From the NCBI GenBank assembly GCA_964036275.1, contig OZ038436.1, forward strand, positions 18,007,904 to 18,071,903: 64,000 bases of DNA. Direction: 5' to 3'. This document shows, piece by piece, positions 1 to 64,000 of the stretch. How positions within the stretch are numbered: position 1 is the first letter of the stretch; every line of letters starts with the position of its first letter. Origin of the DNA: Litoditis marina. Lineage: Eukaryota; Nematoda; Chromadorea; Rhabditida; Rhabditidae. The translations under genes were made by a program, and so were the position numbers. The notes beneath the pieces were generated by a model. That model made no database searches. It was not told the origin of the DNA and saw only the letters and a program-made list of their open reading frames with translations.

Positions 1-69
1 CAAGTAGTATAGTGGTTAGTACTCCACGTTGTGGCCGTGGCGACACAGGTTCGATTCCTGTCTTGGGCA
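1..69 (+). tRNA. tRNA-His(GTG), cut by window start
   Basis: The first three bases of the acceptor stem lie outside the window; the rest is canonical. Confidence 0.93.
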
Positions 70-432
70 TTTCTTTTTGAAAATTCACCATTTTTGATCA
101 AATTTCACAGAGCGAGTGGAGGAACTAATTCATTTCACTCGCCAGATTTTTTTATTGTGAAAATATGAGATCCAGCCCATATAAATTACATTTAAAGTGT
201 ATTTACGTAACTTTGCAAAACCCAAAATCGTCAAAATAGCGGTGAACTGATAACAACATTTGCAACCACATTCTTAGTTGAGAACATTCACAAATGCTTT
301 CTATTTATTATTCTGTCGCATAGAAGTTAATGTTGACTTGCAATAGAACTTTCACAGTGTTGTAGCCCGCTGGTGGGCAGAGGAGAGTGCGGGGTCGTCT
401 CTGATATTTGTCAGCCATTCTATCGGCCCAAG

Positions 433-443
433 TAGTATAGTGG
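433..443 (+). promoter_or_regulatory. Pol III A box (reference unit)
   Basis: TAGTATAGTGG at tRNA bases 8-18 fits the A-box consensus TRGYNNARNNG bound by TFIIIC. It recurs in nearly every unit; A14 is changed to G in one subfamily. Confidence 0.9.
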
Positions 444-475
444 TTAGTACTCCACGTTGTGGCCGTGGCGACACA

Positions 476-486
476 GGTTCGATTCC
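476..486 (+). promoter_or_regulatory. Pol III B box (reference unit)
   Basis: GGTTCGATTCC in the T arm is a perfect match to the B-box consensus GGTTCGANNCC, the main TFIIIC contact. It is deleted in six copies and point-mutated in about fifteen others. Confidence 0.92.
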
Positions 487-501
487 TGTCTTGGGCATTT
501 C

Positions 502-506
502 TTTTT
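502..506 (+). terminator. Pol III terminator (reference unit)
   Basis: A T5 run 5 nt after the tRNA 3' end. A second T5 run at 519-523 could act as backup; in many units of the 21-43 kb tract that second run is reduced to TCTTT. Confidence 0.85.
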
Positions 507-539
507 GAAAATTCACCATTTTTGATCAAATTTCACAGA

Positions 540-570
540 GCGAGTGGAGGAACTAATTCATTTCACTCGC
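540..570 (+). repeat. Spacer hairpin (reference unit)
   Basis: GCGAGTG pairs with CACTCGC across a 17-nt loop. The arm varies between units: GTGGAGG type (here), GAAAGGAGG type (pairing lost) and GTGAATG type (pairing extended). The retrotransposon target GCGAG is the left arm of this hairpin. Confidence 0.7.
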
Positions 571-853
571 CAGATTTTTCTATTGTGAGAATATGAAATC
601 CAGCCCATAGAAATTACATTTAAAGTGTATTTACGTAACTTTGCAAAATCCAAAATCGTCAAAGTAGCGGTGAACTGATAACAACATTTGCAACCACATT
701 CTTAGTTGAGAACATTCACAAATGCTTTCTATTTATTATTCCGTCGCATATAAGTTAATGTTGACTTGCAATAGAACTTTCACAGTGTTGTAGCCCGCTG
801 GTGGGCAGAGGAGAGTGCGGGGTCGTCTCTGATATTTGTCAGCTATTTTATCG

Positions 854-925
854 GCCCAAGTAGTATAGTGGTTAGTACTCCACGTTGTGGCCGTGGCGAC
901 ACAGGTTCGATTCCTGTCTTGGGCA
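854..925 (+). tRNA. tRNA-His(GTG)
   Basis: Canonical copy; T5 follows. Confidence 0.95.
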
Positions 926-1281
926 TTTCTTTTTGAAAATTCACCATTTTTGATCAAGTTTCACAGAGCGAGTGGAGGAACTAATTCATTTCACTCGCCA
1001 GATTTTTTTATTGTGAAAATATGAGATCCAGCCCATAGAAATTACATTTAAAGTGTATTTACGTAACTTTGCAAAATCCAAAATCGTCAAAGTAGCGGTG
1101 AACTGATAACAACATTTGCAACCACATTCTTAGTTGAGAACATTCACAAATGCTTTCTATTTATTATTCTGTCGCATAGAAGTTAATGTTGACTTGCAAT
1201 AGAACTTTCACAGTGTTGTAGCCCGCTGGTGGGCAGAGGAGAGTGCGGGGTCGTCTCTGATATTTGTCAGCCATTCTATCG

Positions 1282-1353
1282 GCCCAAGTAGTATAGTGGT
1301 TAGTACTCCACGTTGTGGCCGTGGCGACACAGGTTCGATTCATGTCTTGGGCA
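1282..1353 (+). tRNA. tRNA-His(GTG), C62A variant
   Basis: C62A breaks the G52:C62 T-stem pair and the next-to-last base of the B box. Confidence 0.88.
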
Positions 1354-1709
1354 TTTCTTTTTGAAAATTCACCATTTTTGATCAAATTTCACAGAGCCAG
1401 TGGAGGAACTAATTCATTTCACTCGTCAGATTTTTTTATTGTGAAAATATGAGATCCAGCCCATATAAATTACATTTAAAGTGTATTTACGTAACTTTGC
1501 AAAATCCAAAATCGTCAAAGTAGCGGTGAACTGATAACAATATTTGCAACCACATTCTTAGTTGAGAACATTCACAAATGCTTTCTATTTATTATTCTGT
1601 CGCATATAAGTTAATGTTGACTTGCAATAGAACTTTCACAGTGTTGTAGCCCGCAGGAGGGCAGAGGAGAGTGCGGGGTCGTCTCTGATATTTGTCAGCC
1701 ATTCTATCG

Positions 1710-1781
1710 GCCCAAGTAGTATAGTGGTTAGTACTCCACGTTGTGGCCGTGGCGACACAGGTTCGATTCCTGTCTTGGGCA
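1710..1781 (+). tRNA. tRNA-His(GTG)
   Basis: Canonical copy; T5 follows. Confidence 0.95.
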
Positions 1782-2137
1782 TTTCTTTTTGAAACTTCAC
1801 CATTTTTGATCAAATTTCACAGAGCGAGTGGAGGAACTAATTCATTTCACTCGCCAGATTTTTTTATTGTGAAAATATGAGATCCAGCCCATATAAATTA
1901 CATTTAAAGTGTATTTACGTAACTTTGCAAAACCCAAAATCGTCAAAATAGCGGTGAACTGATAACAACATTTGCAACCACATTCTTAGTTGAGAACATT
2001 CACAAATGCTTTCTATTTATTATTCTGTCGCATAGAAGTTAATGTTGACTTGCAATAGAACTTTCACAGTGTTGTAGCCCGCTGGTGGGCAGAGGAGAGT
2101 GCGGGGTCGTCTCTGATATTTGTCAGCCATTCTATCG

Positions 2138-2209
2138 GCCCAAGTAGTATAGTGGTTAGTACTCCACGTTGTGGCCGTGGCGACACAGGTTCGATTCCTG
2201 TCTTGGGCA
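2138..2209 (+). tRNA. tRNA-His(GTG), weak terminator
   Basis: Canonical gene, but the adjacent T5 is broken to TCTCTTTG; only the second T5 run remains intact. Confidence 0.94.
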
Positions 2210-2565
2210 TTTCTCTTTGAAAATTCACCATTTTTGATCAAATTTCACAGAGCGAGTGGAGGAACTAATTCATTTCACTCGCCAGATTTTTCTATTGTGA
2301 GAATATGAAATCCAGCCCATAGAAATTACATTTAAAGTGTATTTACGTAACGTTGCAAAATCCAAAATCGTCAAAGTAGCGGTGAACTGATAACAACATT
2401 TGCAACCACATTCTTAGTTGAGAACATTCACAAATGCTTTCTATTTATTATTCTGTCGCATATAAGTTAATGTTGACTTGCAATAGAACTTTCACAGTGT
2501 TGTAGCCCGCTGGTGGGCAGAGGAGAGTGCGGGGTCGTCTCTGATATTTGTCAGCCATTCTATCG

Positions 2566-2637
2566 GCCCAAGTAGTATAGTGGTTAGTACTCCACGTTGT
2601 GGCCGTGGCGACACAGGTTCGATTCCTGTTTTGGGCA
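2566..2637 (+). tRNA. tRNA-His(GTG), C66T
   Basis: C66T turns the last acceptor pair into G7-U66 wobble; otherwise canonical. Confidence 0.93.
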
Positions 2638-2993
2638 TTTCTTTTTGAAAATTCACCATTTTTGATCAAATTTCACAGAGCGAGTGGAGGAACTAATTCA
2701 TTTCACTCGCCAGGTTTTTTTATTGTGAAAATATGAGATCCAGCCCATATAAATTACATTTAAAGTGTATTTACGTAACTTTGCAAAACCCAAAATCGTC
2801 AAAATAGCGGTGAACTGATAACAACATTTGCAACCACATTCTTAGTTGAGAACATTCACAAATGCTTTCTATTTATTATTCTGTCGCATAGAAGTTAATG
2901 TTGACTTGCAATAGAACTTTCACAGTGTTGTAGCCCGCTGGTGGGCAGAGGAGAGTGCGGGGTCGTCTCTGATATTTGTCAGCCATTCTATCG

Positions 2994-3065
2994 GCCCAAG
3001 TAGTATAGTGGTTAGTACTCCACGTTGTGGCCGTGGCGACACAGGTTCGATTCCTGTCTTGGGCA
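2994..3065 (+). tRNA. tRNA-His(GTG)
   Basis: Canonical copy; T5 follows. Confidence 0.95.
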
Positions 3066-3421
3066 TTTCTTTTTGAAAATTCACCATTTTTGATCAAATT
3101 TCACAGAGCGAGTGGAGGAACTAATTCATTTTACTCGCCAGATTTTTTTATTGTGAGAATATGAAATCCAGCCCATAGAAATTACATTTAAAGTGTATTT
3201 ACGTAACTTTGCAAAATCCAAAATCGTCAAAGTAGCGGTGAACTGATAACAAAATTTGCAACCACATTCTTAGTTGAGAACATTCACAAATGCTTTCTAT
3301 TTATTATTATGTCGCATAGAAGTTAATGTTGACTTGCAATAGAACTTTCACAGTGTTGTAGCCCGCTGGTGGGCAGAGGAGAGTGCGGGGTCGTCTCTGA
3401 TATTTGTCAGCCATTCTATCG

Positions 3422-3493
3422 GCCCAAGTAGTATGGTGGTTAGTACTCCACGTTGTGGCCGTGGCGACACAGGTTCGATTCCTGTCTTGGGCA
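3422..3493 (+). tRNA. tRNA-His(GTG), A14G variant
   Basis: A14G changes the near-universal A14 of the D loop and the A box. Confidence 0.88.
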
Positions 3494-3849
3494 TTTCTTT
3501 TTGAAAATTCACCATTTTTGATCAAATTTCACAGAGCGAGTGGAGGAACTAATTCATTTTACTCGCCAGATTTTTTTATTGTGAAAATATGAAATCCAGC
3601 CCATAGAAATTACATTTAAAGTGTATTTACGTAACTTTGCAAAATCCAAAATCGTCAAAGTAGCGGTGAACTGATAACAACATTTGTAACCACATTCTTA
3701 GTTGAGAACATTCACAAATGCTTTCTATTTATTATTCTGTCGCATAGAAGTTAATGTTGACTTGCAATAAAACTTTCACAGTGTTGTAGCCCGCTGGTGG
3801 GCAGAGGAGAGTGCGGGGTCGTCTCTGATATTTGTCAGCCATTCCATCG

Positions 3850-3921
3850 GCCCAAGTAGTATAGTGGTTAGTACTCCACGTTGTGGCCGTGGCGACACAG
3901 GTTCGATTCCTGTCTTGGGCA
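3850..3921 (+). tRNA. tRNA-His(GTG)
   Basis: Canonical; last unit before retrotransposon copy 1. Confidence 0.95.
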
Positions 3922-3963
3922 TTTCTTTTTGAAAATTCACCATTTTTGATCAAATTTCACAGA

Positions 3964-3968
3964 GCGAG
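3964..3968. other. Target site duplication, RTE copy 1, 3' side
   Basis: GCGAG here and at 5903-5907; an uninterrupted unit has it once, so it is the duplicated target. Confidence 0.75.
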
Positions 3969-3983
3969 TTTCAAGTTTCAAGT

Positions 3984-3989
3984 TTTATT
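3984..3989 (-). promoter_or_regulatory. AATAAA polyadenylation signal of RTE copy 1
   Basis: AATAAA on the minus strand, 15 bases before the element end and just upstream of the CTTGAAA tail repeats. Confidence 0.55.
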
Positions 3990-3996
3990 CGTCACA

Positions 3997-4221
3997 TCAC
4001 AATGTTACACAGTGGTGGTCCTTGACCGATCTCCAAATCTGCTTATCTCTGCATGCTCTGAGGTATTCGTGACCACGAATACGCGGCGGGCGGCAACGAC
4101 CTCTTTGTGCTTCTCGGTTGTGGCTTCGGGTGGCTTCAACCAGGTCATCATGCCAGCGGACTGCTGGACGGCCAGGAGATCTCTTTCTGTTGTACGGACA
4201 CCATTCCGTAGCAATCAACGA
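3997..4221 (-). pseudogene. C-terminal part of RTE ORF after in-frame stop
   Basis: Reads in the same frame as the reverse transcriptase ORF ending at 4222, separated from it by one TGA. It encodes about 74 residues including PYNRKRSPGRPAVRWHDDL, typical of the C-terminus of RTE polyproteins (GRP..RW.DDL). The stop sits just before S-L-I-A-T-E-W, where related elements commonly have a tryptophan, so a TGG to TGA change is likely. This is a disabled tail, not a separate gene. Confidence 0.75.
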
Positions 4222-5808
4222 TCAACGACATTTTGACATATGGGCAATTCTGTAAGCAAAGTTTAATTTAAGTTTTGCAGCTTCAATAATAACATCCTTC
4301 AACCGAGTGATTCCGCGCAAAACGGCATTCGGGAGGTGATCTTGTCTCCGACGGTTCAACATCCCTCTTTCCATCTTACGCTGGACAATTCGGAGTCGCT
4401 CAATCTCTGCTTTGGAAAGGGCCCAGGACTCGCAACCGTACAAGAAACGGGGTAGAATGGCCGAGTGAAAGATTTTCCGTTTGTAGCTCATAGGAAACGA
4501 GGGCTTTTTCAGTATGTTTCTGTATTGGTTGAAAGCGGCCCAAGCTGAACTGATTCTTCTTCCGAGCTCTTTCGTCAAAGCTCCATTGTTCGCGATGCTC
4601 ACTCCCAGATATTTGATGATAGCCTTCGGTTTCAGCTCATACCCGCGGTATTTCATTGGAGTTGTGTCGTTCACATTAGTCATGTATTCGGACTTTTTTG
4701 GGTTCATCGTGAGTCCAACTGATTGACATGCGAGCTCAAACACCCTCAGCATTTGACGGAGATCGCGTTTGTTCGAGGCGAAAAGAATACCATCGTCAGC
4801 GAACAACAGATGAGTGAGACGTCTTCCATCAATTCTCAATCCCAAATGGTCCAGCTTGTCCCAGTCAACTTTTTTCAGGGCAGAGTCCAACACAATGGTA
4901 AACAGCCGCGGTGAGATCACATATCCTTGTCGAACTCCTTGTTTTACCTCTATAGGAACTTTGCAACCATTAACAGCAATCGAGGAACTGGAAACCTCGT
5001 ATGTAGCCTTCAGTAGAGCGATAAGGTTGGGATAAATTCCAATTTCACCGAGTGATGACCAAATTGAGTTGTGATGTATACTATCGAATGCTTTGGCCAG
5101 ATCCACGAAGCAGAAAAATGTTGGCAAGCGAAACTCTCTGCACTTCTCCATGACTTGCCGAACAATATGAAGATTGTCAGAAGTTCCATAGTTCTTTCGG
5201 AACCCACATTGCTCTTCAGAGATGTTTTCTTCCATGTAGAGCTCCATTCGATTCAGTAGACAACGCGACAGCACTTTGTACAGGGTATTGAGCAAAGTTA
5301 TGGGCCGATAGTTCCCAATGTCAGTCACATCTCCTTTCTTGAACAATAAAATCGTTCTTGACTCCAGTAACTCTGGTGGAAACACCCCATCTGCAAGTAT
5401 AAAGTTGAACATTCGAGTGAGATCCGAGACGATAACTGGGCTGCCCCATCTCACAGCTTCTGGCGCGATACGGTCCGTTCCTGGCGAAGTTCCAACGGTT
5501 GTTTTTTGGATAGCTAGTTGAACTTCAGATTCAAGAAAAGGAGGGACTTGTTCAATTGTGGACGGTATTATTGCTGGTTGAGAACTGCGATTTTTGTAGA
5601 GGCGGTTGTAGAAAGTTCTTATGATTCTTGCCAAGCCGAGTTCATCATTTGTTAGAATCCCGTTATTGTCTCGGAGGTGAACAATTCTGTTGTTGGCGGG
5701 TTTCCCTTCGTTCATTACTTTGTTGAGACTGTATCCTTGATCTAGCGCCCTTCTTAGTCGAGATTCACGTCGTTTCCGAACATCTTCTTTCCTACTGATT
5801 CTGGCCAT
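4222..5808 (-). CDS. RTE-type reverse transcriptase (copy 1)
   Basis: A 528-residue open frame from the ATG at 5808. The reverse transcriptase would copy element RNA at a nicked genomic target. Visible motifs: LLFKKGD..IGNYRPITLL (about 154-173), CGFRKNYGTSDN (201-212), FVDLAKAFD with catalytic D236 (234-242), GVRQG (291-295), LLFADDG with catalytic DD338-339 (334-340), KYLGVSI (399-405) and the thumb-like LPRFLYGCESWAL (452-464). Copy 1 has Y at residue 296 where copies 2-4 keep the family's RQGD aspartate, plus Y/A changes near 259 and 264. The frame is open upstream of the ATG almost to the truncated 5' end, so this ATG is probably internal to the original protein. No endonuclease domain. 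Probably inactive. Confidence 0.88.
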   Translation of the reverse strand: MARISRKEDVRKRRESRLRRALDQGYSLNKVMNEGKPANNRIVHLRDNNGILTNDELGLARIIRTFYNRLYKNRSSQPAIIPSTIEQVPPFLESEVQLAIQKTTVGTSPGTDRIAPEAVRWGSPVIVSDLTRMFNFILADGVFPPELLESRTILLFKKGDVTDIGNYRPITLLNTLYKVLSRCLLNRMELYMEENISEEQCGFRKNYGTSDNLHIVRQVMEKCREFRLPTFFCFVDLAKAFDSIHHNSIWSSLGEIGIYPNLIALLKATYEVSSSSIAVNGCKVPIEVKQGVRQGYVISPRLFTIVLDSALKKVDWDKLDHLGLRIDGRRLTHLLFADDGILFASNKRDLRQMLRVFELACQSVGLTMNPKKSEYMTNVNDTTPMKYRGYELKPKAIIKYLGVSIANNGALTKELGRRISSAWAAFNQYRNILKKPSFPMSYKRKIFHSAILPRFLYGCESWALSKAEIERLRIVQRKMERGMLNRRRQDHLPNAVLRGITRLKDVIIEAAKLKLNFAYRIAHMSKCR

Positions 5809-6216
5809 TTTGCTCAGAAGTGTGAACTGTAGGCGACCGATTGGAGAAATGTCCGTTTGAAACGTTTGGCGGCGAACGAGGAGGTCAGTTCAGAACGAGG
5901 AGGCGAGTGGAGGAACTAATTCATTTCACTCGCCAGATTTTTTTATTGTGAAAATATGAGATCCAGCCCATATAAATTACATTTAAAGTGTATTTACGTA
6001 ACTTTGCAAAATCCAAAATCGTCAAAGTAGCGGTGAACTGATAACAACATTTGCAACCACATTCTTAGTTGAGAACATTCACAAATGCTTTCTATTTATT
6101 ATTATGTCGCATAGAAGTTAATGTTGATATGCAATAGAACTTTCACAGTGTTGTAGCCCGCTGGTGGGCAGAGGAGAGTGCGGGGTCGTCTCTGATATTT
6201 GTCAGCCATTCTATCG

Positions 6217-6276
6217 GCCCAAGTAGTATAGTGGTTAGTACTCCACGTTGTGGCCGTGGCGACACTGTCTTGGGCA
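6217..6276 (+). pseudogene. tRNA-His pseudogene, B box deleted
   Basis: A 12-nt deletion removes bases 51-62 (the T loop, part of both T-stem arms and the whole B box), leaving GACACTGTCTTGGGCA. It should be neither transcribed well nor folded. Confidence 0.9.
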
Positions 6277-6632
6277 TTTCTTTTTGAAAATTCACCATTT
6301 TTGATCAAATTTCACAGAGCGAGTGGAGGAACTAATTCATTTTACTCGCCAGATTTTTTTATTGTGAGAATATGAAATCCAGCCCATAGAAATTACATTT
6401 GAAGTGTATTTACGTAACTTTGCAAAATCCAAAATCGTCAAAGTAGCGGTGAACTGATAACAACATTTGCAACCACTTTCTTAGTCTAGAACATTCACAA
6501 ATGCTTTCTATTTATTATTCTGTCGCATAGAAGTTAATGTTGACTTGCAATAGAACTTTCACAGTGTTGTAGCCCGCTGGTGGGCAGAGGAGAATGCGGG
6601 GTCGTCTCTGATATTTGTCAGCCATTCTATCG

Positions 6633-6704
6633 GCCCAAGTAGTATAGTGGTTAGTACTCCACGTTGTGGCCGTGGCGACACAGGTTCGATTCCTGTCTTG
6701 GGCA
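6633..6704 (+). tRNA. tRNA-His(GTG)
   Basis: Canonical copy; T5 follows. Confidence 0.95.
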
Positions 6705-7061
6705 TTTCTTTTTGAAAATTCACCATTTTTGATCAAATTTCACAGAGCGAGTGGAGGAACTAATCCATTTCACTCGCCAGATTTTTTTATTGTGAAAATA
6801 TGACATCCAGCCCAATATATATTACATTTAAAGTGTATTTACGTAACTTTGCAAAATCCAAAATCGTCAAAGTAGCGGTGAACTGATAACAAAATTTGCA
6901 ACCACATTCTTAGTTGAGAACATTCACAAATGCTTTCTATTTATTATTCTGTCGCATAGAAGTTAATGTTGACTTGCAATAGAACTTTCACAGTGTTGTA
7001 GCCCGCTGGTGGGCAGAGGAGAGTGCGGGGTCGTCTCTGATATTTGTCAGCCATTCTATCG

Positions 7062-7133
7062 GCCCAAGTAGTATGGTGGTTAGTACTCCACGTTGTGGCC
7101 GTGGCGACACAGGTTCGATTCCTGTCTTGGGCA
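7062..7133 (+). tRNA. tRNA-His(GTG), A14G variant
   Basis: A14G in the A box; adjacent terminator reduced to T4 (CGTTTTG). Confidence 0.87.
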
Positions 7134-7489
7134 TTTCGTTTTGAAAATTCACCATTTTTGATCAAATTTCACAGAGCGAGTGGAGGAACTAATTCATTTC
7201 ACTCGCCAGATTTTTTTATTGTGAAAATATGAAATCCAGCCCATAGAAATTACATTTAAAGTGTATTTACGTAACTTTGCAAAATCCAAAATCGTCAAAG
7301 TAGCGGTGAACTGATAACAACATTTGCAACCACATTCTTAGTTGAGAACATTCACAAATGCTTTCTATTTATTATTCTGTCGCATAGAAGTTAATGTTGA
7401 CTTGCAATAGAACTTTCACAGTGTTGTAGCCCGCTGGTGGGCAGAGGAGAATGCGGGGTCGTCTCTGATATTTGTCAGCCATTCTATCG

Positions 7490-7561
7490 GCCCAAGTAGT
7501 ATAGTGGTTAGTACTCCACGTTGTGGCCGTGGCGACACAGGTTCGATTCCTGTCTTGGGCA
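7490..7561 (+). tRNA. tRNA-His(GTG)
   Basis: Canonical copy; T5 follows. Confidence 0.95.
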
Positions 7562-7917
7562 TTTCTTTTTGAAAATTCACCATTTTTGATCAAATTTCAC
7601 AGAGCGAGTGGAGGAACTAATCCATTTCACTCGCCAGATTTTTTTATTGTGAAAATATGACATCCAGCCCATATAAATTACATTTAAAGTGTATTTACGT
7701 AACTTTGCAAAATCCAAAATCGTCAAAGTAGCGGTGAACTGATAACAAAATTTGCAACCACATTCTTAGTTGAGAACATTCACAAATGCTTTCTATTTAT
7801 TATTCTGTCGCATAGAAGTTAATGTTGACTTGCAATAGAACTTTCACAGTGTTGTAGCCCGCTGGTGGGCAGAGGAGAGTGCGGGGTCGTCTCTGATATT
7901 TGTCAGCCATTCTATCG

Positions 7918-7989
7918 GCCCAAGTAGTATGGTGGTTAGTACTCCACGTTGTGGCCGTGGCGACACAGGTTCGATTCCTGTCTTGGGCA
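7918..7989 (+). tRNA. tRNA-His(GTG), A14G variant
   Basis: Same A14G and T4 terminator as 7062-7133, 856 bp (two units) upstream. Confidence 0.87.
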
Positions 7990-8345
7990 TTTCGTTTTGA
8001 AAATTCACCATTTTTGATCAAATTTCACAGAGCGAGTGGAGGAACTAATTCATTTCACTCGCCAGATTTTTTTATTGTGAAAATATGAAATCCAGCCCAT
8101 AGAAATTACATTTAAAGTGTATTTACGTAACTTTGCAAAATCCAAAATCGTCAAAGTAGCGGTGAACTGATAACAACATTTGCAACCACATTCTTAGTTG
8201 AGAACATTCACAAATGCTTTCTATTTATTATTCTGTCGCATAGAAGTTAATGTTGACTTGCAATAGAACTTTCACAGTGTTGTAGCCCGCTGGTGGGCAG
8301 AGGAGAATGCGGGGTCGTCTCTGATATTTGTCAGCCATTCTATCG

Positions 8346-8417
8346 GCCCAAGTAGTATAGTGGTTAGTACTCCACGTTGTGGCCGTGGCGACACAGGTTC
8401 GATTCCTGTCTTGGGCA
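8346..8417 (+). tRNA. tRNA-His(GTG)
   Basis: Canonical; last unit before RTE copy 2. Confidence 0.95.
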
Positions 8418-8492
8418 TTTCTTTTTGAAAATTCACCATTTTTGATCAAATTTCACAGAGCGAGTTTCAAGTTTCAAGTTTTATTCGTCACA

Positions 8493-8717
8493 TCACAATG
8501 TTACACAGTGGTGGTCCTTGACCGATCCCCAAATCTGCTTATCTCTGCATGCTCTGAGGTATTCGTGACCACGAATACGCGGCGGGCGGCAACGACCTCT
8601 TTGGGCTTCTCGGTTGTGGCTTCGGGTGGCTTCAACCAGGTCATCATGCCAGCGGACTGCTGGACGGCCAGGAGATCTCTTTCTGTTGTACGGACACCAT
8701 TCCGTAGCAATCAACGA
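8493..8717 (-). pseudogene. C-terminal part of RTE ORF after in-frame stop (copy 2)
   Basis: Same in-frame TGA separation as in copy 1, with one H to P change in the tail. Confidence 0.72.
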
Positions 8718-9134
8718 TCAACGACATTTTGACATATGGGCAATTCTGTAAGCAAAGTTTAATTTAAGTTTTGCAGCTTCAATAATAACATCCTTCAACC
8801 GAGTGATTCCGCGCAAAACGGCATTCGGGAGGTGATCTTGTCTCCGACGGTTCAACATCCCTCTTTCCATCTTACGCTGGACAATTCGGAGTCGCTCAAT
8901 CTCTGCTTTGGAAAGGGCCCAGGACTCGCAACCGTACAAGAAACGGGGTAGAATGGCCGAGTGAAAGATTTTCCGTTTGTAGCTCATAGGAAACGAGAGC
9001 TTTTTCAGTATGTTTCTGTATTGGTTGAAAGCGGCCCAAGCTGAACTGATTCTTCTTCCGAGCTCTTTCGTCAAAGCTCCATTGTTCGCGATGCTCACTC
9101 CCAGATATTTGATGATAGCCTTCGGTTTCAGCTC
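8718..9134 (-). pseudogene. RTE reverse transcriptase, C-terminal fragment (copy 2)
   Basis: Encodes the segment from ELKPKAIIKYLGVSI to MSKCR, cut off from the catalytic part by the nested element. The open frame extends upstream into the nested element, which supplies an unrelated start. One P to L change relative to the other copies. Confidence 0.85.
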
Positions 9135-9214
9135 CTCTAGAATTTGGCGGCGACTCGCCGGCGACATGGAGGGGTCGGCAGAGTGTCGCCGGCGGGTCGC
9201 CTGCGATTATTTTT
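9135..9214 (+). repeat. Left terminal inverted repeat of MITE-like element
   Basis: 80-bp GC-rich arm, partner at 9425-9504. Confidence 0.85.
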
Positions 9215-9424
9215 AGGTCCTTCACATTGAACGTTCAATATAGTAATCAGAGACCGTAACTGGTAATTTTAGAGAGAATTAAAATGTTGTATATACTCAT
9301 CGTCGCCAGAAATGGACACGATGAGATTCACGGCTTCATTGTTCATGTATAAACATGTTACCCACTTAAAAACTACAAGTATACGTATCTGATTAACACA
9401 TATCTTATTCAGAATCAACGCCCC

Positions 9425-9504
9425 AAAAACAATCGCAGGCGACCCGCCGGCGACACTCTGCCGACCCCTCCATGTCGCCGGCGAGTCGCCGCCAAATTCA
9501 AGAG
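9425..9504 (-). repeat. Right terminal inverted repeat of MITE-like element
   Basis: Reverse complement of 9135-9214 with about two mismatches (base 5 of the end and one base beside the T run). Confidence 0.85.
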
Positions 9505-10676
9505 TCATACCCGCGGTATTTCAGTGGAGTTGTGTCGTTCACATTAGTCATGTATTCGGACTTTTTTGGGTTCATCGTGAGTCCAACTGATTGACATGCG
9601 AGCTCAAACACCCTCAGCATTTGACGGAGATCGCGTTTGTTCGAGGCGAAAAGAATACCATCGTCAGCGAACAACAGATGAGTGAGACGTCTTCCATCAA
9701 TTCTCAATCCCAAATGGTCCAGCTTGTCCCAGTCAACTTTTTTCAGGGCAGAGTCCAACACAATGGTAAACAGCCGCGGTGAGATCACATCTCCTTGTCG
9801 AACTCCTTGTTTTACCTCTATAGGAACTTTGCAACCATTAACAGCAATCGAGGAACTGGAAACCTCGTATGTAGCCTTCAGTAGAGAGATAAGGTTGGGA
9901 TGAATTCCAATTTCACCGAGTGATGACCAAATTGAGTTGTGATGTATACTATCGAATGCTTTGGCCAGATCCACGAAGCAGAAAAATGTTGGCAAGCGAA
10001 ACTCTCTGCACTTCTCCATGACTTGCCGAACAATATGAAGATTGTCAGAAGTTCCATAGTTCTTTCGGAACCCACATTGCTCTTCAGAGATGTTTTCTTC
10101 CATGTAGAGCTCCATTCGATTCAGTAGACAACGCGACAGCACTTTGTACAGGGTATTGAGCAAAGTTATGGGCCGATAGTTCCCAATGTCAGTCACATCT
10201 CCTTTCTTGAACAATAAAATCGTTCTTGACTCCAGTAACTCTGGTGGAAACACCCCATCTGCAAGTTTAAAGTTGAACATTCGAGTGAGATCCGAGACGA
10301 TAACTGGGCTGCCCCATCTCACAGCTTCTGGCGCGATACGGTCCGTTCCTGGCGAAGTTCCAACGGTTGTTTTTTGGATAGCTAGTTGAACTTCAGATTC
10401 AAGAAAAGGAGGGACTTGTTCAATTGTGGACGGTATTATTGCTGGTTGAGAACTGCGATTTTTGTAGAGGCGGTTGTAGAAAGTTCTTATGATTCTTGCC
10501 AAGCCGAGTTCATCATTTGTTAGAATCCCGTTATTGTCTCGGAGGTGAACAATTCTGTTGTTGGCGGGTTTCCCTTCGTTCATTACTTTGTTGAGACTGT
10601 ATCCTTGATCTAGCGCCCTTCTTAGTCGAGATTCACGTCGTTTCCGAACATCTTCTTTCCTACTGATTCTGGCCAT
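9505..10676 (-). pseudogene. RTE reverse transcriptase, N-terminal and catalytic fragment (copy 2)
   Basis: Residues 1 to about 390 of the RTE reading frame, including FVDLAKAFD, RQGD (intact) and FADDG. The frame runs a few codons into the nested element before a stop. Differences from copies 3 and 4 include I to K at about 137 and M to L near the break. It is a disabled reverse transcriptase. Confidence 0.87.
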
Positions 10677-11084
10677 TTTGCTCAGAAGTGTGAACTGTAG
10701 GCGACCGATTGGAGAAATGTCCGTTTGAAACGTTTGGCGGCGAACGAGGAGGTCAGTTCAGAACGAGGAGGCGAGTGGAGGAACTAATTCATTTCACTCG
10801 CCAGATTTTTTTATTGTGAAAATATGAGATCCAGCCCATATAAATTACATTTAAAGTGTATTTACGTAACTTTGCAAAATCCAAAATCGTCAAAGTAGCG
10901 GTGAACTGATAACAACATTTGCAACCACATTCTTAGTTGAGAACATTCACAAATGCTTTCTATTTATTATTCTGTCGCATAGAAGTTAATGTTGACTTGC
11001 AATAGAACTTTCACAGTGTTGTAGCCCGCTGTTGGGCAGAGGAGAGTGCGGGGTCGTCTCTGATATTTGTCAGCCATTCTATCG

Positions 11085-11156
11085 GCCCAAGTAGTATAGT
11101 GGTTAGTACTCCACGTTGTGGCCGTGGCGACACAGGTTCGATTCCTGTCTTGGGCA
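11085..11156 (+). tRNA. tRNA-His(GTG)
   Basis: Canonical; the second downstream T run is T4 instead of T5. Confidence 0.95.
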
Positions 11157-11511
11157 TTTCTTTTTGAAAATTCACCATTTTGATCAAATTTCACAGAGCG
11201 AGTGGAGGAACTAATTCATTTTACTCGCCAGATTTTTTTATTGTGAGAATATGAAATCCAGCCCATAGAAATTACATTTAAAGTGTATTTACGTAACTTT
11301 GCAAAATCCAAAATCGTCAAAGTAGCGGTGAACTGATAACAAAATTTGCAACCACATTCTTAGTTGAGAACATTCACAAATGCTTTCTATTTATTATTCT
11401 GTCGCATAGAAGTTAATGTTGACTTGCAATAGAACTTTCACAGTGTTGTAGCCCGCTGGTGGGCAGAGGAGAGTGCGGGGTCGTCTCTGATATTTGTCAG
11501 CCATTCTATCG

Positions 11512-11583
11512 GCCCAAGTAGTATGGTGGTTAGTACTCCACGTTGTGGCCGTGGCGACACAGGTTCGATTCCTGTCTTGGGCA
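11512..11583 (+). tRNA. tRNA-His(GTG), A14G variant
   Basis: A14G in D loop and A box; T5 follows. Confidence 0.87.
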
Positions 11584-11939
11584 TTTCTTTTTGAAAATTA
11601 ACCATTTTTGATCAAATTTCACAGAGCGAGTGGAGGAACTAATTCATTTCACTCGCCAGATTTTTTTATTGTGAAAATATGAAATCCAGCCCATAGAAAT
11701 TACATTTAAAGTGTATTTACGTAACTTTGCAAAATCCAAAATCGTCAAAGTAGCGGTGAACTGATAACAACATTTGCAACCACATTCTTAGTTGAGAACA
11801 TTCACAAATGCTTTCTATTTATTATTCTGTCGCATAGAAGTTAATGTTGATATGCAATAGAACTTTCACAGTGTTGTAGCCCGCTGGTGGGCAGAGGAGA
11901 GTGCGGGGTCGTCTCTGATATTTGTCAGTCATTCTATCG

Positions 11940-11999
11940 GCCCAAGTAGTATAGTGGTTAGTACTCCACGTTGTGGCCGTGGCGACACTGTCTTGGGCA
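11940..11999 (+). pseudogene. tRNA-His pseudogene, B box deleted
   Basis: Same 12-nt deletion as 6217-6276. Confidence 0.9.
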
Positions 12000-12355
12000 T
12001 TTCTTTTTGAAAATTCACCATTTTTGATCAAATTTCACAGAGCGAGTGGAGGAGCTAATTCATTTTACTCGCCAGATTTTTTTATTGTGAGAATATGAAA
12101 TCCAGCCCATAGAAATTACATTTAAAGTGTATTTACGTAACTTTGCAAAATCCAAAATCGTCAAAGTAGCGGTGAACTGATAACAAAATTTGCAACCACA
12201 TTCTTAGTTGAGAACATTCACAAATGCTTTCTATTTATTATTCTGTCGCATAGAAGTTAATGTTGACTTGCAATAGAACTTTCACAGTGTTGTAGCCCGC
12301 TGGTGGGCAGAGGAGAGTGCGGGGTCGTCTCTGATATTTGTCAGCCATTCTATCG

Positions 12356-12427
12356 GCCCAAGTAGTATGGTGGTTAGTACTCCACGTTGTGGCCGTGGCG
12401 ACACAGGTTCGATTCCTGTCTTGGGCA
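12356..12427 (+). tRNA. tRNA-His(GTG), A14G variant
   Basis: A14G; T5 follows. Confidence 0.87.
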
Positions 12428-12783
12428 TTTCTTTTTGAAAATTCACCATTTTTGATCAAATTTCACAGAGCGAGTGGAGGAACTAATTCATTTCACTCGC
12501 CAGATTTTTTTATTGTGAAAATATGAAATCCAGCCCATAGAAATTACATTTAAAGTGTATTTACGTAACTTTGCAAAATCCAAAATCGTCAAAGTAGCGG
12601 TGAACTGATAACAACATTTGCAACCACATTCTTAGTTGAGAACATTCACAAATGCTTTCTATTTATTATTCTGTCGCATAGAAGTTAATGTTGACTTGCA
12701 ATAGAACTTTCACAGTGTTGTAGCCCGCTGGTGGGCAGAGGAGAATGCGGGGCCGTCTCTGATATTTGTCAGCCATTCTATCG

Positions 12784-12855
12784 GCCCAAGTAGTATAGTG
12801 GTTAGTACTCCACGTTGTGGCCGTGGCGACACAGGTTCGATTCCTGTCTTGGGCA
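12784..12855 (+). tRNA. tRNA-His(GTG)
   Basis: Canonical copy; T5 follows. Confidence 0.95.
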
Positions 12856-13218
12856 TTTCTTTTTGAAAATTCACCATTTTTGATCAAATTTCACAGAGCG
12901 AGTGGAGGAACTAATCCATTTCACTCGCCAGATTTTTTTATTGTGAAAATATGACATCCAGCCCATATAAATTACATTTAAAGTGTATTTACGTAACTTT
13001 GCAAAATCCAAAATCGTCAAAGTAGTAAGTAGCGGTGAACTGATAACAACATTTGCAACCACATTCTTAGTTGAGAACATTCACAAATGCTTTCTATTTA
13101 TTATTCTGTCGCATAGAAGTTAATGTTGACTTGCAATAGAACTTTCACAGTGTTGTAGCCCGCTGGTGGGCAGAGGAGAGTGCGGGGTCGTCTCTGATAT
13201 TTGTCAGCCATTCTATCG

Positions 13219-13290
13219 GCCCAAGTAGTATAGTGGTTAGTACTCCACGTTGTGGCCGTGGCGACACAGGTTCGATTCCTGTCTTGGGCA
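13219..13290 (+). tRNA. tRNA-His(GTG), weak terminator
   Basis: Canonical gene; adjacent T run broken to TTCTTCTTG. Confidence 0.94.
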
Positions 13291-13647
13291 TTTCTTCTTG
13301 AAAATTCACCATTTTTGATCAAATTTCACAGAGCGAGTGGAGGAACTAATTCATTTCACTCGCCAGATTTTTTTTATTGTGAAAATATGAGATCCAGCCC
13401 ATATAAACTACATTTAAAGTGTATTTACGTAACTTTGCAAAATCCAAAATCGTCAAAGTAGCGGTGAACTGATAACAACATTTGTAACCACATTCTTAGT
13501 TGAGAACATTCACAAATGCTTTCTATTTATTATTCTGTCGCATAGAAGTTAATGTTGACTTGCAATAAAACTTTCACAGTGTTGTAGCCCGCTGGTGGGC
13601 AGAGGAGAGTGCGGGGTCGTCTCTGATATTTGTCAGCCATTCCATCG

Positions 13648-13719
13648 GCCCAAGTAGTATAGTGGTTAGTACTCCACGTTGTGGCCGTGGCGACACAGGT
13701 TCGATTCCTGTCTTGGGCA
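13648..13719 (+). tRNA. tRNA-His(GTG)
   Basis: Canonical; last unit before RTE copy 3. Confidence 0.95.
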
Positions 13720-13794
13720 TTTCTTTTTGAAAATTCACCATTTTTGATCAAATTTCACAGAGCGAGTTTCAAGTTTCAAGTTTTATTCGTCACA

Positions 13795-14019
13795 TCACAA
13801 TGTTACACAGTGGTGGTCCTTGACCGATCTCCAAATCTGCTTATCTCTGCATGCTCTGAGGTATTCGTGACCACGAATACGCGGCGGGCGGCAACGACCT
13901 CTTTGTGCTTCTCGGTTGTGGCTTCGGGTGGCTTCAACCAGGTCATCATGCCAGCGGACTGCTGGACGGCCAGGAGATCTCTTTCTGTTGTACGGACACC
14001 ATTCCGTAGCAATCAACGA
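13795..14019 (-). pseudogene. C-terminal part of RTE ORF after in-frame stop (copy 3)
   Basis: Same TGA-separated tail as in copy 1; identical by eye at the protein level. Confidence 0.73.
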
Positions 14020-15606
14020 TCAACGACATTTTGACATATGGGCAATTCTGTAAGCAAAGTTTAATTTAAGTTTTGCAGCTTCAATAATAACATCCTTCAA
14101 CCGAGTGATTCCGCGCAAAACGGCATTCGGGAGGTGATCTTGTCTCCGACGGTTCAACATCCCTCTTTCCATCTTACGCTGGACAATTCGGAGTCGCTCA
14201 ATCTCTGCTTTGGAAAGGGCCCAGGACTCGCAACCGTACAAGAAACGGGGTAGAATGGCCGAGTGAAAGATTTTCCGTTTGTAGCTCATAGGAAACGAGG
14301 GCTTTTTCAGTATGTTTCTGTATTGGTTGAAAGCGGCCCAAGCTGAACTGATTCTTCTTCCGAGCTCTTTCGTCAAAGCTCCATTGTTCGCGATGCTCAC
14401 TCCCAGATATTTGATGATAGCCTTCGGTTTCAGCTCATACCCGCGGTATTTCATTGGAGTTGTGTCGTTCACATTAGTCATGTATTCGGACTTTTTTGGG
14501 TTCATCGTGAGTCCAACTGATTGACATGCGAGCTCAAACACCCTCAGCATTTGACGGAGATCGCGTTTGTTCGAGGCGAAAAGAATACCATCGTCAGCGA
14601 ACAACAGATGAGTGAGACGTCTTCCATCAATTCTCAATCCCAAATGGTCCAGCTTGTCCCAGTCAACTTTTTTCAGGGCAGAGTCCAACACAATGGTAAA
14701 CAGCCGCGGTGAGATCACATCTCCTTGTCGAACTCCTTGTTTTACCTCTATAGGAACTTTGCAACCATTAACAGCAATCGAGGAACTGGAAACCTCGTAT
14801 GTAGCCTTCAGTAGAGAGATAAGGTTGGGATGAATTCCAATTTCACCGAGTGATGACCAAATTGAGTTGTGATGTATACTATCGAATGCTTTGGCCAGAT
14901 CCACGAAGCAGAAAAATGTTGGCAAGCGAAACTCTCTGCACTTCTCCATGACTTGCCGAACAATATGAAGATTGTCAGAAGTTCCATAGTTCTTTCGGAA
15001 CCCACATTGCTCTTCAGAGATGTTTTCTTCCATGTAGAGCTCCATTCGATTCAGTAGACAACGCGACAGCACTTTGTACAGGGTATTGAGCAAAGTTATG
15101 GGCCGATAGTTCCCAATGTCAGTCACATCTCCTTTCTTGAACAATAAAATCGTTCTTGACTCCAGTAACTCTGGTGGAAACACCCCATCTGCAAGTATAA
15201 AGTTGAACATTCGAGTGAGATCCGAGACGATAACTGGGCTGCCCCATCTCACAGCTTCTGGCGCGATACGGTCCGTTCCTGGCGAAGTTCCAACGGTTGT
15301 TTTTTGGATAGCTAGTTGAACTTCAGATTCAAGAAAAGGAGGGACTTGTTCAATTGTGGACGGTATTATTGCTGGTTGAGAACTGCGATTTTTGTAGAGG
15401 CGGTTGTAGAAAGTTCTTATGATTCTTGCCAAGCCGAGTTCATCATTTGTTAGAATCCCGTTATTGTCTCGGAGGTGAACAATTCTGTTGTTGGCGGGTT
15501 TCCCTTCGTTCATTACTTTGTTGAGACTGTATCCTTGATCTAGCGCCCATCTTAGTCGAGATTCACGTCGTTTCCGAACATCTTCTTTCCTACTGATTCT
15601 GGCCAT
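14020..15606 (-). CDS. RTE-type reverse transcriptase (copy 3)
   Basis: 528-residue open frame with all reverse transcriptase motifs intact, including D236, RQGD at 293-296 and DD338-339. It has W at residue 20 where copies 1, 2 and 4 have R. It lacks the endonuclease domain and the C-terminal tail, so an independently mobile product is unlikely. Confidence 0.88.
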   Translation of the reverse strand: MARISRKEDVRKRRESRLRWALDQGYSLNKVMNEGKPANNRIVHLRDNNGILTNDELGLARIIRTFYNRLYKNRSSQPAIIPSTIEQVPPFLESEVQLAIQKTTVGTSPGTDRIAPEAVRWGSPVIVSDLTRMFNFILADGVFPPELLESRTILLFKKGDVTDIGNYRPITLLNTLYKVLSRCLLNRMELYMEENISEEQCGFRKNYGTSDNLHIVRQVMEKCREFRLPTFFCFVDLAKAFDSIHHNSIWSSLGEIGIHPNLISLLKATYEVSSSSIAVNGCKVPIEVKQGVRQGDVISPRLFTIVLDSALKKVDWDKLDHLGLRIDGRRLTHLLFADDGILFASNKRDLRQMLRVFELACQSVGLTMNPKKSEYMTNVNDTTPMKYRGYELKPKAIIKYLGVSIANNGALTKELGRRISSAWAAFNQYRNILKKPSFPMSYKRKIFHSAILPRFLYGCESWALSKAEIERLRIVQRKMERGMLNRRRQDHLPNAVLRGITRLKDVIIEAAKLKLNFAYRIAHMSKCR

Positions 15607-16014
15607 TTTGCTCAGAAGTGTGAACTGTAGGCGACCGATTGGAGAAATGTCCGTTTGAAACGTTTGGCGGCGAACGAGGAGGTCAGTTCAGAACGAGGAG
15701 GCGAGTGGAGGAACTAATTCATTTCACTCGCCAGATTTTTTTATTGTGAAAATATGAGATCCAGCCCATATAAATTACATTTAAAGTGTATTTACGTAAC
15801 TTTGCAAAATCCAAAATCGTCAAAGTAGCGGTGAACTGATAACAACATTTGCAACCACATTCTTAGTTGAGAACATTCACAAATGCTTTCTATTTATTAT
15901 TCTGTCGCATAGAAGTTAATGTTGATATGCAATAGAACTTTCACAGTGTTGTAGCCCGCTGGTGGGCAGAGGAGAGTGCGGGGTCGTCTCTGATATTTGT
16001 CAGCCATTCTATCG

Positions 16015-16074
16015 GCCCAAGTAGTATAGTGGTTAGTACTCCACGTTGTGGCCGTGGCGACACTGTCTTGGGCA
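16015..16074 (+). pseudogene. tRNA-His pseudogene, B box deleted
   Basis: Same 12-nt deletion; first unit after RTE copy 3, as in the unit after copies 1 and 4. Confidence 0.9.
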
Positions 16075-16430
16075 TTTCTTTTTGAAAATTCACCATTTTT
16101 GATCAAATTTCACAGAGCGAGTGGAGGAACTAATTCATTTTACTCGCCAGATTTTTTTATTGTGAGAATATGAAATCCAGCCCATAGAAATTACATTTAA
16201 AGTGTATTTACGTAACTTTGCAAAATCCAAAATCGTCAAAGTAGCGGTGAACTGATAACAAAATTTGCAACCACATTCTTAGTTGAGAACATTCACAAAT
16301 GCTTTCTATTTATTATTCTGTCGCATAGAAGTTAATGTTGACTTGCAATAGAACTTTCACAGTGTTGTAGCCCGCTGGTGGGCAGAGGAGAGTGCGGGGT
16401 CGTCTCTGATATTTGTCAGCCATTCTATCG

Positions 16431-16502
16431 GCCCAAGTAGTATGGTGGTTAGTACTCCACGTTGTGGCCGTGGCGACACAGGTTCGATTCCTGTCTTGGG
16501 CA
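16431..16502 (+). tRNA. tRNA-His(GTG), A14G variant
   Basis: A14G; T5 follows. Confidence 0.87.
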
Positions 16503-16858
16503 TTTCTTTTTGAAAATTAACCATTTTTGATCAAATTTCACAGAGCGAGTGGAGGAACTAATTCATTTCACTCGCCAGATTTTTTTATTGTGAAAATATG
16601 AAATCCAGCCCATAGAAATTACATTTAAAGTGTATTTACGTAACTTTGCAAAATCCAAAATCGTCAAAGTAGCGGTGAACTGATAACAACATTTGCAACC
16701 ACATTCTTAGTTGAGAACATTCACAAATGCTTTCTATTTATTATTCTGTCGCATAGAAGTTAATGTTGATATGCAATAGAACTTTCACAGTGTTGTAGCC
16801 CGCTGGTGGGCAGAGGAGAGTGCGGGGTCGTCTCTGATATTTGTCAGCCATTCTATCG

Positions 16859-16918
16859 GCCCAAGTAGTATAGTGGTTAGTACTCCACGTTGTGGCCGTG
16901 GCGACACTGTCTTGGGCA
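16859..16918 (+). pseudogene. tRNA-His pseudogene, B box deleted
   Basis: Same 12-nt deletion. Confidence 0.9.
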
Positions 16919-17274
16919 TTTCTTTTTGAAAATTCACCATTTTTGATCAAATTTCACAGAGCGAGTGGAGGAGCTAATTCATTTTACTCGCCAGATTTTT
17001 TTATTGTGAGAATATGAAATCCAGCCCATAGAAATTACATTTAAAGTGTATTTACGTAACTTTGCAAAATCCAAAATCGTCAAAGTAGCGGTGAACTGAT
17101 AACAAAATTTGCAACCACATTCTTAGTTGAGAACATTCACAAATGCTTTCTATTTATTATTCTGTCGCATAGAAGTTAATGTTGACTTGCAATAGAACTT
17201 TCACAGTGTTGTAGCCCGCTGGTGGGCAGAGGAGAATGCGGGGCCGTCTCTGATATTTGTCAGCCATTCTATCG

Positions 17275-17346
17275 GCCCAAGTAGTATAGTGGTTAGTACT
17301 CCACGTTGTGGCCGTGGCGACACAGGTTCGATTCCTGTCTTGGGCA
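17275..17346 (+). tRNA. tRNA-His(GTG)
   Basis: Canonical copy; T5 follows. Confidence 0.95.
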
Positions 17347-17709
17347 TTTCTTTTTGAAAATTCACCATTTTTGATCAAATTTCACAGAGCGAGTGGAGGA
17401 ACTAATCCATTTCACTCGCCAGATTTTTTTATTGTGAAAATATGACATCCAGCCCATATAAATTACATTTAAAGTGTATTTACGTAACTTTGCAAAATCC
17501 AAAATCGTCAAAGTAGTAAGTAGCGGTGAACTGATAACAACATTTGCAACCACATTCTTAGTTGAGAACATTCACAAATGCTTTCTATTTATTATTCTGT
17601 CGCATAGAAGTTAATGTTGACTTGCAATAGAACTTTCACAGTGTTGTAGCCCGCTGGTGGGCAGAGGAGAGTGCGGGGTCGTCTCTGATATTTGTCAGCC
17701 ATTCTATCG

Positions 17710-17781
17710 GCCCAAGTAGTATAGTGGTTAGTACTCCACGTTGTGGCCGTGGCGACACAGGTTCGATTCCTGTCTTGGGCA
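17710..17781 (+). tRNA. tRNA-His(GTG), weak terminator
   Basis: Canonical gene; T run broken to TTCTTCTTG, as in 13219-13290. Confidence 0.94.
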
Positions 17782-18138
17782 TTTCTTCTTGAAAATTCAC
17801 CATTTTTGATCAAATTTCACAGAGCGAGTGGAGGAACTAATTCATTTCACTCGCCAGATTTTTTTTATTGTGAAAATATGAGATCCAGCCCATATAAACT
17901 ACATTTAAAGTGTATTTACGTAACTTTGCAAAATCCAAAATCGTCAAAGTAGCGGTGAACTGATAACAACATTTGTAACCACATTCTTAGTTGAGAACAT
18001 TCACAAATGCTTTCTATTTATTATTCTGTCGCATAGAAGTTAATGTTGACTTGCAATAAAACTTTCACAGTGTTGTAGCCCGCTGGTGGGCAGAGGAGAG
18101 TGCGGGGTCGTCTCTGATATTTGTCAGCCATTCCATCG

Positions 18139-18210
18139 GCCCAAGTAGTATAGTGGTTAGTACTCCACGTTGTGGCCGTGGCGACACAGGTTCGATTCCT
18201 GTCTTGGGCA
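18139..18210 (+). tRNA. tRNA-His(GTG)
   Basis: Canonical; last unit before RTE copy 4. Confidence 0.95.
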
Positions 18211-18285
18211 TTTCTTTTTGAAAATTCACCATTTTTGATCAAATTTCACAGAGCGAGTTTCAAGTTTCAAGTTTTATTCGTCACA

Positions 18286-18510
18286 TCACAATGTTACACA
18301 GTGGTGGTCCTTGACCGATCTCCAAATCTGCTTATCTCTGCATGCTCTGAGGTATTCGTGACCACGAATACGCGGCGGGCGGCAACGACCTCTTTGTGCT
18401 TCTCGGTTGTGGCTTCGGGTGGCTTCAACCAGGTCATCATGCCAGCGGACTGCTGGACGGCCAGGAGATCTCTTTCTGTTGTACGGACACCATTCCGTAG
18501 CAATCAACGA
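18286..18510 (-). pseudogene. C-terminal part of RTE ORF after in-frame stop (copy 4)
   Basis: Same TGA-separated tail as copies 1 and 3. Confidence 0.73.
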
Positions 18511-20097
18511 TCAACGACATTTTGACATATGGGCAATTCTGTAAGCAAAGTTTAATTTAAGTTTTGCAGCTTCAATAATAACATCCTTCAACCGAGTGAT
18601 TCCGCGCAAAACGGCATTCGGGAGGTGATCTTGTCTCCGACGGTTCAACATCCCTCTTTCCATCTTACGCTGGACAATTCGGAGTCGCTCAATCTCTGCT
18701 TTGGAAAGGGCCCAGGACTCGCAACCGTACAAGAAACGGGGTAGAATGGCCGAGTGAAAGATTTTCCGTTTGTAGCTCATAGGAAACGAGGGCTTTTTCA
18801 GTATGTTTCTGTATTGGTTGAAAGCGGCCCAAGCTGAACTGATTCTTCTTCCGAGCTCTTTCGTCAAAGCTCCATTGTTCGCGATGCTCACTCCCAGATA
18901 TTTGATGATAGCCTTCGGTTTCAGCTCATACCCGCGGTATTTCATTGGAGTTGTGTCGTTCACATTAGTCATGTATTCGGACTTTTTTGGGTTCATCGTG
19001 AGTCCAACTGATTGACATGCGAGCTCAAACACCCTCAGCATTTGACGGAGATCGCGTTTGTTCGAGGCGAAAAGAATACCATCGTCAGCGAACAACAGAT
19101 GAGTGAGACGTCTTCCATCAATTCTCAATCCCAAATGGTCCAGCTTGTCCCAGTCAACTTTTTTCAGGGCAGAGTCCAACACAATGGTAAACAGCCGCGG
19201 TGAGATCACATCTCCTTGTCGAACTCCTTGTTTTACCTCTATAGGAACTTTGCAACCATTAACAGCAATCGAGGAACTGGAAACCTCGTATGTAGCCTTC
19301 AGTAGAGAGATAAGGTTGGGATGAATTCCAATTTCACCGAGTGATGACCAAATTGAGTTGTGATGTATACTATCGAATGCTTTGGCCAGATCCACGAAGC
19401 AGAAAAATGTTGGCAAGCGAAACTCTCTGCACTTCTCCATGACTTGCCGAACAATATGAAGATTGTCAGAAGTTCCATAGTTCTTTCGGAACCCACATTG
19501 CTCTTCAGAGATGTTTTCTTCCATGTAGAGCTCCATTCGATTCAGTAGACAACGCGACAGCACTTTGTACAGGGTATTGAGCAAAGTTATGGGCCGATAG
19601 TTCCCAATGTCAGTCACATCTCCTTTCTTGAACAATAAAATCGTTCTTGACTCCAGTAACTCTGGTGGAAACACCCCATCTGCAAGTATAAAGTTGAACA
19701 TTCGAGTGAGATCCGAGACGATAACTGGGCTGCCCCATCTCACAGCTTCTGGCGCGATACGGTCCGTTCCTGGCGAAGTTCCAACGGTTGTTTTTTGGAT
19801 AGCTAGTTGAACTTCAGATTCAAGAAAAGGAGGGACTTGTTCAATTGTGGACGGTATTATTGCTGGTTGAGAACTGCGATTTTTGTAGAGGCGGTTGTAG
19901 AAAGTTCTTATGATTCTTGCCAAGCCGAGTTCATCATTTGTTAGAATCCCGTTATTGTCTCGGAGGTGAACAATTCTGTTGTTGGCGGGTTTCCCTTCGT
20001 TCATTACTTTGTTGAGACTGTATCCTTGATCTAGCGCCCTTCTTAGTCGAGATTCACGTCGTTTCCGAACATCTTCTTTCCTACTGATTCTGGCCAT
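18511..20097 (-). CDS. RTE-type reverse transcriptase (copy 4)
   Basis: 528-residue open frame with FVDLAKAFD, RQGD and FADDG intact; the copy closest to the consensus of the four. Same missing endonuclease and tail as copy 3. Confidence 0.88.
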   Translation of the reverse strand: MARISRKEDVRKRRESRLRRALDQGYSLNKVMNEGKPANNRIVHLRDNNGILTNDELGLARIIRTFYNRLYKNRSSQPAIIPSTIEQVPPFLESEVQLAIQKTTVGTSPGTDRIAPEAVRWGSPVIVSDLTRMFNFILADGVFPPELLESRTILLFKKGDVTDIGNYRPITLLNTLYKVLSRCLLNRMELYMEENISEEQCGFRKNYGTSDNLHIVRQVMEKCREFRLPTFFCFVDLAKAFDSIHHNSIWSSLGEIGIHPNLISLLKATYEVSSSSIAVNGCKVPIEVKQGVRQGDVISPRLFTIVLDSALKKVDWDKLDHLGLRIDGRRLTHLLFADDGILFASNKRDLRQMLRVFELACQSVGLTMNPKKSEYMTNVNDTTPMKYRGYELKPKAIIKYLGVSIANNGALTKELGRRISSAWAAFNQYRNILKKPSFPMSYKRKIFHSAILPRFLYGCESWALSKAEIERLRIVQRKMERGMLNRRRQDHLPNAVLRGITRLKDVIIEAAKLKLNFAYRIAHMSKCR

Positions 20098-20505
20098 TTT
20101 GCTCAGAAGTGTGAACTGTAGGCGACCGATTGGAGAAATGTCCGTTTGAAACGTTTGGCGGCGAACGAGGAGGTCAGTTCAGAACGAGGAGGCGAGTGGA
20201 GGAACTAATTCATTTCACTCGCCAGATTTTTTTATTGTGAAAATATGAGATCCAGCCCATATAAATTACATTTAAAGTGTATTTACGTAACTTTGCAAAA
20301 TCCAAAATCGTCAAAGTAGCGGTGAACTGATAACAACATTTGCAACCACATTCTTAGTTGAGAACATTCACAAATGCTTTCTATTTATTATTCTGTCGCA
20401 TAGAAGTTAATGTTGATATGCAATAGAACTTTCACAGTGTTGTAGCCCGCTGGTGGGCAGAGGAGAGTGCGGGGTCGTCTCTGATATTTGTCAGCCATTC
20501 TATCG

Positions 20506-20565
20506 GCCCAAGTAGTATAGTGGTTAGTACTCCACGTTGTGGCCGTGGCGACACTGTCTTGGGCA
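20506..20565 (+). pseudogene. tRNA-His pseudogene, B box deleted
   Basis: Same 12-nt deletion. Confidence 0.9.
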
Positions 20566-20921
20566 TTTCTTTTTGAAAATTCACCATTTTTGATCAAATT
20601 TCACAGAGCGAGTGGAGGAACTAATTCATTTTACTCGCCAGATTTTTTTATTGTGAGAATATGAAATCCAGCCCATAGAAATTACATTTAAAGTGTATTT
20701 ACGTAACTTTGCAAAATCCAAAATCGTCAAAGTAGCGGTGAACTGATAACAAAATTTGCAACCACATTCTTAGTTGAGAACATTCACAAATGCTTTCTAT
20801 TCATTATTCTGTCGCATAGAAGTTAATGTTGACTTGCAATAAAACTTACACAGTGTTGTAGCCCGCTGGTGGGCAGAGGAGAGTGCGGGGTCGTCTCTGA
20901 TATTTGTCAGCCATTCTATCG

Positions 20922-20993
20922 GCCCAAGTAGTATAGTGGTTAGTACTCCACGTTGTGGCCGTGGCGACACAGGTTCGATTCCTGTCTTGGGCA
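20922..20993 (+). tRNA. tRNA-His(GTG)
   Basis: Canonical copy; T5 follows. Confidence 0.95.
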
Positions 20994-21349
20994 TTTCTTT
21001 TTGAAAATTCACCATTTTTGATCAAATTTCCCAGAGCGAAAGGAGGAACTAATTCATTTCACTCGCCAGATGTTTTTATTGTGAAAATATGACATCCAGC
21101 CCATATAAATTACATTTAAAGTGTATTTAAGTAACTTTGCAGAATCCAAAATCGTCAAAGTAGCGGTGAACTGATGACAACATTTGCAACCCCATTCTTA
21201 GTTGAGAACATTCACAAATGCTTTATATTTATTATTCTGTCGCATAGAAGTTAATGCTGACTTGCAATAGAACTTTCACAGTGTTGTAGCTCGCTGGTGG
21301 GCAGAGGAGAGTGCGGGGTCGTCTCTGATATTTGTAAGCCATTCTATCG

Positions 21350-21421
21350 GCCCAAGTAGTATAGTGGTTAGTACTCCACGTTGTGGCCGTGGCGACACGG
21401 GTTCGATTCCTGTCTTGGGCA
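21350..21421 (+). tRNA. tRNA-His(GTG), A51G
   Basis: A51G gives a G-U wobble in the T stem; B box intact. Confidence 0.93.
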
Positions 21422-21777
21422 TTTCTTTTTGAAAATTCACCATCTTTGATCAAATTTCACAGAGCGAAAGGAGGAACTAGTTCATTTCACTCGCCAGATG
21501 TTTTTATTGTGAAAATATGACATCCAGCCCATATAAATTACATTTAAAGTGTATTTACGTAACTTTGCAAAATCCGAAATCGTCAAAGTAGCGGTGAACT
21601 GATAACAACATTTGCAACCACATTCTTAGTTGAGAACATTCACAAATGCTTTCTATTTATTATTCTGTCGCATAGAAGTTAATGTTGACTTGCAATAAAA
21701 CTTTCACAGTGTTGTAGCCCGCTAGTGGGCAGAGGAGAGTGCGGGGTCGTCTCTGATATTTGTCAGCCATTCTATCG

Positions 21778-21849
21778 GCCCAAGTAGTATAGTGGTTAGT
21801 ACTCCACGTTGTGGCCGTGGCGACACAGGTTCGATTCCTGTCTTGGGCA
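21778..21849 (+). tRNA. tRNA-His(GTG)
   Basis: Canonical; backup T run is TCTTT. Confidence 0.95.
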
Positions 21850-22205
21850 TTTCTTTTTGAAAATTCACCATCTTTGATCAAATTTCACAGAGCGAAAGGA
21901 GGAACTAGTTCATTTCACTCGCCAGATGTTTTTATTGTGAAAATATGACATCCAGCCAATATAAATTACATTTAAAGTGTATTTACGTAACTTTGCAAAA
22001 TCCGAAATCGTCAAAGTAGCGGTGAACTGATAACAACATTTGCAACCACATTCTTAGTTGAGAACATTCACAAATGCTTTCTATTTATTATTCTGTCGCA
22101 TAGAAGTTAATGTTGACTTGCAATAGAACTTTCACAGTGTTGTAGCCCGCTGGTGGGCAGAGGAGAGTGCGGGGTCGTCTCTGATATTTGTCAGCCATTC
22201 TATCG

Positions 22206-22277
22206 GCCCAAGTAGTATAGTGGTTAGTACTCCACGTTGTGGCCGTGGCGACACAGGTTCGATTCATGTCTTGGGCA
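22206..22277 (+). tRNA. tRNA-His(GTG), C62A variant
   Basis: C62A in T stem and B box. Confidence 0.88.
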
Positions 22278-22633
22278 TTTCTTTTTGAAAATTCACCATT
22301 TTTGATCAAATTTCACAGAGCGAAAGGAGGAACTAATTCATTTCACTCGCCAGATTTTTTTATTGTGAAAATATGAAATCCAGCCCATAGAAATTACATT
22401 TAAACTGTATTTAAGTAACTTTGCAGAATCCAAAATCGTCAAAGTAGCGGTGAACTGATAACAACATTTGCAACCACATTCTTAGTTGAGAACATTCACA
22501 AATGCTTTCTATTCATTATTCTGTCGCATAGAAGTTAATGTTGACTTGCAATAAAACTTACACAGTGTTGTAGCCCGCTGGTGGGCAGAGGAGAGTGCGG
22601 GGTCGTCTCTGATATTTGTCAGCCATTCTATCG

Positions 22634-22705
22634 GCCCAAGTAGTATAGTGGTTAGTACTCCACGTTGTGGCCGTGGCGACACAGGTTCGATTCCTGTCTT
22701 GGGCA
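22634..22705 (+). tRNA. tRNA-His(GTG)
   Basis: Canonical copy; T5 follows. Confidence 0.95.
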
Positions 22706-23061
22706 TTTCTTTTTGAAAATTCACCATTTTTGATCAAATTTCCCAGAGCGAAAGGAGGAACTAATTCATTTCACTCGCCAGATGTTTTTATTGTGAAAAT
22801 ATGACATCCAGCCCATATAAATTACATTTAAAGTGTATTTAAGTAACTTTGCAGAATCCAAAATCGTCAAAGTAGCGGTGAACTGATGACAACATTTGCA
22901 ACCCCATTCTTAGTTGAGAACATTCACAAATGCTTTATATTTATTATTCTGTCGCATAGAAGTTAATGCTGACTTGCAATAGAACTTTCACAGTGTTGTA
23001 GCTCGCTGGTGGGCAGAGGAGAGTGCGGGGTCGTCTCTGATATTTGTCAGCCATTCTATCG

Positions 23062-23133
23062 GCCCAAGTAGTATAGTAGTTAGTACTCCACGTTGTGGCC
23101 GTGGCGACACAGGTTCGATTCCTGTCTTGGGCA
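23062..23133 (+). tRNA. tRNA-His(GTG), G18A variant
   Basis: G18A changes the conserved GG of the D loop and the A-box end. Confidence 0.87.
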
Positions 23134-23489
23134 TTTCTTTTTGAAAATTCACCATTTTTGATCAAATTTCGCAGAGCGAAAGGAGGAACTAATTCATTTC
23201 ACTCGCCAGATGTTTTTATTGTGAAATTATGACATCCAGCCCATATAAATTACATTTAAAGTGTATTTACGTAACTTTGCAAAATCCGAAATCGTCAAAG
23301 TAGCGGTGAACTGATAACAACATTTGCAACCAGATTCTTAGTTGAGAACATTCACAAATGCTTTCTATTTATTATTCTGTCGCATATAAGTTAATGTTGA
23401 CTTGCAATAGAACTTTCACAGTGTTGTAGCCCGCTGATGGGCAGAGGAGAGTGCGGGGTCGTCTCTGATATTTGTCAGCCATTCTATCG

Positions 23490-23561
23490 GCCCAAGTAGT
23501 ATAGTGGTTAGTACTCCACGTTGTGGCCGTGGCGACACAGGTTCGATTCCTGTCTTGGGCA
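23490..23561 (+). tRNA. tRNA-His(GTG)
   Basis: Canonical copy. Confidence 0.95.
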
Positions 23562-23917
23562 TTTCTTTTTGAAAATTCACCATCTTTGATCAAATTTCAC
23601 AGAGCGAAAGGAGGAACTAGTTCATTTCACTCGCCAGATGTTTTTATTGTGAAAATATGACATCCAGCCCATATAAATTACATTTAAAGTGTATTTACGT
23701 AACTTTGCAAAATCCAAAATCGTCAAAGTAGCGGTGAACTGATAACAACATTTGCAACCACATTCTTAGTTGAGAACATTCACAAATGCTTTCTATTTAT
23801 TATTCTGTCGCATAGAAGTTAATGTTGACTTGCAATAGAACTTTCACAGTGTTGTAGCCCGCTGGTGGGCAGAGGAGAGTGCGGGGTCGTCTCTGATATT
23901 TGTAAGCCATTCTATCG

Positions 23918-23989
23918 GCCCAAGTAGTATAGTGGTTAGTACTCCACGTTGTGGCCGTGGCGACACAGGTTCGATTCCTGTCTTGGGCA
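23918..23989 (+). tRNA. tRNA-His(GTG)
   Basis: Canonical copy. Confidence 0.95.
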
Positions 23990-24345
23990 TTTCTTTTTGA
24001 AAATTCACCATCTTTGATCAAATTTCACAGAGCGAAAGGAGGAACTAGTTCATTTCACTCGCCAGATGTTTTTATTGTGAAAATATGACATCCAGCCCAT
24101 ATAAATTACATTTAAAGTGTATTTACGTAACTTTGCAAAATCCGAAATCGTCAAAGTAGCGGTGAACTGATAACAACATTTGCAACCACATTCTTAGTTG
24201 AGAACATTCACAAATGCTTTCTATTTATTATTCTGTCGCATAGAAGTTAATGTTGACTTGCAATAAAACTTTCACAGTGTTGTAGCCCGCTAGTGGGCAG
24301 AGGAGAGTGCGGGGTCGTCTCTGATATTTGTCAGCCATTCTATCG

Positions 24346-24417
24346 GCCCAAGTAGTATAGTGGTTAGTACTCCACGTTGTGGCCGTGGCGACACACGTTC
24401 GATTCCTGTCTTGGGCA
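24346..24417 (+). tRNA. tRNA-His(GTG), G52C variant
   Basis: G52C makes a C52:C62 mismatch and breaks the first B-box base. Confidence 0.87.
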
Positions 24418-24773
24418 TTTCTTTTTGAAAATTCACCATCTTTGATCAAATTTCACAGAGCGAAAGGAGGAACTAGTTCATTTCACTCGCCAGATGTTTT
24501 TATTGTGAAAATATGACATCCAGCCAATATAAATTACATTTAAAGTGTATTTACGTAACTTTGCAAAATCCGAAATCGTCAAAGTAGCGGTGAACTGATA
24601 ACAACATTTGCAACCACATTCTTAGTTGAGAACATTCACAAATGCTTTCTATTTATTATTCTGTCGCATAGAAGTTAATGTTGACTTGCAATAGAACTTT
24701 CACAGTGTTGTAGCCCGCTGGTGGGCAGAGGAGAGTGCGGGGTCGTCCCTGATATTTGTCAGCCATTCTATCG

Positions 24774-24845
24774 GCCCAAGTAGTATAGTGGTTAGTACTC
24801 CACGTTGTGGCCGTGGCGACACAGGTTCGATTCATGTCTTGGGCA
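24774..24845 (+). tRNA. tRNA-His(GTG), C62A variant
   Basis: C62A in T stem and B box. Confidence 0.88.
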
Positions 24846-25201
24846 TTTCTTTTTGAAAATTCACCATTTTTGATCAAATTTCACAGAGCGAAAGGAGGAA
24901 CTAATTCATTTCACTCGCCAGATTTTTTTATTGTGAAAATATGAAATCCAGCCCATAGAAATTACATTTAAACTGTATTTAAGTAACTTTGCAGAATCCA
25001 AAATCGTCAAAGTAGCGGTGAACTGATAACAACATTTGCAACCACATTCTTAGTTGAGAACATTCACAAATGCTTTCTATTCATTATTCTGTCGCATAGA
25101 AGTTAATGTTGACTTGCAATAAAACTTACACAGTGTTGTAGCCCGCTGGTGGGCAGAGGAGAGTGCGGGGTCGTCTCTGATATTTGTCAGTCATTCTATC
25201 G

Positions 25202-25273
25202 GCCCAAGTAGTATAGTGGTTAGTACTCCACGTTGTGGCCGTGGCGACACAGGTTCGATTCCTGTCTTGGGCA
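25202..25273 (+). tRNA. tRNA-His(GTG)
   Basis: Canonical copy. Confidence 0.95.
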
Positions 25274-25629
25274 TTTCTTTTTGAAAATTCACCATTTTTG
25301 ATCAAATTTCCCAGAGCGAAAGGAGGAACTAATTCATTTCACTCGCCAGATGTTTTTATTGTGAAAATATGACATCCAGCCCATATAAATCACATTTAAA
25401 GTGTATTTAAGTAACTTTGCAGAATCCAAAATCGTCAAAGTAGCGGTGAACTGATGACAACATTTGCAACCCCATTCTTAGTTGAGAACATTCACAAATG
25501 CTTTATATTTATTATTCTGTCGCATAGAAGTTAATGCTGACTTGCAATAGAACTTTCACAGTGTTGTAGCTCGCTGGTGGGCAGAGGAGAGTGCGGGGTC
25601 GTCTCTGATATTTGTCAGCCATTCTATCG

Positions 25630-25701
25630 GCCCAAGTAGTATAGTGGTTAGTACTCCACGTTGTGGCCGTGGCGACACAGGTTCGATTCCTGTCTTGGGC
25701 A
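25630..25701 (+). tRNA. tRNA-His(GTG)
   Basis: Canonical copy. Confidence 0.95.
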
Positions 25702-26057
25702 TTTCTTTTTGAAAATTCACCATTTTTGATCAAACTTCCCAGAGCGAAAGGAGGAACTAATTCATTTCACTCGCCAGATGTTTTTATTGTGAAAATATGA
25801 CATCCAGCCCATATAAATTACATTTAAAGTGTATTTACGTAACTTTGCAAAATCCGAAATCGTCAAAGTAGCGGTGAACTGATAACAACATTTGCAACCA
25901 GATTCTTAGTTGAGAACATTCACAAATGCTTTCTATTTATTATTCTGTCGCATATAAGTTAATGTTGACTTGCAATAGAACTTTCACAGTGTTGTAGCCC
26001 GCTGATGGGCAGAGGAGAGTGCGGGGTCGTCTCTGATATTTGTCAGCCATTCTATCG

Positions 26058-26129
26058 GCCCAAGTAGTATAGTGGTTAGTACTCCACGTTGTGGCCGTGG
26101 CGACACAGGTTCGATTCCTGTCTTGGGCA
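26058..26129 (+). tRNA. tRNA-His(GTG)
   Basis: Canonical copy. Confidence 0.95.
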
Positions 26130-26485
26130 TTTCTTTTTGAAAATTCACCATCTTTGATCAAATTTCACAGAGCGAAAGGAGGAACTAGTTCATTTCACTC
26201 GCCAGATGTTTTTATTGTGAAAATATGACATCCAGCCCATATAAATTACATTTAAAGTGTATTTAAGTAACTTTGCAGAATCCAAAATCGTCAAAGTAGC
26301 GGTGAACTGATGACAACATTTGCAACCCCATTCTTAGTTGAGAACATTCACAAATGCTTTCTATTTATTATTCTGTCGCATATAAGTTAATGTTGACTTG
26401 CAATAGAACTTTCACAGTGTTGTAGCCCGCTGATGGGCAGAGGAGAGTGCGGGGTCGTCTCTGATATTTGTCAGCCATTCTATCG

Positions 26486-26557
26486 GCCCAAGTAGTATAG
26501 TGGTTAGTACTCCACGTTGTGGCCGTGGCGACACAGGTTCGATTCCTGTCTTGGGCA
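26486..26557 (+). tRNA. tRNA-His(GTG)
   Basis: Canonical copy. Confidence 0.95.
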
Positions 26558-26913
26558 TTTCTTTTTGAAAATTCACCATCTTTGATCAAATTTCACAGAG
26601 CGAAAGGAGGAACTAGTTCATTTCACTCGCCAGATGTTTTTATTGTGAAAATATGACATCCAGCCCATATAAATTACATTTAAAGTGTATTTACGTAACT
26701 TTGCAAAATCCAAAATCGTCAAAGTAGCGGTGAACTGATAACAACATTTGCAACCACATTCTTAGTTGAGAACATTCACAAATGCTTTCTGTTTATTATT
26801 CTGTCGCATAGAAGTTAATGTTGACTTGCAATAGAACTTTCACAGTGTTGTAGCCCGCTGGTGGGCAGAGGAGAGTGCGGGGTCGTCTCTGATATTTGTC
26901 AGGTATTCTATCG

Positions 26914-26985
26914 GCCCAAGTAGTATAGTGGTTAGTACTCCACGTTGTGGCCGTGGCGACACAGGTTCGATTCATGTCTTGGGCA
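26914..26985 (+). tRNA. tRNA-His(GTG), C62A variant
   Basis: C62A; upstream flank reads CAGGTATTC instead of CAGCCATTC. Confidence 0.88.
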
Positions 26986-27341
26986 TTTCTTTTTGAAAAT
27001 TCACCATTTTTGATCAAATTTCACAGAGCGAAAGGAGGAACTAATTCATTTCACTCGCCAGATGTTTTTATTGTGAAAATATAACATCCAGCCCATATAA
27101 ATTACATTTAAAGTGTATTTACGTAACTTTGCAAAATCCGAAATCGTCAAAGTAGCGGTGAACTGAAAACAACATTTGCAACCACATTCTTAGTTGAGAA
27201 CATTCACAAATGCTTTCTATTTATTATTCTGTCGCATAGAAGTTAATGTTGACTTGCAATAGAACTTTCACAGTGTTGTAGCCCGCTGGTGGGCAGAGGA
27301 GAGTGCGGGGTCGTCTCTGATATTTGTCAGCCATTCTGTCG

Positions 27342-27413
27342 GCCCAAGTAGTATAGTGGTTAGTACTCCACGTTGTGGCCGTGGCGACACAGGTTCGATT
27401 CATGTCTTGGGCA
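27342..27413 (+). tRNA. tRNA-His(GTG), C62A variant
   Basis: C62A in T stem and B box. Confidence 0.88.
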
Positions 27414-27769
27414 TTTCTTTTTGAAAATTCACCATTTTTGATCAAATTTCACAGAGCGAAAGGAGGAACTAATTCATTTCACTCGCCAGATTTTTTTATT
27501 GTGAAAATATGAAATCCAGCCCATAGAAATTACATTTAAACTGTATTTAAGTAACTTTGCAGAATCCAAAATCGTCAAAGTAGCGGTGAACTGATAACAA
27601 CATTTGCAACCACATTCTTAGTTGAGAACATTCACAAATGCTTTCTATTTATTATTCTGTCGCATAGAAGTTAATGTTGACTTGCAATAGAACTTTCACA
27701 GTGTTGTAGCCCGCTGGTGGGCAGAGGAGAGTGCGGGGTCGTCTCTGATATTTGTCAGGTATTCTATCG

Positions 27770-27841
27770 GCCCAAGTAGTATAGTGGTTAGTACTCCACG
27801 TTGTGGCCGTGGCGACACAGGTTCGATTCATGTCTTGGGCA
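27770..27841 (+). tRNA. tRNA-His(GTG), C62A variant
   Basis: C62A; same CAGGTATTC flank as 26914. Confidence 0.88.
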
Positions 27842-28197
27842 TTTCTTTTTGAAAATTCACCATTTTTGATCAAATTTCACAGAGCGAAAGGAGGAACTAA
27901 TTCATTTCACTCGCCAGATGTTTTTATTGTGAAAATATGACATCCAGCCCATATAAATTACATTTAAAGTGTATTTACGTAACTTTGCAAAATCCAAAAT
28001 CGTCAAAGTAGCGGTGAACTGATAACAACATTTGCAACCACATTCTTAGTTGAGAACATTCACAAATGCTTTCTATTTATTATTCTGTCGCATAGAAGTT
28101 AATGTTGACTTGCAATAGAACTTTCACAGTGTTGTAGCCCGCTGGTGGGCAGAGGAGAGTGCGGGGTCGTCTCTGATATTTGTAAGCCATTCTATCG

Positions 28198-28269
28198 GCC
28201 CAAGTAGTATAGTGGTTAGTACTCCACGTTGTGGCCGTGGCGACACAGGTTCGATTCCTGTCTTGGGCA
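28198..28269 (+). tRNA. tRNA-His(GTG)
   Basis: Canonical copy. Confidence 0.95.
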
Positions 28270-28625
28270 TTTCTTTTTGAAAATTCACCATCTTTGATCA
28301 AATTTCACAGAGCGAAAGGAGGAACTAGTTCATTTCACTCGCCAGATGTTTTTATTGTGAAAATATGACATCCAGCCCATATAAATTACATTTATAGTGT
28401 ATTTACGTAACTTTGCAAAATCCGAAATCGTCAAAGTAGCGGTGAACTGATAACAACATTTGCAACCACATTCTTAGTTGAGAACATTCACAAATGCTTT
28501 CTATTTATTATTCTGTCGCATAGAAGTTAATGTTGACTTGCAATAAAACTTTCACAGTGTTGTAGCCCGCTGGTGGGCAGAGGAGAGTGCGGGGTCGTCT
28601 CTGATATTTGTCAGCCATTCTATCG

Positions 28626-28697
28626 GCCCAAGTAGTATAGTGGTTAGTACTCCACGTTGTGGCCGTGGCGACACAGGTTCGATTCCTGTCTTGGGCA
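28626..28697 (+). tRNA. tRNA-His(GTG)
   Basis: Canonical copy. Confidence 0.95.
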
Positions 28698-29053
28698 TTT
28701 CTTTTTGAAAATTCACCATCTTTGATCAAATTTCACAGAGCGAAAGGAGGAACTAGTTCATTTCACTCGCCAGATGTTTTTATTGTGAAAATATGACATC
28801 TAGCCAATATAAATTACATTTAAAGTGTATTTACGTAACTTTGCAAAATCCGAAATCGTCAAAGTAGCGGTGAACTGATAACAACATTTGCAACCACATT
28901 CTTAGTTGAGAACATTCACAAATGCTTTCTATTTATTATTCTGTCGCATAGAAGTTAATGTTGACTTGCAATAGAACTTTCACAGTGTTGTAGCCCGCTG
29001 GTGGGCAGAGGAGAGTGCGGGGTCGTCTCTGATATTTGTCAGCCATTCTATCG

Positions 29054-29125
29054 GCCCAAGTAGTATAGTGGTTAGTACTCCACGTTGTGGCCGTGGCGAC
29101 ACAGGTTCGATTCATGTCTTGGGCA
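29054..29125 (+). tRNA. tRNA-His(GTG), C62A variant
   Basis: C62A in T stem and B box. Confidence 0.88.
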
Positions 29126-29481
29126 TTTCTTTTTGAAAATTCACCATTTTTGATCAAATTTCACAGAGCGAAAGGAGGAACTAATTCATTTCACTCGCCA
29201 GATTTTTTTATTGTGAAAATATGAAATCCAGCCCATAGAAATTACATTTAAACTGTATTTAAGTAACTTTGCAGAATCCAAAATCGTCAAAGTAGCGGTG
29301 AACTGATAACAACATTTGCAACCACATTCTTAGTTGAGAACATTCACAAATGCTTTCTATTCATTATTCTGTCGCATAGAAGTTAATGTTGACTTGCAAT
29401 AAAACTTACACAGTGTTGTAGCCCGCTGGTGGGCAGAGGAGAGTGCGGGGTCGTCTCTGATATTTGTCAGCCATTCCATCG

Positions 29482-29553
29482 GCCCAAGTAGTATAGTGGT
29501 TAGTACTCCACGTTGTGGCCGTGGCGACACAGGTTCGATTCCTGTCTTGGGCA
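29482..29553 (+). tRNA. tRNA-His(GTG)
   Basis: Canonical copy. Confidence 0.95.
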
Positions 29554-29909
29554 TTTCTTTTTGAAAATTCACCATTTTTGATCAAATTTCCCAGAGCGAA
29601 AGGAGGAACTAATTCATTTCACTCGCCAGATGTTTTTATTGTGAAAATATGACATCCAGCCCATATAAATTACATTTAAAGTGTATTTAAGTAACTTTGC
29701 AGAATCCAAAATCGTCAAAGTAGCGGTGAACTGATGACAACATTTGCAACCCCATTCTTAGTTGAGAACATTCACAAATGCTTTATATTTATTATTCTGT
29801 CGCATAGAAGTTAATGCTGACTTGCAATAGAACTTTCACAGTGTTGTAGCTCGCTGGTGGGCAGAGGAGAGTGCGGGGTCGTCTCTGATATTTGTCAGTC
29901 ATTCTATCG

Positions 29910-29981
29910 GCCCAAGTAGTATAGTGGTTAGTACTCCACGTTGTGGCCGTGGCGACACAGGTTCGATTCCTGTCTTGGGCA
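29910..29981 (+). tRNA. tRNA-His(GTG)
   Basis: Canonical copy. Confidence 0.95.
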
Positions 29982-30337
29982 TTTCTTTTTGAAAATTCAC
30001 CATTTTTGATCAAATTTCCCAGAGCGAAAGGAGGAACTAATTCATTTCACTCGCCAGATGTTTTTATTGTGAAAATATGACATCCAGCCCATATAAATTA
30101 CATTTAAAGTGTATTTAAGTAACTTTGCAGAATCCAAAATCGTCAAAGTAGCGGTGAACTGATGACAACATTTGCAACCCCATTCTTAGTTGAGAACATT
30201 CACAAATGCTTTATATTTATTATTCTGTCGCATAGAAGTTAATGCTGACTTGCAATAGAACTTTCACAGTGTTGTAGCTCGCTGGTGGGCAGAGGAGAGT
30301 GCGGGGTCGTCTCTGATATTTGTCAGCCATTCTATCG

Positions 30338-30409
30338 GCCCAAGTAGTATAGTGGTTAGTACTCCACGTTGTGGCCGTGGCGACACAGGTTCGATTCCTG
30401 TCTTGGGCA
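30338..30409 (+). tRNA. tRNA-His(GTG)
   Basis: Canonical copy. Confidence 0.95.
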
Positions 30410-30765
30410 TTTCTTTTTGAAAATTCACCATCTTTGATCAAATTTCACAGAGCGAAAGGAGGAACTAGTTCATTTCACTCGCCAGATGTTTTTATTGTGA
30501 AAATATGACATCCAGCCCATATAAATTACATTTAAAGTGTATTTACGTAACTTTGCAAAATCCGAAATCGTCAAAGTAGCGGTGAACTGATAACAACATT
30601 TGCAACCACATTCTTAGTTGAGAACATTCACAAATGCTTTCTATTTATTATTCTGTCGCATAGAAGTTAATGTTGACTTGCAATAGAACTTTCACAGTGT
30701 TGTAGCCCGCCGGTGGGCAGAGGAGAGTGCGGGGTCGTCTCTGATATTTGTCAGCCATTCTATCG

Positions 30766-30837
30766 GCCCAAGTAGTATAGTGGTTAGTACTCCACGTTGT
30801 GGCCGTGGCGACACAGGTTCGATTCATGTCTTGGGCA
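30766..30837 (+). tRNA. tRNA-His(GTG), C62A variant
   Basis: C62A in T stem and B box. Confidence 0.88.
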
Positions 30838-31193
30838 TTTCTTTTTGAAAATTCACCATTTTTGATCAAATTTCACAGAGCGAAAGGAGGAACTAATTCA
30901 TTTCACTCGCCAGATTTTTTTATTGTGAAAATATGAAATCCAGCCCATAGAAATTACATTTAAACTGTATTTAAGTAACTTTGCAGAATCCAAAATCGTC
31001 AAAGTAGCGGTGAACTGATAACAACATTTGCAACCACATTCTTAGTTGAGAACATTCACAAATGCTTTCTATTCATTATTCTGTCGCATAGAAGTTAATG
31101 TTGACTTGCAATAAAACTTACACAGTGTTGTAGCCCGCTGGTGGGCAGAGGAGAGTGCGGGGTCGTCTCTGATATTTGTCAGCCATTCTATCG

Positions 31194-31265
31194 GCCCAAG
31201 TAGTATAGTGGTTAGTACTCCACGTTGTGGCCGTGGCGACACAGGTTCGATTCCTGTCTTGGGCA
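31194..31265 (+). tRNA. tRNA-His(GTG)
   Basis: Canonical copy. Confidence 0.95.
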
Positions 31266-31621
31266 TTTCTTTTTGAAAATTCATCATTTTTGATCAAATT
31301 TCCCAGAGCGAAAGGAGGAACTAATTCATTTCACTCGCCAGATGTTTTTATTGTGAAAATATGACATCCAGCCCATATAAATTACATTTAAAGTGTATTT
31401 AAGTAACTTTGCAGAATCCAAAATCGTCAAAGTAGCGGTGAACTGATGACAACATTTGCAACCCCATTCTTAGTTGAGAACATTCACAAATGCTTTATAT
31501 TTATTATTCTGTCGCATAGAAGTTAATGCTGACTTGCAATAGAACTTTCACAGTGTTGTAGCTCGCTGGTGGGCAGAGGAGAGTGCGGGGTCGTCTCTGA
31601 TATTTGTCAGCCATTCTATCG

Positions 31622-31693
31622 GCCCAAGTAGTATAGTGGTTAGTACTCCACGTTGTGGCCGTGGCGACACAGGTTCGATTCCTGTCTTGGGCA
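31622..31693 (+). tRNA. tRNA-His(GTG)
   Basis: Canonical; first of a near-identical run of units to about 34.1 kb. Confidence 0.95.
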
Positions 31694-32049
31694 TTTCTTT
31701 TTGAAAATTCACCATTTTTGATCAAATTTCCCAGAGCGAAAGGAGGAACTAATTCATTTCACTCGCCAGATGTTTTTATTGTGAAAATATGACATCCAGC
31801 CCATATAAATTACATTTAAAGTGTATTTAAGTAACTTTGCAGAATCCAAAATCGTCAAAGTAGCGGTGAACTGATGACAACATTTGCAACCCCATTCTTA
31901 GTTGAGAACATTCACAAATGCTTTATATTTATTATTCTGTCGCATAGAAGTTAATGCTGACTTGCAATAGAACTTTCACAGTGTTGTAGCTCGCTGGTGG
32001 GCAGAGGAGAGTGCGGGGTCGTCTCTGATATTTGTCAGCCATTCTATCG

Positions 32050-32121
32050 GCCCAAGTAGTATAGTGGTTAGTACTCCACGTTGTGGCCGTGGCGACACAG
32101 GTTCGATTCCTGTCTTGGGCA
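32050..32121 (+). tRNA. tRNA-His(GTG)
   Basis: Canonical copy. Confidence 0.95.
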
Positions 32122-32477
32122 TTTCTTTTTGAAAATTCACCATTTTTGATCAAATTTCCCAGAGCGAAAGGAGGAACTAATTCATTTCACTCGCCAGATG
32201 TTTTTATTGTGAAAATATGACATCCAGCCCATATAAATTACATTTAAAGTGTATTTAAGTAACTTTGCAGAATCCAAAATCGTCAAAGTAGCGGTGAACT
32301 GATGACAACATTTGCAACCCCATTCTTAGTTGAGAACATTCACAAATGCTTTATATTTATTATTCTGTCGCATAGAAGTTAATGCTGACTTGCAATAGAA
32401 CTTTCACAGTGTTGTAGCTCGCTGGTGGGCAGAGGAGAGTGCGGGGTCGTCTCTGATATTTGTCAGCCATTCTATCG

Positions 32478-32549
32478 GCCCAAGTAGTATAGTGGTTAGT
32501 ACTCCACGTTGTGGCCGCGGCGACACAGGTTCGATTCCTGTCTTGGGCA
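32478..32549 (+). tRNA. tRNA-His(GTG), T41C variant
   Basis: T41C makes an A29:C41 mismatch in the anticodon stem. Confidence 0.88.
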
Positions 32550-32905
32550 TTTCTTTTTGAAAATTCACCATTTTTGATCAAATTTCCCAGAGCGAAAGGA
32601 GGAACTAATTCATTTCACTCGCCAGATGTTTTTATTGTGAAAATATGACATCCAGCCCATATAAATTACATTTAAAGTGTATTTAAGTAACTTTGCAGAA
32701 TCCAAAATCGTCAAAGTAGCGGTGAACTGATGACAACATTTGCAACCCCATTCTTAGTTGAGAACATTCACAAATGCTTTATATTTATTATTCTGTCGCA
32801 TAGAAGTTAATGCTGACTTGCAATAGAACTTTCACAGTGTTGTAGCTCGCTGGTGGGCAGAGGAGAGTGCGGGGTCGTCTCTGATATTTGTCAGCCATTC
32901 TATCG

Positions 32906-32977
32906 GCCCAAGTAGTATAGTGGTTAGTACTCCACGTTGTGGCCGTGGCGACACAGGTTCGATTCCTGTCTTGGGCA
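32906..32977 (+). tRNA. tRNA-His(GTG)
   Basis: Canonical copy. Confidence 0.95.
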
Positions 32978-33333
32978 TTTCTTTTTGAAAATTCACCATT
33001 TTTGATCAAATTTCCCAGAGCGAAAGGAGGAACTAATTCATTTCACTCGCCAGATGTTTTTATTGTGAAAATATGACATCCAGCCCATATAAATTACATT
33101 TAAAGTGTATTTAAGTAACTTTGCAGAATCCAAAATCGTCAAAGTAGCGGTGAACTGATGACAACATTTGCAACCCCATTCTTAGTTGAGAACATTCACA
33201 AATGCTTTATATTTATTATTCTGTCGCATAGAAGTTAATGCTGACTTGCAATAGAACTTTCACAGTGTTGTAGCTCGCTGGTGGGCAGAGGAGAGTGCGG
33301 GGTCGTCTCTGATATTTGTCAGCCATTCTATCG

Positions 33334-33405
33334 GCCCAAGTAGTATAGTGGTTAGTACTCCACGTTGTGGCCGTGGCGACACAGGTTCGATTCCTGTCTT
33401 GGGCA
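33334..33405 (+). tRNA. tRNA-His(GTG)
   Basis: Canonical copy. Confidence 0.95.
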
Positions 33406-33761
33406 TTTCTTTTTGAAAATTCACCATTTTTGATCAAATTTCCCAGAGCGAAAGGAGGAACTAATTCATTTCACTCGCCAGATGTTTTTATTGTGAAAAT
33501 ATGACATCCAGCCCATATAAATTACATTTAAAGTGTATTTAAGTAACTTTGCAGAATCCAAAATCGTCAAAGTAGCGGTGAACTGATGACAACATTTGCA
33601 ACCCCATTCTTAGTTGAGAACATTCACAAATGCTTTATATTTATTATTCTGTCGCATAGAAGTTAATGCTGACTTGCAATAGAACTTTCACAGTGTTGTA
33701 GCTCGCTGGTGGGCAGAGGAGAGTGCGGGGTCGTCTCTGATATTTGTCAGCCATTCTATCG

Positions 33762-33833
33762 GCCCAAGTAGTATAGTGGTTAGTACTCCACGTTGTGGCC
33801 GTGGCGACACAGGTTCGATTCCTGTCTTGGGCA
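33762..33833 (+). tRNA. tRNA-His(GTG)
   Basis: Canonical copy. Confidence 0.95.
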
Positions 33834-34189
33834 TTTCTTTTTGAAAATTCACCATTTTTGATCAAATTTCCCAGAGCGAAAGGAGGAACTAATTCATTTC
33901 ACTCGCCAGATGTTTTTATTGTGAAAATATGACATCCAGCCCATATAAATTACATTTAAAGTGTATTTAAGTAACTTTGCAGAATCCAAAATCGTCAAAG
34001 TAGCGGTGAACTGATGACAACATTTGCAACCCCATTCTTAGTTGAGAACATTCACAAATGCTTTATATTTATTATTCTGTCGCATAGAAGTTAATGCTGA
34101 CTTGCAATAGAACTTTCACAGTGTTGTAGCTCGCTGGTGGGCAGAGGAGAGTGCGGGGTCGTCTCTGGTATTTGTCAGCCATTCTATCG

Positions 34190-34261
34190 GCCCAAGTAGT
34201 ATAGTGGTTAGTACTCCACGTTGTGGCCGTGGCGACACAGGTTCGATTCCTGTCTTGGGCA
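34190..34261 (+). tRNA. tRNA-His(GTG)
   Basis: Canonical copy. Confidence 0.95.
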
Positions 34262-34617
34262 TTTCTTTTTGAAAATTCACCATCTTTGATCAAATTTCAC
34301 AGAGCGAAAGGAGGAACTAGTTCATTTCACTCGCCAGATGTTTTTATTGTGAAAATATGACATCCAGCCAATATAAATTACATTTAAAGTGTATTTACGT
34401 AACTTTGCAGAATCCAAAATCGTCAAAGTAGCGGTGAACTGATGACAACATTTGCAACCCCATTCTTAGTTGAGAACATTCACAAATGCTTTATATTTAT
34501 TATTCTGTCGCATAGAAGTTAATGCTGACTTGCAATAGAACTTTCACAGTGTTGTAGCTCGCTGGTGGGCAGAGGAGAGTGCGGGGTCGTCTCTGATATT
34601 TGTCAGCCATTCTATCG

Positions 34618-34689
34618 GCCCAAGTAGTATAGTGGTTAGTACTCCACGTTGTGGCCGTGGCGACACAGGTTCGATTCCTGTCTTGGGCA
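34618..34689 (+). tRNA. tRNA-His(GTG)
   Basis: Canonical copy. Confidence 0.95.
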
Positions 34690-35045
34690 TTTCTTTTTGA
34701 AAATTCACCATTTTTGATCAAATTTCCCAGAGCGAAAGGAGGAACTAATTCATTTCACTCGCCAGATGTTTTTATTGTGAAAATATGACATCCAGCCCAT
34801 ATAAATTACATTTAAAGTGTATTTAAGTAACTTTGCAGAATCCAAAATCGTCAAAGTAGCGGTGAACTGATGACAACATTTGCAACCACATTCTTAGTTG
34901 AGAACATTCACAAATGCTGTATATTTATTATTCTGTCGCATAGAAGTTAATGCTGACTTGCAATAGAACTTTCACAGTGTTGTAGCTCGCTGGTGGGCAG
35001 AGGAGAGTGCGTGGTCGTCTCTGATATTTGTCAGTCATTCTATCG

Positions 35046-35105
35046 GCCCAAGTAGTATAGTGGTTAGTACTCCACGTTGTGGCCGTGGCGACACTGTCTT
35101 GGGCA
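35046..35105 (+). pseudogene. tRNA-His pseudogene, B box deleted
   Basis: Same 12-nt deletion as the copies near the retrotransposons, but 14.5 kb from the nearest of them; the following spacer also has the block 2-4 type (GTGGAGGAGC, TTTTACTCGCC). Confidence 0.9.
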
Positions 35106-35461
35106 TTTCTTTTTGAAAATTCACCATTTTTGATCAAATTTCACAGAGCGAGTGGAGGAGCTAATTCATTTTACTCGCCAGATTTTTTTATTGTGAGAAT
35201 ATGAAATCCAGCCCATAGAAATTACATTTAAAGTGTATTTACGTAACTTTGCAAAATCCAAAATCGTCAAAGTAGCGGTGAACTGATAACAAAATTTGCA
35301 ACCACATTCTTAGTTGAGAACATTCACAAATGCTTTATATTTATTATTCTGTCGCATAGAAGTTAATGCTGACTTGCAATAGAACTTTCACAGTGTTGTA
35401 GCTCGCTGGTGGGCAGAGGAGAGTGCGGGGTCGTCTCTGATATTTGTCAGCCATTCTATCG

Positions 35462-35533
35462 GCCCAAGTAGTATAGTGGTTAGTACTCCACGTTGTGGCC
35501 GTGGCGACACAGGTTCGATTCCTGTCTTGGGCA
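35462..35533 (+). tRNA. tRNA-His(GTG)
   Basis: Canonical copy. Confidence 0.95.
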
Positions 35534-35889
35534 TTTCTTTTTGAAAATTCACCATTTTTGATCAAATTTCCCAGAGCGAAAGGAGGAACTAATTCATTTC
35601 ACTCGCCAGATGTTTTTATTGTGAAAATATGACATCCAGCCCATATAAATTACATTTAAAGTGTATTTAAGTAACTTTGCAGAATCCAAAATCGTCAAAG
35701 TAGCGGTGAACTGATGACAACATTTGCAACCCCATTCTTAGTTGAGAACATTCACAAATGCTTTATATTTATTATTCTGTCGCATAGAAGTTAATGCTGA
35801 CTTGCAATAGAACTTTCACAGTGTTGTAGCTCGCTGGTGGGCAGAGGAGAGTGCGGGGTCGTCTCTGATATTTGTCAGCCATTCTATCG

Positions 35890-35961
35890 GCCCAAGTAGT
35901 ATAGTGGTTAGTACTCCACGTTGTGGCCGTGGCGACACAGGTTCGATTCCTGTCTTGGGCA
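35890..35961 (+). tRNA. tRNA-His(GTG)
   Basis: Canonical; near the left end of the duplicated 3.5-kb block. Confidence 0.95.
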
Positions 35962-36317
35962 TTTCTTTTTGAAAATTCACCATCTTTGATCAAATTTCAC
36001 AGAGCGAGTGAATGAACTAATTCATTTCACTCGCCAGATTTTTTTATTGTGAAAATATGAGATCCAGCCCATATAAATTACATTTAAAGTGTATTTACGT
36101 AACTTTGCAAAATCCAAAATCGTCAAAGTAGCGGTGAACTGATAACAACATTTGCAACCACATTCTTAGTTGAGAACATTCACAAATGCTTTCTATTTAT
36201 TATTCTGTCGCATAGAAGTTAATGTTGACTTGCAATAGAACTTTCACAGTGTTGTAGCCCGCTGGTGGGCAGAGGAGAGTGCGGGGTCGTCTCTGATATT
36301 TGTCAGGTATTCTATCG

Positions 36318-36389
36318 GCCCAAGTAGTATAGTGGTTAGTACTCCACGTTGTGGCCGTGGCGACACAGGGTCGATTCATGTCTTGGGCA
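36318..36389 (+). tRNA. tRNA-His(GTG), T54G and C62A
   Basis: T54G replaces the nearly universal T of the T loop, and C62A breaks the T stem; B box doubly changed. Probably weak or non-functional. Confidence 0.83.
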
Positions 36390-36745
36390 TTTCTTTTTGA
36401 AAATTCACCATTTTTGATCAAATTTCACAGAGCGAAAGGAGGAACTAATTCATTTCACTCGCCAGATGTTTTTATTGTGAAAATATGACATCCAGCCCAT
36501 ATAAATTACATTTAAAGTGTATTTACGTAACTTTGCAAAATCCAAAATCGTCAAAGTAGCGGTGAACTGATAACAACATTTGCAACCACATTCTTAGTTG
36601 AGAACATTCACAAATGCTTTCTATTTATTATTCTGTCGCATAGAAGTTAATGTTGACTTGCAATAGAACTTTCACAGTGTTGTAGCTCGCTGGTGGGCAG
36701 AGGAGAGTGCGGGGTCGTCTCTGATATTTGTCAGCCATTCTATCG

Positions 36746-36817
36746 GCCCAAGTAGTATAGTGGTTAGTACTCCACGTTGTGGCCGTGGCGACACAGGTTC
36801 GATTCATGTCTTGGGCA
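36746..36817 (+). tRNA. tRNA-His(GTG), C62A variant
   Basis: C62A in T stem and B box. Confidence 0.88.
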
Positions 36818-37173
36818 TTTCTTTTTGAAAATTCACCATTTTTGATCAAATTTCACAGAGCGAAAGGAGGAACTAATTCATTTCACTCGCCAGATTTTTT
36901 TATTGTGAAAATATGAAATCCAGCCCATAGAAATTACATTTAAACTGTATTTAAGTAACTTTGCAGAATCCAAAATCGTCAAAGTAGCGGTGAACTGATA
37001 ACAACATTTGCAACCACATTCTTAGTTGAGAACATTCACAAATGCTTTCTATTCATTATTCTGTCGCATAGAAGTTAATGTTGACTTGCAATAGAACTTA
37101 CACAGTGTTGTAGCCCGCTGGTGGGCAGAGGAGAGTGCGGGGTCGTCTCTGATATTTGTCAGCCATTCTATCG

Positions 37174-37245
37174 GCCCAAGTAGTATAGTGGTTAGTACTC
37201 CACGTTGTGGCCGTGGCGACACAGGTTCGATTCCTGTCTTGGGCA
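37174..37245 (+). tRNA. tRNA-His(GTG)
   Basis: Canonical copy. Confidence 0.95.
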
Positions 37246-37601
37246 TTTCTTTTTGAAAATTCACAATTTTTGATCAAATTTCCCAGAGCGAAAGGAGGAA
37301 CTAATTCGTTTCACTCGCCAGATGTTTTTATTGTGAAAATATGACATCCAGCCCATATAAATTACATTTAAAGTGTATTTACGTAACTTTGCAAAATCCA
37401 AAATCGTCAAAGTAGCGGTGAACTGATAACAACATTTGCAACCACATTCTTAGTTGAGAACATTCACAAATGCTTTCTATTTATTATTCTGTCGCATAGA
37501 AGTTAATGTTGACTTGCAATAGAACTTTCACAGTGTTGTAGCCCGCTGGTGGGCAGAGGAGAGTGCGGGGTCGTCTCTGATATTTGTCAGCCATTCTATC
37601 G

Positions 37602-37673
37602 GCCCAAGTAGTATAGTGGTTAGTACTCCACGCTGTGGCCGTGGCGACACAGGTTCGATTCCTGTCTTGGGCA
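37602..37673 (+). tRNA. tRNA-His(GTG), T32C
   Basis: T32C in the anticodon loop; anticodon and U33 unchanged. Confidence 0.93.
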
Positions 37674-38029
37674 TTTCTTTTTGAAAATTCACCATTTTTG
37701 ATCAAATTTCACAGAGCGAGTGGAGGAACTAATTCATTTCACTCGCCAGATTTTTTTATTGGGAAAATATGAAATCCAGCCCATAGAAATTACATTTAAA
37801 GTGTATTTACGTAACTTTGCAAAATCCAAAATCGTCAAAGTAGCGGTGAACTGATAACAACATTTGCAACCAGATTCTTAGTTGAGAACATTCACAAATG
37901 CTTTCTATTTATTATTCTGTCGCATATAAGTTAATGTTGACTTGCAATAGAACTTTCACAGTGTTGTAGCCCGCTGGTGGGCAGAGGAGAGTGCGGGGTC
38001 GTCTCTGATATTTGTCAGCCATTCTATCG

Positions 38030-38101
38030 GCCGAAGTAGTATAGTGGTTAGTACTCCACGTTGTGGCCGTGGCGACACAGGTTCGATTCCTGTCTTGGGC
38101 A
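38030..38101 (+). tRNA. tRNA-His(GTG), C4G variant
   Basis: Acceptor arm GCCGAAG: G4:G69 mismatch in the stem. Confidence 0.88.
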
Positions 38102-38143
38102 TTTCTTTTTGAAAATTCACCATTTTTGATCAAATTTCACAGA

Positions 38144-38174
38144 GCGAGTGAATGAACTAATTCATTTCACTCGC
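38144..38174 (+). repeat. Extended spacer hairpin (GTGAATG type)
   Basis: GCGAGTGAATGAA pairs with TTCATTTCACTCGC around CTAA with one bulged base: a 13-bp stem where the common unit type has 7 bp. Same form near 36,004, 39,001, 43,277, 45,417, 46,274, 47,993 and 62,961. Confidence 0.65.
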
Positions 38175-38457
38175 CAGATTTTTTTATTGTGAAAATATGA
38201 GATCCAGCCCATATAAATTACATTTAAAGTGTATTTACGTAACTTTGCAAAATCCAAAATCGTCAAAGTAGCGGTGAACTGATAACAACATTTGCAACCA
38301 CATTCTTAGTTGAGAACATTCACAAATGCTTTCTATTTGTTATTCTGTCGCATAGAAGTTAATGTTGACTTGCAATAGAACTTTCACAGTGTTGTAGCCC
38401 GCTGGTGGGCAGAGGAGAGTGCGGGGTCGTCTCTGATATTTGTCAGCCATTCTATCG

Positions 38458-38529
38458 GCCCAAGTAGTATAGTGGTTAGTACTCCACGTTGTGGCCGTGG
38501 CGACACAGGTTCGATTCCTGTCTTGGGCA
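38458..38529 (+). tRNA. tRNA-His(GTG)
   Basis: Canonical copy. Confidence 0.95.
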
Positions 38530-38886
38530 TTTCTTTTTGAAAATTCACCATTTTTGATCAAATTTCACAGAGCGAGTGGAGGAACTAATTCATTTTACTC
38601 GCCAGATTTTTTTTATTGTGAGAATATGAAATCCAGCCCATAGAAATTACATTTAAAGTGTATTTACGTAACTTTGCAAAATCCAAAATCGTCAAAGTAG
38701 CGGTGAACTGATAACAACATTTGCAACCACATTCTGAGTTGAGAACATTCACAAATGCTCTCTATTTATTATTCTGTCGCATATAAGTTAATGTTGACTT
38801 GCAATAGAACTTTCACAGTGTTGTAGCCCGCTGGTGGGCAGAGGAGAGTGCGGGGTCGTCTCTGATATTTGTCAGCCATTCTATCG

Positions 38887-38958
38887 GCCGAAGTAGTATA
38901 GTGGTTAGTACTCCACGTTGTGGCCGTGGCGACACAGGTTCGATTCCTGTCTTGGGCA
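38887..38958 (+). tRNA. tRNA-His(GTG), C4G variant
   Basis: G4:G69 acceptor mismatch. Confidence 0.88.
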
Positions 38959-39312
38959 TTTCTTTTTGAAAATTCACCATTTTTGATCAAATTTCACAGA
39001 GCGAGTGAATGAACTAATTCATTTCACTCGCCAGATTTTTTTATTGTGAAAATATGAGATCCAGGCCATATAAATTACATTTAAAGTGTATTTACGTAAC
39101 TTTGCAAAATCCAAAATCGTCAAAGTAGCGGTGAACTGATAACAACATTTGCAACCACATTCTCAGTTGAGAACATTCACAAATGCTTTCTATTTATTAT
39201 TCTGTCGCATAGAAGTTAATGTTGACTTGCAATAGAACTTTCACAGTGTTGTAGCGCTGGTGGGCAGAGGAGAGTGCGGGGTCGTCTCTGATATTTGTCA
39301 GCCATTCTATCG

Positions 39313-39384
39313 GCCCAAGTAGTATAGTGGTTAGTACTCCACGTTGTGGCCGTGGCGACACAGGTTCGATTCCTGTCTTGGGCA
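39313..39384 (+). tRNA. tRNA-His(GTG)
   Basis: Canonical gene; upstream GC segment has the 2-bp CC deletion. Confidence 0.95.
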
Positions 39385-39740
39385 TTTCTTTTTGAAAATT
39401 CACCATCTTTGATCAAATTTCACAGAGCGAAAGGAGGAACTAGTTCATTTCACTCGCCAGATGTTTTTATTGTGAAAATATGACATCCAGCCAATATAAA
39501 TTACATTTAAAGTGTATTTACGTAACTTTGCAGAATCCAAAATCGTCAAAGTAGCGGTGAACTGATGACAACATTTGCAACCCCATTCTTAGTTGAGAAC
39601 ATTCACAAATGCTTTATATTTATTATTCTGTCGCATAGAAGTTAATGCTGACTTGCAATAGAACTTTCACAGTGTTGTAGCTCGCTGGTGGGCAGAGGAG
39701 AGTGCGGGGTCGTCTCTGATATTTGTCAGCCATTCTATCG

Positions 39741-39812
39741 GCCCAAGTAGTATAGTGGTTAGTACTCCACGTTGTGGCCGTGGCGACACAGGTTCGATTC
39801 CTGTCTTGGGCA
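39741..39812 (+). tRNA. tRNA-His(GTG)
   Basis: Canonical copy. Confidence 0.95.
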
Positions 39813-40168
39813 TTTCTTTTTGAAAATTCACCATTTTTGATCAAATTTCCCAGAGCGAAAGGAGGAACTAATTCATTTCACTCGCCAGATGTTTTTATTG
39901 TGAAAATATGACATCCAGCCCATATAAATTACATTTAAAGTGTATTTAAGTAACTTTGCAGAATCCAAAATCGTCAAAGTAGCGGTGAACTGATGACAAC
40001 ATTTGCAACCCCATTCTTAGTTGAGAACATTCACAAATGCTTTATATTTATTATTCTGTCGCATAGAAGTTAATGCTGACTTGCAATAGAACTTTCACAG
40101 TGTTGTAGCTCGCTGGTGGGCAGAGGAGAGTGCGGGGTCGTCTCTGATATTTGTCAGCCATTCTATCG

Positions 40169-40240
40169 GCCCAAGTAGTATAGTGGTTAGTACTCCACGT
40201 TGTGGCCGTGGCGACACAGGTTCGATTCCTGTCTTGGGCA
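40169..40240 (+). tRNA. tRNA-His(GTG)
   Basis: Canonical copy. Confidence 0.95.
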
Positions 40241-40596
40241 TTTCTTTTTGAAAATTCACCATTTTTGATCAAATTTCCCAGAGCGAAAGGAGGAACTAAT
40301 TCATTTCACTCGCCAGATGTTTTTATTGTGAAAATATGACATCCAGCCCATATAAATTACATTTAAAGTGTATTTAAGTAACTTTGCAGAATCCAAAATC
40401 GTCAAAGTAGCGGTGAACTGATGACAACATTTGCAACCCCATTCTTAGTTGAGAACATTCACAAATGCTTTATATTTATTATTCTGTCGCATAGAAGTTA
40501 ATGCTGACTTGCAATAGAACTTTCACAGTGTTGTAGCTCGCTGGTGGGCAGAGGAGAGTGCGGGGTCGTCTCTGGTATTTGTCAGCCATTCTATCG

Positions 40597-40668
40597 GCCC
40601 AAGTAGTATAGTGGTTAGTACTCCACGTTGTGGCCGTGGCGACACAGGTTCGATTCCTGTCTTGGGCA
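40597..40668 (+). tRNA. tRNA-His(GTG)
   Basis: Canonical copy. Confidence 0.95.
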
Positions 40669-41024
40669 TTTCTTTTTGAAAATTCACCATCTTTGATCAA
40701 ATTTCACAGAGCGAAAGGAGGAACTAGTTCATTTCACTCGCCAGATGTTTTTATTGTGAAAATATGACATCCAGCCAATATAAATTACATTTAAAGTGTA
40801 TTTACGTAACTTTGCAGAATCCAAAATCGTCAAAGTAGCGGTGAACTGATGACAACATTTGCAACCCCATTCTTAGTTGAGAACATTCACAAATGCTTTA
40901 TATTTATTATTCTGTCGCATAGAAGTTAATGCTGACTTGCAATAGAACTTTCACAGTGTTGTAGCTCGCTGGTGGGCAGAGGAGAGTGCGGGGTCGTCTC
41001 TGATATTTGTCAGCCATTCTATCG

Positions 41025-41096
41025 GCCCAAGTAGTATAGTGGTTAGTACTCCACGTTGTGGCCGTGGCGACACAGGTTCGATTCCTGTCTTGGGCA
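41025..41096 (+). tRNA. tRNA-His(GTG)
   Basis: Canonical copy. Confidence 0.95.
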
Positions 41097-41452
41097 TTTC
41101 TTTTTGAAAATTCACCATTTTTGATCAAATTTCCCAGAGCGAAAGGAGGAACTAATTCATTTCACTCGCCAGATGTTTTTATTGTGAAAATATGACATCC
41201 AGCCCATATAAATTACATTTAAAGTGTATTTAAGTAACTTTGCAGAATCCAAAATCGTCAAAGTAGCGGTGAACTGATGACAACATTTGCAACCCCATTC
41301 TTAGTTGAGAACATTCACAAATGCTTTATATTTATTATTCTGTCGCATAGAAGTTAATGCTGACTTGCAATAGAACTTTCACAGTGTTGTAGCTCGCTGG
41401 TGGGCAGAGGAGAGTGCGGGGTCGTCTCTGATATTTGTCAGCCATTCTATCG

Positions 41453-41524
41453 GCCCAAGTAGTATAGTGGTTAGTACTCCACGTTGTGGCCGTGGCGACA
41501 CAGGTTCGATTCCTGTCTTGGGCA
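41453..41524 (+). tRNA. tRNA-His(GTG)
   Basis: Canonical copy. Confidence 0.95.
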
Positions 41525-41880
41525 TTTCTTTTTGAAAATTCACCATCTTTGATCAAATTTCACAGAGCGAAAGGAGGAACTAGTTCATTTCACTCGCCAG
41601 ATGTTTTTATTGTGAAAATATGACATCCAGCCAATATAAATTACATTTAAAGTGTATTTACGTAACTTTGCAGAATCCAAAATCGTCAAAGTAGCGGTGA
41701 ACTGATGACAACATTTGCAACCCCATTCTTAGTTGAGAACATTCACAAATGCTTTATATTTATTATTCTGTCGCATAGAAGTTAATGCTGACTTGCAATA
41801 GAACTTTCACAGTGTTGTAGCTCGCTGGTGGGCAGAGGAGAGTGCGGGGTCGTCTCTGATATTTGTCAGCCATTCTATCG

Positions 41881-41952
41881 GCCCAAGTAGTATAGTGGTT
41901 AGTACTCCACGTTGTGGCCGTGGCGACACAGGTTCGATTCCTGTCTTGGGCA
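41881..41952 (+). tRNA. tRNA-His(GTG)
   Basis: Canonical copy. Confidence 0.95.
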
Positions 41953-42308
41953 TTTCTTTTTGAAAATTCACCATTTTTGATCAAATTTCCCAGAGCGAGT
42001 GGAGGAACTAATTCATTTCACTCGCCAGATTTTTTTATTGTGAAAATATGAGATCCAGCCCATATAAATTACATTTAAAGTGTATTTAAGTAACTTTGCA
42101 GAATCCAAAATCGTCAAAGTAGCGGTGAACTGATGACAACATTTGCAACCCCATTCTTAGTTGAGAACATTCACAAATGCTTTATATTTATTATTCTGTC
42201 GCATAGAAGTTAATGCTGACTTGCAATAGAACTTTCACAGTGTTGTAGCTCGCTGGTGGGCAGAGGAGAGTGCGGGGTCGTCTCTGATATTTGTCAGCCA
42301 TTCTATCG

Positions 42309-42380
42309 GCCCAAGTAGTATAGTGGTTAGTACTCCACGTTGTGGCCGTGGCGACACAGGTTCGATTCCTGTCTTGGGCA
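42309..42380 (+). tRNA. tRNA-His(GTG)
   Basis: Canonical copy. Confidence 0.95.
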
Positions 42381-42736
42381 TTTCTTTTTGAAAATTCACC
42401 ATTTTTGATCAAATTTCCCAGAGCGAAAGGAGGAACTAATTCATTTCACTCGCCAGATGTTTTTATTGTGAAAATATGACATCCAGCCAATATAAATTAC
42501 ATTTAAAGTGTATTTACGTAACTTTGCAGAATCCAAAATCGTCAAAGTAGCGGTGAACTGATGACAACATTTGCAACCCCATTCTTAGTTGAGAACATTC
42601 ACAAATGCTTTATATTTATTATTCTGTCGCATAGAAGTTAATGCTGACTTGCAATAGAACTTTCACAGTGTTGTAGCTCGCTGGTGGGCAGAGGAGAGTG
42701 CGGGGTCGTCTCTGATATTTGTCAGCCATTCTATCG

Positions 42737-42808
42737 GCCCAAGTAGTATAGTGGTTAGTACTCCACGTTGTGGCCGTGGCGACACAGGTTCGATTCCTGT
42801 CTTGGGCA
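42737..42808 (+). tRNA. tRNA-His(GTG)
   Basis: Canonical copy. Confidence 0.95.
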
Positions 42809-43162
42809 TTTCTTTTTGAAAATTCACCATTTTTGATCAAATTTCCCAGAGCGAGTGGAGGAACTAATTCATTTCACTCGCCAGATTTTTTTATTGTGAA
42901 AATATGAGATCCAGCCCATATAAATTACATTTAAAGTGTATTTACGTAACTTTGCAAAATCCAAAATCGTCAAAGTAGCGGTGAACTGATAACAATATTT
43001 GCAACCACATTCTTAGTTGAGAACATTCACAAATGCTTTCTATTTATTATTCTGTCGCATAGAAGTTAATGTTGACTTGCAATAGAACTTTCACAGTGTT
43101 GTAGCGCTGGTGGGCAGAGGAGAGTGCGGGGTCGTCTCTGATATTTGTCAGCCATTCTATCG

Positions 43163-43234
43163 GCCCAAGTAGTATAGTGGTTAGTACTCCACGTTGTGGC
43201 CGTGGCGACACAGGTTCGATTCCTGTCTTGGGCA
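43163..43234 (+). tRNA. tRNA-His(GTG)
   Basis: Canonical gene; upstream CC deletion. Confidence 0.95.
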
Positions 43235-43590
43235 TTTCTTTTTGAAAATTCACCATCTTTGATCAAATTTCACAGAGCGAGTGAATGAACTAATTCATTT
43301 CACTCGCCAGATTTTTTTATTGTGAAAATATGAGATCCAGCCCATATAAATTACATTTAAAGTGTATTTACGTAACTTTGCAAAATCCAAAATCGTCAAA
43401 GTAGCGGTGAACTGATAACAACATTTGCAACCACATTCTTAGTTGAGAACATTCACAAATGCTTTCTATTTATTATTCTGTCGCATAGAAGTTAATGTTG
43501 ACTTGCAATAGAACTTTCACAGTGTTGTAGCCCGCTGGTGGGCAGAGGAGAGTGCGGGGTCGTCTCTGATATTTGTCAGGTATTCTATCG

Positions 43591-43662
43591 GCCCAAGTAG
43601 TATAGTGGTTAGTACTCCACGTTGTGGCCGTGGCGACACAGGGTCGATTCATGTCTTGGGCA
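43591..43662 (+). tRNA. tRNA-His(GTG), T54G and C62A
   Basis: Duplicate of 36318-36389 at offset 7,273 bp, with the same two changes. Confidence 0.83.
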
Positions 43663-44018
43663 TTTCTTTTTGAAAATTCACCATTTTTGATCAAATTTCA
43701 CAGAGCGAAAGGAGGAACTAATTCATTTCACTCGCCAGATGTTTTTATTGTGAAAATATGACATCCAGCCCATATAAATTACATTTAAAGTGTATTTACG
43801 TAACTTTGCAAAATCCAAAATCGTCAAAGTAGCGGTGAACTGATAACAACATTTGCAACCACATTCTTAGTTGAGAACATTCACAAATGCTTTCTATTTA
43901 TTATTCTGTCGCATAGAAGTTAATGTTGACTTGCAATAGAACTTTCACAGTGTTGTAGCTCGCTGGTGGGCAGAGGAGAGTGCGGGGTCGTCTCTGATAT
44001 TTGTCAGCCATTCTATCG

Positions 44019-44090
44019 GCCCAAGTAGTATAGTGGTTAGTACTCCACGTTGTGGCCGTGGCGACACAGGTTCGATTCATGTCTTGGGCA
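44019..44090 (+). tRNA. tRNA-His(GTG), C62A variant
   Basis: C62A; duplicate of 36746-36817. Confidence 0.88.
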
Positions 44091-44446
44091 TTTCTTTTTG
44101 AAAATTCACCATTTTTGATCAAATTTCACAGAGCGAAAGGAGGAACTAATTCATTTCACTCGCCAGATTTTTTTATTGTGAAAATATGAAATCCAGCCCA
44201 TAGAAATTACATTTAAACTGTATTTAAGTAACTTTGCAGAATCCAAAATCGTCAAAGTAGCGGTGAACTGATAACAACATTTGCAACCACATTCTTAGTT
44301 GAGAACATTCACAAATGCTTTCTATTCATTATTCTGTCGCATAGAAGTTAATGTTGACTTGCAATAGAACTTACACAGTGTTGTAGCCCGCTGGTGGGCA
44401 GAGGAGAGTGCGGGGTCGTCTCTGATATTTGTCAGCCATTCTATCG

Positions 44447-44518
44447 GCCCAAGTAGTATAGTGGTTAGTACTCCACGTTGTGGCCGTGGCGACACAGGTT
44501 CGATTCCTGTCTTGGGCA
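44447..44518 (+). tRNA. tRNA-His(GTG)
   Basis: Canonical copy. Confidence 0.95.
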
Positions 44519-44874
44519 TTTCTTTTTGAAAATTCACAATTTTTGATCAAATTTCCCAGAGCGAAAGGAGGAACTAATTCGTTTCACTCGCCAGATGTTT
44601 TTATTGTGAAAATATGACATCCAGCCCATATAAATTACATTTAAAGTGTATTTACGTAACTTTGCAAAATCCAAAATCGTCAAAGTAGCGGTGAACTGAT
44701 AACAACATTTGCAACCACATTCTTAGTTGAGAACATTCACAAATGCTTTCTATTTATTATTCTGTCGCATAGAAGTTAATGTTGACTTGCAATAGAACTT
44801 TCACAGTGTTGTAGCCCGCCGGTGGGCAGAGGAGAGTGCGGGGTCGTCTCTGATATTTGTCAGCCATTCTATCG

Positions 44875-44946
44875 GCCCAAGTAGTATAGTGGTTAGTACT
44901 CCACGCTGTGGCCGTGGCGACACAGGTTCGATTCCTGTCTTGGGCA
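44875..44946 (+). tRNA. tRNA-His(GTG), T32C
   Basis: T32C; duplicate of 37602-37673. Confidence 0.93.
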
Positions 44947-45302
44947 TTTCTTTTTGAAAATTCACCATTTTTGATCAAATTTCACAGAGCGAGTGGAGGA
45001 ACTAATTCATTTCACTCGCCAGATTTTTTTATTGGGAAAATATGAAATCCAGCCCATAGAAATTACATTTAAAGTGTATTTACGTAACTTTGCAAAATCC
45101 AAAATCGTCAAAGTAGCGGTGAACTGATAACAACATTTGCAACCAGATTCTTAGTTGAGAACATTCACAAATGCTTTCTATTTATTATTCTGTCGCATAT
45201 AAGTTAATGTTGACTTGCAATAGAACTTTCACAGTGTTGTAGCCCGCTGGTGGGCAGAGGAGAGTGCGGGGTCGTCTCTGATATTTGTCAGCCATTCTAT
45301 CG

Positions 45303-45374
45303 GCCGAAGTAGTATAGTGGTTAGTACTCCACGTTGTGGCCGTGGCGACACAGGTTCGATTCCTGTCTTGGGCA
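45303..45374 (+). tRNA. tRNA-His(GTG), C4G variant
   Basis: G4:G69 mismatch; duplicate of 38030-38101. Confidence 0.88.
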
Positions 45375-45730
45375 TTTCTTTTTGAAAATTCACCATTTTT
45401 GATCAAATTTCACAGAGCGAGTGAATGAACTAATTCATTTCACTCGCCAGATTTTTTTATTGTGAAAATATGAGATCCAGCCCATATAAATTACATTTAA
45501 AGTGTATTTACGTAACTTTGCAAAATCCAAAATCGTCAAAGTAGCGGTGAACTGATAACAACATTTGCAACCACATTCTTAGTTGAGAACATTCACAAAT
45601 GCTTTCTATTTGTTATTCTGTCGCATAGAAGTTAATGTTGACTTGCAATAGAACTTTCACAGTGTTGTAGCCCGCTGGTGGGCAGAGGAGAGTGCGGGGT
45701 CGTCTCTGATATTTGTCAGCCATTCTATCG

Positions 45731-45802
45731 GCCCAAGTAGTATAGTGGTTAGTACTCCACGTTGTGGCCGTGGCGACACAGGTTCGATTCCTGTCTTGGG
45801 CA
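45731..45802 (+). tRNA. tRNA-His(GTG)
   Basis: Canonical copy. Confidence 0.95.
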
Positions 45803-46159
45803 TTTCTTTTTGAAAATTCACCATTTTTGATCAAATTTCACAGAGCGAGTGGAGGAACTAATTCATTTTACTCGCCAGATTTTTTTTATTGTGAGAATAT
45901 GAAATCCAGCCCATAGAAATTACATTTAAAGTGTATTTACGTAACTTTGCAAAATCCAAAATCGTCAAAGTAGCGGTGAACTGATAACAACATTTGCAAC
46001 CACATTCTGAGTTGAGAACATTCACAAATGCTCTCTATTTATTATTCTGTCGCATATAAGTTAATGTTGACTTGCAATAGAACTTTCACAGTGTTGTAGC
46101 CCGCTGGTGGGCAGAGGAGAGTGCGGGGTCGTCTCTGATATTTGTCAGCCATTCTATCG

Positions 46160-46231
46160 GCCGAAGTAGTATAGTGGTTAGTACTCCACGTTGTGGCCGT
46201 GGCGACACAGGTTCGATTCCTGTCTTGGGCA
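46160..46231 (+). tRNA. tRNA-His(GTG), C4G variant
   Basis: G4:G69 mismatch; duplicate of 38887-38958. Confidence 0.88.
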
Positions 46232-46585
46232 TTTCTTTTTGAAAATTCACCATTTTTGATCAAATTTCACAGAGCGAGTGAATGAACTAATTCATTTCAC
46301 TCGCCAGATTTTTTTATTGTGAAAATATGAGATCCAGGCCATATAAATTACATTTAAAGTGTATTTACGTAACTTTGCAAAATCCAAAATCGTCAAAGTA
46401 GCGGTGAACTGATAACAACATTTGCAACCACATTCTCAGTTGAGAACATTCACAAATGCTTTCTATTTATTATTCTGTCGCATAGAAGTTAATGTTGACT
46501 TGCAATAGAACTTTCACAGTGTTGTAGCGCTGGTGGGCAGAGGAGAGTGCGGGGTCGTCTCTGATATTTGTCAGCCATTCTATCG

Positions 46586-46657
46586 GCCCAAGTAGTATAG
46601 TGGTTAGTACTCCACGTTGTGGCCGTGGCGACACAGGTTCGATTCCTGTCTTGGGCA
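46586..46657 (+). tRNA. tRNA-His(GTG)
   Basis: Canonical gene; upstream CC deletion. Confidence 0.95.
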
Positions 46658-47012
46658 TTTCTTTTTGAAAATTCACCATTTTTGATCAAATTTCACAGAG
46701 CGAGTGGAGGAACTAATTCATTTTACTCGCCAGATTTTTTTTATTGTGAGAATATGAAATCCAGCCCATAGAAATTACATTTAAAGTGTATTTACGTAAC
46801 TTTGCAAAATCCAAAATCGTCAAAGTAGCGGTGAACTGATAACAACATTTGCAACCACATTCTTAGTTGAGAACATTCACAAATGCTTTCTATTTATTAT
46901 TCTGTCGCATAGAAGTTAATGTTGACTTGCAATAGAACTTTCACAGTGTTGTAGCGCTGGTGGGCAGATGAGAGTGCGGGGTCGTCTCTGATATTTGTCA
47001 GCCATTCTATCG

Positions 47013-47084
47013 GCCCAAGTAGTATAGTGGTTAGTACTCCACGTTGTGGCCGTGGCGACACAGGTTCGATTCCTGTCTTGGGCA
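47013..47084 (+). tRNA. tRNA-His(GTG)
   Basis: Canonical gene; upstream CC deletion. Confidence 0.95.
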
Positions 47085-47438
47085 TTTCTTTTTGAAAATT
47101 CACCATTTTTGATCAAATCTCACAGAGCGAGTGGAGGAACTAATTCATTTCACTCGCCAGATTTTTTTATTGTGAAAATATGAGATCCAGCCCATATAAA
47201 TTACATTTAAAGTGTATTTACGTAACTTTGCAAAATCCAAAATCGTCAAAGTAGCGGTGAACTGATAACAATATTTGCAACCACATTCTTAGTTGAGAAC
47301 ATTCACAAATGCTTTCTATTTATTATTCTGTCGCATAGAAGTTAATGTTGACTTGCAATAGAACTTTCACAGTGTTGTAGCGCTGGTGGGCAGAGGAGAG
47401 TGCGGGGTCGTCTCTGATATTTGTCAGCCATTCTATCG

Positions 47439-47510
47439 GCCCAAGTAGTATAGTGGTTAGTACTCCACGTTGTGGCCGTGGCGACACAGGTTCGATTCCT
47501 GTCTTGGGCA
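47439..47510 (+). tRNA. tRNA-His(GTG)
   Basis: Canonical gene; upstream CC deletion. Confidence 0.95.
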
Positions 47511-47867
47511 TTTCTTTTTGAAAATTCACCATTTTTGATCAAATTTCACAGAGCGAGTGGAGGAACTAATTCATTTTACTCGCCAGATTTTTTTTATTGT
47601 GAGAATATGAAATCCAGCCCATAGAAATTACATTTAAAGTGTATTTACGTAACTTTGCAAAATCCAAAATCGTCAAAGTAGCGGTGAACTGATAACAACA
47701 TTTGCAACCACATTCTGAGTTGAGAACATTTACAAATGCTCTCTATTTATTATTCTGTCGCATAGAAGTTAATGTTGACTTGCAATAGAACTTTCACAGT
47801 GTTGTAGCCCGCTGGTGGGCAGAGGAGAATGCGGGGTCGTCTCTGATATTTGTCAGCCATTCTATCG

Positions 47868-47939
47868 GCCCAAGTAGTATAGTGGTTAGTACTCCACGTT
47901 GTGGCCGTGGCGACACAGGTTCGATTCCTGTCTTGGGCA
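47868..47939 (+). tRNA. tRNA-His(GTG)
   Basis: Canonical; last plus-strand unit before the inversion junction, so its 3' end faces the minus-strand copy at 48302. Confidence 0.95.
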
Positions 47940-48005
47940 TTTCTTTTTGAAAATTCACCATTTTTGATCAAATTTCACAGAGCGAGTGAATGAACTAATT
48001 CATTT

Positions 48006-48182
48006 TTAATAATAATAATAATAATAATTTATTGCTCATATATAAATGGCAGAACAAATTGTAACGTGTTATGTAACGTGTAAATTATGTAAATGTAAAT
48101 TATGTATGTAAATTATGTATGTAAAGTTATGTAAATTGTAACGTGTTATGTAATTGTAACGTGGCAGAACAAATTGTAACGC
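48006..48182. other. Non-array inversion junction, AT-rich
   Basis: 177 bp that match no part of the tRNA unit, between the last plus-strand unit and the first minus-strand unit. It starts with a run of TAA triplets (about 48007-48030), then repeats of GTAAATTATGTA-like sequence. A 19-bp direct repeat (GGCAGAACAAATTGTAACG) lies at 48048-48066 and 48163-48181. On the minus strand the left end reads GAGCAATAAATTATTATT, i.e. AATAAA followed by TTA triplets, which could be the 3' tail of another non-LTR element. No gene seen. Confidence 0.8.
48007..48030. repeat. TAA triplet microsatellite
   Basis: About seven consecutive AAT/TAA triplets at the left edge of the inversion junction. Confidence 0.85.
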
Positions 48183-48301
48183 AATTTATATGGGCTGGAT
48201 GTCATATTTTCACAATAAAAAAAGTCTGGCGAGTGAAATGAATTAGTTCCTCCACTCGCTCTGTGAAATTTGATCAAAAATGGTGAATTTTCAAAAAGAA
48301 A

Positions 48302-48369
48302 TGCCCAAGACAGGAATCCTGTGTCGCCACGGCCACGACGTGGAGTACTAACCACTATACTACTTGGGC
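48302..48369 (-). pseudogene. tRNA-His pseudogene, T loop deleted, U33C
   Basis: Four T-loop bases (54-57) are missing, destroying the B box, and U33 before the anticodon is C. Confidence 0.88.
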
Positions 48370-48725
48370 CGATAGAATGGCTTTCAAATATCAGAGACGA
48401 CCCCGCACTCTCCTCTGCCCACTAGCGGGCTACAACACTGTGAAAGTTCTATTGCAAGTCAACATTAACTTCTATGCGACAGAATAATAAATAGAAAGCA
48501 TTTGTGAATGTTCTCAACTAAGAATGTGGTTGCAAATGTTGTTATCAGCTCACCGCTACTTTGACGATTTTGGATTTTGCAAAGTTACTTAAATACAGTT
48601 TAAATGTAATTTCTATGGGCTGGATTTCATATTTTCACAATAAAAAAGTCTGGCGAGTGAAATGAATTAGTTCCTCCACTCGCTCTGTGAAATTCGATCA
48701 AAAATGGTGAATTTTCAAAAAGAAA

Positions 48726-48797
48726 TGCCCAAGTCAGGAATCGAACCTGTGTCGCCACGGCCACAACGTGGAGTACTAACCACTATACTACTTGGGC
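48726..48797 (-). tRNA. tRNA-His(GTG), T65A variant
   Basis: T65A makes an A49:A65 mismatch at the base of the T stem; B box intact. Confidence 0.89.
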
Positions 48798-49153
48798 CGA
48801 TAGAATGGCTGACAAATATCAGAGACGACCCCGCACTCTCCTCTGCCCACCAGCGGGCTACAACACTGTGAAAGTTCTATTGCAAGTCAACATTAACTTC
48901 TATGCGACAGAATAATAAATAGAAAGAATTTGTGAATGTTCTCAACTGCGAATGTGGTTGCAAATGTTGTTATCAGTTCACCGCTACTTTGACGATTTTG
49001 GATTTTGCAAAGTTACTTAAATACAGTTTAAATGTAATTTCTATGGGCTGGATTTCATATTTTCACAATAAAAAAGTCTGGCGAGTGAAATGAATTAGTT
49101 CCTCCACTCGCTCTGTGAAATTCGATCAAAAATGGTGAATTTTCAAAAAGAAA

Positions 49154-49225
49154 TGCCCAAGTCAGGAATCGAACCTGTGTCGCCACGGCCACAACGTGGA
49201 GTACTAACCACTATACTACTTGGGC
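49154..49225 (-). tRNA. tRNA-His(GTG), T65A variant
   Basis: A49:A65 mismatch. Confidence 0.89.
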
Positions 49226-49581
49226 CGATAGAATGGCTGACAAATATCAGAGACGACCCCGCACTCTCCTCTGCCCACTAGCGGGCTACAACACTGTGAA
49301 AGTTCTATTGCAAGTCAACATTAACTTCTATGCGACAGAATAATAAATAGAAAGCATTTGTGAATGTTCTCAACTAAGAATGTGGTTGCAAATGTTGTTA
49401 TCAGTTCACCGCTACTTTGACAATTTTGGATTTTGCAAAGTTACGTAAATACACTTTAAATGTAATTTCTATAGGCTGGATTTCATATTCTCACAATAAA
49501 AAAATCTGGCGAGTGGAATGAATTAGTTCCTCCTTTCGCTCTGTGAAATTTGATCAAAAATGGTGAATTTTCGAAAAGAAA

Positions 49582-49653
49582 TGCCCAAGACAGGAATCGA
49601 ACCTGTGTCGCCACGGCCACAACGTGGAGTACTAACCACTATACTACTTGGGC
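49582..49653 (-). tRNA. tRNA-His(GTG)
   Basis: Canonical gene; adjacent terminator is T4 (CTTTTC). Confidence 0.94.
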
Positions 49654-50009
49654 CGATAGAATGGCTGACAAATATCAGAGACGACCCCGCACTCTCCTCT
49701 GCCCACCAGCGGGCTACAACACTGTGAACGTTCTATTGCAAGTCAACATTAACTTCTATGCGACAGAATAATAAATAGAAAGCATTTGTGAATGTTCTCA
49801 ACTAAGAATGTGGTTGCAAATGTTGTTATCAGTTCACCGCTACTTTGACGATTTCGGATTTTGCAAAGTTACGTAAATACACTTTAAATGTAATTTCTAT
49901 GGGCTGGATTTCATATTTTCACAATAAAAAAATCTGGCGAGTGAAATGAATTAGTTCATTCACTCGCTCTGTGAAATTTGATCAAAAATGGTGAATTTTC
50001 AAAAATAAA

Positions 50010-50081
50010 TGCCCAAGACAGGAATCGAACCTGTGTCGCCACGGCCACAACGTGGAGTACTAACCACTATACTACTTGGGT
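50010..50081 (-). tRNA. tRNA-His(GTG), G1A variant
   Basis: G1A unpairs the end of the acceptor stem (A1:C72), next to the histidine identity position. Confidence 0.87.
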
Positions 50082-50436
50082 CGATAGAATGGCTGACAAA
50101 TATCGAGACGACCCCGCACTCTCCTCTGCCCACCAGCGGGCTACAACACTGTGAAAGATCTATTGCAAGTCAACATTAACTTATATGCGACAGAATAATA
50201 ATTAGAAAGCATTTGTGAATGTTCTCAACTAAGAATGTGGTTGCAAATGTTGTTATCAGTTCACCGCTACTTTGACGATTTTGGATTTTGCAAAGTTACG
50301 TAAATACACTTTAAATGTAATTTCTATGGGCTGGATTTCATATTTTCACAATAAAAAAATCTGGCGAGTGAAATGAATTAGTTCCTCCTTTCGCTCTGTG
50401 AAATTTGATCAAAAATGGTGAATTTTCAAAAAGAAA

Positions 50437-50508
50437 TGCCCAAGACAGGAATCGAACCTGTGTCGCCACGGCCACAACGTGGAGTACTAACCACTATACT
50501 ACTTGGGC
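50437..50508 (-). tRNA. tRNA-His(GTG)
   Basis: Canonical copy. Confidence 0.95.
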
Positions 50509-50864
50509 CGATAGAATGGCTGACAAATATCAGAGACGACCCCGCACTCTCCTCTGCCCAACAGCGGGCTACAACACTGTGAAAGTTCTATTGCAAGTCA
50601 ACATTAACTTATATGCGACAGAATAATAAATAGAAAGCATTTGTGAATGTTCTCAACTAAGATTGTGGTTGCAAATGTTGTTATCAGTTCACCGCTACTT
50701 TGACGATTTTGGATTTTGCAAAGTTACGTAAATACACTTTAAATGTAATTTATATGGGCTGGATTTCATATTTTCACAATAAAAACATCTGGCGAGTGAA
50801 ATGAATTAGTTCCTCCTTTCGCTCTGTGTAATTTGATCAAAGATGGTGAATTTTAAAAAAGAAA

Positions 50865-50936
50865 TGCCCAAGACAGGAATCGAACTTGTGTCGCCACGGC
50901 CACAACGTGGAGTACTAACCACTATACTACTTGGGC
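50865..50936 (-). tRNA. tRNA-His(GTG), G52A variant
   Basis: G52A makes A52:C62 in the T stem and changes the B box; T6 follows. Confidence 0.87.
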
Positions 50937-51293
50937 CGATAGAATGGCTGACAAATATCAGAGACGACCCCGCACTCTCCTCTGCCCACCAGCGGGCTAC
51001 AACACTGTGAACGTTCTATTGCAAGTCAACATTAACTTCTATGCGACAGAATAATAAATAGAAAGCATTTGTGAATGTTCTCAACTAAGAATGTGGTTGC
51101 AAATGTTGTTATCAGTTCACCGCTACTTTGACGATTTTGGATTTTGCAAAGTTACGTAAATACACTTTAAATGTAATTTATATGGGCTGGATTTCATATT
51201 TTCACCATAAAAAACATCTGGCGAGTGAAATGAATTAGTTCCTCCTTTCGCTCTGTGAAATTTGATCAAAAATGGTGAATTTTCAAAAAGAAA

Positions 51294-51365
51294 TGCCCAA
51301 GACAGGAATCGAACCTGTGTCGCCACGGCCACAACGTGGAGTACTAACCACTATACTACTTGGGC
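51294..51365 (-). tRNA. tRNA-His(GTG)
   Basis: Canonical copy. Confidence 0.95.
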
Positions 51366-51720
51366 CGATAGAATGGCTGACAAATATCGAGACGACCCCG
51401 CACTCTCCTCTGCCCACCAGCGGGCTACAACACTGTGAAAGATCTATTGCAAGTCAACATTAACTTATATGCGACAGAATAATAATTAGAAAGCATTTGT
51501 GAATGTTCTCAACTAAGAATGTGGTTGCAAATGTTGTTATCAGTTCACCGCTACTTTGACGATTTTGGATTTTGCAAAGTTACGTAAATACACTTTAAAT
51601 GTAATTTCTATGGGCTGGATTTCATATTTTCACAATAAAAAAATCTGGCGAGTGAAATGAATTAGTTCATTCACTCGCTCTGTGAAATTTGATCAAAAAT
51701 GGTGAATTTTCAAAAAGAAA

Positions 51721-51792
51721 TGCCCAAGACAGGAATCGAACCTGTGTGGCCACGGCCACAACGTGGAGTACTAACCACTATACTACTTGGGC
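51721..51792 (-). tRNA. tRNA-His(GTG), variable-loop change
   Basis: Variable loop CCAC instead of CGAC; stems intact. Confidence 0.92.
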
Positions 51793-52148
51793 CGATAGAA
51801 TGGCTGACAAATATCAGAGACGACCCCGCACTCTCCTCTGCCCAACAGCGGGCTACAACACTGTGAAAGTTCTATTGCAAGTCAACATTAACTTATATGC
51901 GACAGAATAATAAATAGAAAGCATTTGTGAATGTTCTCAACTAAGATTGTGGTTGCAAATGTTGTTATCAGTTCACCGCTACTTTGACGATTTTGGATTT
52001 TGCAAAGTTACGTAAATACACTTTAAATGTAATTTATATGGGCTGGATTTCATATTTTCACAATAAAAACATCTGGCGAGTGAAATGAATTAGTTCTTCC
52101 TTTCGCTCTGTGTAATTTGATCAAAGATGGTGAATTTTCAAAAAGAAA

Positions 52149-52220
52149 TGCCCAAGACAGGAATCGAACCTGTGTCGCCACGGCCACAACGTGGAGTACT
52201 AACCACTATACTACTTGGGC
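52149..52220 (-). tRNA. tRNA-His(GTG)
   Basis: Canonical copy. Confidence 0.95.
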
Positions 52221-52576
52221 CGATAGAATGGCTGACAAATATCAGAGACGACCCCGCACTCTCCTCTGCCCAACAGCGGGCTACAACACTGTGAAAGTTC
52301 TATTGCAAGTCAACATTAACTTATATGCGACAGAATAATAAATAGAAAGCATTTGTGAATGTTCTCAACTAAGATTGTGGTTGCAAATGTTGTTATCAGT
52401 TCACCGCTACTTTGACGATTTTGGATTTTGCAAAGTTACGTAAATACACTTTAAATGTAATTTATATGGGCTGGATTTCATATTTTCACAATAAAAACAT
52501 CTGGCGAGTGAAATGAATTAGTTCTTCCTTTCGCTCTGTGTAATTTGATCAAAGATGGTGAATTTTAAAAAAGAAA

Positions 52577-52648
52577 TGCCCAAGACAGGAATCGAACCTG
52601 TGTCGCCACGGCCACAACGTGGAGTACTAACCACTATACTACTTGGGC
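52577..52648 (-). tRNA. tRNA-His(GTG)
   Basis: Canonical; T6 follows. Confidence 0.95.
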
Positions 52649-53005
52649 CGATAGAATGGCTGACAAATATCAGAGACGACCCCGCACTCTCCTCTGCCCA
52701 CCAGCGGGCTACAACACTGTGAACGTTCTATTGCAAGTCAACATTAACTTCTATGCGACAGAATAATAAATAGAAAGCATTTGTGAATGTTCTCAACTAA
52801 GAATGTGGTTGCAAATGTTGTTATCAGTTCACCGCTACTTTGACGATTTTGGATTTTGCAAAGTTACGTAAATACACTTTAAATGTAATTTATATGGGCT
52901 GGATTTCATATTTTCACCATAAAAAACATCTGGCGAGTGAAATGAATTAGTTCCTCCTTTCGCTCTGTGAAATTTGATCAAAAATGGTGAATTTTCAAAA
53001 AGAAA

Positions 53006-53077
53006 TGCCCAAGACAGGAATCGAACCTGTGTCGCCACGGCCACAACGTGGAGTACTAACCACTATACTACTTGGGC
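53006..53077 (-). tRNA. tRNA-His(GTG)
   Basis: Canonical; first member of the 1,285-bp higher-order repeat. Confidence 0.95.
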
Positions 53078-53433
53078 CGATAGAATGGCTGACAAATATC
53101 AGAGACGACCCCGCACTCTCCTCTGCCCACCAGCGGGCTACAACACTGTGAAAGTTCTATTGCAAGTCAACATTAACTTCAATGCGACAGAATAATAAAT
53201 AGAAAGAATTTGTGAATGTTCTCAACTGCGAATGTGGTTGCAAATGTTGTTATCAGTTCACCGCTACTTTGACGATTTTGGATTTTGCAAAGTTACTTAA
53301 ATACAGTTTAAATGTAATTTCTATGGGCTGGATTTCATATTTTCACAATAAAAAAGTCTGGCGAGTGAAATGAATTAGTTCCTCCACTCGCTCTGTGAAA
53401 TTCGATCAAAAATGGTGAATTTTCAAAAAGAAA

Positions 53434-53505
53434 TGCCCAAGTCAGGAATCGAACCTGTATCGCCACGGCCACAACGTGGAGTACTAACCACTATACTACT
53501 TGGGC
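53434..53505 (-). tRNA. tRNA-His(GTG), T65A and C48T
   Basis: A49:A65 mismatch plus variable loop CGAT. Confidence 0.88.
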
Positions 53506-53861
53506 CGATAGAATGGCTGACAAATATCAGAGACGACCCCGCACTCTCCTCTGCCCACCAGCGGGCTACAACACTGTGAAAGTTCTATTGCAAGTCAACA
53601 TTAACTTCTATGCGACAGAATAATAAATAGAAAGCATTTGTGAATGTTCTCAACTAAGAATGTGGTTGCAAATGTTGTTATCAGCTCACCGCTACTTTGA
53701 CGATTTTGGATTTTGCAAAGTTACTTAAATACAGTTTAAATGTAATTTCTATGGGCTGGATTTCATATTTTCACAATAAAAAAGTCTGGCGAGTGAAATG
53801 AATTAGTTCCTCCACTCGCTCTGTGAAATTCGATCAAAAATGGTGAATTTTCAAAAAGAAA

Positions 53862-53933
53862 TGCCCAAGTCAGGAATCGAACCTGTGTCGCCACGGCCAC
53901 AACGTGGAGTACTAACCACTATACTACTTGGGC
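53862..53933 (-). tRNA. tRNA-His(GTG), T65A variant
   Basis: A49:A65 mismatch. Confidence 0.89.
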
Positions 53934-54290
53934 CGATAGAATGGCTGACAAATATCAGAGACGACCCCGCACTCTCCTCTGCCCACCAGCGGGCTACAAC
54001 ACTGTGAACGTTCTATTGCAAGTCAACATTAACTTCTATGCGACAGAATAATAAATAGAAAGCATTTGTGAATGTTCTCAACTAAGAATGTGGTTGCAAA
54101 TGTTGTTATCAGTTCACCGCTACTTTGACGATTTTGGATTTTGCAAAGTTACGTAAATACACTTTAAATGTAATTTATATGGGCTGGATTTCATATTTTC
54201 ACCATAAAAAACATCTGGCGAGTGAAATGAATTAGTTCCTCCTTTCGCTCTGTGAAATTTGATCAAAAATGGTGAATTTTCAAAAAGAAA

Positions 54291-54362
54291 TGCCCAAGAC
54301 AGGAATCGAACCTGTGTCGCCACGGCCACAACGTGGAGTACTAACCACTATACTACTTGGGC
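54291..54362 (-). tRNA. tRNA-His(GTG)
   Basis: Canonical; repeats 53006 at +1,285. Confidence 0.95.
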
Positions 54363-54718
54363 CGATAGAATGGCTGACAAATATCAGAGACGACCCCGCA
54401 CTCTCCTCTGCCCACCAGCGGGCTACAACACTGTGAAAGTTCTATTGCAAGTCAACATTAACTTCAATGCGACAGAATAATAAATAGAAAGAATTTGTGA
54501 ATGTTCTCAACTGCGAATGTGGTTGCAAATGTTGTTATCAGTTCACCGCTACTTTGACGATTTTGGATTTTGCAAAGTTACTTAAATACAGTTTAAATGT
54601 AATTTCTATGGGCTGGATTTCATATTTTCACAATAAAAAAGTCTGGCGAGTGAAATGAATTAGTTCCTCCACTCGCTCTGTGAAATTCGATCAAAAATGG
54701 TGAATTTTCAAAAAGAAA

Positions 54719-54790
54719 TGCCCAAGTCAGGAATCGAACCTGTATCGCCACGGCCACAACGTGGAGTACTAACCACTATACTACTTGGGC
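54719..54790 (-). tRNA. tRNA-His(GTG), T65A and C48T
   Basis: Repeats 53434 at +1,285 with both changes. Confidence 0.88.
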
Positions 54791-55146
54791 CGATAGAATG
54801 GCTGACAAATATCAGAGACGACCCCGCACTCTCCTCTGCCCACCAGCGGGCTACAACACTGTGAAAGTTCTATTGCAAGTCAACATTAACTTCTATGCGA
54901 CAGAATAATAAATAGAAAGCATTTGTGAATGTTCTCAACTAAGAATGTGGTTGCAAATGTTGTTATCAGCTCACCGCTACTTTGACGATTTTGGATTTTG
55001 CAAAGTTACTTAAATACAGTTTAAATGTAATTTCTATGGGCTGGATTTCATATTTTCACAATAAAAAAGTCTGGCGAGTGAAATGAATTAGTTCCTCCAC
55101 TCGCTCTGTGAAATTCGATCAAAAATGGTGAATTTTCAAAAAGAAA

Positions 55147-55218
55147 TGCCCAAGTCAGGAATCGAACCTGTGTCGCCACGGCCACAACGTGGAGTACTAA
55201 CCACTATACTACTTGGGC
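55147..55218 (-). tRNA. tRNA-His(GTG), T65A variant
   Basis: A49:A65 mismatch; repeats 53862. Confidence 0.89.
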
Positions 55219-55575
55219 CGATAGAATGGCTGACAAATATCAGAGACGACCCCGCACTCTCCTCTGCCCACCAGCGGGCTACAACACTGTGAACGTTCTA
55301 TTGCAAGTCAACATTAACTTCTATGCGACAGAATAATAAATAGAAAGCATTTGTGAATGTTCTCAACTAAGAATGTGGTTGCAAATGTTGTTATCAGTTC
55401 ACCGCTACTTTGACGATTTTGGATTTTGCAAAGTTACGTAAATACACTTTAAATGTAATTTATATGGGCTGGATTTCATATTTTCACCATAAAAAACATC
55501 TGGCGAGTGAAATGAATTAGTTCCTCCTTTCGCTCTGTGAAATTTGATCAAAAATGGTGAATTTTCAAAAAGAAA

Positions 55576-55647
55576 TGCCCAAGACAGGAATCGAACCTGT
55601 GTCGCCACGGCCACAACGTGGAGTACTAACCACTATACTACTTGGGC
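55576..55647 (-). tRNA. tRNA-His(GTG)
   Basis: Canonical; repeats 54291 at +1,285. Confidence 0.95.
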
Positions 55648-56003
55648 CGATAGAATGGCTGACAAATATCAGAGACGACCCCGCACTCTCCTCTGCCCAC
55701 CAGCGGGCTACAACACTGTGAAAGTTCTATTGCAAGTCAACATTAACTTCAATGCGACAGAATAATAAATAGAAAGAATTTGTGAATGTTCTCAACTGCG
55801 AATGTGGTTGCAAATGTTGTTATCAGTTCACCGCTACTTTGACGATTTTGGATTTTGCAAAGTTACTTAAATACAGTTTAAATGTAATTTCTATGGGCTG
55901 GATTTCATATTTTCACAATAAAAAAGTCTGGCGAGTGAAATGAATTAGTTCCTCCACTCGCTCTGTGAAATTCGATCAAAAATGGTGAATTTTCAAAAAG
56001 AAA

Positions 56004-56075
56004 TGCCCAAGTCAGGAATCGAACCTGTGTCGCCACGGCCACAACGTGGAGTACTAACCACTATACTACTTGGGC
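56004..56075 (-). tRNA. tRNA-His(GTG), T65A variant
   Basis: A49:A65 mismatch; lacks the C48T of the two preceding periods. Confidence 0.89.
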
Positions 56076-56431
56076 CGATAGAATGGCTGACAAATATCAG
56101 AGACGACCCCGCACTCTCCTCTGCCCACCAGCGGGCTACAACACTGTGAAAGTTCTATTGCAAGTCAACATTAACTTCTATGCGACAGAATAATAAATAG
56201 AAAGCATTTGTGAATGTTCTCAACTAAGAATGTGGTTGCAAATGTTGTTATCAGCTCACCGCTACTTTGACGATTTTGGATTTTGCAAAGTTACTTAAAT
56301 ACAGTTTAAATGTAATTTCTATGGGCTGGATTTCATATTTTCACAATAAAAAAGTCTGGCGAGTGAAATGAATTAGTTCCTCCACTCGCTCTGTGAAATT
56401 CGATCAAAAATGGTGAATTTTCAAAAAGAAA

Positions 56432-56503
56432 TGCCCAAGTCAGGAATCGAACCTGTGTCGCCACGGCCACAACGTGGAGTACTAACCACTATACTACTTG
56501 GGC
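56432..56503 (-). tRNA. tRNA-His(GTG), T65A variant
   Basis: A49:A65 mismatch. Confidence 0.89.
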
Positions 56504-56859
56504 CGATAGAATGGCTGACAAATATCAGAGACGACCCCGCACTCTCCTCTGCCCACCAGCGGGCTACAACACTGTGAAAGTTCTATTGCAAGTCAACATT
56601 AACTTCAATGCGACAGAATAATAAATAGAAAGAATTTGTGAATGTTCTCAACTGCGAATGTGGTTGCAAATGTTGTTATCAGTTCACCGCTACTTTGACG
56701 ATTTTGGATTTTGCAAAGTTACTTAAATACAGTTTAAATGTAATTTCTATGGGCTGGATTTCATATTTTCACAATAAAAAAGTCTGGCGAGTGAAATGAA
56801 TTAGTTCCTCCACTCGCTCTGTGAAATTCGATCAAAAATGGTGAATTTTCAAAAAGAAA

Positions 56860-56931
56860 TGCCCAAGACAGGAATCGAACCTGTGTCGCCACGGCCACAA
56901 CGTGGAGTACTAACCACTATACTACTTGGGC
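56860..56931 (-). tRNA. tRNA-His(GTG)
   Basis: Canonical copy. Confidence 0.95.
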
Positions 56932-57287
56932 CGATAGAATGGCTGACAAATATCAGAGACGACCCCGCACTCTCCTCTGCCCACCAGCGGGCTACAACAC
57001 TGTGAAAGTTCTATTGCAAGTCAACATTAACTTCTATGCGACAGAATAATAAATAGAAAGCATTTGTGAATGTTCTCAACTAAGAATGTGGTTGCAAATG
57101 TTGTTATCAGCTCACCGCTACTTTGACGATTTTGGATTTTGCAAAGTTACTTAAATACAGTTTAAATGTAATTTCTATGGGCTGGATTTCATATTTTCAC
57201 AATAAAAAAGTCTGGCGAGTGAAATGAATTAGTTCCTCCACTCGCTCTGTGAAATTCGATCAAAAATGGTGAATTTTCAAAAAGAAA

Positions 57288-57359
57288 TGCCCAAGTCAGG
57301 AATCGAACCTGTGTCGCCACGGCCACAACGTGGAGTACTAACCACTATACTACTTGGGC
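57288..57359 (-). tRNA. tRNA-His(GTG), T65A variant
   Basis: A49:A65 mismatch. Confidence 0.89.
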
Positions 57360-57715
57360 CGATAGAATGGCTGACAAATATCAGAGACGACCCCGCACTC
57401 TCCTCTGCCCACCAGCGGGCTACAACACTGTGAAAGTTCTATTGCAAGTCAACATTAACTTCAATGCGACAGAATAATAAATAGAAAGAATTTGTGAATG
57501 TTCTCAACTGCGAATGTGGTTGCAAATGTTGTTATCAGTTCACCGCTACTTTGACGATTTTGGATTTTGCAAAGTTACTTAAATACAGTTTAAATGTAAT
57601 TTCTATGGGCTGGATTTCATATTTTCACAATAAAAAAGTCTGGCGAGTGAAATGAATTAGTTCCTCCACTCGCTCTGTGAAATTCGATCAAAAATGGTGA
57701 ATTTTCAAAAAGAAA

Positions 57716-57783
57716 TGCCCAAGACAGGAATCCTGTGTCGCCACGGCCACAACGTGGAGTACTAACCACTATACTACTTGGGC
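57716..57783 (-). pseudogene. tRNA-His pseudogene, T loop deleted
   Basis: Same 4-nt loss of bases 54-57 as 48302-48369, but U33 is intact here. Confidence 0.88.
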
Positions 57784-58139
57784 CGATAGAATGGCTGACA
57801 AATATCAGAGACGACCCCGCACTCTCCTCTGCCCACTAGCGGGCTACAACACTGTGAAAGTTCTATTGCAAGTCAACATTAACTTCTATGCGACAGAATA
57901 ATAAATAGAAAGCATTTGTGAATGTTCTCAACTAAGAATGTGGTTGCAAATGTTGTTATCAGTTCACCGCTACTTTGACAATTTTGGATTTTGCAAAGTT
58001 ACGTAAATACACTTTAAATGTAATTTCTATAGGCTGGATTTCATATTCTCACAATAAAAAAATCTGGCGAGTGGAATGAATTAGTTCCTCCTTTCGCTCT
58101 GTGAAATTTGATCAAAAATGGTGAATTTTCGAAAAGAAA

Positions 58140-58211
58140 TGCCCAAGACAGGAATCGAACCTGTGTCGCCACGGCCACAACGTGGAGTACTAACCACTAT
58201 ACTACTTGGGC
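58140..58211 (-). tRNA. tRNA-His(GTG)
   Basis: Canonical gene with T4 terminator; matches 49582 at offset 8,558. Confidence 0.94.
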
Positions 58212-58567
58212 CGATAGAATGGCTGACAAATATCAGAGACGACCCCGCACTCTCCTCTGCCCACCAGCGGGCTACAACACTGTGAACGTTCTATTGCAAG
58301 TCAACATTAACTTCTATGCGACAGAATAATAAATAGAAAGCATTTGTGAATGTTCTCAACTAAGAATGTGGTTGCAAATGTTGTTATCAGTTCACCGCTA
58401 CTTTGACGATTTTGGATTTTGCAAAGTTACGTAAATACACTTTAAATGTAATTTATATGGGCTGGATTTCATATTTTCACAATAAAAACATCTGGCGAGT
58501 GAAATGAATTAGTTCCTCCTTTCGCTCTGTGAAATTTGATCAAAGATGGTGAATTTTAAAAAAGAAA

Positions 58568-58639
58568 TGCCCAAGACAGGAATCGAACCTGTGTCGCCAC
58601 GGCCACAACGTGGAGTACTAACCACTATACTACTTGGGC
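58568..58639 (-). tRNA. tRNA-His(GTG)
   Basis: Canonical; T6 follows. Confidence 0.95.
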
Positions 58640-58995
58640 CGATAGAATGGCTGACAAATATCAGAGACGACCCCGCACTCTCCTCTGCCCACCAGCGGGC
58701 TACAACACTGTGAACGTTCTATTGCAAGTCAACATTAACTTCTATGCGACAGAATAATAAATAGAAAGCATTTGTGAATGTTCTCAACTAAGAATGTGGT
58801 TGCAAATGTTGTTATCAGTTCACCGCTACTTTGACGATTTTGGATTTTGCAAAGTTACGTAAATACACTTTAAATGTAATTTATATGGGCTGGATTTCAT
58901 ATTTTCACAATAAAAACATCTGGCGAGTGAAATGAATTAGTTCCTCCTTTCGCTCTGTGAAATTTGATCAAAGATGGTGAATTTTAAAAAAGATA

Positions 58996-59067
58996 TGCCC
59001 AAGACAGGAATCGAACCTGTGTCGCCACGGCCACAACGTGGAGTACTAACCACTATACTACTTGGGC
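58996..59067 (-). tRNA. tRNA-His(GTG)
   Basis: Canonical; T6 follows after ATATC. Confidence 0.95.
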
Positions 59068-59423
59068 CGATAGAATGGCTGACAAATATCAGAGACGACC
59101 CCGCACTCTCCTCTGCCCACCAGCGGGCTACAACACTGTGAACGTTCTATTGCAAGTCAACATTAACTTCTATGCGACAGAATAATAAATAGAAAGCATT
59201 TGTGAATGTTCTCAACTAAGAATGTGGTTGCAAATGTTGTTATCAGTTCACCGCTACTTTGACGATTTTGGATTTTGCAAAGTTACGTAAATACATTTTA
59301 AATGTAATTTATATGGGCTGGATTTCATATTTTCACCATAAAAACATCTGGCGAGTGAAATGAATTAGTTCCTCCTTTCGCTCTGTGAAATTTGATCAAA
59401 AATGGTGAATTTTCAAAAAGAAA

Positions 59424-59495
59424 TGCCCAAGACAGGAATCGAACCTGTGTCGCCACGGCCACAACGTGGAGTACTAACCACTATACTACTTGGGC
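59424..59495 (-). tRNA. tRNA-His(GTG)
   Basis: Canonical copy. Confidence 0.95.
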
Positions 59496-59851
59496 CGATA
59501 GAATGGCTGACAAATATCAGAGACGACCCCGCACTCTCCTCTGCCCAACAGCGGGCTACAACACTGTGAAAGTTCTATTGCAAGTCAACATTAACTTATA
59601 TGCGACAGAATAATAAATAGAAAGCATTTGTGAATGTTCTCAACTAAGATTGTGGTTGCAAATGTTGTTATCAGTTCACCGCTACTTTGACGATTTTGGA
59701 TTTTGCAAAGTTACGTAAATACACTTTAAATGTAATTTATATGGGCTGGATTTCATATTTTCACAATAAAAACATCTGGCGAGTGAAATGAATTAGTTCC
59801 TCCTTTCGCTCTGTGAAATTTGATCAAAGATGGTGAATTTTAAAAAAGAAA

Positions 59852-59923
59852 TGCCCAAGACAGGAATCGAACCTGTGTCGCCACGGCCACAACGTGGAGT
59901 ACTAACCACTATACTACTTGGGC
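59852..59923 (-). tRNA. tRNA-His(GTG)
   Basis: Canonical copy. Confidence 0.95.
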
Positions 59924-60279
59924 CGATAGAATGGCTGACAAATATCAGAGACGACCCCGCACTCTCCTCTGCCCAACAGCGGGCTACAACACTGTGAAAG
60001 TTCTATTGCAAGTCAACATTAACTTATATGCGACAGAATAATAAATAGAAAGCATTTGTGAATGTTCTCAACTAAGATTGTGGTTGCAAATGTTGTTATC
60101 AGTTCACCGCTACTTTGACGATTTTGGATTTTGCAAAGTTACGTAAATACACTTTAAATGTAATTTATATGGGCTGGATTTCATATTTTCACAATAAAAA
60201 CATCTGGCGAGTGAAATGAATTAGTTCCTCCTTTCGCTCTGTGAAATTTGATCAAAGATGGTGAATTTTAAAAAAGAAA

Positions 60280-60351
60280 TGCCCAAGACAGGAATCGAAC
60301 CTGTGTCGCCACGGCCACATCGTGGAGTACTAACCACTATACTACTTGGGC
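60280..60351 (-). tRNA. tRNA-His(GTG), T32A
   Basis: T32A in the anticodon loop. The upstream flank lacks about 10 bp (AACTTCTATG) near 60,450, shortening this unit. Confidence 0.92.
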
Positions 60352-60698
60352 CGATAGAATGGCTGACAAATATCAGAGACGACCCCGCACTCTCCTCTGC
60401 CCACCAGCGGGCTACAACACTGTGAACGTTCTATTGCAAGTCAACATTGCGACAGAATAATAAATAGAAAGCATTTGTGAATGTTCTCAACTAAGAATGT
60501 GGTTGCAAATGTTGTTATCAGTTCACCGCTACTTTGACGATTTTGGATTTTGCAAAGTTACGTAAATACATTTTAAATGTAATTTATATGGGCTGGATTT
60601 CATATTTTCACCATAAAAACATCTGGCGAGTGAAATGAATTAGTTCCTCCTTTCGCTCTGTGAAATTTGATCAAAAATGGTGAATTTTCAAAAAGAAA

Positions 60699-60770
60699 TG
60701 CCCAAGACAGGAATCGAACCTGTGTCGCCACGGCCACAACGTGGAGTACTAACCACTATACTACTTGGGC
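60699..60770 (-). tRNA. tRNA-His(GTG)
   Basis: Canonical copy. Confidence 0.95.
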
Positions 60771-61126
60771 CGATAGAATGGCTGACAAATATCAGAGACG
60801 ACCCCGCACTCTCCTCTGCCCAACAGCGGGCTACAACACTGTGAAAGTTCTATTGCAAGTCAACATTAACTTATATGCGACAGAATAATAAATAGAAAGC
60901 ATTTGTGAATGTTCTCAACTAAGATTGTGGTTGCAAATGTTGTTATCAGTTCACCGCTACTTTGACGATTTTGGATTTTGCAAAGTTACGTAAATACACT
61001 TTAAATGTAATTTATATGGGCTGGATTTCATATTTTCACCATAAAAACATCTGGCGAGTGAAATGAATTAGTTCCTCCTTTCGCTCTGTGAAATTTGATC
61101 AAAAATGGTGAATTTTCAAAAAGAAA

Positions 61127-61198
61127 TGCCCAAGACAGGAATCGAACCTGTGTCGCCACGGCCACAACGTGGAGTACTAACCACTATACTACTTGGGC
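61127..61198 (-). tRNA. tRNA-His(GTG)
   Basis: Canonical copy. Confidence 0.95.
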
Positions 61199-61554
61199 CG
61201 ATAGAATGGCTGACAAATATCAGAGACGACCCCGCACTCTCCTCTGCCCAACAGCGGGCTACAACACTGTGAAAGTTCTATTGCAAGTCAACATTAACTT
61301 ATATGCGACAGAATAATAAATAGAAAGCATTTGTGAATGTTCTCAACTAAGATTGTGGTTGCAAATGTTGTTATCAGTTCACCGCTACTTTGACGATTTT
61401 GGATTTTGCAAAGTTACGTAAATACACTTTAAATGTAATTTATATGGGCTGGATTTCATATTTTCACAATAAAAACATCTGGCGAGTGAAATGAATTAGT
61501 TCCTCCTTTCGCTCTGTGAAATTTGATCAAAGATGGTGAATTTTAAAAAAGAAA

Positions 61555-61626
61555 TGCCCAAGACAGGAATCGAACCTGTGTCGCCACGGCCACAACGTGG
61601 AGTACTAACCACTATACTACTTGGGC
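61555..61626 (-). tRNA. tRNA-His(GTG)
   Basis: Canonical; T6 follows. Confidence 0.95.
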
Positions 61627-61982
61627 CGATAGAATGGCTGACAAATATCAGAGACGACCCCGCACTCTCCTCTGCCCAACAGCTGGCTACAACACTGTGA
61701 AAGTTCTATTGCAAGTCAACATTAACTTATATGCGACAGAATAATAAATAGAAAGCATTTGTGAATGTTCTCAACTAAGATTGTGGTTGCAAATGTTGTT
61801 ATCAGTTCACCGCTACTTTGACGATTTTGGATTTTGCAAAGTTACGTAAATACACTTTAAATGTAATTTATATGGGCTGGATTTCATATTTTCACAATAA
61901 AAACATCTGGCGAGTGAAATGAATTAGTTCCTCCTTTCGCTCTGTGAAATTTGATCAAAAATGGTGAATTTTCAAAAAGAAA

Positions 61983-62054
61983 TGCCCAAGACAGGAATCG
62001 AACCTGTGTCGCCACGGCCACAACGTGGAGTACTAACCACTATACTACTTGGGC
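61983..62054 (-). tRNA. tRNA-His(GTG)
   Basis: Canonical copy. Confidence 0.95.
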
Positions 62055-62410
62055 CGATAGAATGGCTGACAAATATCAGAGACGACCCCGCACTCTCCTC
62101 TGCCCAACAGCGGGCTACAACACTGTGAAAGTTCTATTGCAAGTCAACATTAACTTATATGCGACAGAATAATAAATAGAAAGCATTTGTGAATGTTCTC
62201 AACTAAGATTGTGGTTGCAAATGTTGTTATCAGTTCACCGCTACTTTGACGATTTTGGATTTTGCAAAGTTACGTAAGTACACTTTAAATGTAATTTATA
62301 TGGGCTGGATTTCATATTTTCACAATAAAAACATCTGGCGAGTGAAATGAATTAGTTCCTCCTTTCGCTCTGTGAAATTTGATCAAAAATGGTGAATTTT
62401 CAAAAAGAAA

Positions 62411-62482
62411 TGCCCAAGACAGGAATCGAACCTGTGTCGCCACGGCCACAACGAGGAGTACTAACCACTATACTACTTGGGC
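62411..62482 (-). tRNA. tRNA-His(GTG), A29T variant
   Basis: A29T makes T29:T41 in the anticodon stem. Confidence 0.88.
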
Positions 62483-62840
62483 CGATAGAATGGCTGACAA
62501 ATATCAGAGACGACCCCGCACTCTCCTCTGCCCACCAGCGGGCTACAACACTGTGAAAGATCTATTGCAAGTCAACATTAACTTATATGCGACAGAATAA
62601 TAATTAGAAAGCATTTGTGAATGTTCTCAACTAAGAATGTGGTTGCAAATGTTGTTATCAGTTCACCGCTACTTTGACGATTTTGGATTTTGCAAAGTTA
62701 CGTAAATACACTTTAAATGTAATTTCTATGGGCTGGATTTCATATTCTCACATTAAAAAAATATCTGGCGAGTGAAATGAATTAGTTCCTCCACTCGCTC
62801 TGTGAAATTTGATCAAAAATGGTGAATTTTCAAAAAGAAA

Positions 62841-62900
62841 TGCCCAAGACAGGAATCGAACCTGTGTCGCCACGGCCACAACGTGGAGTACTAACCACTA
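62841..62900 (-). pseudogene. tRNA-His fragment, 5' end lost at foldback junction
   Basis: Retains the last 60 bases (D-stem end to A73). The acceptor 5' strand and most of the A box are replaced by the junction. Confidence 0.9.
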
Positions 62901-62902
62901 AT

Positions 62903-62919
62903 GATTCCTGTCTTGGGCA
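62903..62919 (+). pseudogene. tRNA-His 3' fragment at foldback junction
   Basis: Only the T loop from G57, the T-stem 3' arm, acceptor 3' arm and A73 remain; T5 follows. Confidence 0.88.
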
Positions 62920-63275
62920 TTTCTTTTTGAAAATTCACCATTTTTGATCAAATTCCACAGAGCGAGTGAATGAACTAATTCATTTCACTCGCCAGATTTT
63001 TTTATTGTGAAAATATGAAATCCAGCCCATAGATATTACATTTAAAGTGTATTTACGTAACTTTGCAAAATCCAAAATCGTCAAAGTAGCGGTGAACTGA
63101 TAACAACATTTGCAACCACATTCTTGGTTGAGAACCTTCACAAATGCTTTCTATTTATTATTCTGTCGCATAGAAGTTAATGTTGACTTGCAATAGAACT
63201 TTCACAGTGTTGTAGCCCGCTAGTGGGCAGAGGAGAGTGCGGGGTCGTCTCTGATGTTTGTCAGCCATTCTACTG

Positions 63276-63347
63276 GCCCAAGTAGTATAGTGGTTAGTAC
63301 TCCACGTTGTGGCCGTGGCGACACAGGTTCGATTCCTGTCTTGAGCA
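63276..63347 (+). tRNA. tRNA-His(GTG), G70A variant
   Basis: G70A makes C3:A70 in the acceptor stem. Confidence 0.88.
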
Positions 63348-63703
63348 TTTCTTTTTGAAAATTCACCATTTTTGATCAAATTTCACAGAGCGAAAGGAGG
63401 AACTAATTCATTTCACTCGCCAGATTTTTTTATTGTGAGAATATGAAATCCAGCCTATAGAAATTACATTTAGAGTGTATTTACGTAACTTTGCAAAATC
63501 CAAAATCGTCAAAGTAGCGGTGAACTGATAACAACATTTGCAACCACATTCGCAGTTGAGAACATTCACAAATTCTTTCTATTTATTATTCTGTCGCATA
63601 GAAGTTAATGTTGACTTGCAATAGAACTTTCACAGTGTTGTAGCCCGCTAGTGGGCAGAGGAGAGTGCGGGGTCGTCTCTGATGTTTGTCAGCCATTCTA
63701 CTG

Positions 63704-63775
63704 GCCCAAGTAGTATAGTGGTTAGTACTCCACGTTGTGGCCGTGGCGACACAGGTTCGATTCCTGTCTTGGGCA
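63704..63775 (+). tRNA. tRNA-His(GTG)
   Basis: Canonical copy; T5 follows. Confidence 0.95.
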
Positions 63776-64000
63776 TTTCTTTTTGAAAATTCACCATTTT
63801 TGATCAAATTTCACAGAGCGAGTGGAGGAACTAATTCATTTCACTCGCCAGATATTTTTTTAATGTGAGAATATGAAATCCAGCCCATAGAAATTACATT
63901 TAAAGTGTATTTACGTAACTTTGCAAAATCCAAAATCGTCAAAGTAGCGGTGAACTGATAACAACATTTGCAACCACATTCTTAGTTGAGAACATTCACA

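What the first reader, a model, noticed from the sequence alone, without database searches (positions are those of the whole stretch)
1..64000. A satellite-scale array of more than 120 tRNA-His(GTG) genes
Every 428-bp unit over 64 kb carries a tRNA-His gene, and the array runs off both window edges. One isoacceptor at this dose far exceeds what I would expect decoding to need. Possible roles: a reservoir for histidine tRNA or tRNA fragments, TFIIIC-bound chromatin barrier or nuclear-organisation DNA, or a selfish satellite that captured a tRNA gene. The sequence shows the array; the role is inference.
Basis: partly seen in the sequence, partly recalled or inferred. Interest (0 to 1): 0.88.

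Follow-up and report, generated by a model that had tools for sequence, protein, structure and literature searches.

The report
Nematode histidine-tRNA genes in tandem array
A marine roundworm keeps its histidine tRNA genes as a 130-kb block of near-identical repeats, much as animals keep ribosomal RNA genes, and at least four other tRNA genes of the same genome are arranged in a similar way.

Summary
The array is real. ARAGORN finds 121 tRNA-His(GTG) genes in the window. The block continues beyond both edges to about 130 kb with 274 tRNA-His genes. It is not one head-to-tail array: it switches strand three times, carries four copies of one retrotransposon insertion, and some units have a broken tRNA. 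The genome is a nematode, Litoditis or a very close relative (COX1 516 of 517 residues identical). His is not alone: Thr(TGT), Arg(TCG), Thr(AGT) and initiator-Met genes also sit in single-type arrays. Patterns built to exclude the repeat version found no tRNA-His outside this array, so it looks like the gene supply itself, not a surplus; exact patterns can miss genes. In three arrays, mutations inside the tRNA became common less often than spacer mutations. That fits working genes kept alike by recombination and selection better than a selfish satellite. The same organisation is published for Hydractinia, a related one for Entamoeba; eight paper searches showed none for a nematode. Transcription and any structural role are untested.

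The parts
1..48005 (+). Plus-strand block of 428-bp tRNA-His(GTG) units, 87 ARAGORN genes, interrupted by four retrotransposon copies
48183..62900 (-). Inverted block of the same unit, 32 ARAGORN genes
62903..64000 (+). Plus-strand block again (continues to window position 67803, then minus to 95014)
426..497 (+). First complete tRNA-His(GTG) gene: consensus sequence, 72 nt, Rfam tRNA 67.3 bits
433..443 (+). Box A-like internal promoter TAGTATAGTGG of that gene (motif recalled)
   Evidence: read by eye
476..486 (+). Box B GGTTCGATTCC of that gene (motif recalled)
   Evidence: read by eye
498..506 (+). T-rich Pol III terminator TTTCTTTTT; a TTTT lies within 25 nt downstream of 281 of 281 ARAGORN tRNA-His genes of the 224 kb
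498..853 (+). 356-bp spacer of the first full unit
376..400 (+). Upstream block (-50 to -26) about as uniform as the tRNA (0.4% mismatch over the units); possible upstream element, function inferred
3970..5902 (-). Non-LTR retrotransposon fragment (Pfam RVT_1; ORF 4225-5889), copy 1 of 4 at the same site of the unit
8466..10770 (-). Copy 2 of the retrotransposon fragment, with 372 extra bases
13768..15700 (-). Copy 3 of the retrotransposon fragment
18259..20191 (-). Copy 4 of the retrotransposon fragment

Best explanation
This is the nuclear tRNA-His(GTG) gene family of a Litoditis-like nematode, organised like 5S rDNA: one gene and its own spacer, repeated several hundred times, with the main block on one chromosome. 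SHOWN: intact tRNA structure and Pol III signals in most units; sequence homogeneity with greater similarity between neighbours; block duplication of units together with a retrotransposon insertion; fewer common variants in the tRNA than in the spacer; four other tRNA types arrayed likewise. INFERRED: each intact unit is transcribed by Pol III from its internal promoter; unequal crossing-over and gene conversion spread or remove variants; selection on tRNA supply stops broken versions from spreading; array length sets gene dose.
For: Intact genes: 26 of 26 matches in window 1-21000 above the Rfam cut-off; 278 of 289 units full length; terminator in 281 of 281. Concerted evolution: mean unit difference rises from 0.034 at lag 1 to 0.050 at lag 200; the closest relative lies within six units for 146 of 281; four insertion copies at one site are 99.6-99.95% identical. 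Constraint, variants present in more than 5% of units: His 1 of 72 tRNA sites vs 41 of 356 spacer sites (Fisher p=0.004), Arg 1 of 73 vs 50 of 215 (p=2e-6), Thr(TGT) 2 of 74 vs 10 of 75 (p=0.03). Supply: 301 exact core matches genome-wide, 261 of them in the region read; two patterns made to exclude the repeat version found 3 and 2 places, all inside this array; the longer form of the second pattern without the exclusion matches 268 places in the 224 kb. Generality: Thr(TGT) 75 genes at 149 bp, Arg(TCG) 40 genes at about 287 bp, Thr(AGT) (4 genes read), initiator Met 87 of 89 exact cores in one 32-kb array.
Against: No expression or chromatin data. 112 of 289 units are not the consensus tRNA; 8 lack part of the T-arm and 32 differ at position 61 in the T-stem/box B, so damaged copies are tolerated. 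In the His array singleton changes per site are higher in the tRNA than in the spacer (0.375 vs 0.225), deletions are commoner in the tRNA (0.0043 vs 0.0006), and the >10% cut-off alone gives p=0.098; for Thr(TGT) the copies-per-variant test gives p=0.12. Units share descent, so these tests are not independent. His cores outnumber initiator-Met cores 301 to 89, so dose is not simply proportional to need. 38 of the 301 core matches were not located. Exact patterns recalled for Asp and Lys found nothing, so a divergent tRNA-His elsewhere could have been missed.
Confidence: 0.8

Rival explanations
1. A satellite DNA that captured a tRNA gene and spread by its own copying dynamics; the tRNA is a passenger.
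For: Satellite-like scale, strand inversions, damaged copies tolerated, stray units 22-32 kb beyond and about 0.4 Mb before the main block; tRNA singletons and deletions not rarer than in the spacer in the His array.
Against: Common variants are rarer in the tRNA than in the spacer in three arrays; no tRNA-His outside this array by two exclusion patterns; several tRNA types show the same form with different spacers.
Confidence: 0.1
2. A structural array: TFIIIC-bound DNA used as chromatin barrier or for nuclear organisation.
For: Boxes A and B are in the consensus tRNA carried unchanged by 177 of 289 units; flanks are repeat-rich and share inverted segments on the two sides.
Against: The whole tRNA, not only boxes A and B, is uniform; nothing here measures binding. 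Not exclusive with the gene-family reading.
Confidence: 0.07
3. Assembly artefact: one or few units expanded by the assembler.
For: Read depth could not be checked.
Against: 226 of 281 units distinct, 5 adjacent identical pairs, unit-specific insertions and inversions, no N in the 224 kb, inside a 24.7-Mb contig.
Confidence: 0.03

Closest known systems
Hydractinia ncRNA tandem arrays (PMC11067881; passages read; supplements not seen)
   Same: [quoted passage not shown] Nematostella also said to have tRNA arrays.
   Different: Cnidarian, not nematode; here five tRNA types shown so far, the Thr(TGT) spacer is only 75 bp, and a within-array constraint test is added.
Entamoeba tRNA gene arrays (PMC2652664; abstract and Function section read)
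   Same: Almost all tRNA genes in tandem arrays; most copies of a unit uniform within an isolate; function unclear.
   Different: Entamoeba units hold up to five tRNA genes; in E. histolytica short tandem repeats lie between them. Here one tRNA per unit and no such repeats in the spacer. No clear pseudogenes were seen there; damaged copies occur here.
Clustered tDNAs across eukaryotes (PMC2888827; passages read)
   Same: [quoted passage not shown]
   Different: Five Caenorhabditis species there have 820-1587 tDNAs with 45-84% synteny; Nematostella pairs are mostly of mixed type.
Human tRNA VNTR at 1q23.3 (PMC4041453; search listing and start of abstract only)
   Same: Tandem repeat containing tRNA genes.
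   Different: 7.3-kb unit binding CTCF, 9-43 copies per allele.
5S rDNA / nematode SL1 arrays (organisation recalled; SL1-like arrays seen here)
   Same: One small RNA gene plus spacer per unit in tandem.
   Different: Here the gene codes a tRNA.

Membership tests
Functional eukaryotic tRNA-His gene | tRNA fold above Rfam cut-off with GTG anticodon | tested here: met
   consensus 67.3 bits, cut-off 29; Rfam run on window 1-21000 only
Functional eukaryotic tRNA-His gene | Internal boxes A and B and a T-run terminator | tested here: met
   boxes read by eye in one unit; 281 of 281 with TTTT; 8 of 289 units lack part of the box B region and 32 differ at position 61
Functional eukaryotic tRNA-His gene | Transcribed, G-1 added and charged | not testable with these tools
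   no RNA data
Hydractinia-type tRNA tandem arrays | Tens to hundreds of near-identical, roughly evenly spaced copies of one tRNA type | tested here: met
[quoted passage not shown]
   His 356 bp fits; Thr(TGT) 75 bp does not
Hydractinia-type tRNA tandem arrays | tRNAs of all 20 amino acids arrayed | tested here: inconclusive
   His, Thr (two anticodons), Arg, iMet found; recalled Asp and Lys patterns matched nothing, arrayed or not
Hydractinia-type tRNA tandem arrays | Other small RNAs arrayed too | tested here: inconclusive
   50 of 50 scored SL1 matches full length, many about 1.36 kb apart, but all under the Rfam cut-off; 5S and U RNAs not tested
Entamoeba tRNA arrays | Several different tRNAs per unit, with short tandem repeats in E. 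histolytica | tested here: not met
   one tRNA per unit; in the window TRF lists the array period (428, one row 416) and short repeats only at the strand switch 48056-48163
Selfish satellite with passenger tRNA | tRNA part evolves like the spacer | tested here: not met
   common variants rarer in the tRNA in three arrays; but singletons and deletions in the His tRNA are not rarer
tRNA-derived SINE | Dispersed copies with a non-tRNA body and tail | tested here: not met
   tandem; the 100 listed of 301 core matches are all on C2, 38 unlocated

The most novel reading that the evidence does not exclude
In this nematode lineage nearly all nuclear tRNA genes have moved from dispersed sites into single-isoacceptor arrays, so that each tRNA's gene dose is an array length that can change by unequal crossing-over, and differences between individuals or stages in array length or chromatin state tune the tRNA pool.
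Probability: 0.35. Interest if true: 0.78.

Novelty: new member of a known kind. Interest (0 to 1): 0.55.

Why it matters
Five Caenorhabditis species have 820-1587 tDNAs with rather high synteny (PMC2888827, passages). A rhabditid nematode with rDNA-like tRNA arrays would show that this organisation arises again in an animal group far from cnidarians, and Litoditis marina is said to be open to gene editing (PMC9025465, passages). It makes testable whether tRNA arrays set translation capacity and how selection works on a gene family of hundreds of near-identical copies.

Tried and rejected
Shared upstream promoter motif between arrays: six pairwise local alignments of 80 bp upstream of four tRNA types gave one uncorrected p=0.021, the others 0.062-0.59; not claimed. 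Patterns for tRNA-Asp and tRNA-Lys, recalled from memory, matched nothing; since these tRNAs are essential, exact patterns can miss real genes, which also limits. The box B count (9566 vs 36 in the reversed control) is not a tRNA gene count: five of seven small loci checked held no tRNA by ARAGORN, and one looks SINE-like. A comparison of COX1 with PDB sequences gave cytochrome oxidases without naming a useful relative. A cnidarian host was considered after reading the Hydractinia paper and dropped on the COX1 result. The first divergence test (267 of 281 units kept) used ARAGORN-picked units and was replaced by the BLAST-picked set (His 273 of 302 stretches kept, Thr 73 of 75, Arg 40 of 53; shorter stretches and those under 85% identity dropped). 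The Heterorhabditis genome paper (PMC3715494, passages) gives 254 tRNA genes there and 659 in C. elegans and mentions no arrays in the passages seen. The zebrafish tRNA paper (PMC11417395, abstract and outline) shows stage-dependent tRNA use and was not used further.
Full report
OBSERVATION. The window is G000:C2:18007904-18071903 of a 261.8-Mb assembly in 522 contigs. ARAGORN gives 121 tRNA-His(GTG) genes: 87 on the plus strand, 32 on the minus strand, 2 on the plus strand again. Tandem Repeats Finder gives a 428-bp period. I fetched 160 kb of neighbouring chromosome. The main block runs from window -34748 to 95014, about 130 kb, in + / - / + / - orientation; stray units lie at 117-127 kb. 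In the 224 kb examined ARAGORN lists 284 tRNAs: 279 His(GTG), 2 His(ATG), 2 Gly(GCC), 1 Tyr(GTA). Seven of the 281 His genes are strays, so 274 lie in the main block. Two more core matches lie about 0.4 Mb upstream.

Of 289 units with both flanks, 278 carry a 72-nt tRNA; 177 are identical to the consensus, 84 differ at one site, 17 at two; 11 carry deletions (six of 12 nt, two of 4 nt, three of 3 nt), and position 61 differs in 32. A 1933-bp fragment of a non-LTR retrotransposon (RVT_1, E=4.7e-38) sits at the same place of the unit four times, 99.6-99.95% identical, one copy with 372 extra bases. The simplest reading is that one insertion was copied along with its surrounding units.

ORGANISM. 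Contig C522 carries a mitochondrial COX1. Read with the invertebrate code it matches a protein filed under Litoditis (listed as 100%; 516 of 517 residues identical). Nuclear fragments of mitochondrial DNA on C16 and C4 are 95% (191 bases) and 91% (141 bases) identical to it. SL1 RNA, to my knowledge a nematode family, matches in arrays on C1 and C4: 50 matches scored of 85271 first-look candidates, all 50 over the whole model but under the Rfam cut-off. The genome is thus most likely a Litoditis or very near relative, a rhabditid nematode.

NOT ONLY HISTIDINE. An Rfam tRNA search of the genome scored 63 of 29039 first-look candidates and led to two more arrays. Reading them shows 75 Thr(TGT) genes mostly at 149-bp spacing and 40 Arg(TCG) genes plus one called Glu, mostly at about 287 bp; the Arg array reaches both ends of what I fetched. 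On C1, 68 of the 100 listed box B matches fall in C1:1718275-1779142, most of them 626-664 bp apart; the listing stops there; four genes read there are Thr(AGT). A recalled initiator-Met core has 89 exact matches in the genome, 87 in one array at C4:7730430-7762400, mostly 297-298 bp apart. A TTTT lies within 25 nt downstream in 75 of 75 Thr(TGT), 40 of 41 Arg-array and 4 of 4 Thr(AGT) genes.

SUPPLY. The tRNA-His core pattern has 301 exact matches genome-wide; 261 are in the region read, 2 upstream, 38 not located because the listing stops at 100. A pattern made to exclude the repeat version found 3 places and a looser one 2; all lie inside this array. As a local control, a slightly longer form of the looser pattern without the exclusion matches 268 places in the 224 kb. 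A pattern asking for a base other than G before the gene, with CC at positions 3-4, found none. So no ordinary dispersed tRNA-His was found. The limit: recalled exact patterns for Asp and Lys also found nothing, so a gene with a divergent box A could be missed.

HOW IT EVOLVES. 226 of 281 units are distinct; neighbours are more alike than distant units (0.034 at lag 1, 0.050 at lag 200; all 281 ARAGORN-picked units, those next to insertions included). This is what local unequal exchange or conversion leaves. Within this turnover the tRNA is held: mean substitution frequency tRNA vs spacer 0.0059 vs 0.0229 (His, 273 of 302 stretches), 0.0035 vs 0.0221 (Thr-TGT, 73 of 75), 0.0065 vs 0.0475 (Arg, 40 of 53). 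Variants above 5% of units: 1 of 72 tRNA sites vs 41 of 356 spacer sites (His, p=0.004), 2 of 74 vs 10 of 75 (Thr, p=0.03), 1 of 73 vs 50 of 215 (Arg, p=2e-6). Above 10%: p=0.098, 0.018 and 6e-5. Copies per variant: p=1e-4 (His), 0.12 (Thr), 6e-4 (Arg). New changes do occur in the His tRNA (27 singletons over 72 sites, 0.375 per site, against 0.225 in the spacer), but few become common. An upstream stretch at -50 to -26 is as uniform as the tRNA (0.004). Against the reading: deletions in the His tRNA are more frequent than in the spacer, and a fair share of units is damaged.

MECHANISM. The most likely reading is a tRNA gene family run like 5S rDNA: many Pol III units, kept alike by recombination, with selection acting on the supply as a whole and tolerating a share of broken units. 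Transcription is inferred from intact structure, promoters and terminators, not seen. His cores (301) outnumber initiator-Met cores (89), so copy number does not simply follow demand; array drift or silent units may explain it.

KNOWN WORK. [quoted passage not shown] Entamoeba array units hold up to five tRNA genes; their authors report no link of gene number with codon usage and think it likely that many copies are silent (PMC2652664, abstract and Function section). A survey gives 820-1587 tDNAs in five Caenorhabditis species (PMC2888827, passages). In eight paper searches, of which I saw the listings, no title or abstract start reported tRNA arrays in a nematode; the library holds open-licence PMC papers only and no preprints, and the L. 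marina genome is cited there as a preprint (PMC9025465, passages), which I could not read.

VERDICT. Real, mostly as described, but one of at least five tRNA arrays in its genome and with a published parallel: a new member of a known kind, in what seems to be a new animal group.

Noticed in passing
window -49999..-35295 and 139-174 kb (L024, L021, L018-L023): The left flank recurs inverted in the right flank: 21 pieces over 800 bp, 92.7-99.3% identical, 19 of them at 97% or more (shorter pieces dropped); both flanks hold minisatellites and CT-rich runs.
   Followed up: partly
window 48006-48182, 62901-62902, 67803/67804: Strand switch points: one with about 180 bp holding AT-rich short repeats, the other two nearly without gap.
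   Followed up: no
window 114201 and 115933: Two tRNA-Gly(GCC) genes 1732 bp apart, each beside a copy of a zinc-knuckle-like open frame (by eye).
   Followed up: no
L043 (C1:7101-7500): Palindromic repeat near the start of contig C1 that contains tRNA-Gly-like pieces (by eye); box B matches recur near there in sets about 20 kb apart.
   Followed up: no
window -18372, and window 82846 and 83703: One array unit is called tRNA-Tyr(GTA) and two carry a His(ATG) anticodon: anticodon variants within the array.
   Followed up: no
G000 C1:64508-90994 and C4:42183491-42489557, 45451691-45457263: SL1-like RNA matches, many about 1.36 kb apart in tandem, all under the Rfam cut-off.
   Followed up: no
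L045 (C1:898701-898900): tRNA-like, SINE-looking element with box A and box B but no ARAGORN tRNA call.
   Followed up: no
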